Both the position numbers and the translations under genes were made by a program. Under the pieces are notes generated by a model that was not told the DNA's origin, ran no database searches, and saw only the letters and a list, made by a program, of their open reading frames with translations. Shown in pieces: positions 1 to 64,000 of a DNA stretch of 64,000 nucleotides. The DNA is from Oscillospiraceae bacterium (GTDB taxonomy: Bacteria; Bacillota; Clostridia; Oscillospirales; Ruminococcaceae), in assembly GCA_021769725.1 (NCBI GenBank), contig JAETSI010000009.1:1-64000 (forward strand). The letters run 5' to 3'. Numbering within the stretch: the first letter of the stretch is position 1; every line of letters starts with the position of its first letter.

Positions 1-73
1 CTCGGCAAAATCGATTCCCTCCCCATTGTCTGATCTTTCATAACTTGCTTACAAATGAAAATAAATATATATC

Positions 74-115
74 GCAAAATCCGCTGCTGATTATTTTTAT
101 CGCAGCGGATTTTGC
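74..115 (+). terminator. Hairpin terminator of a gene left of the window
   Basis: A perfect 14-bp stem (74-87 against 102-115) with a 14-nt A+T-rich loop is followed by a short T-rich stretch. It most likely ends a transcript entering from the left edge. The T tract is weak, so termination in either direction is possible. Confidence 0.6.
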
Positions 116-227
116 TGTGTGTTTAAGATTATTTTAAGAATAAAGGGGTATTATAAATACGGATTAAGAGGAAATCCCTCAAGAAATCCCCCAATTCCCC
201 GTCTGAATTTATTTTATTTATCTGTAA

Positions 228-247
228 GCCTGTACAAATGTACAGGC
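228..247. other. Short perfect palindrome GCCTGTAC-AAAT-GTACAGGC
   Basis: Eight-bp arms around a 4-nt centre in A+T-rich intergenic DNA. It could be an operator or a small hairpin. No regulator or target gene is visible, and the gene to the left lies outside the window. Confidence 0.3.
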
Positions 248-254
248 AAATTTA

Positions 255-282
255 TTTATATGTGAATTGGATTCATTGTCAA
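255..282 (-). promoter_or_regulatory. Possible outward promoter from E1 copy A
   Basis: On the minus strand TTGACA (277-282, inside the element end) is followed after 16 bp by TATAAA (255-260). It would fire leftward, out of the window. The hexamers are visible; activity is inferred. Confidence 0.35.
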
Positions 283-326
283 CAACTTAAGTGGGGACAT
301 CGTCCCTGCTTAAATTGCCGGCATTG
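274..326. repeat. E1 inverted-repeat element, minimal copy (A)
   Basis: Two outward-facing terminal arms of the E1 family (see 12970, 23662, 26117, 43850, 54514) are joined almost directly. The left arm runs CATTGTCAACAACTTAAG and then GTGGGGAC. After a 4-nt centre an imperfect inverted copy follows, with TTAA and CATTG at its far end. The internal hairpins seen in full copies are absent, so this looks like a deletion derivative holding only the ends. Confidence 0.65.
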
Positions 327-356
327 TCCCTCATCACTTTTTGAAATACATTATTA

Positions 357-385
357 TTGACAAATTATGAATAATAGTGTATAAT
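357..385 (+). promoter_or_regulatory. Sigma-A promoter of the GDPD gene
   Basis: TTGACA (357-362), a 17-bp spacer and TATAAT (380-385) match the vegetative consensus exactly. A 22-bp direct repeat covers the -10 region (about 366-387 and 393-414), giving a second GTATAATAA copy just downstream. Confidence 0.85.
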
Positions 386-428
386 AAAAAATATGAATAA
401 TAGGGTATAATAATGATCTGGAGCTTTT

Positions 429-2237
429 ATGAAGAATTTTTTTAAATCTATGAAAACGTTTGTCAGGGTAATGCCGCATTTCCTGATGTTTGAATTTTTG
501 TATAAATTGTTGCTTGTCGCTGTCGGGGCACCTGTTCTGGCATTTGTGTTCAAGCTTTCCATGTCGGCATCCGGAATAGCCTATCTTTCAGATGAAAGTA
601 TGCTTATATATCTGAAAAGCCCTATAACGCTGATATTTATAGTTCTTGTACTTTTCTGCGCAGGATTTTTTGCATTCGTGGAACTTACGGCGCTTGCCGC
701 CTGTTTTTCATGTGCAAGCCGCAATGAACCGGTATCTGTCGGCGGAATGTTTAGTATCGGCGTAAAAAGTTTCGGAAAGGCATTAAGAGGAATCGGAATT
801 CTGCGTTTCCTGCTTTTCATGCTGTTTATGCCATTTGCGCAGTTTACACTTTCCTCGGGAACTTTCATCGCCCCGATAATGCCCATACTCAGGCGTATTT
901 TTCAGGATTTTGACAGCCGAATGGCAGTGATCGTGTATTTTGTGATACAGATAGTCACTATAATGCTTATTGTCGGAAGAAGCTATAGTTTGCATTATCT
1001 GGTGCTGACGAACAAAAACTTCGGCGAGTGCTGCAAAAAAAGTCTTGAGAAAATAAAGAGAAAAAAGTTTCGTATGGCATTTCAGTTCTTGTTGTGGACG
1101 CTGGTGATCCTCTGCGTTATTGCAGCAGCGACATTTGGCATAAGTTTCCTGATAGTGTATATTATAAAGGGATTTTCACTGCCCGGTAAGGCGTTCAGAA
1201 CTGCACTTCGTGTACTCGTTTATACGATAAGAGTGTTCTCGGCGGTTTCTGCATTTTTTTCCGCACCGGCTATCATGTGCTGGCTTACAGGGAAGTTCAT
1301 GGCTGATCTTGACGAAAATGAGGAGATTATTACACCTGACTGCCGCAGACTTATAAAGCAAAAAAAGAAAAATATCATACTTATCACAATACTGTCCGTT
1401 ATTGGTGTGAGCGCTAATATTTATTATTTTATCGGGGTTTACAGGGGAAATATCAAGATAGACGCAAGTATTCGCAGTACACAGATAAGTGCGCACAGAG
1501 GCTTTTCTCATGATGCGCCGGAAAATACGAAATATGCTTTTGAAGCTGCAATAGAATGCAAAGCCGATTACATCGAGCTTGACGTTCAGCTGACAAAGGA
1601 TGAACAGCTTGTAGTCATTCATGACGATACGCTGAACCGTACCACAAACGGAAAGGGACGTGTTAATAAGTATACGTATGAGGAACTCCGCAGCCTGTCT
1701 GCCGGTGCATGGTTCGGCAGCGAGTATGAAGATGCGGAAATAATGCTGCTGTCAGATGTGCTGGAACTTGTGGATAAAAGATGTATGCTGAATATCGAGA
1801 TAAAAGACATTGGAGATGTAAACCTTGCGGCTGACAAGACCGTTGAACTTGTGAAGGAGTATGGATATACGAAATCCTGCTATATAACGTCGTTTTCATA
1901 TAAGGCGCTCCAAAGGGTGAAATCACGTGAGCCGAAGATAAAGACCGCTCTTATAGCAAATCTTGCCGCTACGGTGAGATATTCGCAGCTTACCGATATT
2001 GACGCTGTGAGCATGAATTATCTTTTTGTAAATAAAAGCGTTGTTGAGTCGGCGCACCAGAACGGAAAACTTATCTTTGTTTGGACTGTTGACCGGAAAG
2101 ATGATATCCGCAGTATGCTGACACTGGGCGTGGATAATATAATAACCAATCGTCCTGATCTGGCGAGGGAGATTGTGAACTCCGACAAGGTCGGCGAAGT
2201 GACACTTACGCTGCTTGAAAAAATTTTTGGAAGCTGA
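429..2237 (+). CDS. Membrane-anchored glycerophosphodiester phosphodiesterase
   Basis: This 602-residue protein has two parts. Residues about 1-340 hold some seven or eight hydrophobic membrane segments, resembling the membrane domain found fused to such enzymes. Residues about 350-590 form a GDPD TIM-barrel domain. Catalytic signatures are visible: His356-Arg357-Gly, an ENT motif shortly after, Glu383-x-Asp385 for metal binding, and His398-Asp. The family hydrolyses glycerophosphodiesters to glycerol-3-phosphate and an alcohol. The membrane part suggests the substrate is a lipid or lipoteichoic-acid-derived diester at the cell surface (inference). It has its own consensus promoter and appears monocistronic. 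Confidence 0.88.
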   Translation: MKNFFKSMKTFVRVMPHFLMFEFLYKLLLVAVGAPVLAFVFKLSMSASGIAYLSDESMLIYLKSPITLIFIVLVLFCAGFFAFVELTALAACFSCASRNEPVSVGGMFSIGVKSFGKALRGIGILRFLLFMLFMPFAQFTLSSGTFIAPIMPILRRIFQDFDSRMAVIVYFVIQIVTIMLIVGRSYSLHYLVLTNKNFGECCKKSLEKIKRKKFRMAFQFLLWTLVILCVIAAATFGISFLIVYIIKGFSLPGKAFRTALRVLVYTIRVFSAVSAFFSAPAIMCWLTGKFMADLDENEEIITPDCRRLIKQKKKNIILITILSVIGVSANIYYFIGVYRGNIKIDASIRSTQISAHRGFSHDAPENTKYAFEAAIECKADYIELDVQLTKDEQLVVIHDDTLNRTTNGKGRVNKYTYEELRSLSAGAWFGSEYEDAEIMLLSDVLELVDKRCMLNIEIKDIGDVNLAADKTVELVKEYGYTKSCYITSFSYKALQRVKSREPKIKTALIANLAATVRYSQLTDIDAVSMNYLFVNKSVVESAHQNGKLIFVWTVDRKDDIRSMLTLGVDNIITNRPDLAREIVNSDKVGEVTLTLLEKIFGS

Positions 2238-2267
2238 TGTTTAGATTCGGCGTTCAAAGGCAAAACT

Positions 2268-2299
2268 AAAAGTAAATGACAAGCAACATTTACTTTTAT
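2268..2299 (+). terminator. A+T-rich hairpin after the GDPD gene
   Basis: A perfect 12-bp inverted repeat (TAAAAGTAAATG at 2268-2279 and its complement at 2288-2299) with an 8-nt loop lies 31 bp past the stop. There is no clear U tract. It may be a terminator or one end of the repeat that follows. Confidence 0.45.
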
Positions 2300-2455
2300 A
2301 TGGAGACTCTGCTCCCAACGGTCGCCCGTGGTCTCACCTGTCGGTTCGGTCGGTGCTTCTCGCTTTGCGAGAGGTCTTCACCGGAGACCCGCACCCCTCT
2401 GTTACTTCATGACATCCCCTAACCGTGGCGTGTTCCCCTTTATTGCAATAAAAGT
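2300..2455. repeat. Intergenic repeat G sharing a module with E1 copy F
   Basis: This non-coding stretch is rich in small inverted repeats. Positions about 2390-2424 (CCCCTCTGTTACTTCATGA followed by CATCCCCTAACCG) closely match, in reverse complement, the extra module inside E1 copy F at about 54575-54630. The right edge, CCCCTTTATTGCAATAAA near 2440, resembles the end of E2 at 31310. It looks like a mosaic of mobile repeat pieces. Confidence 0.5.
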
Positions 2456-2469
2456 AAGTCTTGCTGCCC

Positions 2470-2498
2470 TTGACAAATTTTGTCAGTATGAGTATAAT
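2470..2498 (+). promoter_or_regulatory. Promoter of the first cyclophilin gene
   Basis: TTGACA (2470-2475), 17 bp, then TATAAT (2493-2498): a full consensus match 31 bp upstream of the start codon. Confidence 0.85.
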
Positions 2499-2529
2499 TG
2501 AATAAGAATATATTTAAAGAGGTATAAAT

Positions 2530-3336
2530 ATGAAAGAAGGAAAAAGACTGCTTAAAATTATTCTTATTCTCACGCTTGTCATGGGAGGCCTTACGCTGGG
2601 ACTTCTGTATGCGGAAGGTCAGCGGGAAAAGAATAATACTTATATTACCGTTAATCCCGATACGATGAAGCTTATCCAGCTTGAAGAACCAAAGAACGGC
2701 GATCCCATAGCCATAATCGACACTACAGAAGGCGAGATACGAATGGTACTTTATCCGGAGCAGTCTCCGGAGGCTGTTGCAAATTTTACGAAGCTTGCCA
2801 ACGACGGATATTACGACAACACATATATCTTTGAATCACGTGACGGAACATACTGCGGCGGTGGTACTCCGGCAAAAAACGGTTCTGTGGGCAAGAGCAC
2901 CAATGAACACGTCAAGCGTGAACTTCACCAGGATCTGTGGCCGTTCAGGGGAGCAGTGTGCATGATGCAGACCGATTATGTCCGTACATTCAAGCAGAAA
3001 GTTCTGGGCGGCGGTACTTATTATAACGGCAGCCGTTTCTATATTCTTAATTCCATTGAATTTACCGACGATATGATCAGTGATCTTAAGGAAAATTCCG
3101 CAAGTCAGCAACTTGCAGACGCTTTTGTGGAAAAAGGCGGAATACCTAATTTTTCACAGCAGATGACGATTATCGGGCAGACATACGAGGGATTTGACGT
3201 TGTTGAAAAACTGTCTTCTCTGGAGGGAAAGAAAACAGGAAAATTCTTTACTCCTACAGAAGATGTAATGATAAAATCCATAACCATAAGCACATATTCC
3301 GATGATGAAAACAACAGACAGGCTGAGAAAAAATAG
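2530..3336 (+). CDS. Divergent cyclophilin-type peptidyl-prolyl isomerase, membrane-anchored
   Basis: This is a 268-residue protein with one hydrophobic N-terminal segment (about residues 8-28), so the domain probably sits outside the membrane. Residues about 55-250 follow the cyclophilin pattern: a DTTEGEIR strand, then SPEAVANFTKLANDGYYDN. Where active cyclophilins read FHRV..F.IQGGD, this one reads FESRDGTYCGGG, and GSQFFI becomes GSRFYI. The catalytic Arg and the Gln-Gly-Gly floor are therefore not conserved as usual. It may bind peptide without efficient isomerisation. Its neighbour at 3506 is a canonical cyclophilin, so the two may divide the folding of exported proteins (inference). 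Confidence 0.8.
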   Translation: MKEGKRLLKIILILTLVMGGLTLGLLYAEGQREKNNTYITVNPDTMKLIQLEEPKNGDPIAIIDTTEGEIRMVLYPEQSPEAVANFTKLANDGYYDNTYIFESRDGTYCGGGTPAKNGSVGKSTNEHVKRELHQDLWPFRGAVCMMQTDYVRTFKQKVLGGGTYYNGSRFYILNSIEFTDDMISDLKENSASQQLADAFVEKGGIPNFSQQMTIIGQTYEGFDVVEKLSSLEGKKTGKFFTPTEDVMIKSITISTYSDDENNRQAEKK

Positions 3337-3407
3337 TCACGCTCTACGAATATCGCCGCTGTTTTGCATCCGGTTTGACTGTTTCTAACAAATTTAAGCG
3401 GAAAGTA

Positions 3408-3436
3408 TTTACAAAATGGATTTTTTGTAGTATAAT
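3408..3436 (+). promoter_or_regulatory. Promoter of the second cyclophilin gene
   Basis: TTTACA (3408-3413), 17 bp, TATAAT (3431-3436), about 70 bp upstream of the start. Confidence 0.75.
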
Positions 3437-3505
3437 AAACAGGTTGAGGTATCATACACCTTGTACAATTTAATGTTTCACGTAGAAAATTAAGGAGTGA
3501 AATTT

Positions 3506-4468
3506 ATGTTCAGAAAGACATTAGCAGCTATTCTCTGTATGGTTATGGCATCTACTGCCATGACATCCTGCGGCAAGCACCTTGAGGTGGACGATGACAG
3601 CAAAGATACGTCGGTTTCCGACAATCAGTCCCCCGAAGAAACTACAGCTCCGGCAGGGGACAATCAGGAATCCACTACAGGTGAGAATTCCGGCAGTATG
3701 GATAATAAAACTATAGATATTTCAAGGTTCGCCGACAGATCGGTGCCGGATATTGATACCGAAAAATCAGATGTCAAGAATTTTACTGCTCCCGAAGTGG
3801 GAGATGATATAATCATCATGAAGTTCAAGGGTTACGACGGTGAAGTTAAGATCAGACTTTTCCCTGAATACGCCGAGCTTGGTGTTGAAAATTTTGTCGG
3901 TCTTGCGGAAAAAGGCTATTACGACGGTCTGACAATGCACAGGGTCATGGCTGATTTCATGATACAAGGCGGTGATCCTCTTGGAACGGGTACAGGCGGC
4001 GAATCGCTCTGGGGCGACAAGTTTGACGGAGGCACGTCCGATAAGCTTACTCATGCGGCAGGTACGATCGCATATGCAAACAGCGGTTCAACATCGACCG
4101 ACGGCAGTCAGTTCTATATTGTGACGGGAGAAACATACGACAACGACTATTTGTCATTGCTGGAAAGCAAAGGTTATTCATTCTCCGATGACATAAAGAA
4201 GATACTTGCATCGGCAGGCGGCGCACCATGGCTTGACGGAGGCTATACCATTTTTGGACAGGTATATGATGGACTTGATATTATATTTGCAATACAGGAT
4301 GTTGAAGTATACCAGGGAAATGCTATGAATCCGGAGGTAAGCACTCCTGTTGAGCCGGTTGTTATTGAATATGTAAAGGTCGGAAAATATGATGGTGAGG
4401 AACTGAAATGGTTCATTGCTGACTATATGGGAGAAGATGCTCCCAAAGCAGAAAAAGATACAGAATAA
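3506..4468 (+). CDS. Cyclophilin-type peptidyl-prolyl isomerase lipoprotein
   Basis: I place the start at the ATG at 3506, because the in-frame GTG at 3497 lies inside the Shine-Dalgarno sequence TAAGGAG. The 320-residue product has a lipoprotein signal ending MTS-Cys, then an acidic Ser/Thr-rich linker and a cyclophilin domain from about residue 95. Active-site features are intact: MHRVMADFMIQGGDP with the catalytic Arg, and DGSQFYIVTGE. It should be a lipid-anchored isomerase acting on Xaa-Pro bonds of exported proteins. An insertion of about 25 residues after the FYI motif (LESKGYSFSDDIKK) is typical of larger Gram-positive surface cyclophilins. murA follows after 55 bp. Confidence 0.9.
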   Translation: MFRKTLAAILCMVMASTAMTSCGKHLEVDDDSKDTSVSDNQSPEETTAPAGDNQESTTGENSGSMDNKTIDISRFADRSVPDIDTEKSDVKNFTAPEVGDDIIIMKFKGYDGEVKIRLFPEYAELGVENFVGLAEKGYYDGLTMHRVMADFMIQGGDPLGTGTGGESLWGDKFDGGTSDKLTHAAGTIAYANSGSTSTDGSQFYIVTGETYDNDYLSLLESKGYSFSDDIKKILASAGGAPWLDGGYTIFGQVYDGLDIIFAIQDVEVYQGNAMNPEVSTPVEPVVIEYVKVGKYDGEELKWFIADYMGEDAPKAEKDTE

Positions 4469-4523
4469 TAGAACAAAAGAAAAGAAGCGGAATGCAGAGT
4501 CCGCAATTAAGGAGAGAATCTAA

Positions 4524-5822
4524 TTGGATAAGTTTGTTATAAAGGGCGGCAGACGCCTGACCGGCAGAGTTGCCATAAGCGGTGCAAAAAATGCGGCAGT
4601 AGCCATTCTTCCGGCCGTTATCCTGTCTGATGAGCCTTGTACTATTGAAAACGTTCCTAATATAAGCGATGTTAATATCAGTCTCAGAATCCTCAAAGAA
4701 ATGGGTGCAGCGGTCACGAGTTTGGGCAAGGATGCCTACAGAATAGATCCTACCGGCATAAACAAGGTGTGCGTCCCCTATGAGACAGCAAGAAAAATGC
4801 GTGCTTCTTATTATTTTCTGGGTGCTCTTTTAGGAAAATTCAACAAGGCAAGAGTCTCCATGCCGGGCGGATGTCCTCTTGGCGACCGACCTATCGACCA
4901 GCATCTTAAGGCATTTTCAGCTTTGGGGGCTGAATATACCCTTAGCCAGGGAATGATCGACTTGAACGCTGTCAGTCTCAAGGGAAACCAGATTTTCTTT
5001 GATGTTGTAACCGTTGGCGCAACAATGAATGCTATGCTAGCCGCTGTAAAGGCAGAGGGTCTTACTATCATTGAGAATGCCGCAAAAGAACCGCATATCG
5101 TTGATCTGGCAAACTTCCTTAACTCTATGGGCGCAAATATTATGGGTGCAGGAACGGACGTTATAAAGATAAGAGGAGTAAAGCAGCTTCACGGAACTAC
5201 TTATTCCGTTATTCCCGATCAGATAGAGGCAGGAACATTTATGATAGCAGCCGCCGCTACCAAGGGCGATATTATCGTTGAAAATATCATTCCCAAGCAT
5301 CTGGAATCTATTACAAAGAAGCTGGAGAAGATAGGCGTTAATATAGAGCAGTACGATGATAGTCTGAGAGTATGGGTGGATGGTCCGCTTGTAAAGGCGA
5401 ATGTAAAGACAACGCCTCATCCCGGGTTTCCGACGGATATGCAGCCGCAGATCGCTGCTCTTCTGATCCTTGCAGAAGGAACGAGTATTATCACCGAAGG
5501 CGTATGGGAACATCGTTTCCGTTATGTGGACGAGCTGAGACGCATGGGGGCTGATATTACTGTAAACGGTAAGGTGGCTCTTATCGAAGGCACGGGCAAA
5601 CTTATGGGCGCTCCCGTAAAAGCGTGCGACTTGAGAGCCGGCGCCGCTCTTATTATAGCCGGTCTTGCGGCAAGCGGAATCACTGAGATAGAGGATATTT
5701 ACCATATCGAAAGAGGCTATGACTGCATGGAGGGCAAACTCCGTGGTCTTGGCGCAGATATAGAAAAGGTAAGCGTTCCGGATAAGATACCGGAGCAGAA
5801 GAATGTCCGCTCAGCTGTATAA
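4524..5822 (+). CDS. murA: UDP-N-acetylglucosamine 1-carboxyvinyltransferase
   Basis: This enzyme carries out the first committed step of peptidoglycan synthesis, moving enolpyruvate from PEP to UDP-GlcNAc in the cytoplasm. The 432-residue length is standard. Visible signatures are SGAKNAA near the N-terminus (UDP-GlcNAc/PEP-binding Lys and Asn) and the mobile loop PGGCPLGDRP, with the PEP-attacking Cys117 that fosfomycin modifies. Repeated EPT half-domains are evident. The start is TTG at 4524, eight bases after AAGGAGAG; no upstream ATG fits. Whether it is the MurA or MurZ paralogue cannot be settled without the rest of the genome. Confidence 0.96.
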   Translation: MDKFVIKGGRRLTGRVAISGAKNAAVAILPAVILSDEPCTIENVPNISDVNISLRILKEMGAAVTSLGKDAYRIDPTGINKVCVPYETARKMRASYYFLGALLGKFNKARVSMPGGCPLGDRPIDQHLKAFSALGAEYTLSQGMIDLNAVSLKGNQIFFDVVTVGATMNAMLAAVKAEGLTIIENAAKEPHIVDLANFLNSMGANIMGAGTDVIKIRGVKQLHGTTYSVIPDQIEAGTFMIAAAATKGDIIVENIIPKHLESITKKLEKIGVNIEQYDDSLRVWVDGPLVKANVKTTPHPGFPTDMQPQIAALLILAEGTSIITEGVWEHRFRYVDELRRMGADITVNGKVALIEGTGKLMGAPVKACDLRAGAALIIAGLAASGITEIEDIYHIERGYDCMEGKLRGLGADIEKVSVPDKIPEQKNVRSAV

Positions 5823-5847
5823 AGAGATAATTTTTTGTAAAAAACAC

Positions 5848-5876
5848 TTGACAAATCCATGAGAGTGTGATATTAT
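5848..5876 (+). promoter_or_regulatory. Promoter of the thrS T-box transcript
   Basis: TTGACA (5848-5853), 17-bp spacer, TATTAT (5871-5876). Transcription would start near 5883, just before stem I of the leader. Confidence 0.85.
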
Positions 5877-5882
5877 CATAAT

Positions 5883-6118
5883 GTAATATGAAAAAATCGT
5901 TGATGAGAAAGGCAGTTTCCAGTGCTTTTTCAGAGAGCAGCCGTTTGGTGCAAGGCTGTAAAGCAGGAAATATGCATACCGTCTCTGAGTGCGTTTAATA
6001 CACGCCGGCTGCTCCCGTTACAGAGCCAATGAGATACAGAATTTTCTGTGTGAATCAGGGTGGAATCACGGTTATTTATCGTCCCTTAGCCTTTTTGTAG
6101 GCTTTAGGGGCGATTTTT
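5883..6118 (+). promoter_or_regulatory. T-box leader of thrS, threonine specifier ACC
   Basis: This leader lets uncharged tRNA-Thr switch on thrS. Stem I can be folded by eye: GAGA (5905-5908) pairs with TCTC (5982-5985), and TTTCC with GGAAA higher up. The AGAGAG bulge lies at 5932-5937. The internal loop on the 3' side exposes ACC (5978-5980), a Thr codon. The T-box sequence AGGGTGGAATCACGG (6057-6071) departs from the usual ACCGCGG ending, but its TGGA can pair with a UCCA acceptor end. A terminator hairpin (6080-6112) with a T run closes the leader, 31 bp before the thrS start. Confidence 0.93.
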
Positions 6119-6148
6119 GTTTTATTATTTTGAAAAGGAGAATATATC

Positions 6149-8095
6149 ATGATAAGATTAACGTTAAAAGACGGCAGTGTTCGTGAGATCGAATCTGCAC
6201 AGTCTGCCGCAGAGATTGTAAAAGGCATAGGAATGGGTCTGTACAAGGCTGCCTGCTGTGTAAAGATCAACGGCGAGGTAAAGGATCTCCGCACAGTTAT
6301 CGACAGCGACTGCCAGTTTGAAGTATGCACTTTTGATACTATCGAGGGCAAAAAGACTTTCTGGCATACGGCTTCACATATTCTTGCACAGGCGGTAAAG
6401 CGTCTTTATCCGCAGGCTAAGCTGGCTATCGGCCCTGCTATCGACAACGGTTTCTATTACGATTTCGACCTCGAGAAGCCTTTTACCCAGGAGGAACTCA
6501 ACAATATTGAAGCTGAGATGAAGAAGATCGTCAAGGAGGGACTGCCTCTTGAACAGTTCGAGCTTTCTCCGGAGGAAGCTGTCGCAATGCTGAAAGAAAT
6601 GGACGAACCCTACAAGGTCGAGCTTTGCGAGGAACACGCAGGTAAGGGCGAGCCGATCTCGTTCTATAAGCAGGGTGATTTTACCGATCTCTGCGCAGGT
6701 CCTCATCTTATGACGACTGCTCCTGTCAAGGCTTTCAAACTTCTTTCATGTACCGGCGCTTATTGGAGGGGTTCCGAGAAGAATAAGATGCTTTCACGTG
6801 TGTATGCTGTGGCATATCCAAAAGCTGCCGAGCTTGAAGCTGATATCAAACAGCGTGAGGAAGCAAAACTCCGTGACCATAACAAGTTGGGCAGAGAGCT
6901 TGAATATTTTACGACTGTTGACTGTATCGGTCAGGGACTTCCTATAATTCTTCCCAAGGGCGCAAGAGTTATACAGACACTTCAACGCTGGGTCGAGGAT
7001 GTTGAACAGAAGCACGGATATCTTCTTACGAAAACGCCTTATCTTGCTAAGAGGGAACTTTATAAAATTTCAGGTCATTGGGATCACTATCTTGATGGAA
7101 TGTTCATTCTCGGCGATCCTCATGATGAGACCAAGGAATGCTTTGCGCTTCGACCGATGACCTGTCCTTTCCAGTATCAGGTTTTCCTTAACAGGCAGCG
7201 TTCGTATCGTGATCTGCCTATGCGTCTCGGCGAAACATCCACGCTTTTCCGTAAGGAAGATTCCGGCGAAATGCACGGACTTATCCGTGTAAGACAGTTT
7301 ACAATATCTGAGGGACATCTTGTACTCCGTCCTGACCAGCTTGAAGAGGAATTCAAGGACTGTCTTGAACTTGCCAAGTATATGCTTGGTACAGTAGGAC
7401 TGCTTGAGGACTGTACTTTCAGATTCTCACAGTGGGATCCGGCAAATCCCAAGAACAAGTATGAGGGTACTGCTGATCAGTGGGAGGAAGCACAGGCTGT
7501 AATGGCTAAGATACTCGATCATCTCGGCGTTGAATATGAGATCGGTATTGACGAGGCTGCTTTCTATGGTCCTAAGCTGGATATTCAGTATAAGAACGTT
7601 TACGGCAAGGAAGATACCCTTGTTACAATTCAAATAGATATGCTTCTGGCTGAGAAATTCGGCATGGAATATATAGACGTTGACGGCACTAAAAAGCGTC
7701 CGTACATCATTCACCGCACGTCGCTGGGATGCTACGAGAGAACGCTTGCATACATGATCGAAAAGTATGCAGGAGCTATGCCGCTGTGGATCGCTCCCGA
7801 ACAGGTGCGTATCATCCCTGTTGCAGACCGTCATCTTGACTACAGCCGTCAGGTGCTTGAAAAGCTTGAAGCTGCCGGAATCAGAGCTTCCATTGACGAC
7901 AGAGCCGAAAAGGTAGGCTGGAAGATACGCAGCGCAACGGTTGAAAAGCTTCCGATAATGCTGACTGTCGGAGACAAAGAGGCAGAAGAGGGAACAGTTT
8001 CCGTTCGTTCGAGACGTGAAGGCGATCTTGGCTCAATGACGCAGAACGATCTGCTTGCGAAGCTTATTGATGATATTGCAACGAAAGTCAGATAA
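6149..8095 (+). CDS. thrS: Threonyl-tRNA synthetase
   Basis: This class II synthetase charges tRNA-Thr with threonine. The 648-residue protein has the full bacterial layout: an N-terminal TGS domain (about 1-60), the second additional (editing) domain with the HxxxH motif at His73 and His77, a catalytic core containing the zinc-site motifs (MTCPFQYQVF, the HGLIR region, HRTSLGCYERTL) and an anticodon-binding domain from about residue 540. The start follows AAAAGGAG with normal spacing. It is controlled by the T-box leader just upstream. The next gene begins 6 bp past the stop and is probably co-transcribed. Confidence 0.97.
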   Translation: MIRLTLKDGSVREIESAQSAAEIVKGIGMGLYKAACCVKINGEVKDLRTVIDSDCQFEVCTFDTIEGKKTFWHTASHILAQAVKRLYPQAKLAIGPAIDNGFYYDFDLEKPFTQEELNNIEAEMKKIVKEGLPLEQFELSPEEAVAMLKEMDEPYKVELCEEHAGKGEPISFYKQGDFTDLCAGPHLMTTAPVKAFKLLSCTGAYWRGSEKNKMLSRVYAVAYPKAAELEADIKQREEAKLRDHNKLGRELEYFTTVDCIGQGLPIILPKGARVIQTLQRWVEDVEQKHGYLLTKTPYLAKRELYKISGHWDHYLDGMFILGDPHDETKECFALRPMTCPFQYQVFLNRQRSYRDLPMRLGETSTLFRKEDSGEMHGLIRVRQFTISEGHLVLRPDQLEEEFKDCLELAKYMLGTVGLLEDCTFRFSQWDPANPKNKYEGTADQWEEAQAVMAKILDHLGVEYEIGIDEAAFYGPKLDIQYKNVYGKEDTLVTIQIDMLLAEKFGMEYIDVDGTKKRPYIIHRTSLGCYERTLAYMIEKYAGAMPLWIAPEQVRIIPVADRHLDYSRQVLEKLEAAGIRASIDDRAEKVGWKIRSATVEKLPIMLTVGDKEAEEGTVSVRSRREGDLGSMTQNDLLAKLIDDIATKVR

Positions 8096-8101
8096 CAGAA
8101 T

Positions 8102-9022
8102 ATGAATATAGAAGTAACCAGAATAAATCAGGGAGTAACAGAGTTCCCCGTCGAGTACGTAAAGACGGTGAATGAGGACTATCTTTATAAGCTGCGTGGA
8201 ATCGCCGCAGATATTGCCGAAAACCGCATCAATAAGCCCGTTATTCTGCTTTCAGGTCCTTCCGGTTCGGGAAAGACCACATCTGCCATGATGATAAGCA
8301 GTATTCTTGGGGAATCCGGTATCATTACGCATACCATTTCTATGGACAATTACTTCCGTTCTCTGTCAGCGGAGGAAAAAGAACTGGCTGCTCATGGAAA
8401 AATGGATCTCGAATCCCCTGCCCGCATTGATGCGGAACTTCTGAGCAGACAGATCGAAGCTATAAGTTCCTGCAAAGAAGTGGAAATTCCACAGTACAAC
8501 TTTAAAAGTTCTGTAAGAGAGGACTCCGGAAGAAGATTTCTGAGAAATCCGGGGGAACTCGTTATATTTGAGGGCATTCATGCTTTGAATTCGGACGTGA
8601 TAACCGTTCCGGACAGCCATATCTGCAAGATATACGTCAGCGTAAGAACGAGAATAACCAACGGCAGAACAGTGCTGCATCCGTCCAGGGTAAGGCTTAT
8701 GCGCAGAATGATACGTGACGGCAAGTTCCGGAAGCGTACGCTGCGTGAAACAATGAATATGTTCCACAGCGTTGAGGAGGGCGAAAATAAGTATATCATG
8801 CCTTTCAAGTACCGTTCGGACTATGACGTCGATACTTTTATGGCTTATGAACCGGCGGTATACAAAGCTTTCCTTATGGACGGACTGAAAGAACTGGAGG
8901 ATGTTCCGGAGATACGTGAGATACTTGACGTGCTGGAAGATCTGTATACCCTTGACGAGACCTTTGTTCCGGGAGATTCGCTTATCCGTGAATTTATCGG
9001 CAACGGAGAATTTAAATATTAA
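8102..9022 (+). CDS. Uridine-kinase-like nucleoside kinase
   Basis: A 306-residue P-loop kinase with Walker A GPSGSGKTT at residues 52-60. An SMDNYFR motif and later SVRTRITNGR and RMIRDGKFRKR stretches are typical of the uridine kinase/phosphoribulokinase superfamily. In many clostridia such a gene carries an N-terminal TGS-like region from a threonyl-tRNA synthetase ancestor; here the first 40 residues are short and no TGS domain is evident. It likely phosphorylates a nucleoside with ATP or GTP; the substrate is not provable here. The ribosome-binding site is weak, and the 6-bp gap to thrS suggests translational coupling. A strong terminator follows. Confidence 0.8.
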   Translation: MNIEVTRINQGVTEFPVEYVKTVNEDYLYKLRGIAADIAENRINKPVILLSGPSGSGKTTSAMMISSILGESGIITHTISMDNYFRSLSAEEKELAAHGKMDLESPARIDAELLSRQIEAISSCKEVEIPQYNFKSSVREDSGRRFLRNPGELVIFEGIHALNSDVITVPDSHICKIYVSVRTRITNGRTVLHPSRVRLMRRMIRDGKFRKRTLRETMNMFHSVEEGENKYIMPFKYRSDYDVDTFMAYEPAVYKAFLMDGLKELEDVPEIREILDVLEDLYTLDETFVPGDSLIREFIGNGEFKY

Positions 9023-9026
9023 TACT

Positions 9027-9055
9027 AAAGGCGAATCTGAAAACGATTCGCCTTT
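9027..9055. terminator. Bidirectional terminator between converging operons
   Basis: Perfect 11-bp stem AAAGGCGAATC / GATTCGCCTTT followed by ATTTTTA on the plus strand and flanked by A-rich sequence on the other side. It serves the thrS operon from the left and the nadA-hydE cluster from the right. Confidence 0.85.
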
Positions 9056-9065
9056 ATTTTTATGG

Positions 9066-10004
9066 TTATCCTATTTTGACCACACCGTAATCCTCGAGAT
9101 TATAAAACAGCATAAATCTTGCTTCGTCCCGGCATTCCGGTTTTACCATGTAGTACAGGTAGGTTTCGATAAGATTAAGATTTGTGGAGGTTCTGCCCTC
9201 GATCTTGAACTGATTGAATCCCATTGGCACGTATTTTTCCCATATATCGTCAGGGGAAATATGTGTGCTCAGATCTTTTATATCGAAAATATCTCTGTTG
9301 GCAAAGGGACAGTCAGTTTCCGGCATATCGGGATAATCCTTGACGTTGAACGGCTTTCCGGGATGCTTGCTGATATGATCGCAGTACATGATCTGCTGTA
9401 TACCAAGATTCCTGTAATGTTCGGTGCGTCTTTTGCATCCAGGCTCGCAGCAGGCGTTTACCAGGATCTCGCATTTCTCTTTATGCGGTATCTGCTCCAG
9501 AAGATCAAATTTATTGTTGAAATCATAGTCGAGAACAACGATGCTGTAGTCCTTTTCAAGTTCTTCTTTCAGCTTTTCAATATCTGTGATACGCTTGCAG
9601 GTAGAGCTGGTGAGCTTGTATTTGGGATAGTTCTTGCGGATGTATTCTTCAAGGAGAGGCGAATTTATAATGACCTCGTTAAGACCGTTATTTGCCATTT
9701 TCAGAACCGAATTGCAGAATGGATCGCTTAAATGCTTTTCCTCAAGCATGGGGTTGGTAAATGTGAATCTGAGCGGAATTCCATTGCTGTTAAATGATTT
9801 AAGCACGCTGCGGACGAAAGATCGGTCACAGACTCCGCTGTTTGTGCGTCCGCCGTTCCAGAGAGACTGCGGAAAAGCTCCGTAAACAGACGCAATTTCA
9901 ACGCCCTCCCGCATCCAATACGGACAATCTTTTACCATTGCGGCAAATATCATATTTAATTTAAAGTGACCGGCAAAATCCGGCAGGTGAAATTTTACTT
10001 TCAT
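9066..10004 (-). CDS. U32-like conserved protein, paralogue 1
   Basis: A 312-residue soluble protein that begins MKVKFHLPDF. The closing motif FKIEGRT (about 265-271) is characteristic of the U32 peptidase-like TIM-barrel superfamily. Cysteines at about 136, 185, 186, 190 (NACCEPGC) and 232 could bind a metal or an Fe-S cluster, as members of that superfamily such as UbiU and UbiV do. The adjacent gene encodes a paralogue of identical length, well over half identical, with the same cysteines. Both lie directly downstream of hydE and nadA, genes of Fe-S or radical-SAM enzymes. I do not recognise a characterised orthologue; protease activity should not be assumed. Confidence 0.7.
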   Translation of the reverse strand: MKVKFHLPDFAGHFKLNMIFAAMVKDCPYWMREGVEIASVYGAFPQSLWNGGRTNSGVCDRSFVRSVLKSFNSNGIPLRFTFTNPMLEEKHLSDPFCNSVLKMANNGLNEVIINSPLLEEYIRKNYPKYKLTSSTCKRITDIEKLKEELEKDYSIVVLDYDFNNKFDLLEQIPHKEKCEILVNACCEPGCKRRTEHYRNLGIQQIMYCDHISKHPGKPFNVKDYPDMPETDCPFANRDIFDIKDLSTHISPDDIWEKYVPMGFNQFKIEGRTSTNLNLIETYLYYMVKPECRDEARFMLFYNLEDYGVVKIG

Positions 10005-10015
10005 GAGTTACCTCC

Positions 10016-10954
10016 TTAGTTAAATATCAGCGACCGGGAGTTTTCAAGACTTTTCAGAAGTGTAAAGCGAGCTTCGTCCCGGCATTCCGGTTTTGCCATG
10101 TAGTACATATAAGTTTCGAGAACGTTTATGGGACTTGCCGTTCTGCCTTCAATTTTGAACTGTTCAAATCCCATAGGTACATATTTTTCCCATATATCCT
10201 CGGGTGAGATATGAGTTCTCAGTTTGCGGATCTCAAAGATCCCTCTTTGTGAGTAGGGGCAGTCCCTGAAATGCTGCGGATCGTACTTTGAAGCGTCAAA
10301 GGGAACGTTGGGATATTTTTTGATGTGTTCGTTGTAGGCGATCTGCTGAACGCCTATACAGTGATAATGCTCCGATCTTCTGGGACATCCGGGCTCACAG
10401 CAGGCGTTTACAAGAAGCTCACAATCGGCTTTGCGAGGCAGCTTTTCCAGAACCTCAAAGTTGTTGTTGAAGTCATAGTCGATTACCACAATGCTGTAGT
10501 CCTTTCCAAGTTCTTCCTCCAGTGCCGCCGGATCGGTGATCCTCTTGCAGGTAGAGCTTGTAAGCTTATAGCCGGGATAATTGCGGCGGATGTAGTCCTC
10601 CAGAAGAGGAGACATGACGATAGCCTCGTTCATGCCGTTGTCGGCAAGCTTCATGACCATATTGCAGAACGGATCGCTGAGATGTTTCTTTTCCAGGGCA
10701 GGATTTGTAAATGTAAAGCGGAGCGGAATACCTCTGTCATTGAATACCTTGATGACATTTTTGACAAAGTTCTTGTCCACAACGCCGCCCTGCGTTCTGC
10801 CGCCGTTCCAGACAGACGGCGGAAAGACGCCGTAGAATGATGCTATTTCAACGCCCTCACGGAAGAATTCGGGACGATGCGCCAGCATTTCGGCGAACAT
10901 AAAATTCAGCTTGAAGTTTCCCGAAAAATCAGGAAGGTGAAAACGTACTTTCAT
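10016..10954 (-). CDS. U32-like conserved protein, paralogue 2
   Basis: I set the start at the ATG at 10954 because it follows CCAAGGAG and makes the N-terminus (MKVRFHLPDF) and length (312 residues) match the neighbouring paralogue. A longer reading frame to 11023 would lie inside hydE. It therefore overlaps the hydE 3' end by 26 bp. The shared features are the CKRITD Cys, NACCEPGC, a DCPY Cys and FKIEGRT near the C-terminus. Only 11 bp separate it from paralogue 1, so the pair arose by tandem duplication and probably works together, perhaps as a heterodimer like UbiU/UbiV (inference). Confidence 0.7.
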   Translation of the reverse strand: MKVRFHLPDFSGNFKLNFMFAEMLAHRPEFFREGVEIASFYGVFPPSVWNGGRTQGGVVDKNFVKNVIKVFNDRGIPLRFTFTNPALEKKHLSDPFCNMVMKLADNGMNEAIVMSPLLEDYIRRNYPGYKLTSSTCKRITDPAALEEELGKDYSIVVIDYDFNNNFEVLEKLPRKADCELLVNACCEPGCPRRSEHYHCIGVQQIAYNEHIKKYPNVPFDASKYDPQHFRDCPYSQRGIFEIRKLRTHISPEDIWEKYVPMGFEQFKIEGRTASPINVLETYMYYMAKPECRDEARFTLLKSLENSRSLIFN

Positions 10955-12014
10955 TATTTGCTCCTTGGATATTATTTTGCGATATGTGGTCTCCCCGTTC
11001 ATGAACCGCTCTGTAGCCGGCATTTTCTATGCTTTGTTCCAGCTGGCGGCAGCACTCTGCGGCTTCGGAACCGGAAGAAAGTTTGTTGTCATACAGATCG
11101 TATTTTTTTCGTACATCGGCTGGGGAAAGATTCGGCATGACCACGTTGCAGCCGGTTTTCAGACCCAGTTCCCTGCCGACAGGGGAAATTGTTCCCAGAG
11201 CCGTTGTAGCAGGCAGCAGAACGTCGGGGAACATGAGCCTTATGATACCCAGAAGCCGCAGTGTAAGTTCCAGCGTGCCGCCCGGCATATCTGCAAACGG
11301 CGTTCTGTGGTGCGGTATAAACGGACCTATGCCGATCATATGGGGACGCAGTTCCTGCATAAAGCGAAGATCGGCAATAAGGTCAGCCGTGGTCTGGAAC
11401 GGTGCTCCGACCATGAATCCGGCGCCGATCTGATAGCCGAGTTCCCGGAGATCGTACAGACATCTTCTGCGGTTTTCAAAGCTCATTTCCGGCGGATGGA
11501 GCCTGGAATAAAGCTCCGGGGAAGCCGTTTCATGGCGGAGAAGATAGCGGTCTGCGCCGGCATCCTTCATACGCCTGTAGCTTTCGTAAGAACGTTCTCC
11601 AAGTGACAGCGTCACGGCGCAGTCTGGATATTTTTCATGAAGTCCGAATATTATACGGCACATGAGATCGTCGGTAAAAGCGCTGTCCTCGCCGCCCTGA
11701 AGCACGAAAGTGCGGAATCCCAGTTCATATCCGGCTGCGGCGCACTCCATGATCGAAGCAAGGTCAAGACGGTATCGCTGTGCCTCATGGTTGCTTCGCC
11801 GGATACCGCAGTAAAGACAGTCGTTTTTGCAGCAGCTTGATATTTCAATAAGACCACGCAAAAAAACTTTTTTGCCGTAAACACGCTGTCTCACTTCATC
11901 AGCGTATTTTTTTAGCAGCTTGGCTGTCTGTTCATCATCTGAATTTATAAGCATAAGGAGTTCATCATCAGACAAATTGCCGTTCTGATACAGCTTTTCA
12001 ACAAGTCTGGTCAT
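10929..12014 (-). CDS. hydE: [FeFe] hydrogenase H-cluster radical SAM maturase HydE
   Basis: A 361-residue radical SAM enzyme with the cluster-binding motif CKNDCLYC (Cys62, 66, 69) preceded by LIEISS, as in HydE. The BATS-type C-terminal half shows IGIGPFIPHHRTPF and GCNVVMPNLSP, close to HydE signatures. HydE works with HydF and HydG to build the dithiolate-bridged di-iron subcluster of [FeFe] hydrogenase. The partner maturases and the hydrogenase are not in this window. The C-terminal cysteines that hold an optional second cluster in some HydE proteins appear only partly conserved. The gene starts 2 bp after nadA ends. Confidence 0.88.
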   Translation of the reverse strand: MTRLVEKLYQNGNLSDDELLMLINSDDEQTAKLLKKYADEVRQRVYGKKVFLRGLIEISSCCKNDCLYCGIRRSNHEAQRYRLDLASIMECAAAGYELGFRTFVLQGGEDSAFTDDLMCRIIFGLHEKYPDCAVTLSLGERSYESYRRMKDAGADRYLLRHETASPELYSRLHPPEMSFENRRRCLYDLRELGYQIGAGFMVGAPFQTTADLIADLRFMQELRPHMIGIGPFIPHHRTPFADMPGGTLELTLRLLGIIRLMFPDVLLPATTALGTISPVGRELGLKTGCNVVMPNLSPADVRKKYDLYDNKLSSGSEAAECCRQLEQSIENAGYRAVHERGDHISQNNIQGANNESTFSPS

Positions 12015-12016
12015 GT

Positions 12017-12949
12017 TCAGCCGCCCAGCCTTATCATTTCGTCAATGCATTTCACTGCGGACGATATAGTTTCTTCGTCCATAATGATCTCACGGTCAGC
12101 ACAGTTTCCCCGTGATATGCTCATAAGAGTTCTGTAAACGTCAGGCAGCGTGGTGATCTTCATATTATGACAGACAATGTCTTTTGTGACAGGGAAAAAC
12201 TGTTTGTCGGGGCAGTCGTACTGCAAATGTTCGGCGATCGAAGTCTCAGTGCCGATAATGAATTCTTTTGCGTCCGACTTTTTTGCAAAGTCGATGATAC
12301 CGGAGGTAGAACCGACGTAATCGGCAAGTTCCACCACCTGCGGTCTGCATTCGGGGTGAACCAGGAAAAGTGCATCCGGATGTTCTGCCTTTGCCGTCAT
12401 GACATCCTTTGCCGTAACAGCCGCATGGGTCGGGCATCCGCCGTTAAGAAGCTTCACGTCCTTTTCCGGGCAGTTTCTCTTTACGAAATCTCCGAGATTG
12501 CAGTCGGGGATAAAGAGAATTCTGTCATTGTCGATAGCCTTTACGATCTTCAGAGCGCTGGACGAAGTTACGCATACGTCGCAAACCGTTTTAAGAGCAG
12601 CCGTCGTATTGATGTAGGCAACGACAGTTCTGCCGGGGTCTTCTGCCTTGACTGCCTCGATAAGCTCCTTGTCCATCTGTTCCGCCATGGGGCATCCTGC
12701 CTTTGGATTGGCAAGATATACGTGTTTTTGCGGAGAAAGGATCTTAGCCGTTTCAGCCATAAAGCGGACACCGCAGAAAAGGATATGTTCATTATCTATC
12801 CCTTTTGCGTCCACGCTTAATTTGTAGCTGTCGCCGGTATAATCGGCGATCTCGGTAATTTCTCTTGCCTGATAGCTGTGGGCGAGTATGGCTGTTCCTG
12901 TTTCCTTTTTCAGCCTGATTATCGCCTCCTGCATTTCACGGACATTCAT
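12017..12949 (-). CDS. nadA: Quinolinate synthase A
   Basis: This [4Fe-4S] enzyme condenses iminoaspartate with dihydroxyacetone phosphate to quinolinate in NAD biosynthesis. The 310-residue length is normal. Recognisable segments are ILAHSYQ, FCGVRFMAETAKIL, NPKAGCPMAEQ, VYINTTAALK-like and CHNMKITTL, with conserved cysteines in the last three regions. nadB and nadC, its usual partners, are not adjacent; hydE and two U32-like genes follow instead. The start has an AGAGGTG ribosome-binding site. A truncated E1 repeat lies between this gene's start and ridA. Confidence 0.94.
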   Translation of the reverse strand: MNVREMQEAIIRLKKETGTAILAHSYQAREITEIADYTGDSYKLSVDAKGIDNEHILFCGVRFMAETAKILSPQKHVYLANPKAGCPMAEQMDKELIEAVKAEDPGRTVVAYINTTAALKTVCDVCVTSSSALKIVKAIDNDRILFIPDCNLGDFVKRNCPEKDVKLLNGGCPTHAAVTAKDVMTAKAEHPDALFLVHPECRPQVVELADYVGSTSGIIDFAKKSDAKEFIIGTETSIAEHLQYDCPDKQFFPVTKDIVCHNMKITTLPDVYRTLMSISRGNCADREIIMDEETISSAVKCIDEMIRLGG

Positions 12950-12969
12950 AATAACACCTCTTTATAAAA

Positions 12970-13045
12970 TAATAATAATGGGTTTCCAAAGGGATAATAT
13001 CCCTTTGGCAGGGGTGTGGGGACGGCGTCCCCACTTAAAGGCTGC
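12970..13045 (+). repeat. E1 inverted-repeat element, left-truncated copy (B)
   Basis: Holds the hairpin CCAAAGGG...CCCTTTGG (12986-13008), the hairpin GTGGGGAC-ggc-GTCCCCAC (13016-13034) and a degenerate right end. The left end and first hairpin are missing. The TTA at 13035-13037, directly after the second hairpin, is the ridA stop codon, so the element forms the 3' border of ridA. Confidence 0.75.
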
Positions 13046-13412
13046 TTTCTGCTATTACTTCGACCTCCACAAGAACATTCTTGGGGAGAGTTTTTACTGC
13101 CACGCAGCTTCTTGCCGGGAGCGATGTGAAATATCTGCCGTAGACTTCATTAAAAGCGGCGAAGTCGTTCATGTCTGCGAGGAAGCAGGTAGTCTTGACA
13201 GCTTTTTCAAAGGATGAGCCTGCGGTTCTCAGCACCTCACCAAGATTTCTCATTACCTGTTCGGTCTGAGCCTGTATCGTATCAGCTTCAACGGTGTTTG
13301 TTGCCGGATTTATAGCTATCTGACCGCTGGTATATACCATACCGTTTGATACGATCGCCTGTGAATAAGGTCCTACTGCGGCGGGAGCTTTTTCTGTGTG
13401 AATTTTTATCAT
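13035..13412 (-). CDS. ridA: RidA family reactive enamine/imine deaminase
   Basis: A 125-residue member of the YjgF/YER057c/UK114 family. Visible signatures include YTSGQIAI, the RSCVAVKTLP segment with the carboxylate-binding Arg, and the closing VEVEVIAE strand. RidA hydrolyses the reactive 2-aminocrotonate/imine released by threonine dehydratase, protecting PLP enzymes. It lies 28 bp downstream of ilvA, the enzyme that makes that product, so function and context agree. The stop codon lies inside E1 copy B. The ribosome-binding site AAAGGAG is good. Confidence 0.93.
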   Translation of the reverse strand: MIKIHTEKAPAAVGPYSQAIVSNGMVYTSGQIAINPATNTVEADTIQAQTEQVMRNLGEVLRTAGSSFEKAVKTTCFLADMNDFAAFNEVYGRYFTSLPARSCVAVKTLPKNVLVEVEVIAESSL

Positions 13413-13440
13413 AATTATTCTCCTTTACAAAACGGGATAT

Positions 13441-14643
13441 TCAGTTAATGTTCAGTATCTTGAAACCGGCATCTGTGAGCGCATTTCTGATCTGCTCAAT
13501 GTGGTCGTAGTTTCTTGTTTCAAGGACGATTCGCAGGTAGCAGCCGTTGACAGCCGAACCCTCGTTTGCACGTTCGTGATGAATAGAAGTAACGTTTCCG
13601 CCAAGTTCAGCGATGATTCTTGAAACATCCATAAGCTGACCGGGCTTGTCGATAAGTTCGATGTTCATAGAGCACGACCGTCCCGACATGAGCAGTCCTC
13701 TCTTTATGACTCTTGAAAGGATCGTAACGTCTATATTACCGCCGGAAAGGAGGCAGACCGTCTTTTTGCCCTTTATCGGCACTTTGTTGAACATAGCGGC
13801 AGCGACCGGAACGGCTCCGGCACCTTCGGTAACGAGCTTCTGCTGCTCCATAAGGGCAAGGATAGCGGCAGAAATTTCATCATCGGTGACGGTGACTATA
13901 TCGTCCACGTACTCAGAAATGATATTATAGGTATTCTCTCCCGGTTCTTTTACGGCTATACCGTCGGCAATTGTTGAAACGCTGTCGAGACGCTCTATCT
14001 GGTGATCGTGAATGGAGTTGTACATACTCGGAGCGCCGGCAGCCTGAACGCCGTATACTTTAATAGACGGATTCAGTTTTTTTACGGCAAAGGCAACGCC
14101 GGAGACAAGACCGCCGCCGCCAACTGGGACGATAACGGCTTCCATATCCGGTATCTGCTCCAGAAGCTCAAGACCTATAGTTCCCTGTCCTGCTATAACG
14201 TCCTCATCGTCAAAGGGGTGGATAAAGGTATAGCCGTATTCGTCACGCTGCCTGAGAGCCTCTGCGTAGGCATCGTCGTATACGCCTTTAACCAGGCAGA
14301 CTTCAGCTCCGTAGCTTTTTGTAGCTTCCACCTTGGAAATTGGAGCGCCGTCGGGCAGGCAGATAATTGATTTTATACCGTTTCTTGCAGCCGCCAGAGC
14401 AACGCCCTGTGCATGGTTTCCGGCTGAACAGGCAATAACGCCCTTTGCTTTTTCCTCGGCGGAGAGCTGTGACATACGGTAATAAGCTCCCCTGACCTTA
14501 AACGAACCGGTGATCTGCAAATTCTCGGTTTTAAGGTAAATATCAGCCTCAGTGTTTATTTTTGGGGCACGGATAATATCCGTTTCCCTTATTACCTGCC
14601 TTAAAACATATTTTGCGCTGTAGATTTTATCAAGAGTCAGCAT
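13441..14643 (-). CDS. ilvA: Threonine ammonia-lyase (threonine dehydratase)
   Basis: A PLP enzyme that converts threonine to 2-oxobutanoate and ammonia, the entry to isoleucine synthesis. The 400-residue length fits the form with one ACT domain. The PLP Lys is Lys49 in GSFKVRGAYYR; a glycine-rich phosphate-binding loop (VPVGGGGL) and SGGN follow. Residues from about 325 form an ACT domain (IELIDKPGQL, then NVTSIHHERA), which may sense an amino acid. The ACT arrangement matches clostridial enzymes that may be biosynthetic or catabolic; its place beside the leu genes and ridA favours isoleucine synthesis. Confidence 0.93.
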   Translation of the reverse strand: MLTLDKIYSAKYVLRQVIRETDIIRAPKINTEADIYLKTENLQITGSFKVRGAYYRMSQLSAEEKAKGVIACSAGNHAQGVALAAARNGIKSIICLPDGAPISKVEATKSYGAEVCLVKGVYDDAYAEALRQRDEYGYTFIHPFDDEDVIAGQGTIGLELLEQIPDMEAVIVPVGGGGLVSGVAFAVKKLNPSIKVYGVQAAGAPSMYNSIHDHQIERLDSVSTIADGIAVKEPGENTYNIISEYVDDIVTVTDDEISAAILALMEQQKLVTEGAGAVPVAAAMFNKVPIKGKKTVCLLSGGNIDVTILSRVIKRGLLMSGRSCSMNIELIDKPGQLMDVSRIIAELGGNVTSIHHERANEGSAVNGCYLRIVLETRNYDHIEQIRNALTDAGFKILNIN

Positions 14644-14657
14644 TTTAATTACCTTCT

Positions 14658-15860
14658 TTATTTATGTTCGTTAATGAGTTGATTTACAAATTGTCTTGCA
14701 GTTCTTGGTGATCTGCCGCTGCCCTGCAAGGCGAACTGTTCTGCCTTGAGCACAAGTTCTGCGTCAGATATATTTATGCCGCAGTTTCCGGCAAGTTCTC
14801 TGACAATGGCAATGTAAGCCTTTTTGTCGGGGCGCTCGAAGTTCACCCTTAAACCGAAACGTGCCGAAAGCGAGAGAGTTTCCTGCATTGAATCGTTCCG
14901 GTGGATATCGTCGCCGCTGCGGTCGGAGAAGCTTTCTTTTACCAGATGACGGCGGTTGCTGGTGGCATAGATCACCGTGTTGCTGTTCCGTGCGGAAACA
15001 GATCCCTCCAGAGTCGCTTTAAGAGCGCCGAAGCAGTCCTCCCCGGAAATGAAAGAAAGATCGTCAATAAAAATAATAAATTTCAGCGGGTTTCCGCTTA
15101 TGCTTTCGATAATGCGTGGGATATCACGGAGCTGTTCCTTTGTTATTTCTATGAGACGCAGTCCACGGTCGGCGTATTCGTTGACCACAGCTTTTACCGT
15201 AGAAGATTTTCCGGTGCCGGCGTCGCCGTAAAGAAGCACGTTCTGGGCAGGTTTTCCCTCCAGGAGGGCAAGAGTGTTGCTTATGACTGCCTGACGCTCC
15301 GTTTCGTAGCCGTAAAGCTCTGAAAGCCGCTGTCTGTCGGGATGATTAACGGGAATGATCTCACCGTCACGCAGAATGAACATGGGACTTTTAGCAAACT
15401 TGCCGTAGCCGTGCAGTCCTATATCGCTTATGCGCTTTTTGTATTCGGCGGCAAAGTCGATGTCCGAGTTCTTCCACCGTGGGAGAGGATATATCCTGTA
15501 ATAGCCGTATGAAGCTTCTTCCGGAGTGAGACGAGAAAGTTCCTGTAAAAATGACAGTTCGGCTGATACTGCGTCTTCAATGCAGGGATCGAACTCTGCT
15601 CCGGCAGCCTTTCCGGAAATATAGAAATTTTCATCCTCCAGGACGGTTTTAAGGAGATATTCGCTGAAATTCACATTATGGCTGTAAAGTTCAGCAGCAA
15701 ACTGCGAATATCTGCCGATGTTGAAATGATCGTCGTCGGCAGATTCCCTCAGCAGTTCTTTAAGAATGCTTAATGCTTTGTCGTCAAGCAGACTGCGGAA
15801 TACAGCAAGAGTGTCCATTCCGCAGTTGAGGTTGTCAAGTTTTTCACGGATATCAGCCAT
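14658..15860 (-). CDS. DUF815-type AAA ATPase
   Basis: A 400-residue ATPase with Walker A GDAGTGKSS (about 212-220), Walker B FIIFIDDLSF (about 258-267) and an Asn-containing sensor stretch YATSNRRH. It matches the DUF815 family of predicted P-loop ATPases with an N-terminal helical region of about 190 residues. No biochemical role is known to me. The start codon overlaps the leuB stop by one base (TAATG), and ilvA starts 14 bp after it, so it is embedded in the leu-ilvA transcript. That may be convenience rather than function. Confidence 0.82.
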   Translation of the reverse strand: MADIREKLDNLNCGMDTLAVFRSLLDDKALSILKELLRESADDDHFNIGRYSQFAAELYSHNVNFSEYLLKTVLEDENFYISGKAAGAEFDPCIEDAVSAELSFLQELSRLTPEEASYGYYRIYPLPRWKNSDIDFAAEYKKRISDIGLHGYGKFAKSPMFILRDGEIIPVNHPDRQRLSELYGYETERQAVISNTLALLEGKPAQNVLLYGDAGTGKSSTVKAVVNEYADRGLRLIEITKEQLRDIPRIIESISGNPLKFIIFIDDLSFISGEDCFGALKATLEGSVSARNSNTVIYATSNRRHLVKESFSDRSGDDIHRNDSMQETLSLSARFGLRVNFERPDKKAYIAIVRELAGNCGINISDAELVLKAEQFALQGSGRSPRTARQFVNQLINEHK

Positions 15861-16933
15861 TATAACGCCTCTAACACCTTTTCAGTCATTTCGGTGCAGG
15901 TAAGCGGAGTTCCCTCATCTGCGCCCATGAGATCAGTGGTTCGCCAACCGTCGTTCAGAACCTTGTCAACAGCCTTTTCGATAGCGTCAGCTTCTTCTGC
16001 AAGTCCGAACGAGTAACGGAGCATCATAGCTCCCGAAAGAATTGTAGCAATAGGATTTGCCTTGTTCTGACCTGCAATGTCCGGAGCGCTGCCGTGGATA
16101 GGCTCGTACATACCACGTGAAGAAGCGCCCAGTGATGCGGAAGCCAGCATACCGATCGAGCCGGTGATCTGCGACGCTTCGTCCGAGAGGATATCTCCGA
16201 ACATATTTGAAGTTACGATAACGTCGAACTGACGTGGATTTCTCACAAGCTGCATAGCGGCATTGTCAACGAACATATCGCTGTATTCAACCTCCGGATA
16301 TTCTTCTGCAAGAGTGTGCATAGTCTTTCTCCAGAGACGGGAAGATTCCAGTACGTTTGCCTTGTCGATGCTTGTGACACGCTTATTTCGTTTCATTGCC
16401 GTATCAAAAGCGACTCTGCCGATACGTTCGATCTCGGTGACGCTGTAGGCTTCGGTATCGTAAGCCTCCTGACCGTATTTTCCCTCACGGTAGCCCCTGT
16501 CGCCGAAGTAGATTCCTCCGGTAAGCTCACGGACGATCATGATATCAAAGCCGTCGCCGACAATTTCATCTTTCAGGGGAGAAGCGGCACGGAGCGCAGG
16601 GTACAGCGTAGCCGGACGAAGGTTTGTGAAAAGTCCGAGAGCCGAACGGATACCGAGGAGCGCCTTTTCAGGACGCTTATCGCCGGGCTGATCGTCCCAT
16701 TTAGGGCCTCCTACAGCGCCTAAAAGCACGCTGTCCGAAGCAAGACATCCGTCAACGGTCTCCTGTGGCAGCGGCAGACCCGTGGCGTCAATAGCGCAGC
16801 CGCCTATGAGGTATGGTGTGAAATTGAATTTATGACCGAACTTTACGGCAGTTTTTTCAAGAACAGCAACGGCGCTGTCTACGATTTCAGGACCTATGCC
16901 GTCGCCTTTTAATAAAGCAATATTGAATTCCAT
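15860..16933 (-). CDS. leuB: 3-isopropylmalate dehydrogenase
   Basis: Oxidises and decarboxylates 3-isopropylmalate to 2-oxoisocaproate using NAD, the third step of leucine synthesis. The 357-residue sequence shows the N-terminal [22 protein letters not shown], the [11 protein letters not shown] motif with the substrate-binding Arg, the DKANVL Lys and the NAD-site segment [14 protein letters not shown]. The ribosome-binding site AAAGAGG is well placed. It follows leuC and leuD and overlaps the DUF815 gene. Confidence 0.97.
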
Positions 16934-16954
16934 TATGAAAAGACCTCTTTTCTG

Positions 16955-17449
16955 TTACTTTACCGAACCGTTGGCGACAGAATTTATAAGACCGCCGTTT
17001 TCGATTATCTTCTGGATAAACTCGGGGAACGGTTCTGTTCTGAATTCCGCACCTGTTGTAAGATTGCGGATAATACCGTTGTCAAGATCTGCCTCGACCT
17101 TGTCGCCATCGGAGATACCGTCGGCAGCTTCGGGGCATTCAACGATAGCAAGTCCGATGTTTATGGAATTTCTGTAAAAGATTCTTGCAAAGCTTTTTGC
17201 GATAACGACCGAGATTCCGCTTGCCTTGATAGCGATAGGAGCGTGTTCACGGGAAGAACCGCAGCCGAAATTCTGTCCGGCGATCATAACGTCGTTCTTG
17301 TGCACACGGCTTACAAAAGTTTTGTCGATATCCTCCATGCAGTGCGATGCAAGCTCTGCATGATCGCTTGTGTTAAGATATCGTGCCGGAATGATAACGT
17401 CTGTATCGACATTATCGCCGTATTTTATAGCGCTGCCTGTATATTTCAT
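16955..17449 (-). CDS. leuD: 3-isopropylmalate dehydratase small subunit
   Basis: The small subunit pairs with LeuC to isomerise 2- to 3-isopropylmalate. I use the ATG at 17449, which overlaps the leuC stop in ATGA and follows GGGAGG by nine bases; the longer frame to 17467 would lie inside leuC. The 164-residue product has the motifs [27 protein letters not shown] and [13 protein letters not shown], as in the short type of LeuD found in clostridia and archaea. Confidence 0.96.
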
Positions 17450-18714
17450 TTTTCTGCTACCTCCCATGGACTGGTGATCTTTCCTGTCAGAGCGCTTGCC
17501 GCAGCAACGGCAGGGCTTGCAAGATATACCTCTGATTCCGTGTGACCCATACGTCCCACAAAGTTGCGGTTAGTCGTGGCAACGGCACGCTCGCCGGCTG
17601 CAAGAATTCCCATATATCCGCCGAGACATGGACCGCAGGTAGGAGTTGAAACTACTGCGCCGCTCTCAATGAAGATTTTCAGCAGGCCCTGTTCCATAGC
17701 GTCAAGATATATCTGCTGTGTTGCCGGAATAACGATAACACGTACGTTTTCAGCGCACTTTCTGCCTTTCATTATCTCGGCGGCGATCTGGAGATCTTCA
17801 AGTCTGCCGTTTGTACATGAGCCGATAACTACCTGATCTATCTTTATATCGCCGAACTGATCGAATGTCTTTGCGTTTTCAGGCAGATGCGGGAATGAAA
17901 CTGTCGGCTCGATTGCAGAAAGATCAATGTCGATCGTTTCATCGTAAATGGCGTCATCGTCAGACTTATATATATTCGGTTCTGCGCCGCCGTGCTCCCT
18001 GATATATTCGAGAGTGACATCGTCAACTTCAAAAATGCCGTTTTTCGCTCCGGCTTCGATAGCCATATTTGAGATGCAGAGACGGTCTGACATTGTCAGT
18101 GAAGAAAGTCCCTCGCCTGTGAATTCCATAGAGCGGTAGAGGGCGCCGTCAACGCCTATCATACCGATAATGTGCAGAATAACGTCCTTTCCGGTAACGT
18201 ACTTCCGGAGCTTTCCTGTAAGGTTGAATCTGATTGCGGACGGGACTTTGAACCATGCTTTTCCGATAGCCATTCCGCACGCCATATCCGTTGAGCCTAC
18301 GCCTGTTGAGAATGCTCCGAGTGCGCCGTATGTACAGGTGTGGGAATCTGCTCCGATAACCACGTTTCCGGCGGTAACAAGACCTTTTTCAGGCAGCAGT
18401 GCGTGTTCGATGCCCATTTCGCCTACATCATAGAAATGAGTAACATCGTTAGCGCCGCAGAAGTCACGGCACATTTTGCACTGTTCGGCAGCCTTGATAT
18501 CCTTATTGGGCGCAAAATGATCCATTACCATTGTAATTTTATCCTTATCGAAAACGCCGTTCTTCTTTAGCTTTGCGAACTCCTTGATAGCCACCGGAGA
18601 GGTAATATCGTTGCCGAGAACTAAATCGAGATCGGCAAGGATGAGCTGTCCTGCCTGAACCGAATCAAGTCCGGCATGAGCCGCAAGAATTTTCTGCGTC
18701 ATTGTCATACCCAT
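17446..18714 (-). CDS. leuC: 3-isopropylmalate dehydratase large subunit
   Basis: An aconitase-family [4Fe-4S] subunit of the second leucine-specific step. I choose the ATG at 18714 ([10 protein letters not shown]), nine bases after AAAGGA; upstream in-frame starts overlap that site. The 422-residue length fits the shorter clostridial/archaeal LeuC. Cluster cysteines lie in GSCTNGR and CGPCLGG, and the [13 protein letters not shown] motif is present. The upstream neighbours are small accessory genes rather than a promoter I can recognise, so leuCDB may be read from the ilv transcript. Confidence 0.96.
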
Positions 18715-18740
18715 TTTTATCATTCCTTTCAAATATAAAT

Positions 18741-19001
18741 TTAGTTATCTGTTATTAATGAATGCCATTCAGTATCCTTTATCTCATTCAAAGTAGCGGG
18801 TCTTACCGGAGGGATTTTTTCGTTTTCTTTATAGAAAATCCTTTTTCCATTTGTTTTGTAATAGTCATTAACAGACTGAAACTCTATTGAACATTCATCA
18901 CACATTACAAAGCATTTACCTGCTAAACAATCAAATAATATCTCCATTTGTCCATAAGGTGCGCAAATAGGACATTTGCCTATATGATAAATATGCTTCA
19001 T
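18741..19001 (-). CDS. Small zinc-ribbon-like protein of unknown function
   Basis: I set the start at 19001, after GAGGAG; the upstream in-frame start lacks a ribosome-binding site. The 86-residue protein has Cys10/Cys13 (CPIC) and Cys34/Cys37 (CDEC), a plausible zinc ribbon, with two further cysteines between them. No family is recognised. It is the last gene of the accessory patch between ilvD and leuC and is more A+T-rich than the biosynthetic genes around it. Confidence 0.6.
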
Positions 19002-19037
19002 AAGATCTCCTCTTGAATTCAATTTCAGCAATAACAT

Positions 19038-19062
19038 TACTTATTAATAATTGCTCCCTTAT
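19038..19062 (-). pseudogene. Third copy of the ilvD 3' tail (last 8 codons)
   Basis: On the minus strand this reads the in-frame codons for KGAIINK plus a TAA stop, matching the end of ilvD (KGAIINK) about 1.5 kb upstream and the copy at 19867. It sits between the 130-residue and the zinc-ribbon genes. The match is short (about 24 bp) but gene-terminal and in the same orientation. Confidence 0.55.
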
Positions 19063-19094
19063 GAATTTAGTTATCGCTTTGTATTTATATAAAA

Positions 19095-19487
19095 TCAGAA
19101 TAGATTTATTATTGCCAATATAAGGATGGACAGATACCCCCATATGGGAAGTAAAGTGATTATTAAAACGCTTGAAATAATTATAACCGGACGTCTTTTT
19201 TCAATGCATTTTATTTTTCGTATCCAGAACCGCATAACGAAAAACAGAGCTAATACTAAAACTGTTGTCAGACAACCGCATAAACAAAGTTCATTTAAAT
19301 CGACATAATGCCATTTTTCGCCGTAATTTTCCTCGTTGTTGCGATATGTAAGGTATTCCTGCAAATCAGAAATAAAAGAATATACCAGCAATAGTATCTC
19401 TGCGATCAGGAATCCAATGATAACGCTTGATAAATACGCATAGGTTCTGGCTTCTGTTTCTTTTATCTTTTTTTCAGTGATATTCAT
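19095..19487 (-). CDS. Small membrane protein of unknown function
   Basis: A 130-residue protein with three likely membrane segments (about 18-38, 67-89 and 100-125) and charged connecting loops. The ribosome-binding site GGGAGG is strong, so it is likely expressed. No family is recognised. It is part of the A+T-rich accessory patch that separates ilvD from leuC. Confidence 0.6.
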   Translation of the reverse strand: MNITEKKIKETEARTYAYLSSVIIGFLIAEILLLVYSFISDLQEYLTYRNNEENYGEKWHYVDLNELCLCGCLTTVLVLALFFVMRFWIRKIKCIEKRRPVIIISSVLIITLLPIWGYLSILILAIINLF

Positions 19488-19586
19488 GATACCTCCCTTA
19501 TCAGCGTAGTGTCATATCCATTTATATAACTATATAACCTCCAGTTTATTTGCCTGATATTATTATTTTTGAGCAGAAGAATAATT

Positions 19587-19865
19587 TCAATCCTCAAAAA
19601 CAATATCATCGGCTTCGATTTCAAGAATTATATCATCATCAGATACGGTCATGAATTTATAGTTGTTATTATTTATAACTATTTCTCCAAATTCATCGAC
19701 CATTTCGATATTATGGACAATTTTTTTACAGTTTATAGTTTTCAAACGTTTGACAGCACCATTCCAGATATTTATTTCAATAATATACTCACGGTCTTTT
19801 CTGTAAATGTTACCTATTTCGTTGTCATTGTCCATAAGGGCTGTAAATCTGTTTTTGTTTTTCAT
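19587..19865 (-). CDS. Small acidic protein of unknown function
   Basis: A 92-residue acidic protein rich in beta-strand-like segments (GEIVINNNNYKFMTVSDDD). No family is recognised; small single-domain proteins of this kind often turn out to be immunity proteins, but nothing here proves that. Its ATG overlaps the stop of the second ilvD tail copy (TAATG), so translation may depend on ribosomes coming off the tail or on a cryptic upstream signal. No independent ribosome-binding site is obvious. Confidence 0.5.
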   Translation of the reverse strand: MKNKNRFTALMDNDNEIGNIYRKDREYIIEINIWNGAVKRLKTINCKKIVHNIEMVDEFGEIVINNNNYKFMTVSDDDIILEIEADDIVFED

Positions 19866-19866
19866 T

Positions 19867-20003
19867 ACTTTCTGTTAATAATCGCTCCCTTATCAGCAGA
19901 AGAAACCATATCCGCATAGCGTTTCAGATAGCCTGTTATGCCCTCTTTTTTCTTGATCGGCATGGTCTTTCTACGCTTGGCAAGTTTTTTGTCAGAAACT
20001 TGT
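19867..20003 (-). pseudogene. Second copy of the ilvD 3' end (about 45 codons)
   Basis: On the minus strand this encodes [17 protein letters not shown] and continues through [17 protein letters not shown] to IINRK and a stop. It matches the ilvD C-terminus at 20574-20705 with a handful of substitutions. Similarity stops abruptly near 20003. Upstream the sequence is an unrelated gene, so this is a tail fragment, not a working dehydratase. Confidence 0.85.
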
Positions 20004-20531
20004 GTCATGAATCTCAGTGACCTCCGCAAGCGCAGCCTTCGTATAATAATACAGATTGTAAAACAGTTCCGGCGGTATGGCATCCTCGTTCTCAAATAAT
20101 ATTTCAATGTATTCCTCGTCAGATTCTTCAGGAAGCAGGTACTTATCATTTAGGGTATCTGCAAGATTCGGAAGCTTCTCGGCATGTTCCGTTTTTTCAG
20201 CATCGGAACAGATTTCAGCATAATATCTGAACTCGGAAGCAAGTTTATGTGCAAGCCATTCAGCAATGGGATTATTGGAGATATTTACAGCCTTTTTAAA
20301 AATTCTTACCAAAAACACAACTGCAAACGGAGCAGGCGGAAACATTGTACACTGATGCTCAAAATTTGAAATGTCATCCCATGCTTGTTTTACTGCGTCA
20401 AGGTCTCTCATTTCGTTAAGGATTCCAAATAATTCGGGATAATTTTCAGCAGTTCCGTATGCAGTGATCATTCTGTGCCAGGGAATATCTTCGATATTCA
20501 GACTTTTGATATATTCTTTAAAACTGTCCAT
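19992..20531 (-). CDS. Putative HEAT-like (immunity-type) protein
   Basis: A 179-residue helical protein. The pattern IPWHRMITAYGTAENYPELF followed by ISNFEHQCTMFPPAPFAVVF recalls a family of HEAT-repeat-like proteins with an AYG motif and a later HQ plus apolar PFL-type motif, often found near toxin loci. This is from memory and not verified. Its last four codons and stop lie within the duplicated ilvD tail (DTSF-stop), so the fragment closes the gene. It starts 43 bp after ilvD ends, with GGGAGA upstream of the ATG. Confidence 0.55.
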   Translation of the reverse strand: MDSFKEYIKSLNIEDIPWHRMITAYGTAENYPELFGILNEMRDLDAVKQAWDDISNFEHQCTMFPPAPFAVVFLVRIFKKAVNISNNPIAEWLAHKLASEFRYYAEICSDAEKTEHAEKLPNLADTLNDKYLLPEESDEEYIEILFENEDAIPPELFYNLYYYTKAALAEVTEIHDTSF

Positions 20532-20573
20532 AATTTGATGTCTCCCTTTTATTTATCTGCTCTGACTGCAAAT

Positions 20574-22235
20574 TTATTTGTTAATAATCGCACCCTTATC
20601 AGCGGAGGAAACCATATCCGCATAGCGTTTCAGATAGCCTGTGATATTATCCTTTTTCTTGATCGGCATGGTCTTTCTGCGTTCGGCAAGCTCCTCATCG
20701 GAAACCTCAAGAGTGATGCTGTAATTCGGGATGTCGATAGAAATAATATCTCCGTCCTTTACATAGGCGATAGTACCGCCGTTTACAGCCTCCGGGGAAA
20801 CGTGACCGATAGCCGCGCCACGAGTCGCACCGGAGAAACGTCCGTCCGTGATAAGGGCAACTGACGAGCCAAGACCTGCACCCTGAATTGCAGAAGTCGG
20901 CGAGAGCATTTCTCTCATTCCCGGGCCTCCGGCAGGGCCTTCGTAGCGGATGACCACAACGTCTCCAGCCTTGATGCCGCCCTCGTAGATGACCTTGATA
21001 GCTTCTTCTTCGCTGTCGAATACTCTTGCAGGGCCTTTGTGACAGAGCATTTCAGGAGCAACTGCGCTTCTCTTTACAACGCATCTGTCGGGAGCAAGAT
21101 TTCCACGCAGAACGGCAATTCCGCCAGTTTCGCTGTAGGGGGTGTCAATGGGACGGATAGTTTCAGGATCTTTATTTATGCATCCGCTGATGTTTTCGCC
21201 TACGGTCTTACCCGTAACGGTCATGCAGTCGGTGTTTATAAGATTTTTCTTTGAAAGCTCATTGAGAACGGCATAAACTCCTCCTGCTTCGTTGAGATCT
21301 TCCATATAGGTATGACCTGCCGGAGCAAGGTGACAGAGATTCGGCGTTCTTGCGCTGATCTCGTTTGCGATATCGAGGTTTATATCAACGCCGCATTCGT
21401 TTGCAATGGCAGGCAGATGCAGCATACTGTTTGTGGAGCATCCCAGAGCCATATCGGCAGTAAGGGCGTTCATGAAAGCCTTTTCGGTCATTATATCGAG
21501 GGGACGGATATTCTGCCTGTAAAGCTCCATTACCTGCATTCCAGCCATTTTTGCAAGCTTTATTCTTTCGGAATAAACGGCAGGGATAGTTCCGTTGCCT
21601 TTAAGTCCCATTCCCAGAACCTCCGTCAGGCAGTTCATGGAATTTGCGGTGTACATACCGGAGCATGAACCGCAGGTCGGACAGGCTTTGTTCTCAAATT
21701 CCTCAACATCTTCGGCGGACATTTTTCCGGCAGTGTATGCGCCGACAGCCTCAAACATGGATGAAAGACTTGTTTTCTTTCCCTTGACGTGTCCGGCAAG
21801 CATAGGGCCGCCGCTTACGAAGATAGTAGGAACGTTTATACGTGCCGCAGCCATAAGCAGACCGGGAACGTTTTTGTCGCAGTTGGGAACCATGACAAGG
21901 GCGTCAAAGTGATGTGCCAGAGCCATGCATTCAGTAGAATCGGCTATAAGATCACGTGTTACGAGGGAGTACTTCATTCCTGTGTGACCCATTGCAATAC
22001 CGTCGCATACAGCGATAGCCGGGAAAACAACGGGAGTTCCGCCGCCCATGGCAACGCCGAGTTTTACGGCTTCAACGATCTTGTCTATATTCATATGTCC
22101 CGGAACGATCTCATTGTATGACGATACGATTCCGACCAGAGGACGCTTCATTTCCTCTTTTGTATGTCCGAGCGCATTGAAAAGGGAACGCTGCGATGCC
22201 TTTTCAACACCCTCGCAGAAAAAATTGCCGCTCAT
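20574..22235 (-). CDS. ilvD: Dihydroxy-acid dehydratase
   Basis: An Fe-S dehydratase common to valine, isoleucine and leucine synthesis, converting dihydroxy acids to 2-oxo acids. The 553-residue length is standard. Cluster-ligand motifs include the NCDKNVPG cysteine and [29 protein letters not shown] and [12 protein letters not shown] are typical of the C-terminal part. The gene is intact. Its 3' end is duplicated downstream (19867-20003 and 19038-19062) around small accessory genes. A 58-codon lipoprotein gene lies just upstream. Confidence 0.97.
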
Positions 22236-22260
22236 TATATTTCACCTCAGATTTAATTTT

Positions 22261-22437
22261 TTAATCCACTTTAACTTTAATATTATCTGTATCCACGTCG
22301 ATGTCAGATACTTTCACCTTAACGTTAGTTTTTACTTTGATATCGCTGCTATCGTCACTGCCCGAGCATCCTGAGAGGCTTAGCATGGCTGCTGTACTGA
22401 TTATCAATGTTATTAATATCAAAAACTTTCTTCTCAT
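22261..22437 (-). CDS. Tiny lipoprotein between ilvC and ilvD
   Basis: An intact 58-codon frame starts at the ATG at 22437, ten bases after an AGGTG ribosome-binding site. The product opens MRRKFLILIT, continues with a hydrophobic stretch and ends the signal at LSLSGC, a good lipobox, leaving a mature chain of about 35 residues. That chain is a run of alternating Val and charged residues (KVKTNVKVKVSDIDVD). No family is recognised. Surface exposure after lipid modification is inferred. It lies 25 bp upstream of ilvD in the same orientation. Confidence 0.72.
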   Translation of the reverse strand: MRRKFLILITLIISTAAMLSLSGCSGSDDSSDIKVKTNVKVKVSDIDVDTDNIKVKVD

Positions 22438-22549
22438 TCTTATATTTCACCTATACTAAAATTTGTGTTATCTGTACAAGACGCTGCTTAACCGAAAAAT
22501 CGGGAAAGCAGCGGTGTACAATCTGATCATTCAATCGGAGAATATTCAA

Positions 22550-23824
<1,275 letters not shown>

Positions 23825-23825
23825 A

Positions 23826-24326
23826 TCATTTTACCGTTTTAAGGCAGTTTTCGCCTCTTTCGATAGCCACAAGTCCTGTGCGGCACATTTCCATGATGCC
23901 GTAGGGTTTAAGCAGTTCGATGAACGCATCTATCTTTGACGTTTCACCGGTAAGTTCGCACACAAGAGCTGTGGGAGAGTAATCGACAATTTTTGACCGG
24001 AAGATCTCAACAGCCGTCATGATATCCTGCCTTGACTGCGGCGTATTTCTTACCTTTATAAGCAGAAGTTCCCGGACAACGGTTTCATGTCTGTCAAGAA
24101 CCTCCACTTCCCTTACGTCGTGGAGTTTGCGAAGCTGGAGAAGAATGCGGTCTTTCAGATATTCGTCGCCGTGAAAGGCGATTGTTATTCTTGAAAAGCT
24201 GCTTGATTCCGTTTCCCCCACCGTGAGACTGTCAATGTTGAAGCCACGCCGTGTGAACATTCCCGAAACACGGGAGAGCACGCCGGAAACATTTGATACG
24301 ATAACTCCGATTACATACTGATCCAT
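23826..24326 (-). CDS. ilvH: Acetolactate synthase small (regulatory) subunit
   Basis: The regulatory subunit that activates IlvB and confers valine feedback. I use the ATG at 24326 because the in-frame GTG at 24335 lies in the GAGGTG ribosome-binding site. The 166-residue protein has the N-terminal ACT domain (VIVSNVSGVLSRVSGMFTRRGFNIDSLTVG) and a C-terminal domain with ERGENCLKT-type ending. It starts about 10 bp after ilvB ends. Confidence 0.95.
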   Translation of the reverse strand: MDQYVIGVIVSNVSGVLSRVSGMFTRRGFNIDSLTVGETESSSFSRITIAFHGDEYLKDRILLQLRKLHDVREVEVLDRHETVVRELLLIKVRNTPQSRQDIMTAVEIFRSKIVDYSPTALVCELTGETSKIDAFIELLKPYGIMEMCRTGLVAIERGENCLKTVK

Positions 24327-24336
24327 TTCACTCACC

Positions 24337-26073
24337 TCACTTGATTTCTGTTATGATGTCGTCTATAGAACCGCCGGGCGGAAGCATGGGAAGTACAAAT
24401 TCGTTGCAGTCCACAAGGCAGTCGATAAGATATGTGCCATTATAAGAGAAAGCTTCTGCCGCCGCTTTATCGAGTTCTTCCTTTGTGGAAACACGAATGC
24501 CCTTTGCTCCGAAAGCTTCGGCAAGCTTTACAAAATCAGTTTTGCGGTCGAGGGTAGTATTGGAGTAGTGCTTTCCGAAGAAAAGCGTCTGCCACTGACG
24601 CACCATGCCCAGAACGCCGTTATTCATGATAACGATAACAAGCGGAATTTCCTGCGAAACGGAAGTGGCAAGCTCGTTGAGATTCATGCCGAAGCTTCCG
24701 TCTCCTGTAAACAAGAGAGTGTGTTTTCCTGTAGCGGCAGCCGCACCGATAGCAGCGCCCATTCCGAATCCCATTGTGCCCAGACCGCCGCTTGTAAGGA
24801 ATGTTCTGGGTGTTCTGAGGGGATAACGCTGTGCAGCCCACATCTGATGCTGTCCTACATCGGTGACTACAATTGAGTCGCCTGCATGAGAGCTGACGAT
24901 ATCTACGATGTCATAGGGATCAAGCCTGTCCTTTGCCGGAATTCCCGTATTGTAACAGGGATGCATACAGTTGCTGCATTCCTTTTTGAAGCCGCAGTTT
25001 CTTGCACTTTCAATACGGCGCTGTTCTTCTGTTTTAAGTTCCTCAATTCTCTTATGCCACTGGGGATGCTTCTTTTCCTTTACGACAGCGCACAGCCTTT
25101 CCACAGCGTCTTTTATATCGCCGTTTATGGAAAGATCTGCCGGGATATTCTTCCGGAGTTCCGCACCGTCTATGTCTATATGTATGATCTTGAAATTCTT
25201 GTTGAACCGTGCCTTGTTTCCTGTAGCTCTGTCGCTGAAACGTGCTCCGAGAGCGATAACAAGGTCAGATTCGTCCTCAGCTATGGAGGATGCATAATGA
25301 CCGTGCATTCCCTGCATTCCCAGGAAACGTGGATCGTCGGAGGGAACAGCGGAAAGTCCCATAAGGGTGCATCCCATAGGTGCGTCTATCTTTTCGGCAA
25401 GAGCCGTTATTTCTGAGGATGCTCTGCCGCTGATGACGCCGCCGCCGAAGTAGATATACGGTCTTTCTGCGGCTTCGATCATCTCTGCTGCTTTTTCAAG
25501 TTCTTCGCTGTCGGCAAAGGTAACAGGGTATGGTATCACCGGCTGTGCCTGAGTCTCGAACTCGCATTTTGCTACTTGTACATCCTTGGGAATATCCACA
25601 AGAACAGGTCCGGGACGTCCCGATTTGGCGATCTTGAACGCCATACGGATAGTATCGGCAAGTTCACAGACATTTTTTACGATAAAGTTATGCTTGGTGA
25701 TCGGCATTGTAACACCAACGATATCGACTTCCTGGAAACTGTCTCTGCCAATAAGGTCGCATGGAACATTTCCGGTAATAGCGACCATAGGAACGGAATC
25801 AAGAAATGCGGTAGCTATGCCGGTTACAAGATTTGTAGCGCCGGGGCCGGATGTAGCGATTACGACACCTGTTTTTCCGGTTGCTCTTGCGTAGCCGTCG
25901 GCAGCATGGGCTGCTCCCTGTTCGTGGGCGGCAAGAACGTGATTTATTCGGTCACGATTGAGATAAAGTTCGTCAAAAAGATTAATGACCTGACCGCCCG
26001 GATAGCCGAAAACGGTGTCGCAGCCCTGTTCAACGAGAGTTTCAACAACGATTTTTGCACCTGAAATAAACAT
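24337..26073 (-). CDS. ilvB: Acetolactate synthase large (catalytic) subunit
   Basis: A TPP enzyme that condenses pyruvate with pyruvate or 2-oxobutanoate, the first common step of branched-chain synthesis. The 578-residue protein has the catalytic Glu in AAHEQGAAHAADGYARATG, an FAD-type middle domain and the TPP-binding GDGSFGMNLNEL. One oddity is a cysteine-rich insertion at about residues 356-370 (CGFKKECSNCMHPC) between the middle and C-terminal domains, which I do not recall from standard enzymes. The promoter seems to combine an E1 element end with a local -10 box. Confidence 0.96.
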   Translation of the reverse strand: MFISGAKIVVETLVEQGCDTVFGYPGGQVINLFDELYLNRDRINHVLAAHEQGAAHAADGYARATGKTGVVIATSGPGATNLVTGIATAFLDSVPMVAITGNVPCDLIGRDSFQEVDIVGVTMPITKHNFIVKNVCELADTIRMAFKIAKSGRPGPVLVDIPKDVQVAKCEFETQAQPVIPYPVTFADSEELEKAAEMIEAAERPYIYFGGGVISGRASSEITALAEKIDAPMGCTLMGLSAVPSDDPRFLGMQGMHGHYASSIAEDESDLVIALGARFSDRATGNKARFNKNFKIIHIDIDGAELRKNIPADLSINGDIKDAVERLCAVVKEKKHPQWHKRIEELKTEEQRRIESARNCGFKKECSNCMHPCYNTGIPAKDRLDPYDIVDIVSSHAGDSIVVTDVGQHQMWAAQRYPLRTPRTFLTSGGLGTMGFGMGAAIGAAAATGKHTLLFTGDGSFGMNLNELATSVSQEIPLVIVIMNNGVLGMVRQWQTLFFGKHYSNTTLDRKTDFVKLAEAFGAKGIRVSTKEELDKAAAEAFSYNGTYLIDCLVDCNEFVLPMLPPGGSIDDIITEIK

Positions 26074-26096
26074 GATAAAGTCTCATCCTTTGCATT

Positions 26097-26125
26097 TTTA
26101 TACTGTTTTAGGGGAGCAATGTCAA
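26097..26125 (-). promoter_or_regulatory. ilvB promoter with -35 inside E1 copy D
   Basis: On the minus strand TTGACA (26120-26125) lies in the terminal repeat of copy D. A 17-bp spacer leads to TATAAA (26097-26102). Transcription would start near 26090, about 17 bases before the ilvB ATG. Confidence 0.7.
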
Positions 26126-26310
26126 CAATTTAAGTAACTCTGTTTCTTATACTCATGTCAAGAGGAAATTTTCTCTCTGTATATTCACCCTAATTGTTCT
26201 TATTGCCCCAAAGGGGTAATAAGAACAATTAATAATGGGATTCCAAAGGTGGGATTCCCCCTTTGGCAGGGGTGTGGGGACAGAGTCCCCACTTAATTTG
26301 TGACATTGAT
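26117..26310 (+). repeat. E1 inverted-repeat element (D), full length
   Basis: About 194 bp. Ends are AATGTCAACAATTTAAG and CCCCACTTAATTTGTGACATT. The first hairpin pairs 26192-26209 with 26213-26230 (one G-T pair); the second is CCAAAGG...CCTTTGG; the third is GTGGGGAC-aga-GTCCCCAC. It fills the gap between ilvB and the terminator behind the small lipoprotein gene. The interval 26074-26396 holds no gene. Confidence 0.85.
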
Positions 26311-26321
26311 TCGATAATATA

Positions 26322-26350
26322 AAAACCTCCGACAGACTGCCGGAGGTTTT
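26322..26350 (-). terminator. Terminator after leuA and the small lipoprotein gene
   Basis: AAAACCTCCG / CGGAGGTTTT stem of ten bp with a T run on the minus strand. It separates the leuA transcript from ilvB, which then needs its own promoter. Confidence 0.8.
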
Positions 26351-26396
26351 GTTCAAGCATCATTGCGTTGATACGGTGAATGTGTATCTGCAAATT

Positions 26397-26501
26397 TTAC
26401 TCAAAGTCCTGTGGGCAGAATGAACCGAAGCGGCAGCCGGAAAGTATAATGACTGCGCTGTTAATAATGACTATACCGGAAAAAGTAATGACCGATTTCA
26501 T
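26397..26501 (-). CDS. Tiny lipoprotein-like peptide downstream of leuA
   Basis: A 34-codon frame begins at the ATG at 26501, just after AAAGGAG, the strongest reason to believe it. The peptide is MKSVITFSGIVIIN followed by SAVIILSGCRFGSFC, a hydrophobic signal with a lipobox-like LSGC and only about a dozen residues after it. It resembles a minimal lipoprotein, or possibly just a membrane peptide. No family is known to me. It is followed by a strong terminator. Confidence 0.5.
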   Translation of the reverse strand: MKSVITFSGIVIINSAVIILSGCRFGSFCPQDFE

Positions 26502-26666
26502 TATTAATGCTCCTTTGCTAAGACTTTGAATATTGCAGCGCCGATATGAACAGCGATACTTATTCTTAAACTTAATTATACCATCTTCGGCAGATAAAAT
26601 CAATACAAAAAATGTATTTTTAAGCATTTTGTTGGATGTTTACAGTTTCCGGCTGTAATGTGCAGG

Positions 26667-28325
26667 CTATTTAAGCATATTGTTCACGGCGCTTACAAGA
26701 GCCTTTATAGAAGATACGACGATATCGGTGTCAATGCCTGTGCCCCAGAAACTTTTTCCGCCCTCGGCAGTGATCTCCACGTAGGAAACAGCCTTGGAAG
26801 CTGATCCTACTTCAAGGGCGTGTTCAGTGTAGGTATTAATGCCGTACTCCAATCCGGTATAGGAGCGTATTGCGTTGCTTACGGCGTCGAGGCGTCCGTT
26901 TCCGTTGTTGGTGGCAGTGGCGACTCTTCCGTTGTAAATAAGGCTTACGGTAGCTTCAATGCCTCCGCACTGAACGTAGTGCGCTTCCGTTATATTAAGA
27001 GGTTCGGCGATGTCAACAAAATTCGTCTTGAAAATCTCGTAGACCTCATCCGGAAGAAGCTCTTTGTGCTTGTGATCTGAAACGCTCTTGACCATATAGC
27101 CGACAGTCTCACGCATCTTTTTGGGCAGATTATATCCGAATCTTGCTTCAAGGATATATCCTATGCCGCCCTTTCCTGACTGACTGTTTATTCTGATAAC
27201 GTCAGCGGAATATTCTCTGCCCACGTCCTCCGGGTCTATCGGCAGATAGGGAACTGTCCAGTGTTCGGTATTTTTTTCCTCACGCCACTTCATGCCCTTG
27301 GCGATAGCGTCCTGATGAGAGCCGCTGAACGCTGCAAAGACCAGTTTTCCGGAGTACGGCGAACGTTCATAGACTTCCATGCGTGTAACTTTGGTGTAAA
27401 GCTCGGTGATCGACGGGATATCCGAGAAATCAAGCTCCGGATCAATGCCCTGGGAGTACATATTCATTGCAAGGGTGATTATATCTACATTGCCCGTTCT
27501 TTCGCCGTTTCCGAAAAGAGTTCCCTCCACACGGTCAGCGCCTGCAAGGAGACCCATTTCAGTATCTGCAACTGCGCATCCTCTGTCGTTGTGCGGATGC
27601 AGGGAGACGATAACGTTTTCCCTGTACTTCATGTTGTCGCACATATACTCGATCTGATTGGCGTAGACATGGGGCATGGACAGCTGAACCGTTACCGGCA
27701 GATTGATGATGACCTTATCGTCGGGCGTGGGCTGCCATACGTCAAGAACTGCATTGCATATTTCCAGGGCAAACTCCGGTTCAGTGCCGGTAAAGCTCTC
27801 AGGGGAGTACTCAAAGCGGAAATTTCCTTCGTATTTCTCACGATACTCCTTGCAGAGCTTTGCTCCGGTCACGGCAATATCAATGATTTCTTCCTTGCTC
27901 TTGCGGAAAACCTGTTCACGCTGGGCAAGCGATGTGGAGTTGTACAGGTGAACGATAGCGTTTTTACAGCCCTTGAGAGCGTCAAATGTCTTTTTTATAA
28001 TATGCTCTCTCGACTGGGTGAGCACCTGGATAGTCACGTCGTCAGGAATCATATTCTGTTCGATAAGAGTGCGGCAGAAGTCGTATTCGGTTTCAGAGGC
28101 GGCAGGAAATCCTATTTCGATCTCCTTGAATCCTATCTCAACAAGTTTTGCGAAGAATTCCAGTTTTTCGCCAAGACTCATGGGAATGATAAGAGCCTGA
28201 TTGCCGTCTCTCAGGTCAACGCTGCACCACATGGGAGCTTTGTCGATATAGGACTTTTTTGTCCATTTCATTTCTGTCCGGGGGGCTTCAAAAAACTGAC
28301 GTGTGTACTTTTCTGCATTTTTCAT
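26667..28325 (-). CDS. leuA: 2-isopropylmalate synthase (long form)
   Basis: Condenses acetyl-CoA with 2-oxoisovalerate, the committed step of leucine synthesis. I use the ATG at 28325, eight bases after GGAGG; the upstream TTG overlaps that site. The 552-residue protein has the TIM-barrel signature WCSVDLRDGNQAL, the HPHNDRGCAVADTE metal site and a C-terminal regulatory domain ending near VEITAEGGKSFWGTG. It belongs to the long type also seen in actinobacteria and yeast. A leucine T-box precedes it. Confidence 0.96.
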   Translation of the reverse strand: MKNAEKYTRQFFEAPRTEMKWTKKSYIDKAPMWCSVDLRDGNQALIIPMSLGEKLEFFAKLVEIGFKEIEIGFPAASETEYDFCRTLIEQNMIPDDVTIQVLTQSREHIIKKTFDALKGCKNAIVHLYNSTSLAQREQVFRKSKEEIIDIAVTGAKLCKEYREKYEGNFRFEYSPESFTGTEPEFALEICNAVLDVWQPTPDDKVIINLPVTVQLSMPHVYANQIEYMCDNMKYRENVIVSLHPHNDRGCAVADTEMGLLAGADRVEGTLFGNGERTGNVDIITLAMNMYSQGIDPELDFSDIPSITELYTKVTRMEVYERSPYSGKLVFAAFSGSHQDAIAKGMKWREEKNTEHWTVPYLPIDPEDVGREYSADVIRINSQSGKGGIGYILEARFGYNLPKKMRETVGYMVKSVSDHKHKELLPDEVYEIFKTNFVDIAEPLNITEAHYVQCGGIEATVSLIYNGRVATATNNGNGRLDAVSNAIRSYTGLEYGINTYTEHALEVGSASKAVSYVEITAEGGKSFWGTGIDTDIVVSSIKALVSAVNNMLK

Positions 28326-28364
28326 AATAGTTTCCTCCAATCAATTTTAATCCGATCAGACAAC

Positions 28365-28652
28365 AAAAAAGTCTCTTCCATACACTAAGGTATGGAAGAG
28401 ACGAAGTTACTTGCAGGATACTCCGTGGTACCACTCTTCTTGGCGCATAAAACGCCCGCTCATCTGCGTCGGATTAACGCATATCTCTGTAACGGGAGAA
28501 CCCGTCCAAGCCTAATTTACGCAAAGATGCGTTTTTCAGCCGGATGCTCAGGGAGGAGCTATGACCCGTTTTGTCTCACTGTCTTTCACCGCCGACAGCT
28601 CTCTGTACAAACTCCACAGGCTTTATTTCCCTTCATCGCATTTTTTGATATT
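28365..28652 (-). promoter_or_regulatory. T-box leader of leuA, leucine specifier CTC
   Basis: On the minus strand the T-box AGAGTGGTACCACGG lies at 28423-28437; its TGGT pairs with the ACCA end expected of tRNA-Leu. The AGAGAG bulge is at 28599-28604. The stem I internal loop presents CTC (28556-28558), a Leu codon. A 13-bp terminator stem (28371-28402) is followed by a run of six T. Uncharged tRNA-Leu should allow read-through into leuA. Confidence 0.92.
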
Positions 28653-28658
28653 GATTAT

Positions 28659-28687
28659 ATTATAGCAGGCTTTTTTTTATTTGTCAA
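28659..28687 (-). promoter_or_regulatory. Promoter of the leuA T-box transcript
   Basis: TTGACA (28682-28687), 17-bp spacer, TATAAT (28659-28664) on the minus strand: a perfect consensus. Confidence 0.9.
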
Positions 28688-28741
28688 GAGATTATTTAAA
28701 AAAATTTTTTCAAATAAAGATACGATTCCTGTCAATAATAA

Positions 28742-29278
28742 TTATGAATCAATAATTTTCGGCGCTGGAGCATTTTTTTCATATTCTTTTCTGCGGCGTT
28801 TTTCCCGGCGTTCTTCTCCGGCGCTGTACGAAAAAAACTGCACTGCCGCAATGATACACGTGAGCAGAAAAGGCAGTATCACCGGAAGGATCCGCTGTCT
28901 GTACATATCAGCGACAGGCATGAGTGCATAAGCACCGTGACCCATCCAGCCGGCTTTTTCCGCATGACCGGCAAGCCGGGACAGAGCCGCCATGCAGAGT
29001 GCAAAGCCCGGAACAGCAATTGACACAGAAAGCAGATTCGGCAGACTCTTCCTGAAAAGACAGAGTATCGCTGCTCCGGTCAGCGCAGAGCCTGAAAGGA
29101 TAAGAGCAACAGCATACCCGGAGATCGTTTTTCCGTAATTTTCGCTTTTACTCAGAATCCCGACCCCCGTCATAACAGTCATAAAAAACGGATAAACGGC
29201 TGTCAGGATAATAAGCAGAGCCTTTGCGGCAGTCATAACAGGTTTTTGTTTTGTAAAATTTTTCCGTTTGCGTTTCAT
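28742..29278 (-). CDS. Membrane protein of unknown function
   Basis: I choose the ATG at 29278, ten bases after GGGAG; two earlier in-frame starts are less well spaced. The 178-residue protein has a basic N-terminus, four likely membrane segments (about 15-40, 52-75, 80-100 and 125-150) and a very basic C-terminal tail with an EERREKRRRKEYEK stretch. No family is recognised. It is divergent from spoIVB and lies just upstream of the leuA promoter. Confidence 0.65.
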   Translation of the reverse strand: MKRKRKNFTKQKPVMTAAKALLIILTAVYPFFMTVMTGVGILSKSENYGKTISGYAVALILSGSALTGAAILCLFRKSLPNLLSVSIAVPGFALCMAALSRLAGHAEKAGWMGHGAYALMPVADMYRQRILPVILPFLLTCIIAAVQFFSYSAGEERREKRRRKEYEKNAPAPKIIDS

Positions 29279-29387
29279 TGGCATATCTCCCACAGAAATA
29301 ATTTGCATTAGTAATCTGTCATAAATGAAATATAATAATCTTCGGGCAGAATTATTTCTGCTCTAATTAAAGGAAAGGACTTGTAAA

Positions 29388-30614
29388 ATGCAGCTTAAAA
29401 GAAAACTTATCAGGTCGGCAGGGGCGCTGCTTTCGGCAGTTTCGCTTTGCATTTTCGGAACAGCCGGCTATTATTCGACCAGGCTTCCGTCGTCTGTTAC
29501 TATCAGACCGTCATCGGAACTTAAAATTGCCGAGTATCCGGAAATAAGCTGTTCGGTAAGTCCGGAAGCGGTCATGCGGACAGCAGGGAACTTTCCGGAA
29601 ACAAAACAGGTAACGCTGTCTCTTTTCGGTGCGATACCTGTAAAAAATGTCAGCGTGACCGAAGCAGAGCCGCCGGTACTTTCTGTCTGCGGGCATCCGT
29701 TCGGGATAAAGCTTCTTATGGACGGAGTTATGGTGACTGAACTTGGCGCTGTGACCGATAAAAGCGGCAATACCAGCTGTCCTGCGGAAGAAGCCGGCAT
29801 TATGACCGGGGATATTATAAAATCAGCGGACGGAGAACCGCTTGTCTCGAACAGCCGTTTGCAGGAGATCATATCCAGCAGCGGCGGCAAGGAAGTCAGC
29901 CTCACAGCAGAGCGCAGCGGTCACGAATTTACAGTGTCGCTCAGGCCTGTTTTCTCTGAAAAGAACAATATGTGGCGTGGCGGTATGTGGGTTCGTGACA
30001 GCATAGCCGGAATAGGTACGATGACTTTTTTTAATAAGAAAACAGGAGAATTTGCAGGCCTTGGTCATCCGATATGCGATGCCGATACCGGGGAAATAGT
30101 GCCTGTTTACAGCGGAGAAGCAGTTCCTGTGGAGATAACCGAAGCCAGAAAGGGTGAAAGGGGGATTCCCGGTGAACTCCGGGGAAGTTTTGCAAACGGA
30201 ACATTCGGCGTTCTTGAACGCAACAACAGCTGCGGCGTATACGGCAGACTTACAGAGAGAGGTCTGGATGAACTCTGCCGTGATTCACAGGAATTCGTCA
30301 TGGGATACCGCCAGGATATAACTACCGGAGAGGCGGAGATATATACTACTGTCAGCGGCAGCGCTCCGGAAAGATATAAAATTGAAATAGAAAGCATAGA
30401 TTTTAACAGTAAAGAATCTGCCAAAAATATGGTAATAAGAATAACCGACAAGCGGCTTATAAAATCATGCGGAGGCATAGTGCAGGGTATGAGCGGAAGT
30501 CCTATAATACAGAACGATCGTCTTATAGGTGCAGTGACTCACGTATTTGTGGCTGATCCTACTAGGGGATATGCTATTTTTGCGGACAATATGGCGGAGT
30601 ATCTTGAGGGGTAA
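29388..30614 (+). CDS. spoIVB: SpoIVB family serine peptidase
   Basis: A 408-residue secreted or membrane-attached protease with an N-terminal hydrophobic segment (about 8-28), a PDZ domain (about 100-190) and an S55 peptidase domain. Catalytic candidates are His227 in GLGHPICDADTG and the serine in GMSGSPI (369-371). In Bacillus it signals from forespore to mother cell by cleaving SpoIVFA to activate pro-sigma-K processing. Its presence suggests the organism keeps sporulation genes. It appears monocistronic, with an AAAGGAAAGG ribosome-binding site and a small hairpin just before it. Confidence 0.93.
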   Translation: MQLKRKLIRSAGALLSAVSLCIFGTAGYYSTRLPSSVTIRPSSELKIAEYPEISCSVSPEAVMRTAGNFPETKQVTLSLFGAIPVKNVSVTEAEPPVLSVCGHPFGIKLLMDGVMVTELGAVTDKSGNTSCPAEEAGIMTGDIIKSADGEPLVSNSRLQEIISSSGGKEVSLTAERSGHEFTVSLRPVFSEKNNMWRGGMWVRDSIAGIGTMTFFNKKTGEFAGLGHPICDADTGEIVPVYSGEAVPVEITEARKGERGIPGELRGSFANGTFGVLERNNSCGVYGRLTERGLDELCRDSQEFVMGYRQDITTGEAEIYTTVSGSAPERYKIEIESIDFNSKESAKNMVIRITDKRLIKSCGGIVQGMSGSPIIQNDRLIGAVTHVFVADPTRGYAIFADNMAEYLEG

Positions 30615-30623
30615 AAATAAAAT

Positions 30624-30648
30624 CGGCAGTTACGATATGTAACTGCCG
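30624..30648. terminator. Hairpin between spoIVB and ptsH
   Basis: CGGCAGTTAC / GTAACTGCCG, a perfect ten-bp stem with a 5-nt loop between converging genes. The T runs are poor on both sides. Confidence 0.65.
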
Positions 30649-30678
30649 GAAATTTACCGGAAATTCCGAAAAAGAAAT

Positions 30679-30951
30679 TTATCTGCTTTCTTCGCTGAAA
30701 CCGCTGTCTACGAGCTCAATCAGTGCATCAACTGCGGCCTTTTCATCAGCACCGTCAGCGATAACTTTTACATTAGTTCCGCCTACGATACCAAGGGAAA
30801 GAATTCCGAGGAGACTCTTAGCATTAACTCTGCGCTCTTCCTTTTCGATCCAGATGGATGACTTAAATTCATTAGCCTTCTGAATGAAGAAGGTTGCAGG
30901 TCTTGCATGAAGTCCTACCTGATTCTTAACCATTACTTCCTTGACAAACAT
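30679..30951 (-). CDS. ptsH: Phosphocarrier protein HPr
   Basis: I use the ATG at 30951, preceded by AGGAGAG; longer frames lack a ribosome-binding site. The 90-residue protein has His15 in GLHARPA, phosphorylated by enzyme I, and Ser46 in NAKSLLGILSLG, phosphorylated by HPr kinase in Firmicutes. Both sites are intact, so it can serve sugar uptake and CcpA-type catabolite control. ptsI is not adjacent. The leader is about 115 nt and contains a hairpin (31022-31043). Confidence 0.95.
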   Translation of the reverse strand: MFVKEVMVKNQVGLHARPATFFIQKANEFKSSIWIEKEERRVNAKSLLGILSLGIVGGTNVKVIADGADEKAAVDALIELVDSGFSEESR

Positions 30952-31021
30952 ATACAACTCTCCTATTCTCTTAAATTCAGCCCTCTCGATCTTCAGAAGC
31001 TGAATGCAAATACAAGCGGAG

Positions 31022-31043
31022 CCGCACTTTTTACAGAGTGCGG
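31022..31043 (-). other. Hairpin in the ptsH leader
   Basis: CCGCACT / AGTGCGG stem with an 8-nt loop inside the predicted ptsH 5' untranslated region. There is no T run, so it is not an obvious terminator; it may affect mRNA stability. Confidence 0.4.
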
Positions 31044-31071
31044 ACAGCCTTTTATTTTCTTTGCTGATATC

Positions 31072-31100
31072 ATTATACATTCAAAATTTATTATAGTCAA
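31072..31100 (-). promoter_or_regulatory. Promoter of ptsH
   Basis: TTGACT (31095-31100), 17 bp, TATAAT (31072-31077) on the minus strand. Between it and E2 (31101-31309) lies A+T-rich DNA with no gene that I can see. Confidence 0.85.
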
Positions 31101-31309
31101 CGGCTTTTTTTTCAGAAATACTGATATTTTAATAAATTCTACATTTATATAAAATCACGGCTTGATTTATCTCAATTGCTTGTTAATTATCACAACAAGG
31201 AAATGTTGATTTTAATTGGTAATGTTATATAATATTCCACCTTATAATATGGTGAATTCGTCTAAACGGAAAAAATTATTTCATATATACCAATAGTAAA
31301 TAACGTCTG

Positions 31310-31470
31310 TATACTCCCCTCTATTGCAAAACGCAATAAAGATGATAGGAAGAGATTTCGTATGTCAAGGCGGAGGAGAAAAGCATACTGTCGTATGGTG
31401 ACGACGACAACGCAGACAGACGAAATTTCTGCCGGTCAGATTATTGTGGTTTGCAATAGAGGGGAGTATA
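31310..31470. repeat. E2 inverted-repeat element, 161 bp, at the trmD 3' end
   Basis: The terminal inverted repeats are 21 bp and perfect (31310-31330 and 31450-31470), starting TATACTCCCCTCTATTG. A second inner pair, AGAGATTTCGT and ACGAAATTTCT, lies inside. There is no transposase; an open frame within it (31362 onward) has no support. It ends one base before the trmD stop codon. It has the build of a non-autonomous transposable element (MITE). Confidence 0.8.
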
Positions 31471-31471
31471 A

Positions 31472-32206
31472 TCAGGCTGTTCCGCCTTTTTTCTTCTTTT
31501 TTTCCTGCGGGGGATTTTCTCTGACATATTTTTCAAAAAGATCCGGACGCCTTGCCGCCGTTATTTCAAGACTCTGCTCGTGACGCCATTTGCCGATATT
31601 CGCATGATGACCTGTCAGCAGCACCGGAGGAACTTCCATTCCTTCCCATATTTCAGGTCGGGTATAGTGCGGATATTCCAGCAGGCCGCTGTAGATGCTC
31701 TCCTCTGTAAAGCAGACATCGTCCGAAAGCACTCCGGGACACATCCTTGCCACAGCGTCCGCAAGAGCCATTGCCGGCAGCTCTCCGCCTGTGAGAACAT
31801 AGTCTCCGATAGAAATTTCTTCATCCACGATCTTATCTATAACACGCTGATCTACGCCCTCGTAGTGACCGCAGATTATAAGAATATTGTCCATTTTTGA
31901 AAGTTCAACAACTCTTTTCTGATCGAGTATCTTTCCTTTCGGGGACATATATATCGTATGCGGAACTGCGCCCATTTCCTCGCAGACAGCCTTGTAACAG
32001 TTGTAAATCGGTTCACACTGCATGACCATGCCCATTCCGCCGCCGTAGGGAGTATCATCTACACGACGGTGTTTGTCCTGCGTATATTCACGTATCTGAC
32101 GGCAGTGAACCTCTATTTTTCCGGCTTTTCGGGCACGTCCGATAATGCTTTCGCCCAGAACGGCTTCGCACATTTCAGGAAAAAGAGTGGCAATTTCTAT
32201 TTTCAT
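31472..32206 (-). CDS. trmD: tRNA (guanine-37-N1)-methyltransferase
   Basis: A SPOUT-family methyltransferase that modifies G37 next to the anticodon. The 244-residue sequence has the N-terminal TLFPEMCEAVLGESIIGRA, the DDTPYGGGMGMVMQ segment and the trefoil-knot motif SIGDYVLTGGELPAM. The C-terminus ends in a lysine-rich tail followed by GGTA. It overlaps rimM by 4 bp (ATGA). E2 abuts the stop codon. Confidence 0.97.
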   Translation of the reverse strand: MKIEIATLFPEMCEAVLGESIIGRARKAGKIEVHCRQIREYTQDKHRRVDDTPYGGGMGMVMQCEPIYNCYKAVCEEMGAVPHTIYMSPKGKILDQKRVVELSKMDNILIICGHYEGVDQRVIDKIVDEEISIGDYVLTGGELPAMALADAVARMCPGVLSDDVCFTEESIYSGLLEYPHYTRPEIWEGMEVPPVLLTGHHANIGKWRHEQSLEITAARRPDLFEKYVRENPPQEKKKKKGGTA

Positions 32207-32706
32207 TCAAAAAGTCCCTCCAGCGGACGTATAGTCATGATATTTCCATCAATGTCGGTTGAGATAACAACTTCGGGGATTGCCGGAATGAGATATTCCC
32301 TGCCCGCACCATTGATTACATAAACGTCGTTTGCTCCGGTCTGCATGACATCAGCAATCTTTCCGTAAACGAAATCGGTATCGGCATCATGCACTTCCAT
32401 GCCTATAAGATCCTGTATAAAGTAGGTATCTTCATCAAGCTCGAGGTCGTCACGGTGCATATAGAGAATTTTATTCCGCAGCTTTGCGGCGTCTTCCGGA
32501 GTATCATATCCCTCCAGCTTTGCGATCACCATGCCTTTGAATGCACGTGAACGCTCGACAACGATTTCCTCATGACTTTTTCCGATAAACAGCCTGTCGA
32601 ATTCACACAGAAGCTCCGGATAGTCCGTGTATGGCATTATCTTGACCTCGCCTCTTATTCCATGAGTTGTAACGATTTTTCCGGCTTCGAGATATTGTTT
32701 TTTCAT
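32203..32706 (-). CDS. rimM: Ribosome maturation factor RimM
   Basis: Binds the 30S subunit (S19) and aids 16S rRNA 3'-domain maturation. The 167-residue protein has the RimM N-terminal domain (GKIVTTHGIRGEVKIMPYTDYPE) and a PRC-barrel C-terminal domain (VYGKIADVMQTGANDVYVI). The rimM-trmD pairing is standard in bacteria and here overlaps by ATGA. Confidence 0.96.
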   Translation of the reverse strand: MKKQYLEAGKIVTTHGIRGEVKIMPYTDYPELLCEFDRLFIGKSHEEIVVERSRAFKGMVIAKLEGYDTPEDAAKLRNKILYMHRDDLELDEDTYFIQDLIGMEVHDADTDFVYGKIADVMQTGANDVYVINGAGREYLIPAIPEVVISTDIDGNIMTIRPLEGLFE

Positions 32707-32715
32707 ATGGATCTC

Positions 32716-33423
32716 CTATTCAATTTCAACTGTTGAAAGTATCTGCATTGCCGTTTCCTTATCGGAGGAGTAGGCATGAACTATATATTGTTTCTCGTTA
32801 TGAAAAAGCCACAGAGCATAGCTATACTTCATTTTCTTAGCTCCCGCAGAACTCATTTCTGTAAAAAATCCCTTTATTCCGTCCTTTTCATAGTAACTAA
32901 TAGTTTCCACTTTTTCTACAGTTTCTTTAGTTTCAGCGTATTCCAAAAAGACCTTTTTGTCCTTTCCCCTCAGTTTCAGGCAGTCCTTTGAGGTAAGATT
33001 ACGCAGCATCTTAACATTTTCATAGGATGTCTGAGGCGGATCTATGCCAAGTTTTTTAAAGAAATGCAGATAATCCTTCTTTAAATATTTACTGTATTCA
33101 TCGAAGTATGCATCCCCGTAAGTTTCATCGTCAAGCACAGATACTATGACGTTCAGATAGTCGGATTTAAAGGGGAGAAGATCACTGTTATACCGGGCGT
33201 CCTCCGGGCCCATTACGGTGATGCCGTCCTTTGTGTATGCGACAAAATCTTTCGGAATATCAACGTCAAAGCCGTCGAACGTGCCGATAGTGCGGTCGAT
33301 ATATTGATATTCCTTTTTTACCTTATGATAGGTGAATATTCCGGGAACGAAAATAAATATTGCCAATGCGGCAACAAGGACTATTCCCAGAACAATACAG
33401 CTTATCTTTATTACTTTTTTCAT
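32716..33423 (-). CDS. Membrane-anchored extracytoplasmic protein of unknown function
   Basis: A 235-residue protein with an N-terminal membrane anchor (about residues 5-30, without a clear cleavage site or lipobox) and a soluble domain of about 200 residues. The domain opens with FDGFDVDIPKDFVAYTKDG and ends VHAYSSDKETAMQILSTVEIE, which resembles domains that score surface or uptake proteins in clostridia, but I cannot name a family. It lies 10 bp before rimM and 10 bp after purB, so it is probably co-transcribed. Confidence 0.6.
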   Translation of the reverse strand: MKKVIKISCIVLGIVLVAALAIFIFVPGIFTYHKVKKEYQYIDRTIGTFDGFDVDIPKDFVAYTKDGITVMGPEDARYNSDLLPFKSDYLNVIVSVLDDETYGDAYFDEYSKYLKKDYLHFFKKLGIDPPQTSYENVKMLRNLTSKDCLKLRGKDKKVFLEYAETKETVEKVETISYYEKDGIKGFFTEMSSAGAKKMKYSYALWLFHNEKQYIVHAYSSDKETAMQILSTVEIE

Positions 33424-33432
33424 AAGATAATT

Positions 33433-34872
33433 TTAGTTCTTCATCTCAAAGTTTTCGCCGAGAACTTCCTTATTTGATTCAAGAATAGGGTTAATGAAAT
33501 CTCTGAGGAATTCGTCAACCTGCTGAGAGCTTCTTCCGGTGTAGTTTTCCGGCTTGAGAACAGCATCGAGTTCTTCCTTTGTGACCATGAACATGGGATC
33601 GGCTTCGATAAGCTCGCAGAGATTGTTGTCCTTTCCGTAAACCTTTACCTGTTCGCCGGCGATCATGGAGTAGTCCATAATTCTGTCGTGGAGCTCCTGA
33701 CGGTTGCCGCCCTTCTTTACAGCGTCCATCATGATATTTTCGCTTGCCATGAAAGGAAGCTCAGCCATAACACGTCTGCGGATGATCTCAGGATATACCA
33801 CAAGACCGTTAGTAACGTTCATCATGATATTGAGGATAGCGTCAACACCGAGGAATGCCTCAGCCACACTGATTCTCTTGTTAGCGGAGTCGTCAAGAGT
33901 TCTCTCGAACCACTGAGTTCCGGCTGTAAATGCAGGGTTAAGGCTGTCGATCATAACGTATCTTGCAAGCGAAGTGATACGCTCGCATCTCATGGGATTA
34001 CGCTTGTAAGCCATTGCTGACGAGCCTATCTGTTTCTTTTCACGGGGTTCTTCCATTTCCTTGAAGCTCTGGAGGATACGCATATCGTTAGAGAACTTGC
34101 TTGCTGACTGTGCGATTCCGCTGAGAACGGCAAGTACCTGAGAATCTACCTTTCTGGAGTATGTCTGACCTGAAACGGGAACAACGCTGTCAAATCCCAT
34201 TTCCTCTGCGATCATTTTTTCAAGCTGTTTGATCTTGTCCGTATCTCCTTCAAAAAGTTCCATAAATGAAGCCTGAGTGCCCGTTGTTCCTTTTGAGCCA
34301 AGGAGACTGAGGGTAGATATCCTGTATTCGAGATCGTTGAAATCCATTAGCAGCTCGTTGAGCCAGAGGGTTGCTCTCTTGCCGACAGTAGTAAGCTGTG
34401 CCGGCTGAAGATGAGTATAAGCCAGACAGGGCATATTCTTGTACTCATCGGCGAACTTTGCCAGATTGTTCATAACGTTGATAAGCTTTCTGCGTATAAC
34501 GTTCAGGGCGTCACGCATGATGATAACGTCGGTATTGTCGCCGACATAGCAGGATGTAGCGCCAAGGTGAATGATTCCGGCAGCGTCCGGGCAAGCCTGT
34601 CCATAGGCATAGACGTGAGACATTACGTCGTGACGGCTGATTTTTTCCCTTTCTTCGGCAACCTTGTAGTCAATATCGTTTATATGATCTTCAAGCTGTT
34701 TTACCTGAGCTTCGGTAACGGGAAGTCCGAGTTTCATTTCAGCTCTTGCCAAAGCAACCCAGAGCTTTCTCCAGGTGGTGAATTTCTTGTCGGCGGAGAA
34801 AATGTACTGCATTTCCTCGCTGGCGTATCGTGTGCAGAATGGGCTTTCATAGCTGTTGATATTTCCGCTCAT
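33433..34872 (-). CDS. purB: Adenylosuccinate lyase
   Basis: Acts twice in purine synthesis, splitting SAICAR and adenylosuccinate to release fumarate. The 479-residue protein belongs to the aspartase/fumarase superfamily. The signature loop SSAMAYKRNPMRCE with the catalytic Ser is present, as are the THLQPAQ-type His motif (AYTHLQPAQLTTVGKR) and SHDVMSHVYAYG. Its length fits the longer form found in clostridia and eukaryotes. It has its own consensus promoter. Confidence 0.96.
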   Translation of the reverse strand: MSGNINSYESPFCTRYASEEMQYIFSADKKFTTWRKLWVALARAEMKLGLPVTEAQVKQLEDHINDIDYKVAEEREKISRHDVMSHVYAYGQACPDAAGIIHLGATSCYVGDNTDVIIMRDALNVIRRKLINVMNNLAKFADEYKNMPCLAYTHLQPAQLTTVGKRATLWLNELLMDFNDLEYRISTLSLLGSKGTTGTQASFMELFEGDTDKIKQLEKMIAEEMGFDSVVPVSGQTYSRKVDSQVLAVLSGIAQSASKFSNDMRILQSFKEMEEPREKKQIGSSAMAYKRNPMRCERITSLARYVMIDSLNPAFTAGTQWFERTLDDSANKRISVAEAFLGVDAILNIMMNVTNGLVVYPEIIRRRVMAELPFMASENIMMDAVKKGGNRQELHDRIMDYSMIAGEQVKVYGKDNNLCELIEADPMFMVTKEELDAVLKPENYTGRSSQQVDEFLRDFINPILESNKEVLGENFEMKN

Positions 34873-34905
34873 AATTATGATCTCCTTTAGTTTTAAGATT
34901 ATTTT

Positions 34906-34934
34906 ATTATATCATTTTTTGCGATATATGTCAA
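34906..34934 (-). promoter_or_regulatory. Promoter of purB
   Basis: TTGACA (34929-34934), 17 bp, TATAAT (34906-34911) on the minus strand. Confidence 0.9.
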
Positions 34935-34945
34935 TACAAATGAAA

Positions 34946-34970
34946 AACGGCGCCTGAAAAAGCGCCGTTT
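34946..34970 (-). terminator. Terminator of the dockerin cluster
   Basis: AAACGGCGC / GCGCCGTTT stem with TTTTTC on the minus strand, 13 bp past the stop of the last dockerin gene and just before the purB promoter. Confidence 0.8.
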
Positions 34971-34982
34971 GTTGTGTGGATA

Positions 34983-35969
34983 TTATTCAAGGTTAAGAAG
35001 TTTTTTCTGAACTGCAAGAGCGTCCATATTTGTTAAGCCGTCGTGATTTCCGGTGATATCGGCATTGTACGCTCCCTGTGGTGTAAGAGTGTATTCATCG
35101 GGATTGCCTATTGACTGCATTATTGACACTGCATCGGCAATTGAAAGCTCTCCGTCGTCGTTGGCGTCGCCGTCAATGTTGTTATGCATATCTATGACGG
35201 TACCTTGAGAAACATCATTAGAAGAAGGCATGATAATGAAGTTATGGATTCCTAAATCGTCGTAGATCCGTTTTGCGATATTGTAGCTTTCTTCGGCAGA
35301 AAGTTCCTTTTCGGCATTGACAATAAAAACTTCGTCATCCGTTTCGTCTGTTTCTGTATACCAGTCAAGATTGTTTTGGGTAATATAATTATCAATTGCT
35401 TCACGGTTGGAATTCCAATATGTTCTCATACTGTTTTGTACATTGCCGTACCAGACATTTGTTTTATGATAATCAAACGTTTGAAGTTTTTCTGTACTGT
35501 TAAGCAGGTCGTATATATCAAGTACCTGTTCATATGTGATATCCTTTTGCCTTGCTTCTTCGTAGGGAAGATATCTGCTGCTGAAACCTGCAATACGCAA
35601 ATTATATGAGTTATCCGTCTGTGAAACGAAAGTGAGGGCTGCATCCGGGCATATTTCATAAATAGATTTTTCCAAGGTTTCGCTGTCGATATTACCGGAT
35701 ATACTTGCTGAAATGTAGTCGGCATCCTGTCCTCCTATGTCATATAACTCATATGCATTGTTTCCGGTATCTGCAAGATATATTCTGCGGGATTCATCAG
35801 CGTCGTAAAAAAAGCCGTCAGCGGGAATCATATATGCGTCTTCAACTAATTCATCCATATAATCTTTGCCGGTAACCCATGCAAAAGCGCCGGCAGACAT
35901 TGCGGACACTGCTCCGGATGTAATTACAGAAGCCATAATCATGGCAGATATTTTTTTGAAATTTTTCAT
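34983..35969 (-). CDS. Secreted dockerin protein, paralogue 1
   Basis: A 328-residue exported protein. Residues 1-30 are a signal peptide (ending near SAGAFA). Residues about 35-255 form an unrecognised alpha/beta region. Residues about 266-328 are a type I dockerin with two calcium-binding loops, DANDDGELSIAD and NADITGNHDGLTNMD, and a short C-terminal LLNLE. Dockerins bind cohesins on scaffoldins, so the protein should be part of a cellulosome-like complex or the cell surface. No glycoside hydrolase motif is visible. The unknown region looks like two related beta-alpha-beta-beta-alpha-beta halves. The ribosome-binding site AAGGAGG is ideal. Confidence 0.82.
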   Translation of the reverse strand: MKNFKKISAMIMASVITSGAVSAMSAGAFAWVTGKDYMDELVEDAYMIPADGFFYDADESRRIYLADTGNNAYELYDIGGQDADYISASISGNIDSETLEKSIYEICPDAALTFVSQTDNSYNLRIAGFSSRYLPYEEARQKDITYEQVLDIYDLLNSTEKLQTFDYHKTNVWYGNVQNSMRTYWNSNREAIDNYITQNNLDWYTETDETDDEVFIVNAEKELSAEESYNIAKRIYDDLGIHNFIIMPSSNDVSQGTVIDMHNNIDGDANDDGELSIADAVSIMQSIGNPDEYTLTPQGAYNADITGNHDGLTNMDALAVQKKLLNLE

Positions 35970-35982
35970 GATATATCCTCCT

Positions 35983-36030
35983 TTAATATTCGATGTTGGG
36001 ATTGTTATTATAGAACTTGAGAATGTTCAT
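35983..36030 (-). pseudogene. Protease 3' tail fragment before dockerin paralogue 1
   Basis: On the minus strand this spells MNILKFYNNNPNIEY plus stop, matching the C-terminus of the dockerin protease (DILKFYNSNPNIEY) at 38236. There is no upstream remainder, so it is a fragment left by duplication. It lies in the gap between dockerin paralogues 2 and 1. Confidence 0.8.
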
Positions 36031-36037
36031 GTAGATT

Positions 36038-37123
36038 TTATTCAAGGTTAAGAAGCTTTTTCTGAACTGCAAGAGCATCCATATTGGTTAAGCCGTCGTA
36101 GTTTCCGGCGATATCAGCGTTGAATTCGCCCTGAGGTGTAAGAGTGTATTCGTCGGGATTGCCTATTGCCTGCATTATGGATATTGCATCGGCAAGTGAG
36201 AGTTCTCCGTCGTTGTTGGCGTCGCCGTCGATGTTGTTGTGCATATCTATGACGTCGCCTTTTATTTCAGATGCGGATTCATAGAAATCAGTGTAAGGTA
36301 CAATACCAGTGCCTTTATAAATCTGATTGGCAATAGCGTAATGTTCTTCCGGTGAAATATCTTCGTTCGGGACAACCGTAATATTCAGTTCATTTGGAAT
36401 ACTTGCCGACCAGCTTTCGTTATCGAGGAACTGTTCTTCAATGTGACAATTAGGAATATTTTCGGAAACATAATTTGTCAGCAGTTCTTTTGTTTCGTCA
36501 TCCACATTATGATAATAAGTGATCGAACCAAAGTGCGAAATCGTAGAAACATTTTGCGTTCTGAAATCAAATTTGCTTATTTCAGCGTTTTTAATAATGG
36601 CATCATAAATTTCACGTGATTTACTAAGAGTGATGTTTGTTTTTATTGCTTCTTCAAATGGAATTTTACCTCTGCCATTGCATCCGGTCAAAGTAAGGTA
36701 ATCACTATTGCCATTGCCCTCAGCATAAGTTTCTACATAAATTTCAGGGAAATTTTCTTTCATGATGTTACAGATAGTATCATATGACGTCTTGTCAGCC
36801 GGCAGAATTGATATTTCATTCGGATATACAGGAGAAACCTGTATTCTTTCAAAATGTTGTGTTTTGTCAGCAAGTATAAAAGTAGTGTCATGATATTTTG
36901 ATGTATCATTACCATAATCCCAATTACAAGCAGAACCGTCGGCAAAAAGGTTATTTCCGTCATCATTTCTGGATACTGCAAAGGCATCTTTAAGCAAACT
37001 GTAAAGACCGTCATAACCGGAGTCATAACCAGAGTAAAATGCTCCGGCAGACAGTGAGGAAATCGTTCCGGCTGTAATTACAGAAGCCATGAGCATGGCA
37101 GATATTTTCTTGAAATTTTTCAT
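36038..37123 (-). CDS. Secreted dockerin protein, paralogue 2
   Basis: A 361-residue exported protein with nearly the same signal peptide as paralogue 1, a divergent central region (about 30-290) and a C-terminal dockerin (about 300-361) almost identical to paralogue 1 (DANNDGELSLADAISIM). The central region keeps landmarks shared by all three paralogues: an IPFEEA or LPYEEA motif after a glycine, a helix around SREIYDAI, and EDISPEEHYAIANQIYKG near its end. The contrast between conserved ends and a diverged middle suggests selection on the binding face of the central domain (inference). Confidence 0.82.
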   Translation of the reverse strand: MKNFKKISAMLMASVITAGTISSLSAGAFYSGYDSGYDGLYSLLKDAFAVSRNDDGNNLFADGSACNWDYGNDTSKYHDTTFILADKTQHFERIQVSPVYPNEISILPADKTSYDTICNIMKENFPEIYVETYAEGNGNSDYLTLTGCNGRGKIPFEEAIKTNITLSKSREIYDAIIKNAEISKFDFRTQNVSTISHFGSITYYHNVDDETKELLTNYVSENIPNCHIEEQFLDNESWSASIPNELNITVVPNEDISPEEHYAIANQIYKGTGIVPYTDFYESASEIKGDVIDMHNNIDGDANNDGELSLADAISIMQAIGNPDEYTLTPQGEFNADIAGNYDGLTNMDALAVQKKLLNLE

Positions 37124-37136
37124 GATATATCCTCCT

Positions 37137-37184
37137 TTAATATTCGATGTTGGGGTTGTTATTATAGAACTTGAGAATGTTCAT
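37137..37184 (-). pseudogene. Protease 3' tail fragment before dockerin paralogue 2
   Basis: Same 16-codon fragment as at 35983-36030 (MNILKFYNNNPNIEY plus stop), one base different. It lies in the 68-bp gap between paralogues 3 and 2. Both gaps carry the same AAGGAGGATATATC ribosome-binding segment. Confidence 0.8.
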
Positions 37185-37191
37185 GTAGATT

Positions 37192-38229
37192 TTATTCAAG
37201 GTTAAGAAGCTTTTTCAGAATAGCAAGAGTGTCCATATTGGTTATACCGTCATAATCTCCGGCAATATCGGCGTTGAACTTGCCCTGCGGTGTAAGAACA
37301 TATTCGTTGGGGTAACAGACAGCCTCCATTAGTGACACTGCATCGGAAAGCGAAAATATTCCATCATTGTTTGCATCACCTTCGATGTTGTTTTGGAGGT
37401 CGATCGTTATATCCTCAGATAATAACTCAACCGTATCAAGATACTCGATATTTGGATAGATATTCAGATCACTGTAAATCATTTTTGCAAGATTATAACG
37501 CTCGGCAATTGTAATTTCTTCATCCGGAACAACATAGAAAGTTCTGCCTTTTGGATTTTCATCAATATGACACGGCAGATTGTTATCAGTGATATAATTG
37601 GTAATTAATTTCAGATTATTAACACCATTTTCCCTTATGTCATATACGGTAATAAAGGTTGATGCTGATTCTTCATACGTAACAGGTACCATTGTGTAGT
37701 TAAATTCCTGCACTTCCCCGACGCTGTCAAGTAAGTCCTTGACCCTGTGCACCTGTTCGTATGTTAAATCCTTTTTTCTTGCTTCGTCGTAAGAGATACG
37801 ACCGTCAAACCCTGCTATATATAATTCCCAGTAATCATTTGCTTCTGTAAAGGAGTTAAAACGGATTTTTTCCGCATCGGGACATATTTCGGCAAGAGAC
37901 TTTCCAAAAGCATCACTGTCAATATTACCGTATATGTTTGCTCTGATGCTGTCAGCTCGTTGACCGGGTATAGAACAAATGACATATCCTATATGTTCAT
38001 CATCGTAACCGGTTTCTGTGATGTACATTCTCCGATTCTGATATATATCGTTATCATTCCTGCATAAAAAACCGTCATTGGGAGGAATCATATATGAATT
38101 CTCCAATATGCTGTCCATGTATGTTTTATCATTAAAATAAACCACCGCATGAGCAGACACGGAAGAAATCGTTCCCAATACGGCTATAGAAGCGATAAAT
38201 GAGACTAAAAAATTTCTATGTTTTTTCAT
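37192..38229 (-). CDS. Secreted dockerin protein, paralogue 3
   Basis: A 345-residue exported protein, the most diverged of the three. The signal peptide occupies about residues 1-27. The central region has the ISYDEARKKDLTYEQV landmark and TIAERYNLAKMIYSDL near its end. The C-terminal dockerin (about 284-345) reads DANNDGIFSLSDAVSLM and NADIAGDYDGITNMD. It starts 6 bp after the protease stop codon, with a poor ribosome-binding site, so it is probably translated by coupling with the protease gene. Confidence 0.8.
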   Translation of the reverse strand: MKKHRNFLVSFIASIAVLGTISSVSAHAVVYFNDKTYMDSILENSYMIPPNDGFLCRNDNDIYQNRRMYITETGYDDEHIGYVICSIPGQRADSIRANIYGNIDSDAFGKSLAEICPDAEKIRFNSFTEANDYWELYIAGFDGRISYDEARKKDLTYEQVHRVKDLLDSVGEVQEFNYTMVPVTYEESASTFITVYDIRENGVNNLKLITNYITDNNLPCHIDENPKGRTFYVVPDEEITIAERYNLAKMIYSDLNIYPNIEYLDTVELLSEDITIDLQNNIEGDANNDGIFSLSDAVSLMEAVCYPNEYVLTPQGKFNADIAGDYDGITNMDTLAILKKLLNLE

Positions 38230-38235
38230 GTTTAT

Positions 38236-39381
38236 TTAATATTCAATATTGGGGTTGCTGTTGTAAAATTTGAGGATATCAGGAGTTATCCTAATACCAA
38301 CGTTTAAATTTTTTTCATTATCATGTGCAGTGTTTATTGCAATAACTGTCTTATAATCATATACTGTTCCGTTTTTAGTTATAAATGCCTCTTCAGCGTA
38401 AACAGGACCTCCGCTGTCTCCGCCAGCTGTATCTGCATCATAATATATTCTTCCGTTTTCTAAAGAGTCAATTTTGCCTTTAGCTTTAAATCTTATACCG
38501 AAAGGCAATCCTTGATAATTGTCGGGATACCAATCACTGGATGGAAAACCAGAAACGATTACTTGACCGTGATTGTTTATATATTCGGATAAAGCACTTC
38601 CGAGTTTAAACGAACCATATTCACTTAAATCTTCTTCAACGTAGATTAAGGCATAATCATATTTTTCACAATCTCCATAATCGGTTGTATTGTGGTATAT
38701 TTTACTAATATCAGTATATATGGGTGTGACTACTGTTTCGTTATTGTCCTTATCAACTAATTTTATTTTAGTGTTAAAGAATTGTTGGCTTTCACATTTG
38801 TAAACACAATGTGCGGCAGTTGCAATTATATGATCATCAATTATAAAGCCAGAACCATAAAGAGCATTGTCTTTCATTATGTGAACAACAGCTGTATCAT
38901 AATCTCTGATCATATCGTTATCACTTATTATTATTCTATTTTGAGTAGTTTTACTGTTTGAGGAAACCGTGTTATCAAATGGATTAACAGTCAGTGAATA
39001 TTCATTAATTGTATTAGACGAGCTGTTGTTGTAATAATGTCTTACGTAATTTCTTGTAGTTGCAACAGCCTGAGAATCTGCACCCACAGGACCAGGAAGA
39101 CTACTATCGTTAATATTTCCAACCAGATACTGCTGAATTTTCTCACTGTCCATAGCGCTTATAATGCCGTTTCCGTCAAAGTCAAAAGATTTTACACTGG
39201 ATGGATTATACTTTCCTGCAAGGTAATAACTGGTAGTAATTACATCATTCAAATAAATTTTGCCGTCACCGTTTGCGTCACGCACTGTGGTTACTGCCGA
39301 ACTTGTCATTGAAGCAGTTGAAACTGTTAAAACAGCAGTTGCCGCCATTAAAGCTGAGATCGATCTTTTTTTGTTTTTCAT
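38236..39381 (-). CDS. Secreted trypsin-like serine protease with N-terminal dockerin
   Basis: A 381-residue exported protein. After a signal peptide (about 1-30) comes a dockerin (about 34-92, loops DANGDGKIYLND and DFDGNGIISAMD), then a linker and a chymotrypsin-fold protease domain (about 155-375). The catalytic triad is visible: His191 in ATAAHC, Asp242 in EKYDYALIYVEED, Ser323 in AGGDSGGP. It would be displayed on a scaffoldin through the dockerin. Three dockerin paralogues follow in the same operon, and its last 15 codons recur before two of them. Confidence 0.88.
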   Translation of the reverse strand: MKNKKRSISALMAATAVLTVSTASMTSSAVTTVRDANGDGKIYLNDVITTSYYLAGKYNPSSVKSFDFDGNGIISAMDSEKIQQYLVGNINDSSLPGPVGADSQAVATTRNYVRHYYNNSSSNTINEYSLTVNPFDNTVSSNSKTTQNRIIISDNDMIRDYDTAVVHIMKDNALYGSGFIIDDHIIATAAHCVYKCESQQFFNTKIKLVDKDNNETVVTPIYTDISKIYHNTTDYGDCEKYDYALIYVEEDLSEYGSFKLGSALSEYINNHGQVIVSGFPSSDWYPDNYQGLPFGIRFKAKGKIDSLENGRIYYDADTAGGDSGGPVYAEEAFITKNGTVYDYKTVIAINTAHDNEKNLNVGIRITPDILKFYNSNPNIEY

Positions 39382-39453
39382 AATTAATCACTCTTAAAAT
39401 GAACAGATTAAGTTTTAGCTTAAATGTAAAAGCAGAACATACTCTTTTCTTAT

Positions 39454-39482
39454 ATTATACTATATTTTCCATATATTGTCAA
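39454..39482 (-). promoter_or_regulatory. Promoter of the dockerin protease operon
   Basis: TTGACA (39477-39482), 17 bp, TATAAT (39454-39459) on the minus strand, leaving a leader of about 65 nt. Confidence 0.88.
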
Positions 39483-39559
39483 TGTGCATTTATACCAAAA
39501 ATGTTGAAAAATATTCACATAATAATCAACTGTAAATCGAAATAATGTTTGATTTTCAA

Positions 39560-39588
39560 TTGACAACTGCCTTGCGGCATGATAAAAT
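39560..39588 (+). promoter_or_regulatory. Promoter of the SLOG-type gene
   Basis: TTGACA (39560-39565), 17 bp, TAAAAT (39583-39588). It is back to back with the dockerin operon promoter. Confidence 0.75.
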
Positions 39589-39619
39589 AATATTATCGAA
39601 TGAAAGAGAGGACAAACTT

Positions 39620-40096
39620 ATGAATTCAGTTTGCTTTACAGGACACAGAATTATTCCCGGGACGGCGGAAATCGGTGAAAAGCTGTCCGGCGTTCTTGAA
39701 AAATGGATATGCATCCGTGGAATCACCGACTTTTACGCCGGCGGAGCTGTCGGGTGGGATACGCTGGCAGCAAATACGGTTATCGGACTGCGAAAAAAAT
39801 ATCCCCGGATAAAGCTTCATCTGGTGCTGCCGTGCTCCAATGAGGAACAGACTGCCAAGTGGACAGAGCCGCAGCGGAGAGAATTCTACCGCATTCTCAG
39901 ACTTGCCGATTCGGTGGAGTATATTTCTGACCGCTACTATAAGGGGTGTATGAAGGAAAGGAATATTCGTCTTGTTGAACACGCCGATACCTGTTGCTTT
40001 TGTTATTGGGATCCTGGAGCATTCAGCAGCGGCACAGGACAGACAGTTCGGCTTGCCAAAAAGAAACAGCTTACAATAGTTAATTTTCGTGAGTAA
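39620..40096 (+). CDS. DUF1273/YpsA-like SLOG family protein
   Basis: I use the ATG at 39620, which follows GAGAGGA; the earlier in-frame start at 39545 would sit upstream of the promoter. The 158-residue Rossmann-like protein has CFTGHR at the N-terminus, FYAGGAVGWDTLAA, and a late CFCYWDPGAFSSGTGQTV with the glycine-rich turn. The SLOG superfamily is thought to bind nucleotides or nucleotide-derived ligands; cellular role unknown. Confidence 0.82.
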   Translation: MNSVCFTGHRIIPGTAEIGEKLSGVLEKWICIRGITDFYAGGAVGWDTLAANTVIGLRKKYPRIKLHLVLPCSNEEQTAKWTEPQRREFYRILRLADSVEYISDRYYKGCMKERNIRLVEHADTCCFCYWDPGAFSSGTGQTVRLAKKKQLTIVNFRE

Positions 40097-40100
40097 AAGT

Positions 40101-40141
40101 TTAATGCAGCACCGCACAATTTTTGTGCGGTGCTGCATTAA
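40101..40141. terminator. Large perfect hairpin between converging genes
   Basis: A 19-bp perfect inverted repeat, TTAATGCAGCACCGCACAA, with a 3-nt centre. It probably stops both the SLOG-type gene and ktrA. Its GCAGCACCGCACAA core resembles the ends of E3 (51237), so it may be a domesticated element end. Confidence 0.75.
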
Positions 40142-40181
40142 ACAGCGGAAATTAATCCCTTGAAATCCGTTGCTGTCCGGA

Positions 40182-40826
40182 TTATTTCGTAAGTTTCATT
40201 ATGCTTTCTTCGTTGCCCATGACAAGCAGCGTCTGATTGCGTTCAAATACATGATCCGGACTGAATACCGGCATAAAATGATCGCCGGTCTTTATAGCGA
40301 TAATTGAAATATTGTACTTCTGGCGGACATTCTTTTCAAGAATCGTTTTTCCCTCCCACGATTTCGGAACAGTTATTTCGTAGATCGAGTAGTCGTCATC
40401 AATTCGGAAGTAGTCAAGTATATGGTTTGAGCCAAATTTTACCGCAAGGCGCTCGGCAGTTTCTCTTTCGGGGTAAATAACGGAATCAGCGCCGTTCCTG
40501 AGCAGAAACTTCTTGTGTATATCTCTGTTTGCACGGGCAAAAACGTGTTTTGCTCCCTTTTCCTTTACAAGAGCCGTCGTTTCAAGAGAAGCCTGGAAAT
40601 TATCGCCTATTGCCACAATGACCATATCGAAATTACCCACGCCGAGAGAATCAATGAAGTCCGGATCAGTGCAGTCGCCTATCTGAGCGTCGGTGACAAA
40701 TCTCATGGAAGCGTTCACACGTTCTTCTTTTATGTCAACGGCGAGAACTTCGTTATTCTGTTCTACAAGTTTTTTTGCTATGTGTCTGCCAAAACGTCCG
40801 AGTCCAAGTACTAAGAATGAATTCAT
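40182..40826 (-). CDS. ktrA: Potassium uptake regulatory protein KtrA (RCK/TrkA-N)
   Basis: The cytoplasmic gating ring of a Ktr potassium transporter, binding ATP/ADP. The 214-residue protein has a Rossmann RCK-N domain with FLVLGLGRFGRHIAKKL, an acidic strand end (AVDIKEER) and an RCK-C domain from about residue 140. It lies 20 bp after ktrB in the same operon. Confidence 0.93.
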   Translation of the reverse strand: MNSFLVLGLGRFGRHIAKKLVEQNNEVLAVDIKEERVNASMRFVTDAQIGDCTDPDFIDSLGVGNFDMVIVAIGDNFQASLETTALVKEKGAKHVFARANRDIHKKFLLRNGADSVIYPERETAERLAVKFGSNHILDYFRIDDDYSIYEITVPKSWEGKTILEKNVRQKYNISIIAIKTGDHFMPVFSPDHVFERNQTLLVMGNEESIMKLTK

Positions 40827-40846
40827 TTATATTACCTCCTGCGATA

Positions 40847-42199
40847 TTATCCCACCGAGATTTTTTCCGAGGGATACTGTGAGTTTATATTTGATTGTTT
40901 GTTGGTGAATGATTCCAGAATGGTAAGTCCTCCTGTTCTGCCCATGAACATGAGCAGTATCAGTATGATCTGTGAGGGAATGCTCAGCGACGGTGTAATT
41001 CCTAAGGAAAGACCTACGGTTGCAGCTGCTGATACGCTTTCAAAGAGAGCGGGCATGATCCCGATATTTTCGATGAAGCTTATGGCAATGGCGCTTATTC
41101 CGGAGACGGTGAGGTAAAGCATCATTACGCAGCAGGCGTTGTGGAGTATGCTGTCGTCGATTCTTCTTTTGAAGCATTCAAGAGACTTCCTTTGCCGGAA
41201 TGTCGAAAAAATGCTGATATAAAGCACTGAAAAAGTAGTTATCTTTATACCGCCGGCAGTAGATCCTGAAGCGCCGCCTATAAACATCAGTATTGTCATA
41301 AGCATCTGACCCGCTTCGTTCATCTGCGACAAGTCAACTGAAGAAAATCCGGCGGTTCTTGCGGAGGCGGACTGAAAACAGGAAGCAAGGATTTTTTCTC
41401 CGAAGCTGAGATTTTCATACGCAGGGGAACTGTATTCCAGTATCATGAATCCGGCTGCTCCCAGAAAAAGAAGTATTCCCGAAACAGTTATTACCACCTT
41501 AGTCTGGAGCTTGTAGCGTTTGAAATGCCATTTGTTATGTAAAATATCGTCCCACACCAGAAAGCCGAGACCACCCAGAATGATAAGAGCCATAAGCACG
41601 ATATTTACCATTATATCGCTGTGAACGGTAATCATTGACGAGCCTGGGGAGGATCTTCCCATAAGGTCTATGCCGGCATTGCAGAAAGCGGAAATGGAAT
41701 GGAATATCGAATAATACAGACCTCTGACGACTCCGAATTCCGGACAGAATCTCACTGCAAGCAGTGCAGCGCCGGAGAGTTCCACAATAAGCGAGCCGAT
41801 CAGAATAAATCTTGTCATTCGGACTATTCCGCCGACCTGGTGAGCGCCGACGGATTCCTGCATGGTAAAACGCTGCCTGAGACCAATTTTTTGCTTTGTA
41901 TATGAAAGCGCAAAAATTGCAATGGTCATGAATCCCACGCCGCCGACCTGTATCATGGAAAGTATTACAAGCTGTCCGAAAAGAGACCAGTGCGTATAGA
42001 CGTCCGACAGAACAAGACCCGTAACGCAGGTCGCCGATGTTGCGGTGAATAGTGATTCGTTAACGGATGTTATACAGCCGTTCCGGCTGGAAACGGGGAG
42101 CGTCAGCAGAATAGTTCCAATGAGTATTACTGTAAAATAGCCGAGCATGAGTATTCTTGTCAGCTTCATGTTTTTCAAGGATTTAAGCATTTTCCGCAC
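40847..42199 (-). CDS. ktrB: Potassium transporter membrane subunit KtrB
   Basis: A 450-residue Trk/Ktr/HKT-type cation channel-like transporter with about eight to ten membrane segments and four pore-loop repeats. Selectivity glycines can be seen in SATCVTGLVL, FCNAGIDL, RTAGFSSVDL and ATVGLSLGIT, one per repeat. Together with KtrA it takes up K+ driven by the membrane potential or Na+. The gene has a consensus promoter. Confidence 0.94.
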   Translation of the reverse strand: MRKMLKSLKNMKLTRILMLGYFTVILIGTILLTLPVSSRNGCITSVNESLFTATSATCVTGLVLSDVYTHWSLFGQLVILSMIQVGGVGFMTIAIFALSYTKQKIGLRQRFTMQESVGAHQVGGIVRMTRFILIGSLIVELSGAALLAVRFCPEFGVVRGLYYSIFHSISAFCNAGIDLMGRSSPGSSMITVHSDIMVNIVLMALIILGGLGFLVWDDILHNKWHFKRYKLQTKVVITVSGILLFLGAAGFMILEYSSPAYENLSFGEKILASCFQSASARTAGFSSVDLSQMNEAGQMLMTILMFIGGASGSTAGGIKITTFSVLYISIFSTFRQRKSLECFKRRIDDSILHNACCVMMLYLTVSGISAIAISFIENIGIMPALFESVSAAATVGLSLGITPSLSIPSQIILILLMFMGRTGGLTILESFTNKQSNINSQYPSEKISVG

Positions 42200-42238
42200 C
42201 TGTCTTTCTGGATTGCCGCAGTTTTAGGGATCGGTATT

Positions 42239-42267
42239 ATTATATCATGGTGCCAGATGATTGTCAA
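42239..42267 (-). promoter_or_regulatory. Promoter of ktrBA
   Basis: TTGACA (42262-42267), 17 bp, TATAAT (42239-42244) on the minus strand. Confidence 0.9.
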
Positions 42268-42303
42268 GGCGGCGTTCATAACGTGTATGCATTCAAAAAA
42301 CAC

Positions 42304-42332
42304 TTGACATTTCTGCAAATATGACTTAAAAT
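42304..42332 (+). promoter_or_regulatory. Promoter of glyS
   Basis: TTGACA (42304-42309), 17 bp, TAAAAT (42327-42332). No T-box leader is present: the gap to the start is only 39 bp. Confidence 0.75.
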
Positions 42333-42371
42333 ATAATAGATACATAATCATCACGAAACGAGGTCATAAAA

Positions 42372-43775
42372 ATGAAGAATAATGAAAAAATAATGGACAG
42401 AATTGTAGAACTCTGCAAATCAAAGGGTTTTGTATATCCCGGTTCTGAGATCTACGGCGGTCTTGCAAATACATGGGATTACGGTCCTCTCGGCGTTGAG
42501 CTTAAAAACAATATCAAGAGAGCGTGGATGAAGAAATTCGTTCAGGAAAACAAGTATAATGTAGGTCTTGACAGCGCTATCCTGATGAATCCGCAGACAT
42601 GGGTGGCATCCGGTCACATTGGCGGATTCTCCGACCCTCTTATGGACTGCAAAGAGTGTAAAACACGTCACCGTGCCGACAATCTTATCGAGGATTTTGA
42701 CGGAACGAATGTAGCAGGATGGACGAATCAGCAGATGACGGACTACATCAACGAAAAGGGAATAGTGTGCCCGAACTGCGGCAAGCATAATTTTACGGAT
42801 ATCCGTCAGTTCAACCTTATGTTCAAGACGTTCCAGGGTGTTACTGAGGACAGCAAGTCAGAGCTGTATCTCCGTCCCGAAACGGCGCAGGGCATTTTTG
42901 TTAATTTCGCAAATATCCAGAGGACAACACGCAAGAAAGTTCCTTTTGGCGTTGCACAGGTCGGAAAGTCGTTCAGAAACGAGATCACTCCCGGAAACTT
43001 TATTTTCCGTGTACGTGAGTTCGAGCAGATGGAGCTTGAATTCTTCTGTAAGCCGGGTACTGATCTGGAGTGGTTCAGTTACTGGAGAAGCTTCTGCAAG
43101 AATTTCCTGCTGAGTCTTGGTCTTAAAGAAGAAAATATCCGTCTCCGTGACCACGACCCTGAGGAACTCTGCTTCTACTCCAAGGCAACAACCGACTTTG
43201 AATACCTCTTCCCGTTCGGCTGGGGCGAACTCTGGGGCGTTGCTGACCGTACAGATTACGACCTGACACAGCATATTAAGACAAGCGGAAAGTCCCTGGA
43301 ATATTTTGATCCTGAGACCAATGAGAAGTACATCCCGTATGTTATCGAGCCGTCTCTCGGCGTTGAAAGACTGTTCCTCTCGATCGTGACAGAGGCGTAT
43401 GACGAGGAAGAGCTTATTTCAACTGATAAAAACGGCAACGAAAAGAGAGAAACAAGAACCGTTATGCGTTTCCATCCGGCTCTTGCTCCTTTTAAGTGTG
43501 CTGTGCTCCCTCTTGTTAAAAAGCTTACGCCCAAGGCGGAGGAAGTATACGAGATGCTTTCCAAAAAGTTCATGGTTGACTTCGACGAGACAGGAACTAT
43601 CGGAAAGAGATACCGCCGTCAGGACGAGATCGGTACACCTTTCTGCATTACTTACGATTTTGATACCCTTGAAAAGGATAATTGCGTAACCGTCCGTGAC
43701 CGTGATACAATGACTCAGGAAAGAGTTGCTATTGATGATCTCGCCGCTTATATCGAGGAGAAAATTGCATTCTGA
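42372..43775 (+). CDS. glyS: Glycyl-tRNA synthetase, homodimeric type
   Basis: A class II synthetase of 467 residues, the single-chain alpha2 type rather than the two-subunit GlyQ/GlyS type. Visible features are [24 protein letters not shown], a zinc-binding pair CKECK...CPNC, motif 2 [21 protein letters not shown] and motif 3 EPSLGVERL. The anticodon-binding domain is C-terminal. The naming glyQS is used by some for this type. Unlike thrS and leuA here, it has no tRNA-sensing leader. A strong terminator follows. Confidence 0.96.
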
Positions 43776-43785
43776 AAAATGCCAT

Positions 43786-43826
43786 AAAAAGGGAATCCCT
43801 CTCTTCTGTTGAGGGATTCCCTTTTT
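43786..43826 (+). terminator. Terminator of glyS
   Basis: A 16-bp stem, AAAAAGGGAATCCCTC against GAGGGATTCCCTTTTT, with a 9-nt loop; the A and T runs make it work in both directions. Confidence 0.92.
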
Positions 43827-43849
43827 CGCTATTCTGCGAGTATATATCC

Positions 43850-44041
43850 AATGTTGATGATTAAGAGGTACTGTTCCTCATACTCGTGTTAAAAGGAGCA
43901 TTCCCCTCCGGATATTGATTCTATTTTTTTCATTACTCCTTAATGGGGTAATGAAAAAAATAAAAATGGGTTTCCAAAGGGGATGTACTCCCCTTTGGCA
44001 GGGGTGTGGAGACGGAGTCCCCACTTAGGTTGCAGACATTG
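43850..44041 (+). repeat. E1 inverted-repeat element (E) at the metH 3' end
   Basis: About 192 bp. The left end is diverged (AATGTTGATGATTAAG). The first hairpin pairs 43923-43939 with 43945-43961; the second is CCAAAGGGGatgtaCTCCCCTTTGG, about 20 bp of pairing; the third is GTGGAGAC-gga-GTCCCCAC. The right end TTAGGTTGCAGACATT contains the last codons and stop of metH. Confidence 0.85.
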
Positions 44042-46403
44042 AATATATATCCGCTGCAATGTCAACAGTCTGTTTTGCGTCTTTGGCGTAGAAATCGGCA
44101 TGGATCTGTTTTGCATAGGAAGCTGTGAGAACAGCTCCTCCTACAACGGTTTTACATTCTGTATATTTTTCATTCAGCAGAGCAACGGTGTCCGCCATTG
44201 ATTTAAGGGTGGTGGTCATAAGGGCGGAAAGTCCCACAAGTTTTACCTGATGCTTTATTGCCGCCTCCACAATAGCTTCCGGCGGAACATCCTTGCCAAG
44301 GTCGATGACCGTGAAACCGTAGCTTTCAAGCAGGACTTTGACAATGTTCTTACCTATGTCATGAATATCGCCTTTAACCGTGGCGAGAACAATTTTTCCC
44401 TTTGATACGCCGTCTGAACCGGGCGGCAGACTTTCTTTAACGACCTCGAAGCAAGCCTGGGCAGCTCCGGCAGTAAGAATAAGCTGCGGCAGGAATATCG
44501 TTCCCTTTTCAAATTTCTCACCTGCGGCATCCAGAGCCGGGATGAGATACTCGTTTATTATCTCCATGGGGTCATGCTTCCGGAGAAGTTCCTGTGCTGC
44601 CCTGACAGCATCATTTTTGAGCCCGTTTTCTACGGCATATGAAATATCAGGAGTTCCGGATGAGGCAGGAGCAGCCTTTGGAACGGCAGCTGCATTATCC
44701 TGGGAGTATACTTTTATAAACTCCACGGAGTTGCGGTCTATTCCTGCCAGAAGACGGTAAGCACGTACAGCTCCCGTTATCGAATCGACATTGGGATTGA
44801 TGATCGGCAGGTCAAGTCCGTTCTGCAAAGCCATTGTCAGGAACGTTCTTGTAATAAGCTCACGGTTGGGAAGACCGAAAGAAATATTTGAAACGCCCAG
44901 AACGGTTTTTAATCCGAGTTCGGTTTTGACACGTTTAAGAGCGCCGAGAGTTTCCATAACGCCGTCCTGTTCGGCTGAAGCGGTAAGAGTCAGGCAGTCG
45001 ATGAATACATCCTCACGTGGAATGCCATATTCCAGCGCCCGACTGAGTATTTTTTCCGCAATGGCGAAACGTCCCTCCGCTGTTTTGGGGATTCCGCCCT
45101 TGTCCAGCGTCAGACCCACAACTGCTGCGCCGTACTTTTTCACAAGCGGAAGTATGGCTTCGAGGGATTCTTCCTCGCCGTTGACGGAGTTTACTATCGG
45201 CTTGCCGTTGTATACACGCAGACCAGCCTCCAGAACTTCCGGAATTGTCGAATCGAGTTGAAGCGGCGTATCGCAGACGCTCTGTATCGCCTTGACAGCT
45301 CTTAACATCATGGCTTTTTCGTCGATCTCCGGATGTCCTACGTTTACATCGAGGATTTCTGCTCCGGCGTGGATCTGCTCTACCGCTTGACCAAGGATAT
45401 AGTCGATATCTCCGTTGACGAGAGCCTCCTTGAACCGTTTTTTTCCGGTAGGATTTATCCTTTCGCCGATAATGCGGGGCTGGTCGATCTCTACGCAGCT
45501 TACCGCCGAGCAGACGACGCTTTTTCTTTTTATCTCACGTTTTTTTCTTTTTATTCCGGAAAGCGCCTGAACAAGAGCCTTAATGTGACCGGGCGTTGTT
45601 CCGCAGCATCCGCCGAGAATGGAAACTCCGGCTTCTGCAAGGCTGAGGGCGCTGGACGCAAAATCCTCCGGAGAGACGTTGAAAAGCCCGGTCGAGGGGT
45701 CAGGGAGTCCGGCATTGGGCTTGGCGATGACAGGAAGCGGCGTGTCCACACAGATCTTTTCCAGTACGGGAAGAAGCTCCGCAGGGCCGAGGGAACAGTT
45801 TACGCCGATCGCATCTGCTCCGAGACCGGTGAGCACAGCGGACATGGCGTCCGGTGAAACGCCGGTAAATGTGCGCATATTTTCCTCGAAAGTCATGGTG
45901 ACGAGAACGGGCTTGTCAGAGTTTTCCTTTGCGGCAAGGAGCGCAGCCTTTGTCTCGCAGAGATCTGTCATGGTCTCGATAACGATAACGTCGGCGTCTC
46001 TGCCTGCAAGTACGATCTCCCGGAAGCAGTCGTAAGCATTTTCAAACGACAGAGAGCCGGACGGTTCCAGCAGCTGACCCAGAGGTCCTATATCCAGCGC
46101 AGTGAGCGCCTTCCCTCCGACTGCTTCACGGGCGTTTTTTACTCCGGCGGATACGACTTCCTCAACGGAATGACCGCAGCGGCGAAGTTTAAAGCGGTTG
46201 GCTCCGAAAGTGTTGGCGTAGACGATATCCGATCCGCTTTCTGCGTACATACGGTGAATTTTCATTATAGATGCCGGGTCGGTAAGATTCAGCATTTCCG
46301 GTACGTGTTCGGTTTCGATGCCGAGAGCCTGAAGCATGGTTCCCATGCCGCCGTCAAGGAATACGAAATCTTTCCGGTCAAGAAGTTCTGTTAATTTATT
46401 CAT
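44025..46403 (-). CDS. metH: Cobalamin-dependent methionine synthase, lacking reactivation domain
   Basis: Transfers methyl from methyltetrahydrofolate to homocysteine through cobalamin. The 792-residue protein has the Hcy-binding domain (about 1-290, zinc ligands in GVNCSLG and GGCCGTTP), the pterin domain (about 305-560, IGERINPTGKKRF) and the cap plus B12-binding domains (about 585-790, GDIHDIGKNIV with axial His681). The C-terminal AdoMet reactivation domain of the 1,200-residue form is absent, as in many anaerobes, so a separate reactivation factor is expected. Its last four codons (MSAT and stop) fall in E1 copy E. Confidence 0.95.
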   Translation of the reverse strand: MNKLTELLDRKDFVFLDGGMGTMLQALGIETEHVPEMLNLTDPASIMKIHRMYAESGSDIVYANTFGANRFKLRRCGHSVEEVVSAGVKNAREAVGGKALTALDIGPLGQLLEPSGSLSFENAYDCFREIVLAGRDADVIVIETMTDLCETKAALLAAKENSDKPVLVTMTFEENMRTFTGVSPDAMSAVLTGLGADAIGVNCSLGPAELLPVLEKICVDTPLPVIAKPNAGLPDPSTGLFNVSPEDFASSALSLAEAGVSILGGCCGTTPGHIKALVQALSGIKRKKREIKRKSVVCSAVSCVEIDQPRIIGERINPTGKKRFKEALVNGDIDYILGQAVEQIHAGAEILDVNVGHPEIDEKAMMLRAVKAIQSVCDTPLQLDSTIPEVLEAGLRVYNGKPIVNSVNGEEESLEAILPLVKKYGAAVVGLTLDKGGIPKTAEGRFAIAEKILSRALEYGIPREDVFIDCLTLTASAEQDGVMETLGALKRVKTELGLKTVLGVSNISFGLPNRELITRTFLTMALQNGLDLPIINPNVDSITGAVRAYRLLAGIDRNSVEFIKVYSQDNAAAVPKAAPASSGTPDISYAVENGLKNDAVRAAQELLRKHDPMEIINEYLIPALDAAGEKFEKGTIFLPQLILTAGAAQACFEVVKESLPPGSDGVSKGKIVLATVKGDIHDIGKNIVKVLLESYGFTVIDLGKDVPPEAIVEAAIKHQVKLVGLSALMTTTLKSMADTVALLNEKYTECKTVVGGAVLTASYAKQIHADFYAKDAKQTVDIAADIYSMSAT

Positions 46404-46420
46404 ATAATTTTATCTCCGGT

Positions 46421-47542
46421 TTAATTTTTGAAAGCGCCGAGAATGCGGAAGTATTCCAGATTTTCTTCCAGATCTCTGAGTGTGGCTTTTACTTTCGGAT
46501 CTGTGATCTTTCCGCTGAAATCGAGGTAGAACAGTACGGTTTCAAGGCTTCCGTCCTTTACGGGACGGCTTTCTATCCTGAGCAGATTCATGCCGTTTAC
46601 GTAGAACTTTGTCAGCAGACGGTAAAGACTTCCCTGAGTGTGGGGTATCTTGAGCATTACAGAGATCGTATCAGCTTCGGGTTCTGCCTGCATATTTCTG
46701 GAAATGCAGACAAATTTCGTGCGGTTTACTGAGACGTCGGCGATGTTCCGGGCAATTATCTCCAGACCGAGGTGTTCTGCGCATTCTACCGAGCAGATAG
46801 CAGCCGCTTTTTCGGAGGGATCACCGGCAGCGATCTTTTCCGCAGCCGTTGCCGTATTGCCGTATTCTTCTTTTTTAAGGTGATGGGCGGATAAAAATTC
46901 GCTGCACTGGGCAAGAGCCTGCGGATGAGAATAGACACGGCTTACTTCTGTCAGCGGAATTGCCGTTTTTGCTGCCAGACAGTGGTTGATCTCCACAGTG
47001 ACTTCACGCACTATGTAGACGTAATATTTTGCCATAAGATCATAGGTGCTGTCTATTGATCCGGCTGTAGAATTATGAACAGGCAGTACGCCGTAGTCAA
47101 GTTCGCCTGACTGAACGGCTTTGAAAACATCCTCGAAAGTGCGGAAGAACGTTATGTCACGATCCCCGAAGATCATTCTTGCGGCGGTTTCCGAATTTGC
47201 TCCGAAAGTCCCCTGACAGCCTATTTTTACAGCATTGTTCAGTTCGGCAGGCGGACAGATATAGTCGGGGGTTTCTTCCAGGATGGTACGGTTCTGGAGT
47301 ATTTTGCTTATATCCATGATAGTTGTAAATAGCGCCGCAGTTCCGTTTTCAAGCTCCGGGTCGCCGGTAAGGACTTTTATGCGGTCGATGACCTGCTGTT
47401 CTCTTCCTCCCTGGAATACGGGCATCTTATGCAGCTTTTTGTAATCTGCAACGCCCTTGCAAAGTTCCATGCGCTTCATGAAAAGTGAAAGTATTTCACT
47501 GTCTGTATCGTCAATTTTATCACGTAATTGCTGTAAATCCAT
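46421..47542 (-). CDS. pheA: Bifunctional chorismate mutase/prephenate dehydratase
   Basis: Converts chorismate via prephenate to phenylpyruvate, towards phenylalanine. The 373-residue protein has an AroQ-type chorismate mutase (about 1-85, LRDKIDDTDSEILSLFMKRM), a prephenate dehydratase domain (about 108-285, with TKFVCISR standing for the TRF motif) and an ACT regulatory domain (about 295-370) with the Phe-binding ESRP motif. The P-protein architecture is standard. It starts from a promoter back to back with ruvC. Confidence 0.95.
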   Translation of the reverse strand: MDLQQLRDKIDDTDSEILSLFMKRMELCKGVADYKKLHKMPVFQGGREQQVIDRIKVLTGDPELENGTAALFTTIMDISKILQNRTILEETPDYICPPAELNNAVKIGCQGTFGANSETAARMIFGDRDITFFRTFEDVFKAVQSGELDYGVLPVHNSTAGSIDSTYDLMAKYYVYIVREVTVEINHCLAAKTAIPLTEVSRVYSHPQALAQCSEFLSAHHLKKEEYGNTATAAEKIAAGDPSEKAAAICSVECAEHLGLEIIARNIADVSVNRTKFVCISRNMQAEPEADTISVMLKIPHTQGSLYRLLTKFYVNGMNLLRIESRPVKDGSLETVLFYLDFSGKITDPKVKATLRDLEENLEYFRILGAFKN

Positions 47543-47586
47543 TTAACAAATCCTCCTGAAAAACAACTAAAAAATAATTCAACATA

Positions 47587-47615
47587 AGTATAGCAGATTT
47601 TTTTGTAAAAATCAA
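47587..47615 (-). promoter_or_regulatory. Promoter of pheA-metH
   Basis: TTGATT (47610-47615), 17 bp, TATACT (47587-47592) on the minus strand. Confidence 0.65.
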
Positions 47616-47636
47616 TAAATTTTTGGAATAAATATA

Positions 47637-47666
47637 TTGCAAAAGTAACCGCTTATGTGTTATAAT
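47637..47666 (+). promoter_or_regulatory. Promoter of the ruvC operon
   Basis: TTGCAA (47637-47642), 18 bp, TATAAT (47661-47666). Confidence 0.65.
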
Positions 47667-47737
47667 AATATGGAATGCTGCAAGAACGTACTCCGGATGC
47701 TCCGTATATGTTCCGGCAGCCGTGAAAGGAGAGCCGT

Positions 47738-48226
47738 ATGGCAAAAACGATCAGAATTTTAGGAATAGATCCGGGTTATGCCATAGTAGGATTCGGCGTG
47801 CTGGATTACGACGGAATACGGTTTGTTCCGGTAGAGTACGGCGCAGTGCTGACTGAGGCAAATACACCGTTTCCGGAACGTCTCAGGGCTATTCACGAGG
47901 ATATTGAATATATATTTGATAAATTCCGCCCGGAATGCATGGCGATAGAACGACTGTATTTCACTACAAACCAGAAAACAGCCATTGACGTTGCCCAGGC
48001 AAGGGGCGTGACGGTGCTGTCGGCGGCAAAGAGAGGTATTTCCGTATCGGAGTACACACCTCTTCAGGTAAAACAGTCGGTGGTCGGGTACGGAAAGGCT
48101 GAAAAGCATCAGGTAATGGAAATGACTCGCCAGATCTTAGGACTGGCGCAGATACCACGTCCGGATGACGCCGCCGACGCTCTTGCGATCGCCATATGCC
48201 ACGGGCACACCACAAGATTTAGTTAA
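47738..48226 (+). CDS. ruvC: Crossover junction endodeoxyribonuclease RuvC
   Basis: Resolves Holliday junctions produced by RuvAB. The 162-residue protein has the RNase H-like active site: Asp11 in LGIDPGYA, the conserved Glu in MAIERLYF and the acidic pair in RPDDAADALAIAICH. The ribosome-binding site AAAGGAGAG is strong. It opens a ruvC-ruvA-sseB-ruvB cluster. Confidence 0.96.
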   Translation: MAKTIRILGIDPGYAIVGFGVLDYDGIRFVPVEYGAVLTEANTPFPERLRAIHEDIEYIFDKFRPECMAIERLYFTTNQKTAIDVAQARGVTVLSAAKRGISVSEYTPLQVKQSVVGYGKAEKHQVMEMTRQILGLAQIPRPDDAADALAIAICHGHTTRFS

Positions 48227-48239
48227 GGAACGATGAAAA

Positions 48240-48854
48240 ATGATCTACAGTTTGCATGGACGTCTGGCAGTCAAGGATATTAACTTCGCTGTTGTTGAAT
48301 GCGGCGGAGTCGGCTACGGATGCAGGACTTCATACAATACGGTGTCTCAGCTTGGCGAGATCGGCAGCGATGTCATGCTTTACACCCATCTTTACATAAG
48401 GGAGGACGCTGCGGAACTCTTCGCCTTTGCAACGCAGCAGGAACTGAGCTGCTTCCGCCTGCTTATCTCTGTTTCCGGCGTAGGGCCGAAAGCGGCGATA
48501 TCTGTTCTTTCGGATGTAACTCCGGAAAAATTTGCTTTTCTTGTTGCTTCCGGTGACAGCAAGGCGTTTACCAGAACGAAAGGCATCGGAGCAAAAACGG
48601 CTCAGAGGATAGTGCTTGAACTGAAAGACAAGATATCCTCCGAATCGCTTGGCGGAGCTTTTACAGGCAGTTCCGTATCTTCTTCTCCGTCAGGGATATC
48701 CGGTTCTGATTCGGTATCGGAGGCTCTGGAAGCGCTTATGGTGCTGGGTTATTCTCAGGGAGAGGCAATGTCGGTTCTCGGAAAGCTTGATCCGGCTCTC
48801 AGCACCCAGGATCTTATAAAAGAAACATTACGGCTTATTACAGCCGGAAAATAA
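48240..48854 (+). CDS. ruvA: Holliday junction branch migration protein RuvA
   Basis: The tetrameric junction-binding subunit of the RuvAB motor. The 204-residue protein opens with MIYSLHGRL, has the helix-hairpin-helix segments (LISVSGVGPKAA and TKGIGAKTAQRIVLELKDK) and a C-terminal RuvB-contact domain (SEALEALMVLGYSQGEA) after a serine-rich linker. It follows ruvC by 13 bp. Confidence 0.96.
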   Translation: MIYSLHGRLAVKDINFAVVECGGVGYGCRTSYNTVSQLGEIGSDVMLYTHLYIREDAAELFAFATQQELSCFRLLISVSGVGPKAAISVLSDVTPEKFAFLVASGDSKAFTRTKGIGAKTAQRIVLELKDKISSESLGGAFTGSSVSSSPSGISGSDSVSEALEALMVLGYSQGEAMSVLGKLDPALSTQDLIKETLRLITAGK

Positions 48855-48882
48855 TAAGTTTTAAGAAGGGAAGAATCCAATT

Positions 48883-49614
48883 ATGAATCTCGACGAATTA
48901 TTGAAGGCGGCAATTACCGATCCTACAAAGAGGTCGCTGTTTTTGCAGACCCTCATCAAGAGTGACGTATATGTTATCTGCAAAAATCCCGTGCGGCATG
49001 AGAGAGGCAGAGAAGAAGGCGGAGTCCAGCTGGAGCTTGTTACCACCCAGAACCCGGACGGCGATATCTTTATCCCGTTTTTTACCAGCTACCGTGCTCT
49101 TCAGCAGTTTGCAAAGCGCTACGTTGACTGTTACAAAATAAACTGCCTGAGACTTTTTGATCTTATCCAGTCGGCGTCGGCAGTTCTCAATCCTAATTCT
49201 TACGGCAAGGAATTTTCCTCTCAGGAAATAAAGAGCATACTTATGGTGGCAAGAAACCTTAAAATCAAGGCTATTTCCTACAACGAAGCGGAGATAATCT
49301 CTTACCGTCCCGTTGAACATTCCGTAAGTCATATAACAAAGGCTGCAAGCAAGTTTCTTTCAAAGCAGCCCAATGTTGACCGTGCGTTCATCATGGAAAT
49401 GGTAAAGGGTTGCGAAAAGCCGCAGATACTTATGGTTCTTGATATGATGGGTTCGACGAGAAAGCTTTTCGTTCCCCTCTCAAAGTATCTTTCAAGAACC
49501 GTGAAAAACAACGAACATCTCTGCTTTATCAGTTACGAGCAGGATATGGGAAAAAAGGCGGCAGGAACGGTAGAACCGTTCTATGTACGCAAAAAGCGTT
49601 ATTTCGAGAAGTAA
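48883..49614 (+). CDS. SseB-like protein inserted between ruvA and ruvB
   Basis: A 243-residue soluble protein. The N-terminal half (about 1-115) has the SseB-type pattern: LKAAITDPTKRSLFLQTLIKSDVYVI, then FIPFFTSYRALQQF. The C-terminal half (about 145-240) resembles the second SseB domain. SseB was named for a serine-sensitivity effect in E. coli and its molecular role is unclear. The position inside the ruv cluster, with 28 bp and 40 bp gaps, makes co-expression with DNA repair genes likely, but a repair role is only suggested by context. Confidence 0.75.
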   Translation: MNLDELLKAAITDPTKRSLFLQTLIKSDVYVICKNPVRHERGREEGGVQLELVTTQNPDGDIFIPFFTSYRALQQFAKRYVDCYKINCLRLFDLIQSASAVLNPNSYGKEFSSQEIKSILMVARNLKIKAISYNEAEIISYRPVEHSVSHITKAASKFLSKQPNVDRAFIMEMVKGCEKPQILMVLDMMGSTRKLFVPLSKYLSRTVKNNEHLCFISYEQDMGKKAAGTVEPFYVRKKRYFEK

Positions 49615-49654
49615 GCGGCATTGATATGCATTGAAAGGCGGTGATCGTCACATC

Positions 49655-50707
49655 ATGATACAGACAGAGGATATGGAATTTGCTCCGAGGATAATCACTC
49701 CTGAAAATACCGATGAGGACGGCGATATTGAAGTAAATCTCAGACCACAGACGCTTCACGAGTATATCGGACAGGACAAGGTAAAGGAAAACCTTGCCAT
49801 ATATATAGAAGCGGCAAAGCGCAGAGGAGAACCTCTGGATCATGTACTGCTGTACGGACCTCCGGGTCTCGGAAAAACGACGTTGTCGGCTATTATAGCT
49901 CACGAATTGGGGGTAAATCTCCGTGTGACAACGGGACCTGCCATCGAAAAGCCGGGCGATCTGGTGTCGCTGCTTACCAGCCTTTCGGACAACGACGTGC
50001 TCTTCATTGACGAGATACACAGGTTGTCCCATGCTGTTGAGGAAATACTTTATCCTGCAATGGAGGACAGAGTGATCGATATCATTATCGGCAAAGGTCC
50101 GTCGGCCAGGTCGATACGTATGGATCTGAAACCGTTTACTCTTATAGGAGCGACAACAAGAGCGGGTCAGCTTTCCGCTCCTCTCCGTGATCGTTTCGGC
50201 GTTATCCAGCGTCTGGAATTGTATACAAAGGATCAGTTGACCGATATCATCCGCAGAAGCGCCATGATCCTCGGAATTCCCTGTGAGACCGACGGCGCAT
50301 CGGAAATTGCCGGACGTTCACGGGGAACGCCGAGAATTGCCAACAGACTTCTGAAAAGAGTGCGTGATTTCGCCGACGTAATGGGAAACGGTCAGATAAC
50401 GCAGCAGATAGTTTCCATAGCTCTTGGCCGTCTCGATATTGATGAACTGGGACTGGACAGTCTTGACAGGCGTATGCTTGAAATGATAATAAAAGGTTAC
50501 GGAGGCGGTCCGGTGGGACTGGAAACGCTTGCTTCGGCGATAAACGAGGAATCGGTCACTCTGGAGGATGTCTGTGAGCCGTTCCTCATGCAGCTCGGAT
50601 TCCTTGGCAGAACTCCCAGAGGACGTGTGGCGACAAAGCTGGCGTATGAGCACCTTGGTTGTGCAAGACCTGATGACGGCGTCAGCGGACAGCTCAGTTT
50701 CGGATAA
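49655..50707 (+). CDS. ruvB: Holliday junction branch migration ATPase RuvB
   Basis: The hexameric AAA+ motor that drives branch migration with RuvA. I place the start at the ATG at 49655 ([13 protein letters not shown]); an in-frame TTG at 49631 lies upstream of the GGCGGTG ribosome-binding site. The 350-residue sequence has Walker [10 protein letters not shown], Walker [10 protein letters not shown], sensor [18 protein letters not shown] and a C-terminal winged helix ([13 protein letters not shown]). Confidence 0.97.
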
Positions 50708-50719
50708 AGGTCACTTGGA

Positions 50720-51274
50720 ATGAGATTTGCAGGAAAACGGAATTTCCGGTATAATTCCGGCAGAAAAGAAGTTCCGGAGTTCGGCAGGATGATAAACGGT
50801 CAGGCGTGCGGTGCGGTATCGGGATTCCGGTATGGCATATGCCCCATGAGTTTCAACGGCTGCGAGGTCATTGCCGTCCATAACGCCCTTGCCTGGCTTG
50901 GCAGACCGCAAAAGCTTGCGGATATTGCATTTCGCATGGAACGCTTTCGGGTGCTTATGGGATTTTTCGGATGTAATGCCTATAAAATAGGCAGAGCGCT
51001 CTCTTATTTCGGTGCGGAGAATGTCAGAAGCCGGGAAACAGAGGGGAAGTCTGCTTATATAGTTGTTTTCTGGACAAAAAGACCTTTTTTGTCGTCGATC
51101 CATACGGTCTTTTGCGTAAGGACAGACAGCGGAACAGAGGTCTACAACAGCAGCAACGGATGTACAGAGATGAAAATATATAAGGATATCAGGCAGTATA
51201 TAGGCAAAAGAAAGCCAATAGCCGTATATTCTGTTAAGGCAACACCGCATAAAGATTGCACATCATCTGCTTGA
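50720..51274 (+). CDS. Putative papain-fold (C39-like) protein
   Basis: A 184-residue protein without a signal peptide. It contains a candidate Cys-His-Asn triad: Cys in MSFNGCEVIAVHNAL (about 49-54), His in SSIHTVFCVR (about 130) and an Asn/Ser stretch in VYNSSNGCTE. This layout recalls peptidase C39-like or papain-like proteins of clostridia, some involved in peptide processing, but the substrate is unknown. It is 12 bp behind ruvB. Its last 13 or so codons and stop are read from the left end of E3, so the original C-terminus may have been replaced. Confidence 0.6.
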   Translation: MRFAGKRNFRYNSGRKEVPEFGRMINGQACGAVSGFRYGICPMSFNGCEVIAVHNALAWLGRPQKLADIAFRMERFRVLMGFFGCNAYKIGRALSYFGAENVRSRETEGKSAYIVVFWTKRPFLSSIHTVFCVRTDSGTEVYNSSNGCTEMKIYKDIRQYIGKRKPIAVYSVKATPHKDCTSSA

Positions 51275-51397
51275 ATATTTTCCGTCATTTTTCACATAAA
51301 TTTCTTGACATACGGCAGTATGCCTGCGAAATTTCTGTACAATTTGACGAAAAATCTTACTGCGCATCTGCCGCACAATCTTTGTGTGGTGTTGCCT
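51237..51397. repeat. E3 inverted-repeat element, 161 bp, at the end of the C39-like gene
   Basis: The ends are imperfect inverted repeats of about 33 bp. The left opens AGGCAACACCGCATAAAG; the right, in reverse complement, opens AGGCAACACCACACAAAG. The interior is A+T-rich and has no gene. The left end encodes the last codons and TGA of the upstream gene. This looks like a MITE-type element. The interval 51275-51437 contains nothing else I can identify. Confidence 0.75.
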
Positions 51398-51437
51398 CAA
51401 ATAAAAAGAACAAAGAGAAACAAAGGAGATAAATAAA

Positions 51438-52787
51438 ATGTCAGGACTGTTCGGAACAGACAGCGCAAGAGGTCTTGCCGTGACGGAGCTTTCCTGCGAG
51501 CTTGCTATGCAGGCAGGAAGAGCAGCTGCGGAGCTTTTTGCGAAAGAACAGGGAGAAAAAATAATTGTTGCCAAGGACGGCGCATTGTCCTCGGCAGTGC
51601 TTGAAGCGGCAGTCTGCGCCGGAATATGCTCCTCCGGCGTTGATGCTGAAACCGTGGGAGAAATTTCCGCAGCGGCAGCTTCGTTCATTGTCAGAGAGCA
51701 TGAGGCCGCCGCCGGAATAATGATAAGCGAGGCTTCCGGAATTCCGGGAGCAAGCGGAATAATCATATTTGACCGTGAGGGACTGCGTCTCAGTGAGGAT
51801 GCACAGCTTGAGGTTGAGGAGTATATCTATTCCACGTCCGGGGAGAGACGGCGTTTTGAGAATATCGGCAGAATGCTCAGCAGCGATACGGCTGCTGACG
51901 AGTATATCAGCCATATAAAAGCGATACCGGCAGTAAATCTGACGGGAATGAGGGTAGCTGCAGTATGCGGAAGCGGCTTTCTGAAAAGAGCCGTGGAAAA
52001 GCTGTTTTCTGCTATGGGCGCAGAAGTGTCTGTTCTTCCGGAGCAGGAAAGTGTGTCCGAACCGGATATAACTCCCGGCATAACCGGTCTTGAACGGCTG
52101 ATGGACTTTGTAGCAGACGGGGATTTCAGCTGCGGTCTTGCAATTGAGGGCGACGGCAGCAGCTGTCTTGCAGTGGACGAAAACGGTATGCCTGTTGACG
52201 GCGAGACGCTCCTTGCTATAATCGCAGGATTTTGCCGTGAAAAAGGTCAGCTTAAAGATAATGCGATCGTAGTAAATATCATGAGCAGTCTCGGACTGAT
52301 GAATTTTGCAGAAGAAAACGGAATAAAGGTCGTCACTTCCGGTTCCTGCGGCAGAAGCGTTCTGGAGCGTATGCTGGAGGGCGGGTATAATCTGGGCGGC
52401 GGTCAGAGCGGACATATCTTTCTGACCGATTATTCCCCCTGCGATGATGGTCTGCTGTGCGGTGCAAAGATTTTAGAGATACTTAAAACGACAGGGAAAA
52501 AACTTAGTGAACTTGCAGGAGAAATGAAAAAGCTCCCCCAGATATGCCTGAATGTGCGCATAAGCGACAGCGGACGTGAAGTCTGGAAAAACGACGAAGC
52601 GATCACCGGGCTTATTGAGCATTACGAGGAAGAACTCGGCAGCGGCGGCAGGATCATAGTCCGTGAAAGCAGCGGAAATGCCCCTTTTATCCGTGTTATG
52701 GCAGAGGGCAGTGATTTCGGCAGGATAAACGAGATGGCTATGGATATCGCACAGCGCATCAAGGAAAGATGCAGATTTTATAATTAG
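51438..52787 (+). CDS. GlmM/phosphohexomutase-like protein with altered active site
   Basis: A 449-residue protein with full-length alpha-D-phosphohexomutase similarity, opening LFGTDSARGLA. Each of the four active-site loops is changed. The phosphoserine loop SASHNP reads SEASGIPG, with Ala at the usual Ser position in an ungapped alignment (Ala99). The metal loop DGDGDR reads EGDGSS. The sugar loop GGEQSGH reads GGGQSGH. The phosphate loop RxSGTEP reads RESSGNAP. It is therefore probably a pseudoenzyme derived from phosphoglucosamine mutase, or it has a new activity. The fold appears intact and the frame is unbroken. The real glmM is not in this window. Confidence 0.75.
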   Translation: MSGLFGTDSARGLAVTELSCELAMQAGRAAAELFAKEQGEKIIVAKDGALSSAVLEAAVCAGICSSGVDAETVGEISAAAASFIVREHEAAAGIMISEASGIPGASGIIIFDREGLRLSEDAQLEVEEYIYSTSGERRRFENIGRMLSSDTAADEYISHIKAIPAVNLTGMRVAAVCGSGFLKRAVEKLFSAMGAEVSVLPEQESVSEPDITPGITGLERLMDFVADGDFSCGLAIEGDGSSCLAVDENGMPVDGETLLAIIAGFCREKGQLKDNAIVVNIMSSLGLMNFAEENGIKVVTSGSCGRSVLERMLEGGYNLGGGQSGHIFLTDYSPCDDGLLCGAKILEILKTTGKKLSELAGEMKKLPQICLNVRISDSGREVWKNDEAITGLIEHYEEELGSGGRIIVRESSGNAPFIRVMAEGSDFGRINEMAMDIAQRIKERCRFYN

Positions 52788-52799
52788 GTGGGTTGAATA

Positions 52800-53681
52800 T
52801 TGAGAACCGCAGATAACTGGAAAGACTATTTAATACTTGATACATCCGACGGAGAAAAACTGGAGACATGGGGAGGAATAAGCCTTGTGCGGCCCGATCC
52901 TCAGATAATCTGGAAAACCGACAGAACAGATCCCCTTTGGAACAGCGCCGACGGGCACTATCTCCGCTCGAATCAGGGCGGCGGTAAATGGGAATTCCGT
53001 CGGAAGCTGCCGGAATCCTGGTGCATTTCTTACAGGGAACTGAAATTCAATATTCGTCCTACAGGTTTCAAGCATACGGGACTTTTCCCGGAACAGGCTG
53101 TAAACTGGGACTTCATGGCGGAAAAAATAAAAAATGCCGGCAGAAAGATAAGCGTGCTGAATCTTTTTGCCTATACGGGCGGAGCAACCCTTGCCTGCGC
53201 TGCCGCAGGAGCAGAAGTATGCCATGTGGACGCCTCAAAGGGTATGGTGCAGTGGGCAAGGGATAATGCAGCAGCTTCCGGACTTTCCGAAAGACCCGTG
53301 CGCTGGATCGTGGACGACTGCGAGAAGTTCATTGCCCGTGAGATACGCCGTGGCAGACGATACGACGCTGTAATAATGGATCCCCCCAGTTACGGCAGAG
53401 GCCCCGGAGGAGAGGTCTGGAAGCTTGAAAACTGTGTCTACGATCTCGTAAAGCTCTGTTCCGGAGTTCTTTCTGAAAACCCGCTTTTCTTTCTGATAAA
53501 CAGCTATACCACCGGACTTTCACCGTCGGTTATGGGCTATATTCTGGGTACTGTTCTCACTGGAAAATTCGGTGGCAGTGTGACCTTTGACGAAATAGGT
53601 TTGCCGGTAAAGTCCACCGGAATGACGCTTCCGTGCGGCTCAACGGCGATATGGGAGAATAAAAATGAGCAGTATCATTAA
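52800..53681 (+). CDS. Class I SAM-dependent methyltransferase (RlmI/RlmK-like)
   Basis: A 293-residue protein resembling rRNA m5C-type methyltransferases. SAM-binding motif I is [19 protein letters not shown] (about 120-138), followed by [17 protein letters not shown] and the catalytic-type DPPSYGRGP (about 197-205). An N-terminal PUA domain like that of RlmI is absent. The start is TTG at 52800 behind TAGGTGG. It overlaps ecfA1 by 17 bp, so translation is coupled. The target, most likely rRNA, is inferred. Confidence 0.82.
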
Positions 53682-54513
53682 AATAGAGGATCTTCATTTC
53701 AGTTATGACTCTGACGGTGGGAATGAAGTTCGTGACGAAGTGCTGAAAGGCATAGATCTCACCATAGAGGAAGGTGAATTTGTAGCCGTCCTGGGTCACA
53801 ACGGTTCGGGAAAGTCTACCCTGGCAAAGCATCTAAATGCTATTTTGCTTCCCTCAAAAGGAAAAGTTATCGTTGACGGTATCGATACGGCAGATGAGGG
53901 CAGGCTCTTTGATTTGCGCCGCCGTGCAGGAATGGTTTTCCAGAATCCTGATAATCAGATAGTCTCCTCGATAGTTGAGGAGGATGTTGCATTTGCCCTG
54001 GAAAATCTCGGTGTTCCTTATGAGGAGATGCGGCGTCGTGTGGACGAAGCGCTGAAATCCGTCAATATGTATGAATACCGCCTGCATTCTCCGGCTCAGC
54101 TTTCCGGCGGTCAGAAACAGAGGGTCGCTATTGCCGGAATAATCGCCATGCAGCCGAAATGCATAATTCTTGACGAGCCGACGGCGATGCTTGACCCCAG
54201 CGGCAGAAAAGAAGTCATGGCGACTGTAAAGCGCATGAACCGTGAACAAGGCATTACTGTGGTTCTTATTACCCATTATATGGACGAGGCGGCTCAGAGC
54301 GGACGTGTGGTCGTTATTGACAAGGGCAGGCTGATAATGGACGACAAGCCGGAAAAGGTCTTTGCACAGGTCGGACGGATGAAAGAGATCGGTCTTGACG
54401 TGCCGCAGGTGACGGAACTTGCTTGGGAACTTAAAAAAGCCGGATATGATATCTCACCCGAGATCATCACCGAAGACCAGTGCGTGGAAGCACTGCTCAG
54501 GCTCATCGGCTGA
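53665..54513 (+). CDS. ecfA1: Energy-coupling factor transporter ATPase EcfA1
   Basis: One of two ATPases that power ECF vitamin and cofactor importers. The 282-residue sequence has Walker [10 protein letters not shown], the Q-loop [10 protein letters not shown], the signature [13 protein letters not shown] and Walker [12 protein letters not shown]. The C-terminal domain is of the EcfA type. S components are not encoded here, so this is the shared group II energising module. E1 copy F separates it from ecfA2. Confidence 0.95.
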
Positions 54514-54768
54514 TAATATCAACAACTTAAAGTGGGGATGCTGTCCCCACACCCTTGTCAAAGGGTGACTCCCCACAGTGTGGGGAGATGTCACGAAGTG
54601 ACAGAGGGGACGGGCGCCGGTTAGGCAAATCCCCCCTTTGAAAACCCATTATAAATTACATTCATTACCCCGTAAAGGGGTAATAAATGTAATCAGAGTG
54701 AGTGTTCATAGAGAAGATTTCCTTTTGGCATGGACGTAGGAAACAGAACCACGTAAGCTGCTGACATT
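54514..54768 (-). repeat. E1 inverted-repeat element (F) between ecfA1 and ecfA2
   Basis: About 255 bp in inverted orientation relative to the other copies. The end TAATATCAACAACTTAAAG follows the ecfA1 stop directly; the other end reads AAGCTGCTGACATTA. The variable hairpin pairs 54655-54671 with 54677-54693. An additional module of about 70 bp (54575-54630), containing ACTCCCCACA/TGTGGGGAG and GTCAC-gaa-GTGAC hairpins, is shared with repeat G at 2390. Confidence 0.85.
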
Positions 54769-54801
54769 ACTCAAGCTGATACTGATAAGGAGGTTTTTTG
54801 T

Positions 54802-55665
54802 TTGCCAATTCTTGAAACACAGGAGCTGACTTATGTTTACAGTCCCGGAACACCGTTTGAAAAAACGGCTGTGGATCATGTGAATATTTCCATTGAAAAG
54901 GGCGAAATGATAGGCGTAATGGGCCATACGGGATCGGGAAAATCCACGCTGATCCAACACTTCAACGGACTTTTAAGACCGACTTCGGGAAAAGTTCTTC
55001 TTGACGGAAAGGATATCTGGGAGGACAAGACGAAGATACGTGACGTCCGTTTCAGGGTCGGGCTTGTTTTTCAGTATCCCGAGTATCAGCTTTTTGAGGA
55101 AACGGTCTTTAAGGATATAGCTTTCGGCCCGAAGAATATGGGACTGGATGAGGCGGAGATAAAGCGCCGTGTTCTGGAAACGTCTCATGATATAGGTCTT
55201 TCGGAGGAACTTATGGAACGGTCGCCCTTTGATCTTTCCGGAGGTCAGAAACGGCGTGCCGCCATTGCCGGAGTAATGGCAATGGAGCCTGATGTGCTTA
55301 TCCTCGACGAACCTACAGCCGGTCTTGACCCGGCAGGCAGAGACAAGATACTTGGTCATATAAAAGCTTATCATCGCAGAACCGGAAACACTACGCTTAT
55401 CGTTTCTCACAGTATGGAGGATATAGCGTCGTTTGCGGACAGGATACTTGTGATGAGCGATTCAAAGCTTTTCTGCTTTGACGATACGGTAAAGGTTTTT
55501 GCACGGTCGGAGGAGATCTCCTCTATCGGACTGGATGTTCCGCAGATAACCAGAGTATTTGACGAGCTGAAAAGGCAGGGAGCAGATTTCGGAAAAGAAG
55601 TCTACACCGTGGAATATGCAAAAAATCTGCTGCTGAAAAGACTCAGTGAAAGAGAGGTTCCCTGA
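54802..55665 (+). CDS. ecfA2: Energy-coupling factor transporter ATPase EcfA2
   Basis: The partner ATPase of EcfA1. The 287-residue sequence has Walker A GHTGSGKST, Q-loop VFQYPEYQLFEETV, signature LSGGQKRRAAIAG and Walker B LILDEPTAGLD. The start is TTG at 54802, eight bases after AAGGAGG. In most Firmicutes it follows ecfA1 within a few bases; here 288 bp containing an E1 element intervene, yet the operon order is kept. Confidence 0.95.
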   Translation: MPILETQELTYVYSPGTPFEKTAVDHVNISIEKGEMIGVMGHTGSGKSTLIQHFNGLLRPTSGKVLLDGKDIWEDKTKIRDVRFRVGLVFQYPEYQLFEETVFKDIAFGPKNMGLDEAEIKRRVLETSHDIGLSEELMERSPFDLSGGQKRRAAIAGVMAMEPDVLILDEPTAGLDPAGRDKILGHIKAYHRRTGNTTLIVSHSMEDIASFADRILVMSDSKLFCFDDTVKVFARSEEISSIGLDVPQITRVFDELKRQGADFGKEVYTVEYAKNLLLKRLSEREVP

Positions 55666-55666
55666 A

Positions 55667-56473
55667 TTGCTGAGAGATATTACAATAGGACAGTATTTCC
55701 CGGGAAACAGCCTTATCCACCGGCTTGATCCCAGATTTAAAATAGTAATAACCGTGCTTTACATCATCATGCTTTTTGCCGGGGGAACGTATACCGGGCT
55801 GGCGATCGGAGCAGTCTATGCCTTTATTGCCATTGCTTTGTCAAAAATAAAGCCGAAGATGTTCGTAAAAAGTATAAAGCCTATTATGCCGTTTCTGCTG
55901 ATAACGGCGGTGATAAATCTGCTGCTGGTAAGCTCCGGAGAGATACTCTGGCAGTGGAAGTTCCTGAAAATTACCGATGCAGGCATCAATATAAGCGTAT
56001 TCATGATAATAAGAATCGTCCTGCTTATCGCCGGAACTTCGCTGCTGACCTACACCACATCACCGATTACTCTTACCGACGCTATAGAGAGACTTCTTTC
56101 GCCGTTGAAAAAGCTGAAATTTCCGGTACATGAGCTTGCAATGATGATGTCTATAGCTTTGCGTTTTATTCCCACACTGATCGAGGAAACAGACAAGATA
56201 ATGTCCGCTCAGAAAGCAAGGGGAGCGGAGATAGATACCGGAAGTTTCATTACCAGGGCAAGGAATCTTGTGTCAATACTCGTGCCGCTGTTTATATCTT
56301 CATTCCGGAGGGCAGACGAGCTGGCGACTGCCATGGAATGCCGCTGCTATAACGGCGGTTCAGGGCGTACCCGTCTGAGACAGCTTAAATCAGCTCCCAG
56401 GGATTACGCCGCACTTTTTGTGACTGCGGCATTTTTAGCAGGAGAAATAATTATCGGCAGAATATGGCATTGA
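55667..56473 (+). CDS. ecfT: Energy-coupling factor transporter transmembrane protein EcfT
   Basis: The membrane scaffold that joins the two ATPases to substrate-binding S components. I choose the TTG at 55667 (LRDITIGQYFPGNSLIHRLDPR), ten bases after GAGAGG and one base after the ecfA2 stop; an upstream GTG lies within ecfA2. The 268-residue product has about five to six membrane segments and the coupling motifs QKARGAEID and the later MECRCYNGG (Arg-Cys). Confidence 0.94.
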   Translation: MLRDITIGQYFPGNSLIHRLDPRFKIVITVLYIIMLFAGGTYTGLAIGAVYAFIAIALSKIKPKMFVKSIKPIMPFLLITAVINLLLVSSGEILWQWKFLKITDAGINISVFMIIRIVLLIAGTSLLTYTTSPITLTDAIERLLSPLKKLKFPVHELAMMMSIALRFIPTLIEETDKIMSAQKARGAEIDTGSFITRARNLVSILVPLFISSFRRADELATAMECRCYNGGSGRTRLRQLKSAPRDYAALFVTAAFLAGEIIIGRIWH

Positions 56474-56485
56474 AGTGAGGAAAAA

Positions 56486-59400
56486 ATGGAGAACGGAAAC
56501 GAAATGGAACAGATGATGCTTTCCGAACCTGATCCCGGCAGAAAAAGAAACAGAAGCCGCATGGAGAGGTTCAGGAAAAGCAGATTTCATAATATAATAG
56601 AAGCAATATCCGGCAGAGTGTCTGCCGTTGGAGGAAAGACCGCAGGATTCAGAAAACGTTTCGGAAAAAGCAGATTCTATGACATAATGTACGGAAAGGG
56701 CGTATTCTTTTTCCTGCTGTCATTTTTCATTCCGGCTTTCATCTTTGCCTACGGCTTTGCCGAGAACGGCATACGTCCCTTTGACAGTGACGGCGACAGC
56801 CAGATGCTCGTTATAGACCTCTGGCATCAGTATTATCCGTTTTTTCGGGTAGAACGTGAAAAGCTGCTGTCCGGCGGTTCTTTCCTTTATTCATGGCAGA
56901 ACGGGCTTGGCTCTGATTTTCTGTCGCTTATCGCCTACTATGCCGCAAGTCCGATCAACTGGATATCGGTATTTTTCGGAGCAGACCACGTAAGAGAAGC
57001 CCTCTCTTTTATTCTTGTGGGAAAGATTGGCTTTGCAGGAGCCTTTTTCAGCTGTTTTCTGAGATATACATATAAGCGCCGTGACTTTTCCCTGTGTATT
57101 TTTTCGTCAATGTATGCTCTTTGCAGCTATATGCTGGGATATTACTGGAACGTCATGTGGTTCGATACCATTGCACTGTTCCCACTTGTGATGATGGGAA
57201 TAGTCGCCATAACACGTGAGGGAAAGTGGAAAGTCTTTACTTTTGCACTTGCGCTGTCTCTTTTTTCAAATTACTATATAGGCTTGTTTACCTGTATTTT
57301 CTGCGTATTCATGTTTACCGCTTCGGGGATAATTGAATTCAGAGGGATAAAAGATCTTCTCTGCAAGATATTTATAATGATACGTTCGTCGATTCTGGCG
57401 ATAGCGCTGGCGGCGTTTATACTGCTGCCGTCGTATTACGGTCTGAAGATCACCTACAGTGCAAACAATACTTTTCCTGAAGAAACTATACAGAACTATA
57501 AGTGGAACGAGATATTTGCCAACCTTGTGTCTTATAAGAATCCCACAGCTCTTGACGGACTTCCCAATTTCTCCAGCGGTATGCTGGCTGTAATGCTTTT
57601 CGGAGTATTTATGCTGTCTTTTGGCGTAAAGATAAGGGAAATGGGCGCATATTCGCTTATGCTCGGACTTATGGTGGTAAGCTGCAATATTAACAAGCTC
57701 GACCTTATCTGGCACGGACTGCACGTTCCGAACCAGATTCCGCATCGGTACGCTTTTATATTCAGCTTTGTGCTGATAGTCATGGCGTACAGAGCTTACG
57801 ATGTTTTGCTAAAGAACGGAATAAAGGCGTATCAGCTTCTGCTGATGCTTGTCGGACCTGTGATAGTGTTCTGGTGTGAGCGGCTTTACTACGTCAAGGA
57901 TGAGAACGATCCCAAAAAGGAATATCTTCGTTTTCATTCTGTCGGATTTGATAACGGCGTAAAGTATGCCGCCGTTATTGCCGCCGCACTGCTGGTGATA
58001 TGCGTTGCCGTAAGGCTCATACCGCTGAAAAAGAAAAGGATAAGGAACGGCATATCAAATATCATATTGACGGCGTCGGCTGCCGTATCTTTGATATGTA
58101 TTATAATTTTTATTTACAAATATGAATATAGGAAAGAAAGCCTTGATATATCAGAGTCTGTAAAGAAATCCATGATAATAACTGCGGCGTATTTTATGAT
58201 ATTCCTGACGGTAAAGGTTTTTCCTTTCCGAAGGAAAGCCGTAAGGAATTTCTTTATGAATGCTGCGGTGGGAACGGCAGTGTTTTCGGAACTTGTAAGC
58301 AATGCCGTTACAGGTCTCGGCACGCTTACTCCGTCGTCGTACAGCAGCTATCCTGCTAACGGCAGAGAAGTTCAGTCGCTTCTGAACAAGGTTTCCAACA
58401 GCGAGGAAAGTCTTTTTTACCGTACAGAGACAGCCTCCTCGTGGACGCTGAACAACAGCGCTCTCTATGGCTATAACGGAGTTTCACAGTTTTCATCTAC
58501 GGCGAACGTATCAGTGACGACTCTTTGTTCACGTCTCGGACTTTATGCCTCCGAGGCAGGAAACAGATATTATTACAGGACGTCGACACCCGTGGTCAAT
58601 TCACTTCTCGGGCTGCGCTATATCATCGGCAGCAATGGACCGCTCAATACCGAGGAGAAATTCCTTGAATACTTTGATTCGGCAGGACATTCCTATCTTT
58701 ACAGAAATAAATATCCCCTGTCGTTGGGCTTTATGATGAATGAGGAAATCCTTGAACTCAAGGACAGTGCGGGGATCAATCCTCTGGAGTATCAGAACGA
58801 TATCGTCAGGTTGGCAGCCGGTATTGACGAACCTATTTTTAATGCATACGGAGTAACTCTTGTGGAGCGTAACGGAATGGATGTAACGAAAAATGGTTTC
58901 GGAAATTATACGTTCCGCACTACCGAAAACGACGACGGAAGCAAACCGAGCGTCACATACAGCTATGAGGGACGTGAGGGTGCAGTTCTCTATGCGTATA
59001 TGGGATCGTCCGGCAGCAGCGTTGATGATATACGTGTAAGTTGTGATGATGTCTGGGTAATGCCAAACGACGATAAGGATCTCATAAAGTCCTATCCTGT
59101 AGTAATTCCTCTGGGCAACAGCGGCGAGGGAACTATGTCAAAGGTATATATGACTGCAAGGGACGGAAAAACGTCCGGCAATTATCAGTTGAAGCCATAT
59201 ACTATGGAGCTTGATCTGTTTGAAGAATTCTACAGCAGGCTTGCCGATGAGCAGCTTGAGATAACCAGCTTTAAGGATACGGAGATAAAGGGAAAAATTA
59301 CTGCTGAAAAAGACGGCGTGATGTATTTGTCAATACCGTATGAAAAGGGTTGGTCGGTCTATATCGACGGAAAGAAAGCAGATACTTTCAAGGTGCTCCA

Positions 59401-59668
59401 TGCAATGTTGGGAGCAAGGGTTGCAAAGGGCAGTCACGATATTGTGCTGAAATATTCCCCCGAGGGATTTAAAGAGGGACTGGTCATATCCGGCGCAGGG
59501 GCAGCTGTTACAGGTATTGTTATCTGGTTTGATTACCGCAGAAAAAAGAAGAAAAAGCGCAGAGGAAGAATTTCTGAAAGCGTCTCTGACGATATTGACG
59601 GAAATTATGGTCTGCCGGAGGAGGAAAATGAGGAATCTGAAAGTAATGACGGCTTACCGTGGGACTAA
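56486..59668 (+). CDS. YfhO family large membrane protein
   Basis: A 1060-residue protein with a basic N-terminal tail (about 1-75), roughly a dozen membrane segments up to about residue 590, a large extracytoplasmic domain (about 590-1000) and a final membrane segment near 1010-1028 before a very basic tail. It matches the YfhO family; YfhO of Bacillus is a GT-C-like glycosyltransferase-type protein implicated in lipoteichoic-acid glycosylation. The SDGDSQML and LWHQYYPFFRVE motifs in the first loop hold acidic residues expected for such enzymes. The N-terminal tail contains a small repeat, RFRKSRFHNII and RFGKSRFYDIM. Confidence 0.85.
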   Translation: MENGNEMEQMMLSEPDPGRKRNRSRMERFRKSRFHNIIEAISGRVSAVGGKTAGFRKRFGKSRFYDIMYGKGVFFFLLSFFIPAFIFAYGFAENGIRPFDSDGDSQMLVIDLWHQYYPFFRVEREKLLSGGSFLYSWQNGLGSDFLSLIAYYAASPINWISVFFGADHVREALSFILVGKIGFAGAFFSCFLRYTYKRRDFSLCIFSSMYALCSYMLGYYWNVMWFDTIALFPLVMMGIVAITREGKWKVFTFALALSLFSNYYIGLFTCIFCVFMFTASGIIEFRGIKDLLCKIFIMIRSSILAIALAAFILLPSYYGLKITYSANNTFPEETIQNYKWNEIFANLVSYKNPTALDGLPNFSSGMLAVMLFGVFMLSFGVKIREMGAYSLMLGLMVVSCNINKLDLIWHGLHVPNQIPHRYAFIFSFVLIVMAYRAYDVLLKNGIKAYQLLLMLVGPVIVFWCERLYYVKDENDPKKEYLRFHSVGFDNGVKYAAVIAAALLVICVAVRLIPLKKKRIRNGISNIILTASAAVSLICIIIFIYKYEYRKESLDISESVKKSMIITAAYFMIFLTVKVFPFRRKAVRNFFMNAAVGTAVFSELVSNAVTGLGTLTPSSYSSYPANGREVQSLLNKVSNSEESLFYRTETASSWTLNNSALYGYNGVSQFSSTANVSVTTLCSRLGLYASEAGNRYYYRTSTPVVNSLLGLRYIIGSNGPLNTEEKFLEYFDSAGHSYLYRNKYPLSLGFMMNEEILELKDSAGINPLEYQNDIVRLAAGIDEPIFNAYGVTLVERNGMDVTKNGFGNYTFRTTENDDGSKPSVTYSYEGREGAVLYAYMGSSGSSVDDIRVSCDDVWVMPNDDKDLIKSYPVVIPLGNSGEGTMSKVYMTARDGKTSGNYQLKPYTMELDLFEEFYSRLADEQLEITSFKDTEIKGKITAEKDGVMYLSIPYEKGWSVYIDGKKADTFKVLHAMLGARVAKGSHDIVLKYSPEGFKEGLVISGAGAAVTGIVIWFDYRRKKKKKRRGRISESVSDDIDGNYGLPEEENEESESNDGLPWD

Positions 59669-60362
59669 ATATCATGGTTTTCAGCGGCAAAGCAATGCGG
59701 TAACAGTTCAGGAGACACTTGAAAAGCATATCTCAAAGGTGCTGAACGAAAACGTGACTATAACCGGATGCTCAAGGACGGATACGGGAGTTCATGCCAA
59801 TAGTTTTTGCTTTAACGTAAAGACAGAAAGCAGCATTTCCTGCCTGGGATTTCAGAGGGGGGTGAACGGAGAACTTCCGGATGATATCTCGATACTAAGC
59901 TGCGAGGATGTGCCCCTTGATTTTCATGCACGATTTGACTGTATAGGCAAGGAGTATATATATAAGATGCACTGCAGCGAGTCGAAAAATCCATTTGCTC
60001 CCGATCTGATGTTCCATTACAGGAGAAAATTTGATATTGAAGCTGTCAGACGGGCTGCGGAATACCTGGTGGGCGAGCATGATTTTGCATCATTCTGTGC
60101 TGATTGCACAAATGTTTCAACAACTGTGCGCACAATATATTCATTTGAAATAGAAAATTGTGGAGATTCGGTGAGAATGCTTGTAAAAGGCAACGGTTTT
60201 TTGTATAATATGATTAGGATCATTGTGGGGACGCTTTTAGACGTAAGTGAAAAGCGGATATCCCCTGATGATATTCCGGAAATACTTGAGGCAAAGAACA
60301 GGCTGAGGGCAGGCAGAACGGCTATGGCTCACGGACTGTATCTTAACCGTGTGTTTTATTGA
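59628..60362 (+). CDS. truA: tRNA pseudouridine(38-40) synthase
   Basis: Modifies uridines 38-40 in the anticodon arm. I use the ATG at 59628, directly after GGAGGAGG; it overlaps the yfhO 3' end by 41 bp. The 244-residue protein has the catalytic Asp52 in GCSRTDTGVHA and the FHARFDCIGKEYIYKM and FLYNMIRIIVGTL motifs of TruA. The deep overlap implies translational coupling with yfhO. Confidence 0.95.
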   Translation: MRNLKVMTAYRGTKYHGFQRQSNAVTVQETLEKHISKVLNENVTITGCSRTDTGVHANSFCFNVKTESSISCLGFQRGVNGELPDDISILSCEDVPLDFHARFDCIGKEYIYKMHCSESKNPFAPDLMFHYRRKFDIEAVRRAAEYLVGEHDFASFCADCTNVSTTVRTIYSFEIENCGDSVRMLVKGNGFLYNMIRIIVGTLLDVSEKRISPDDIPEILEAKNRLRAGRTAMAHGLYLNRVFY

Positions 60363-60389
60363 TGAAATATAGAAAGGGTGTGAGATCCT

Positions 60390-61565
60390 TTGCCGAAAAT
60401 GTACGACAAAAATGATATTGTTGATCTTAAAAACAGAAAGATCCGGCAGCGGCGCATGAAAAAGATGCTTGTGTTCCTGATAGCTGCGGTGCTTCTGGTA
60501 ACTCTGTTTGCCACGAGAGGACTGTGGATCCCCATGATAAAGGGCTGGGGCAACCGCTATAAGACCATTGTCAATTCCGGTAAGCTTGCCGATGGAAAAT
60601 TTCCTATAGAGGTAACCGGCGGCGAAGATTATCAGATGCGCTATACCGTAAAGAAAATAATGGTGCAGAATGATACGAGCCTGTACATATATGATATTGA
60701 CGGAAGTCTGCTTAAAAAAAGACAGCACGCATACAGCAACCCGAAGCTCTGCGTGGCTAACGGCAAGGCTCTCCTGTATGAGAGCGGAGGAAACGAGTTT
60801 TCCGTGGAGGACGAGGATGAAGTGTACTACAGTCGCAGCTTCGACAATAACATATATTTTGCAAGGCTCAGTTCTGACGGCGTGACTGCCGTTGTTACGG
60901 AATCGGATGACTATAGCTGCGAGCTTAAAGTCTACGATAAAAAAGGAACGCTCATATATGAACGAAAATGCACGGATATGCTTGTTGATCTCAGTTTTAT
61001 CAATGAAAGCAGCGGATGTGTTTTAGGTTTTCTGTCGGCTGAAAACGGACAGCTTACCACAAAGATAAGGGAGATAAACTTCAGCAGCAAGGGGGAAAAA
61101 TGGACGTCTCCCGGATTTAGTGCCTGCGCTTACGAAATATTCGGCTCGTCCGAGGGCACTTTTATTTATGGCGACACTGCCTGTGGATATATTGATCCGG
61201 ACGGACAGATAAGCTCTTATTATGAGTACGATGGTACGTGCGTGTCAGGCGCAAGCATGAGCGGAAAATCGGCGGTAGTAATCAATAATGATGACAGGAG
61301 AACATATACGGCAGCACTTTTTTCCGGAAACGGTAAAAAACCGCTGATTATCGAGCTGGAATCTCCGGCGGTGTCAGTATCCGTATTCAGGGGGCTTGCC
61401 TATGTACTGACTCAGGAAGAGGTGCAGGCGTATGATTTCAGCGGACACCTCCGGTCAACGGCAAAGGTCAACGATTCTTATTCCGGATTTGTCAGAAGCG
61501 ACGATCATATTTTTCTGAAGGGCTTTGACAAGATAGACCGTATCGACTACGATACGGGAACATGA
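60390..61565 (+). CDS. DUF5711-type membrane-anchored protein
   Basis: A 391-residue protein with one N-terminal membrane segment (about 25-45) and a large outer domain built of repeated beta-strand units such as LKVYDKKGTLIYER and VQAYDFSGHLRST, suggesting a beta-propeller. This fits the DUF5711 family seen in clostridia, without known activity. The start is TTG at 60390 after AAAGGGTG; an ATG at 60399 is the alternative. Neighbours truA and the CvpA-like gene are close, so an operon is likely. Confidence 0.72.
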   Translation: MPKMYDKNDIVDLKNRKIRQRRMKKMLVFLIAAVLLVTLFATRGLWIPMIKGWGNRYKTIVNSGKLADGKFPIEVTGGEDYQMRYTVKKIMVQNDTSLYIYDIDGSLLKKRQHAYSNPKLCVANGKALLYESGGNEFSVEDEDEVYYSRSFDNNIYFARLSSDGVTAVVTESDDYSCELKVYDKKGTLIYERKCTDMLVDLSFINESSGCVLGFLSAENGQLTTKIREINFSSKGEKWTSPGFSACAYEIFGSSEGTFIYGDTACGYIDPDGQISSYYEYDGTCVSGASMSGKSAVVINNDDRRTYTAALFSGNGKKPLIIELESPAVSVSVFRGLAYVLTQEEVQAYDFSGHLRSTAKVNDSYSGFVRSDDHIFLKGFDKIDRIDYDTGT

Positions 61566-61581
61566 TATTATGAAGGGAGGA

Positions 61582-61596
61582 ATGACGTGGAGATAA
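61582..61596 (+). other. Possible four-codon leader frame before the CvpA-like gene
   Basis: GGGAGG (61575-61580) is followed by ATG-ACG-TGG-AGA-TAA. The good ribosome-binding site thus serves a four-codon frame rather than the downstream gene, whose own start lacks one. Real translation is unproven. Confidence 0.3.
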
Positions 61597-61609
61597 ACCA
61601 TGTCAGACA

Positions 61610-62527
61610 ATGGTTATGGGTTCACAATTCTGGTGGTTTTACGATGTGCTTGCAGTGGCAGCAGTAATGATTATGGTGTTTTTATCGGGAAGAAGGGGGA
61701 TATTTAAGTCTCTGCTTCAGATTACCGGATATTTTCTTGCTTTCGTGATAGCATTTTCCGTAAGCGGATCTATTTCAAAGGGATTCTATAAAAACAGTGT
61801 AAGAAACAGCAACGTAAAAAAAGTAACAAAAAGTGTAGCTTCTGTGGATTTTATTGCCGAGGTCACGAATTATATTGAGGAGGAATTTGGTTTCTCCGGA
61901 GAGATAGAATACAGCCGACTGGAAAAGATATATACTGAAAAAAACAGCCTTGGACTTGGTTATGACGAGCAGATATATCAATATGTTTCCAGAATATATA
62001 TTGACAAGATAACCAATGAAAATGCTTTTTACCGTAAGCTTCATGAAGGGTACGGAGAAATAATAAACGGCATTGTATCCGAGAATCTTGTTGCTTACGC
62101 CGGCGAGACGGCAGCCAGCGAGATCGTAAATCATCCCGAAACTATGAACAAGCTTATACCTCTTCTTCTCGATCCGGAGGGCAGTCAGGAGGCGGCAGAA
62201 TACATAACCGACAGCTACACCGGGACGCCGTACAAAAAAATAATCCGTCTTATAAGTTTTATGGCGGTACTTGTCCTGCTTGTCGCCGTTACGGTTTTCC
62301 TGGTGAATTCCACTTTTAAAACAGCAGGTTTTCAGAGCCTTGGCTCACATATCGGCGGAGCTTTGACAGGTATTCTGCCGGGTCTGGTGATAGTAGTGTT
62401 CATAGCGGCGTGCGTGCGTCTCAATGTTATCTGCGGCGAGGATAAAATGTTGTTTTTCAATAACGCAGCTATCGAAAAAACTTATCTGTTCAAGCATATA
62501 TATGGCTTTATAACATCAAATTTCTAA
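61610..62527 (+). CDS. CvpA-like membrane protein
   Basis: A 305-residue protein with membrane segments at about 10-28, 33-55, 212-232 and 242-265 and a long outside or inside loop of about 150 residues. The first two segments and the FKSLLQITGYFLAF stretch, with VIVFIAACVRLN later, fit the colicin-V-production (CvpA) family, known to influence cell envelope and stress. The start (ATG 61610 or 61616) is uncertain since no close ribosome-binding site exists. Confidence 0.65.
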   Translation: MVMGSQFWWFYDVLAVAAVMIMVFLSGRRGIFKSLLQITGYFLAFVIAFSVSGSISKGFYKNSVRNSNVKKVTKSVASVDFIAEVTNYIEEEFGFSGEIEYSRLEKIYTEKNSLGLGYDEQIYQYVSRIYIDKITNENAFYRKLHEGYGEIINGIVSENLVAYAGETAASEIVNHPETMNKLIPLLLDPEGSQEAAEYITDSYTGTPYKKIIRLISFMAVLVLLVAVTVFLVNSTFKTAGFQSLGSHIGGALTGILPGLVIVVFIAACVRLNVICGEDKMLFFNNAAIEKTYLFKHIYGFITSNF

Positions 62528-62574
62528 GAACTTGTATTCATAGGTTCTGATAATCGACAGGAGGAATCAGTTTT

Positions 62575-64000
62575 ATGATACCAATGTGTACTAATTGCAA
62601 AAAAAGACCTGCTGTGGTGTTTATCACCTCTGTGCAGGGAAACGAAAAGAAGAACGAGGGACTCTGTCTCGCCTGTGCAAGGGAGAGGAAGATTCCGCAG
62701 GTGGCAGAATATATGGATAAAATGGGCATCACCGATGAGGAGATAGATCAGCTTTCCGATCAGATGATGGATATGCTTGACGGTGACAGCTTTGAAATGG
62801 GCGGTTCAGGTCTTATGCCCGATTTTATTTCAAATATGTTCGGGATAGGCGGCGGAGATACTGCAAGCGAGAAGATTGAAAAGAATTCCGGTGAAAGCCG
62901 TGAAGCAAAGGAAAATGGTAAGGAAAAAGGTGAAAAGAAAGGAATATTCGGACGCAGAGAAAAGAAAAAAGAGCCTAAGTTCCTGGGCAGCTACTGCACT
63001 AATCTTTCTCAGAAAGCGGCTGACGGAAACCTTGACAGAATAATCGGACGTGACAAAGAGATCGCCCGTGTTATCCAGATTCTTTCCAGAAGAACAAAGA
63101 ATAATCCGTGTCTTATCGGCGAACCCGGCGTAGGAAAAACGGCAATTGCCGAGGGTATTGCTCAGCGTATCAACGAGGGAAATGTGCCTTTCAACTTAGA
63201 GGACAAGAAAGTATATCTTCTGGATCTGACTGCGCTTGTTGCCGGTACTCAGTTCCGTGGGCAATTTGAGAGCCGTGTAAAGGGACTTGTGGACGAGGTG
63301 AAGCGTGAAGGAAATATAATCCTCTTTATTGACGAGGTTCACAATCTTGTGGGAGCAGGAGATTCCGAGGGATCTATGAATGCCGCAAACATTCTCAAAC
63401 CCGCTTTGTCAAGAGGCGAGGTGCAGGTCATCGGCGCTACGACCTTCGGAGAATACAGAAAGTACATCGAAAAGGATTCCGCTCTGGAAAGACGTTTTCA
63501 GCCGGTGACTGTCAGCGAACCGACTATCGAGGATACTGTTGATGTTCTTCTGGGCATAAAGAAGCATTACGAGGAATACCACAGAGTTCATATATCCGAT
63601 TATCTTATCAGGGTATGTGCAGTTCTCTCAGAGAGATATATCACCGACCGTTTTCTTCCAGACAAGGCTATCGATCTTATGGACGAAGGTTGTGCAAGAG
63701 CCTGCATACGCTCTCCTGAAATTGCGGAGTATGCAAAGCTGCGCAAAGAGATAGAAGTTCTTGAGGGAATGGAAAAAACAATTTCAGAGCAGAATGAGAT
63801 AGATTATCAGGCTCTTGCCGAAGTAAAGGGCAAGCTTATTCATGCACGTGAGGCAGCGGAAGCCGTTCAGGAAAAGGCTGAAAACATTCAGGTGACGGAA
63901 GAGGATATCACCAAAGTTGTTGAATTGTGGACTGGAATTCCTGCCAGCAAGATCGCCGAAACGGAATTTCTGAAGATTGCAAGGCTTGAAGATGCGCTGA
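62575..64000 (+). CDS. ClpE-like AAA+ ATPase with N-terminal zinc finger (partial)
   Basis: The gene runs off the window end after 475 complete codons. The start at 62575 follows AGGAGGAA. The N-terminus has Cys5/Cys8 (CTNC) and Cys31/Cys34 (CLAC), a zinc finger typical of ClpE, then a charged linker rich in Lys and Glu (about 95-135). The first AAA+ module shows Walker [10 protein letters not shown], Walker [15 protein letters not shown] and a middle coiled-coil region beginning near residue 380. Such proteins unfold substrates for ClpP. The second AAA+ module lies beyond the window. Confidence 0.88.

Follow-up and report, generated by a model that had tools for sequence, protein, structure and literature searches.

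The window, the 64,000-nucleotide stretch of an Oscillospiraceae contig (JAETSI010000009.1) that was analysed, carries sequence of a single repeat family, here termed E1, at all six places named in the original prediction, but only copies D, E and F are whole. E1 is a repeat of about 192 bp with terminal inverted repeats of about 18 bp (CAATGTCAACAACTTAAG) and three hairpins, H1, H2 and H3, identified in the alignment; the right end is the one that carries H3. The two terminal repeats are alike, and what chiefly distinguishes the ends is the hairpin that lies behind each. The features are as follows.

275 to ~326, strand not assigned: copy A, a ~52-bp remnant with an inverted repeat and an H3-like hairpin, lacking H1 and H2 (pattern match ATTGTCAACAACTTAAG)
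12940 to 13034, plus strand: copy B, partial, model positions 63-179 only (72.1 bits)
23662 to 23824, plus strand: copy C, lacking the inner half of both H2 and H3 (111.1 bits)
26117 to 26308, plus strand: copy D, full length (207 bits)
26117 to 26134, plus strand: left terminal inverted repeat of D (sequence, alignment)
26192 to 26230, plus strand: H1 hairpin of D, with a covarying stem
26243 to 26266, plus strand: H2 hairpin of D, CCAAAGG..CCTTTGG
26274 to 26292, plus strand: H3 hairpin of D, GTGGGGAC..GTCCCCAC
26292 to 26308, minus strand: right terminal inverted repeat of D
43849 to 44041, plus strand: copy E, full length, with a 9-bp direct repeat at its flanks (174.3 bits)
54514 to 54769, minus strand: copy F, full length, lying inverted together with its gene (165.6 bits)
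54569 to 54629 (limits approximate), strand not assigned: unrelated nested repeat of the GGGGAGATGTCACGAAGTGACAGAGGGG type, ~60 bp, inside H2 of copy F

Copy A is absent among the model matches listed. The right ends of copies B and F adjoin the stops of ridA (at 13035; assigned by NCBIfam TIGR00004) and ecfA1 with 0 bp between, that of copy C lies 1 bp from the ilvH stop with its left end towards the ilvC start, and the right terminal zone of copy E contains the metH stop (-17). The predicted facing of the right end towards the 3' end of an upstream gene in five copies is thus seen at these four genes, and copy F is indeed inverted together with its gene. The claim is weaker for the remaining case and for copy E: the right end of copy D lies 358 bp from the leuA stop with a terminator hairpin, seen by eye and beyond the reach of our detector, in between, so that this copy caps no gene (the ilvB start is on its left-end side), and copy E sits between the convergent genes glyS and metH, so that both of its ends face a gene 3' end. 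A native terminator lies in the 73 bp that separate the left end of copy E from glyS. Copy F is present in the sister genome G131 at the identical place and in the same orientation, with the best-matching body.

The genome of the window (G000) contains at least 55 E1 loci, merged from 91 model matches at E<=0.1 after removal of opposite-strand duplicates and joining of two split copies; this count is a lower bound, 150 of 1049 first-look candidates having been scored. Allowing up to one mismatch, we counted 13 occurrences of the inverted repeat in G000 and 0 of a reversed control; with three mismatches the figures are 49 and 24. Covariation in H1 is strong, with 98.7% of cells paired and changes to both partners in 12 of 16 pairs, and the terminal arms match better within a copy than between copies (0/2000 shuffles). 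The predicted RNA z values of E1 are -9.2 and -6.4. E1 is short, multi-copy and bounded by terminal inverted repeats, and has no transposase gene; it is therefore a miniature inverted-repeat transposable element (MITE). An Rfam search of the window at the gathering score returned two T-boxes and no match to E1, and the idea of a known Rfam family was dropped; among eight element loci searched at E<=1, one (L003) gave four tRNAs and another (L024) three matches that fall far short of the gathering score, two of which overlap the element. A wider pattern scan of contigs, from which records near the window's own may have been left out, found two E1 places, both on a single contig from an uncultured Ruminococcus MAG. 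We found no description of E1 in the open-licence literature.

A same-genus genome (G062) contains an insertion sequence whose two ends share an identical 18-bp stretch (CAATGCCAACAACTTAAG) that differs from E1 by one mismatch, and which is flanked by a 10-bp duplication. Its 420-aa frame matches the IS4 transposase model (NF033592, 161.7 bits; PF01609; both over cut-off) and carries the YREK motif Y(2)R(3)E(6)K expected of a DDE transposase of this kind, YFLRWGIETVYDTLK at residue 283, which places the predicted transposase in the IS4 subgroup. The subgroup is described as having ends of the form -AATR--------WTW---- and duplications of 10-13 bp (PMC2266710); both CAATGTCAACAACTTAAG and the G062 duplication fit, and an origin of E1 from IS231 was dropped since the table in that source assigns ends like those of E1 to the IS4 subgroup. 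Unlike members of this subgroup, E1 encodes no transposase. Beyond the terminal repeat we saw no resemblance between E1 and the G062 element. These matches suggest that E1 is a non-autonomous transposon of Ruminococcus mobilized by a G062-type IS4 transposase. No close relative of that transposase was found in the draft genome of the window, where a repeated IS may be unassembled. Clear direct repeats flank only 2 of 39 copies, empty sites are seen in G011, G073, G078 and G033, and inverted arms flank 6 of the same 39 copies (<=1% of a permuted null). The landing places of E1 may thus include dyad-symmetric sites, among them the loops of terminators and hairpins like those of E1 itself.

In all, 232 loci were examined in four genomes, with genes called by our own dicodon caller. 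In addition to the G000 set, we used 59 of 64 merged loci from G131 (a copy at a contig edge and four scoring <=46 bits were left out; 10 of the 59 have no gene beyond the right end), 68 loci from 118 matches in G074 (65 with genes on both sides) and 50 from 81 in G033. In G074 we left out duplicates on the opposite strand, two partial copies at stretch edges, three loci that scored nearly equally on both strands and matches below 45 bits; the same rules applied to G033, where two near-equal loci were left out. The G074 and G033 stretches were selected for having matches.

The prediction that the stop codon falls in the right end or only a few bases from it generalizes beyond the window. Among copies of >=80 bits, the terminal zone contains the stop codon at 34 of 99 right ends that face a gene 3' end, as against 2 of 83 such left ends (p=1e-8; four genomes); 'inside the repeat' is judged here by model position, since the terminal repeat is often worn away in the right-end cases. 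Of the window copies, E is among the 34 and B, C, D and F are not. The difference persists when six apparent orthologue pairs, chosen by eye from C-terminal peptides and sites, are pruned by hand (28/93 for right ends, p=4e-7), and when G000 is omitted (24/70 against 2/68, p=1e-6). Distances to the stop are not random: the median is 9 bp for right and 34 bp for left ends (p=3e-8), and between convergent genes the right end is the nearer in 24 of 33 pairs (p=0.014). In three copies TAA is followed directly by GGGGAC..GTCCCC. Tight tandem placements (-22..25) favour the right end by 42:17 pooled (p=0.0015) and by 27:15 without G000 (p=0.09). The asymmetry is weak in G131 (stop in zone 4/22 against 2/23; tight tandem placements 6:6), where three left-facing copies lie <=6 bp from a stop at sites that hold a right end in G000. 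As a control, distances to start codons are similar for the two ends (medians 85 and 97 pooled, p=0.14); in G131 alone right ends are nearer to starts as well (p=0.004).

A native terminator is kept by 9 of 92 right-facing genes and 23 of 73 left-facing genes (p=0.0006; copies of >=80 bits, distances over 150 or under -40 also dropped), although the shorter right-facing gaps would yield fewer terminators from length alone. The background without an element, available for G074 and G033 only, is 74/168 (p=3e-9 against right-facing genes). Scanning inwards over 200 nt from each end, our detector called a terminator in 31 of 182 end-directions (right 13/99, left 18/83). The association of the right end with stops, and the fact that right-facing genes mostly have no terminator, support the predicted role for the H3 end at gene 3' ends. 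No U-tract follows H3 or H2 in the G000 alignment, which makes ordinary intrinsic termination doubtful. Nor does H3 appear to be a separate native type of terminator: H2 stands alongside 68 of the 79 exact GGGGAC-N3/4-GTCCCC hairpins in the G074 and G033 stretches, leaving 11 without it.

We propose, with moderate confidence, that E1 delivers hairpins able to replace the 3'-end signals of genes when its H3 end faces the gene. The element would arrive in near-random orientation, and its ends would diverge in behaviour only afterwards. The right end would set a strong hairpin, H3 and then H2, a few bases from the upstream stop and stand in for the gene's own signal, so that the transcript is stopped or protected; loss of the native terminator could follow, in many cases along with that of the terminal repeat, bringing the stop codon beside H3. 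Left-facing genes would keep their gap, and more often their native terminator, because no strong hairpin lies close to the edge of the element on that side. E1 can be seen as a natural experiment on mobile DNA turning into gene punctuation, with two similar ends of which only one is common at stops; should RNA ends confirm this, a parasite would have taken on the part of a frequent 3'-end signal among gut bacteria.

The main alternative, which we consider unlikely though worth serious weight, is that E1 is a neutral parasite that piles up downstream of genes where it is tolerated, its hairpins serving transposition or being by-products and its asymmetry a functionless detail of insertion or deletion. 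Orientation is balanced outside G000, as this would allow, and template switching between arms is another source of paired changes in stems, so that covariation can arise in this way too. The enrichment of pneumococcal repeats between convergent genes has been given the same account (PMC3049150). Yet the terminal repeats are alike and the stop codons gather at one end over the four genomes, and terminators are scarcest where that end faces the gene, both of which argue against a neutral parasite.

Comparison of two sister-species pairs (G000/G131 and G074/G033) reveals that sites persist while the occupant changes, at times to the opposite orientation. Under the transposon-delivered reading, a site would change its occupant through re-insertion, gene conversion or a nested insertion. 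Alternatively, recombination might flip the stretch enclosed by the inverted repeats, making orientation a reversible state, and collinear flanks with opposite element orientation occur at 4 sites in G000/G131 and, among the alignments we accepted, at 2 further sites in G074/G033. We regard such a switch as very unlikely. A flipped copy should be as similar as the best-matching orthologues, of which there are 8 pairs, all in the same orientation (identity 0.84-0.955), yet none of the 11 inverted pairs is a best match; their identities, 0.75-0.83, resemble the mean of 0.78 between G000 and G131 copies, and in one of the 11 a nested insertion can be seen. This evidence is tempered by 7 same-orientation pairs that are equally dissimilar (0.70-0.84) and by a rank difference that is not significant in G074/G033 alone (p=0.13), and simple inversion may account for some sites. 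The pair C84:43849/C22:6896, scripted as inverted but without a convincing alignment, and rows with one aligned flank were not counted. More speculatively, and with considerable doubt, Ruminococcus may use E1 as an interchangeable gene-end cassette, a shared and renewable 3'-end signal in which the H3 end replaces many terminators, copies are repeatedly swapped at preserved sites and stems are kept paired by selection.

The highly oriented insertion originally suggested, in which the transposase would set the right end towards the 3' end of the upstream gene, draws on the sample of the window and on a bias in G000, where co-directional genes give a right:left ratio of 27:9 (p=0.004) rather than 5:0. 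We consider it highly improbable and reject it as a family property: the ratios are 15:14, 21:22 and 16:18 in three relatives (pooled 79:63, p=0.21; 52:54 without G000), so that orientation is largely random outside G000, and shared sites with differing occupants show both orientation relations. What matters is which end meets the gene and not a fixed orientation, which corrects the first reading. The further suggestion that the outward TTGACA of the terminal repeat starts the next gene has one good-looking case in copy D upstream of ilvB (TTGACA, 17 bp, TATAAA), but is scarcely credible for the family: 50 of 142 start-facing ends (<300 bp from a start) keep a -35-like box, and among ends keeping 5/6 of TTGACA a 4/6 match to the -10 at 16-18 bp follows in 15/50 start-facing and 10/49 stop-facing cases (p=0.36).

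The nearest precedents for E1 are the REP and YPAL elements. REPs (GTAG- and CGTC-tagged), with REP/PU/BIME and REPINs, are described as palindromic and of high copy number; most lie downstream of genes, a good number of them <20 bp from a 3' end, and GTAG termini often supply the stop codon (PMC3733652). REPs are, however, 20-40 bp long, and they are tied to TnpA-REP (PMC8266576); at ~192 bp E1 falls outside the REP and REPIN size range, and it has terminal repeats of IS4 type, three hairpins in a set order and abutment by one particular end. YPAL of Yersinia, compared by description, resembles E1 in its 168-bp length, its hairpins, its targets spanning or adjoining dyad symmetry and a possible effect on upstream transcripts, but has internal repeats and duplications of 3 to 26 bp (PMC2229807), unlike E1 with terminal repeats matching an IS4 element. 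For ERIC, likewise compared by description, orientation also matters for upstream mRNA, although its termini are short and TA-type and it is held to destabilize upstream RNA (PMC2229807, PMC3049150). The pneumococcal RUP, BOX and SPRITE, the neisserial Correia/NEMIS and the enterococcal EFAR elements are MITE-like, folded and intergenic, several with IS-matching ends (PMC3049150, PMC2229807, PMC3733652); they differ from E1 in mobilizing IS and host, and end-specific abutment on stops goes unmentioned in the relevant parts of these accounts.

Inserts resembling the nested repeat of copy F are present in other E1 copies too.

All six places predicted in the window to carry the E1 repeat hold a single repeat family, although they are unequally complete:

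275..326: copy A, a remnant of about 52 bp
12940..13034: copy B, partial
23662..23824: copy C, partial, adjoining the ilvH stop
26117..26308: copy D, full length, upstream of ilvB
43849..44041: copy E, full length
54514..54769, minus strand: copy F, full length, with a nested repeat at 54569-54629

The full element is about 192 bp long, with inverted repeats (CAATGTCAACAACTTAAG) at both termini. Behind the left repeat lie a spacer of about 60 bases with little structure and three hairpins: H1, with a 16-bp stem, H2 (CCAAAGGGG..CCCCTTTGG) and H3 (GTGGGGAC..GTCCCCAC), the last near the right end. A covariance model made from 20 copies gave 91 matches at E up to 0.1 in the window's genome, G000, which merged into at least 55 loci; this is a lower bound, since scoring covered just 150 of the 1049 first-look candidates. 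An earlier search with copy D as sole query gave 52 matches. Many contigs of the sister genome, G131, terminate within an element (for example C17, C5, C33 and C74), so that E1 probably breaks assemblies and the copy numbers are underestimates. In the E1 copies where it was noticed, another repeat family (GGGGAGATGTCACGAAGTGACAGAGGGG, accompanied by further palindromes) was nested at or near H2/H3, as in copy F and at loci L022, L030, L057 and L068. Short elements of about 50-55 bp consist of just two terminal repeats around an H3-like core (L049 and L060, at C153:25856-25906 and C84:65558-65612 of G000; also L063).

We tallied every element end facing a gene 3' end, for copies of at least 80 bits, in G000, G131 and a second sister pair, G074 and G033. 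The stop codon lies within the terminal zone (-22 to -1) in 34 of 99 cases for right ends, compared with 2 of 83 for left ends (Fisher, 1.2e-8); the right-end count becomes 28/93 on removal of six apparent orthologue duplicates (4e-7), and without G000 the tallies are 24/70 and 2/68 (1.4e-6). By genome, right-end counts are 10/29 (G000), 4/22 (G131), 8/25 (G074) and 12/23 (G033), and left-end counts 0/15, 2/23, 0/25 and 0/20. Median end-to-stop distances are 9 bp on the right and 34 bp on the left (p=3e-8), and at 24 of 33 convergent sites the shorter distance is on the right (p=0.014). Ends that face start codons, taken as a control, show medians of 85 (right) and 97 (left; p=0.14). The tie between right end and stop codon is thus clear in three of the genomes but weak in the fourth, G131, where the medians are 21.5 and 28 (p=0.33) and right ends also lie closer to start codons (p=0.004). 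At right ends the terminal repeat is often worn away and the stop codon adjoins H3; three copies read TAA-GGGGAC-NNN-GTCCCC, with the stop directly before the hairpin. Insertion blind to the element body does not easily yield this difference, because intact terminal repeats are alike.

The original prediction also had a fixed orientation toward the upstream gene, which is not a property of the family. Between co-directional genes, the upstream stop is faced by the right end in 27 cases and the left in 9 in G000 (p=0.004), whereas the three relatives are balanced (15:14 in G131, 21:22 in G074, 16:18 in G033); pooled counts are 79:63 (p=0.21), or 52:54 without G000. Tight tandem placements (-22..25) number 42 on the right and 17 on the left (p=0.0015); with G000 left out, they number 27 and 15 (p=0.09). 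The putative punctuation role survives in a sharper form, as a relation of one end to stop codons, without the orientation rule.

Comparison of sister genomes showed shared sites with changing occupants. G131, 92% identical to G000 over ilvBH, has an element upstream of ilvB in the same place and orientation, and a right-end remnant beside the ilvH stop; among the loci listed (10 of 30), empty sites occur in three other genomes (G011, G073 and G078). With both flanks aligned, G000 and G131 share nine sites with model-spanning elements in the same orientation and two more with partial ones, together with four of opposite orientation whose flanks are collinear to within 0-10 bp. For G074/G033, six same-orientation and seven inverted pairs passed the filter. 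Of the seven inverted pairs, two were accepted on alignment, another is a copy nested within an older element with other ends, and two or more of the rest are doublets or have poor flanks. Mutual best-match bodies, four per genome pair, are all in the same orientation (identity 0.84-0.955). No best match occurs among the 11 inverted pairs, whose identities (0.75-0.83) resemble those between unrelated copies (mean 0.78); another seven pairs, in the same orientation, are just as dissimilar (0.70-0.84), and the rank difference between inverted and same-orientation pairs in G074/G033 alone is not significant (p=0.13). The simplest reading of these alignments would be that copies are replaced, in either orientation, rather than flipped.

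A native terminator between stop and element, sought with a relaxed detector (hairpin plus T-tract), was present at 9 of 92 3' ends facing a right end and at 23 of 73 facing a left end (p=0.0006), and at 74 of 168 element-free 3' ends in stretches of G074 and G033. Under stricter detection the tallies were 7/99 and 19/83 (p=0.003). Taken genome by genome, the relaxed difference is significant in G000 only, and it is partly due to the shorter gap on the right. No U-tract follows H3 or H2 in G000; if the right end does end messages, it may thus block exonucleases or use Rho rather than act as a textbook terminator.

The H1 stem is paired in 98.7% of cells, with changes on both sides in 12 of 16 pairs; for the whole structure the observed measures were reached by none of 500 shuffles, and the signal was lost when partners were slid by 1-3 columns. 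Terminal repeats match better within copies (0.735) than between them (0.625 +/- 0.018; 20 copies, 0/2000 shuffles). Predicted RNA folds read from the right end gave z = -9.2 for one copy and z = -6.4 for copy F. Covariation is not by itself proof of a function as RNA, as the structure was drawn from one of the tested copies and similar changes could arise by template switching from one stem arm to the other.

E1 is a real MITE family of IS4 type. Allowing for one mismatch, 9 of the genus's 125 genomes contain its terminal repeat, G000 among them. One, G062, has an element with CAATGCCAACAACTTAAG at both ends and a flanking 10-bp direct repeat, whose 420-aa frame matches two models, NF033592 for IS4 transposases (161.7 bits) and PF01609, and contains a motif of the form Y(2)R(3)E(6)K; further frames behind it resemble a putative nested IS5-type element. 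A search of the G000 draft for a close IS4 relative found only distant ones. A clear 9-10-bp direct repeat is kept at 2 of 39 model-spanning copies, and 6 of the 39 lie between inverted-repeat arms, at or below 1% of the permuted null; several of these resemble terminator stems that the element has interrupted. A complete GC-rich hairpin immediately precedes four of the nine insertion-sequence ends inspected, and a single hairpin arm precedes a further two (by reading, with no statistic). The ends fit those given for the IS4 subgroup in PMC2266710 (-AATR--------WTW----, with duplications of 10-13 bp). The same hairpin body also occurs between clearly different termini, approximately CCGTATTTACTTTTATA or CTGACATTTCC (G000 C46:105766 and C202:109358; C209:127574), which suggests that the body passes between end types. 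An IS4-type insertion sequence in G000 (L071, 1014-2631), with ends ATGTCATTAAGCTAAG that are E1-like at the tip, might mobilise copies like those of L009 and L025.

By analogy, E1 may work like REP, YPAL and ERIC, from which its length, ends and likely mobiliser set it apart. In the genomes described in PMC3733652, many REP sequences lie <20 bp from 3' ends and the stop codon is often supplied by GTAG termini; PMC2229807 has YPAL targets spanning or adjoining dyad symmetry, with upstream transcripts possibly affected, and with PMC3049150 report an effect of ERIC on upstream RNA in one orientation. The open-licence literature searched yielded no paper on the E1 element.

An outward TTGACA promoter for the next gene did not extend to the family: a TTGACA-like box is kept by 50 of 142 start-facing ends, and these show a correctly spaced -10 box no more often (15/50) than stop-facing ends do (10/49). 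A promoter of this kind is plausible, as a single case, in copy D upstream of ilvB. At 26310-26520, between leuA and ilvB, visual inspection picked out a small frame on the minus strand together with a strong terminator hairpin; both recur in the ten loci listed and may represent a leader peptide or an attenuator of ilvB. Two T-box leaders in the window scored above the Rfam gathering score:

5891-6089, plus strand: T-box leader
28394-28645, minus strand: T-box leader
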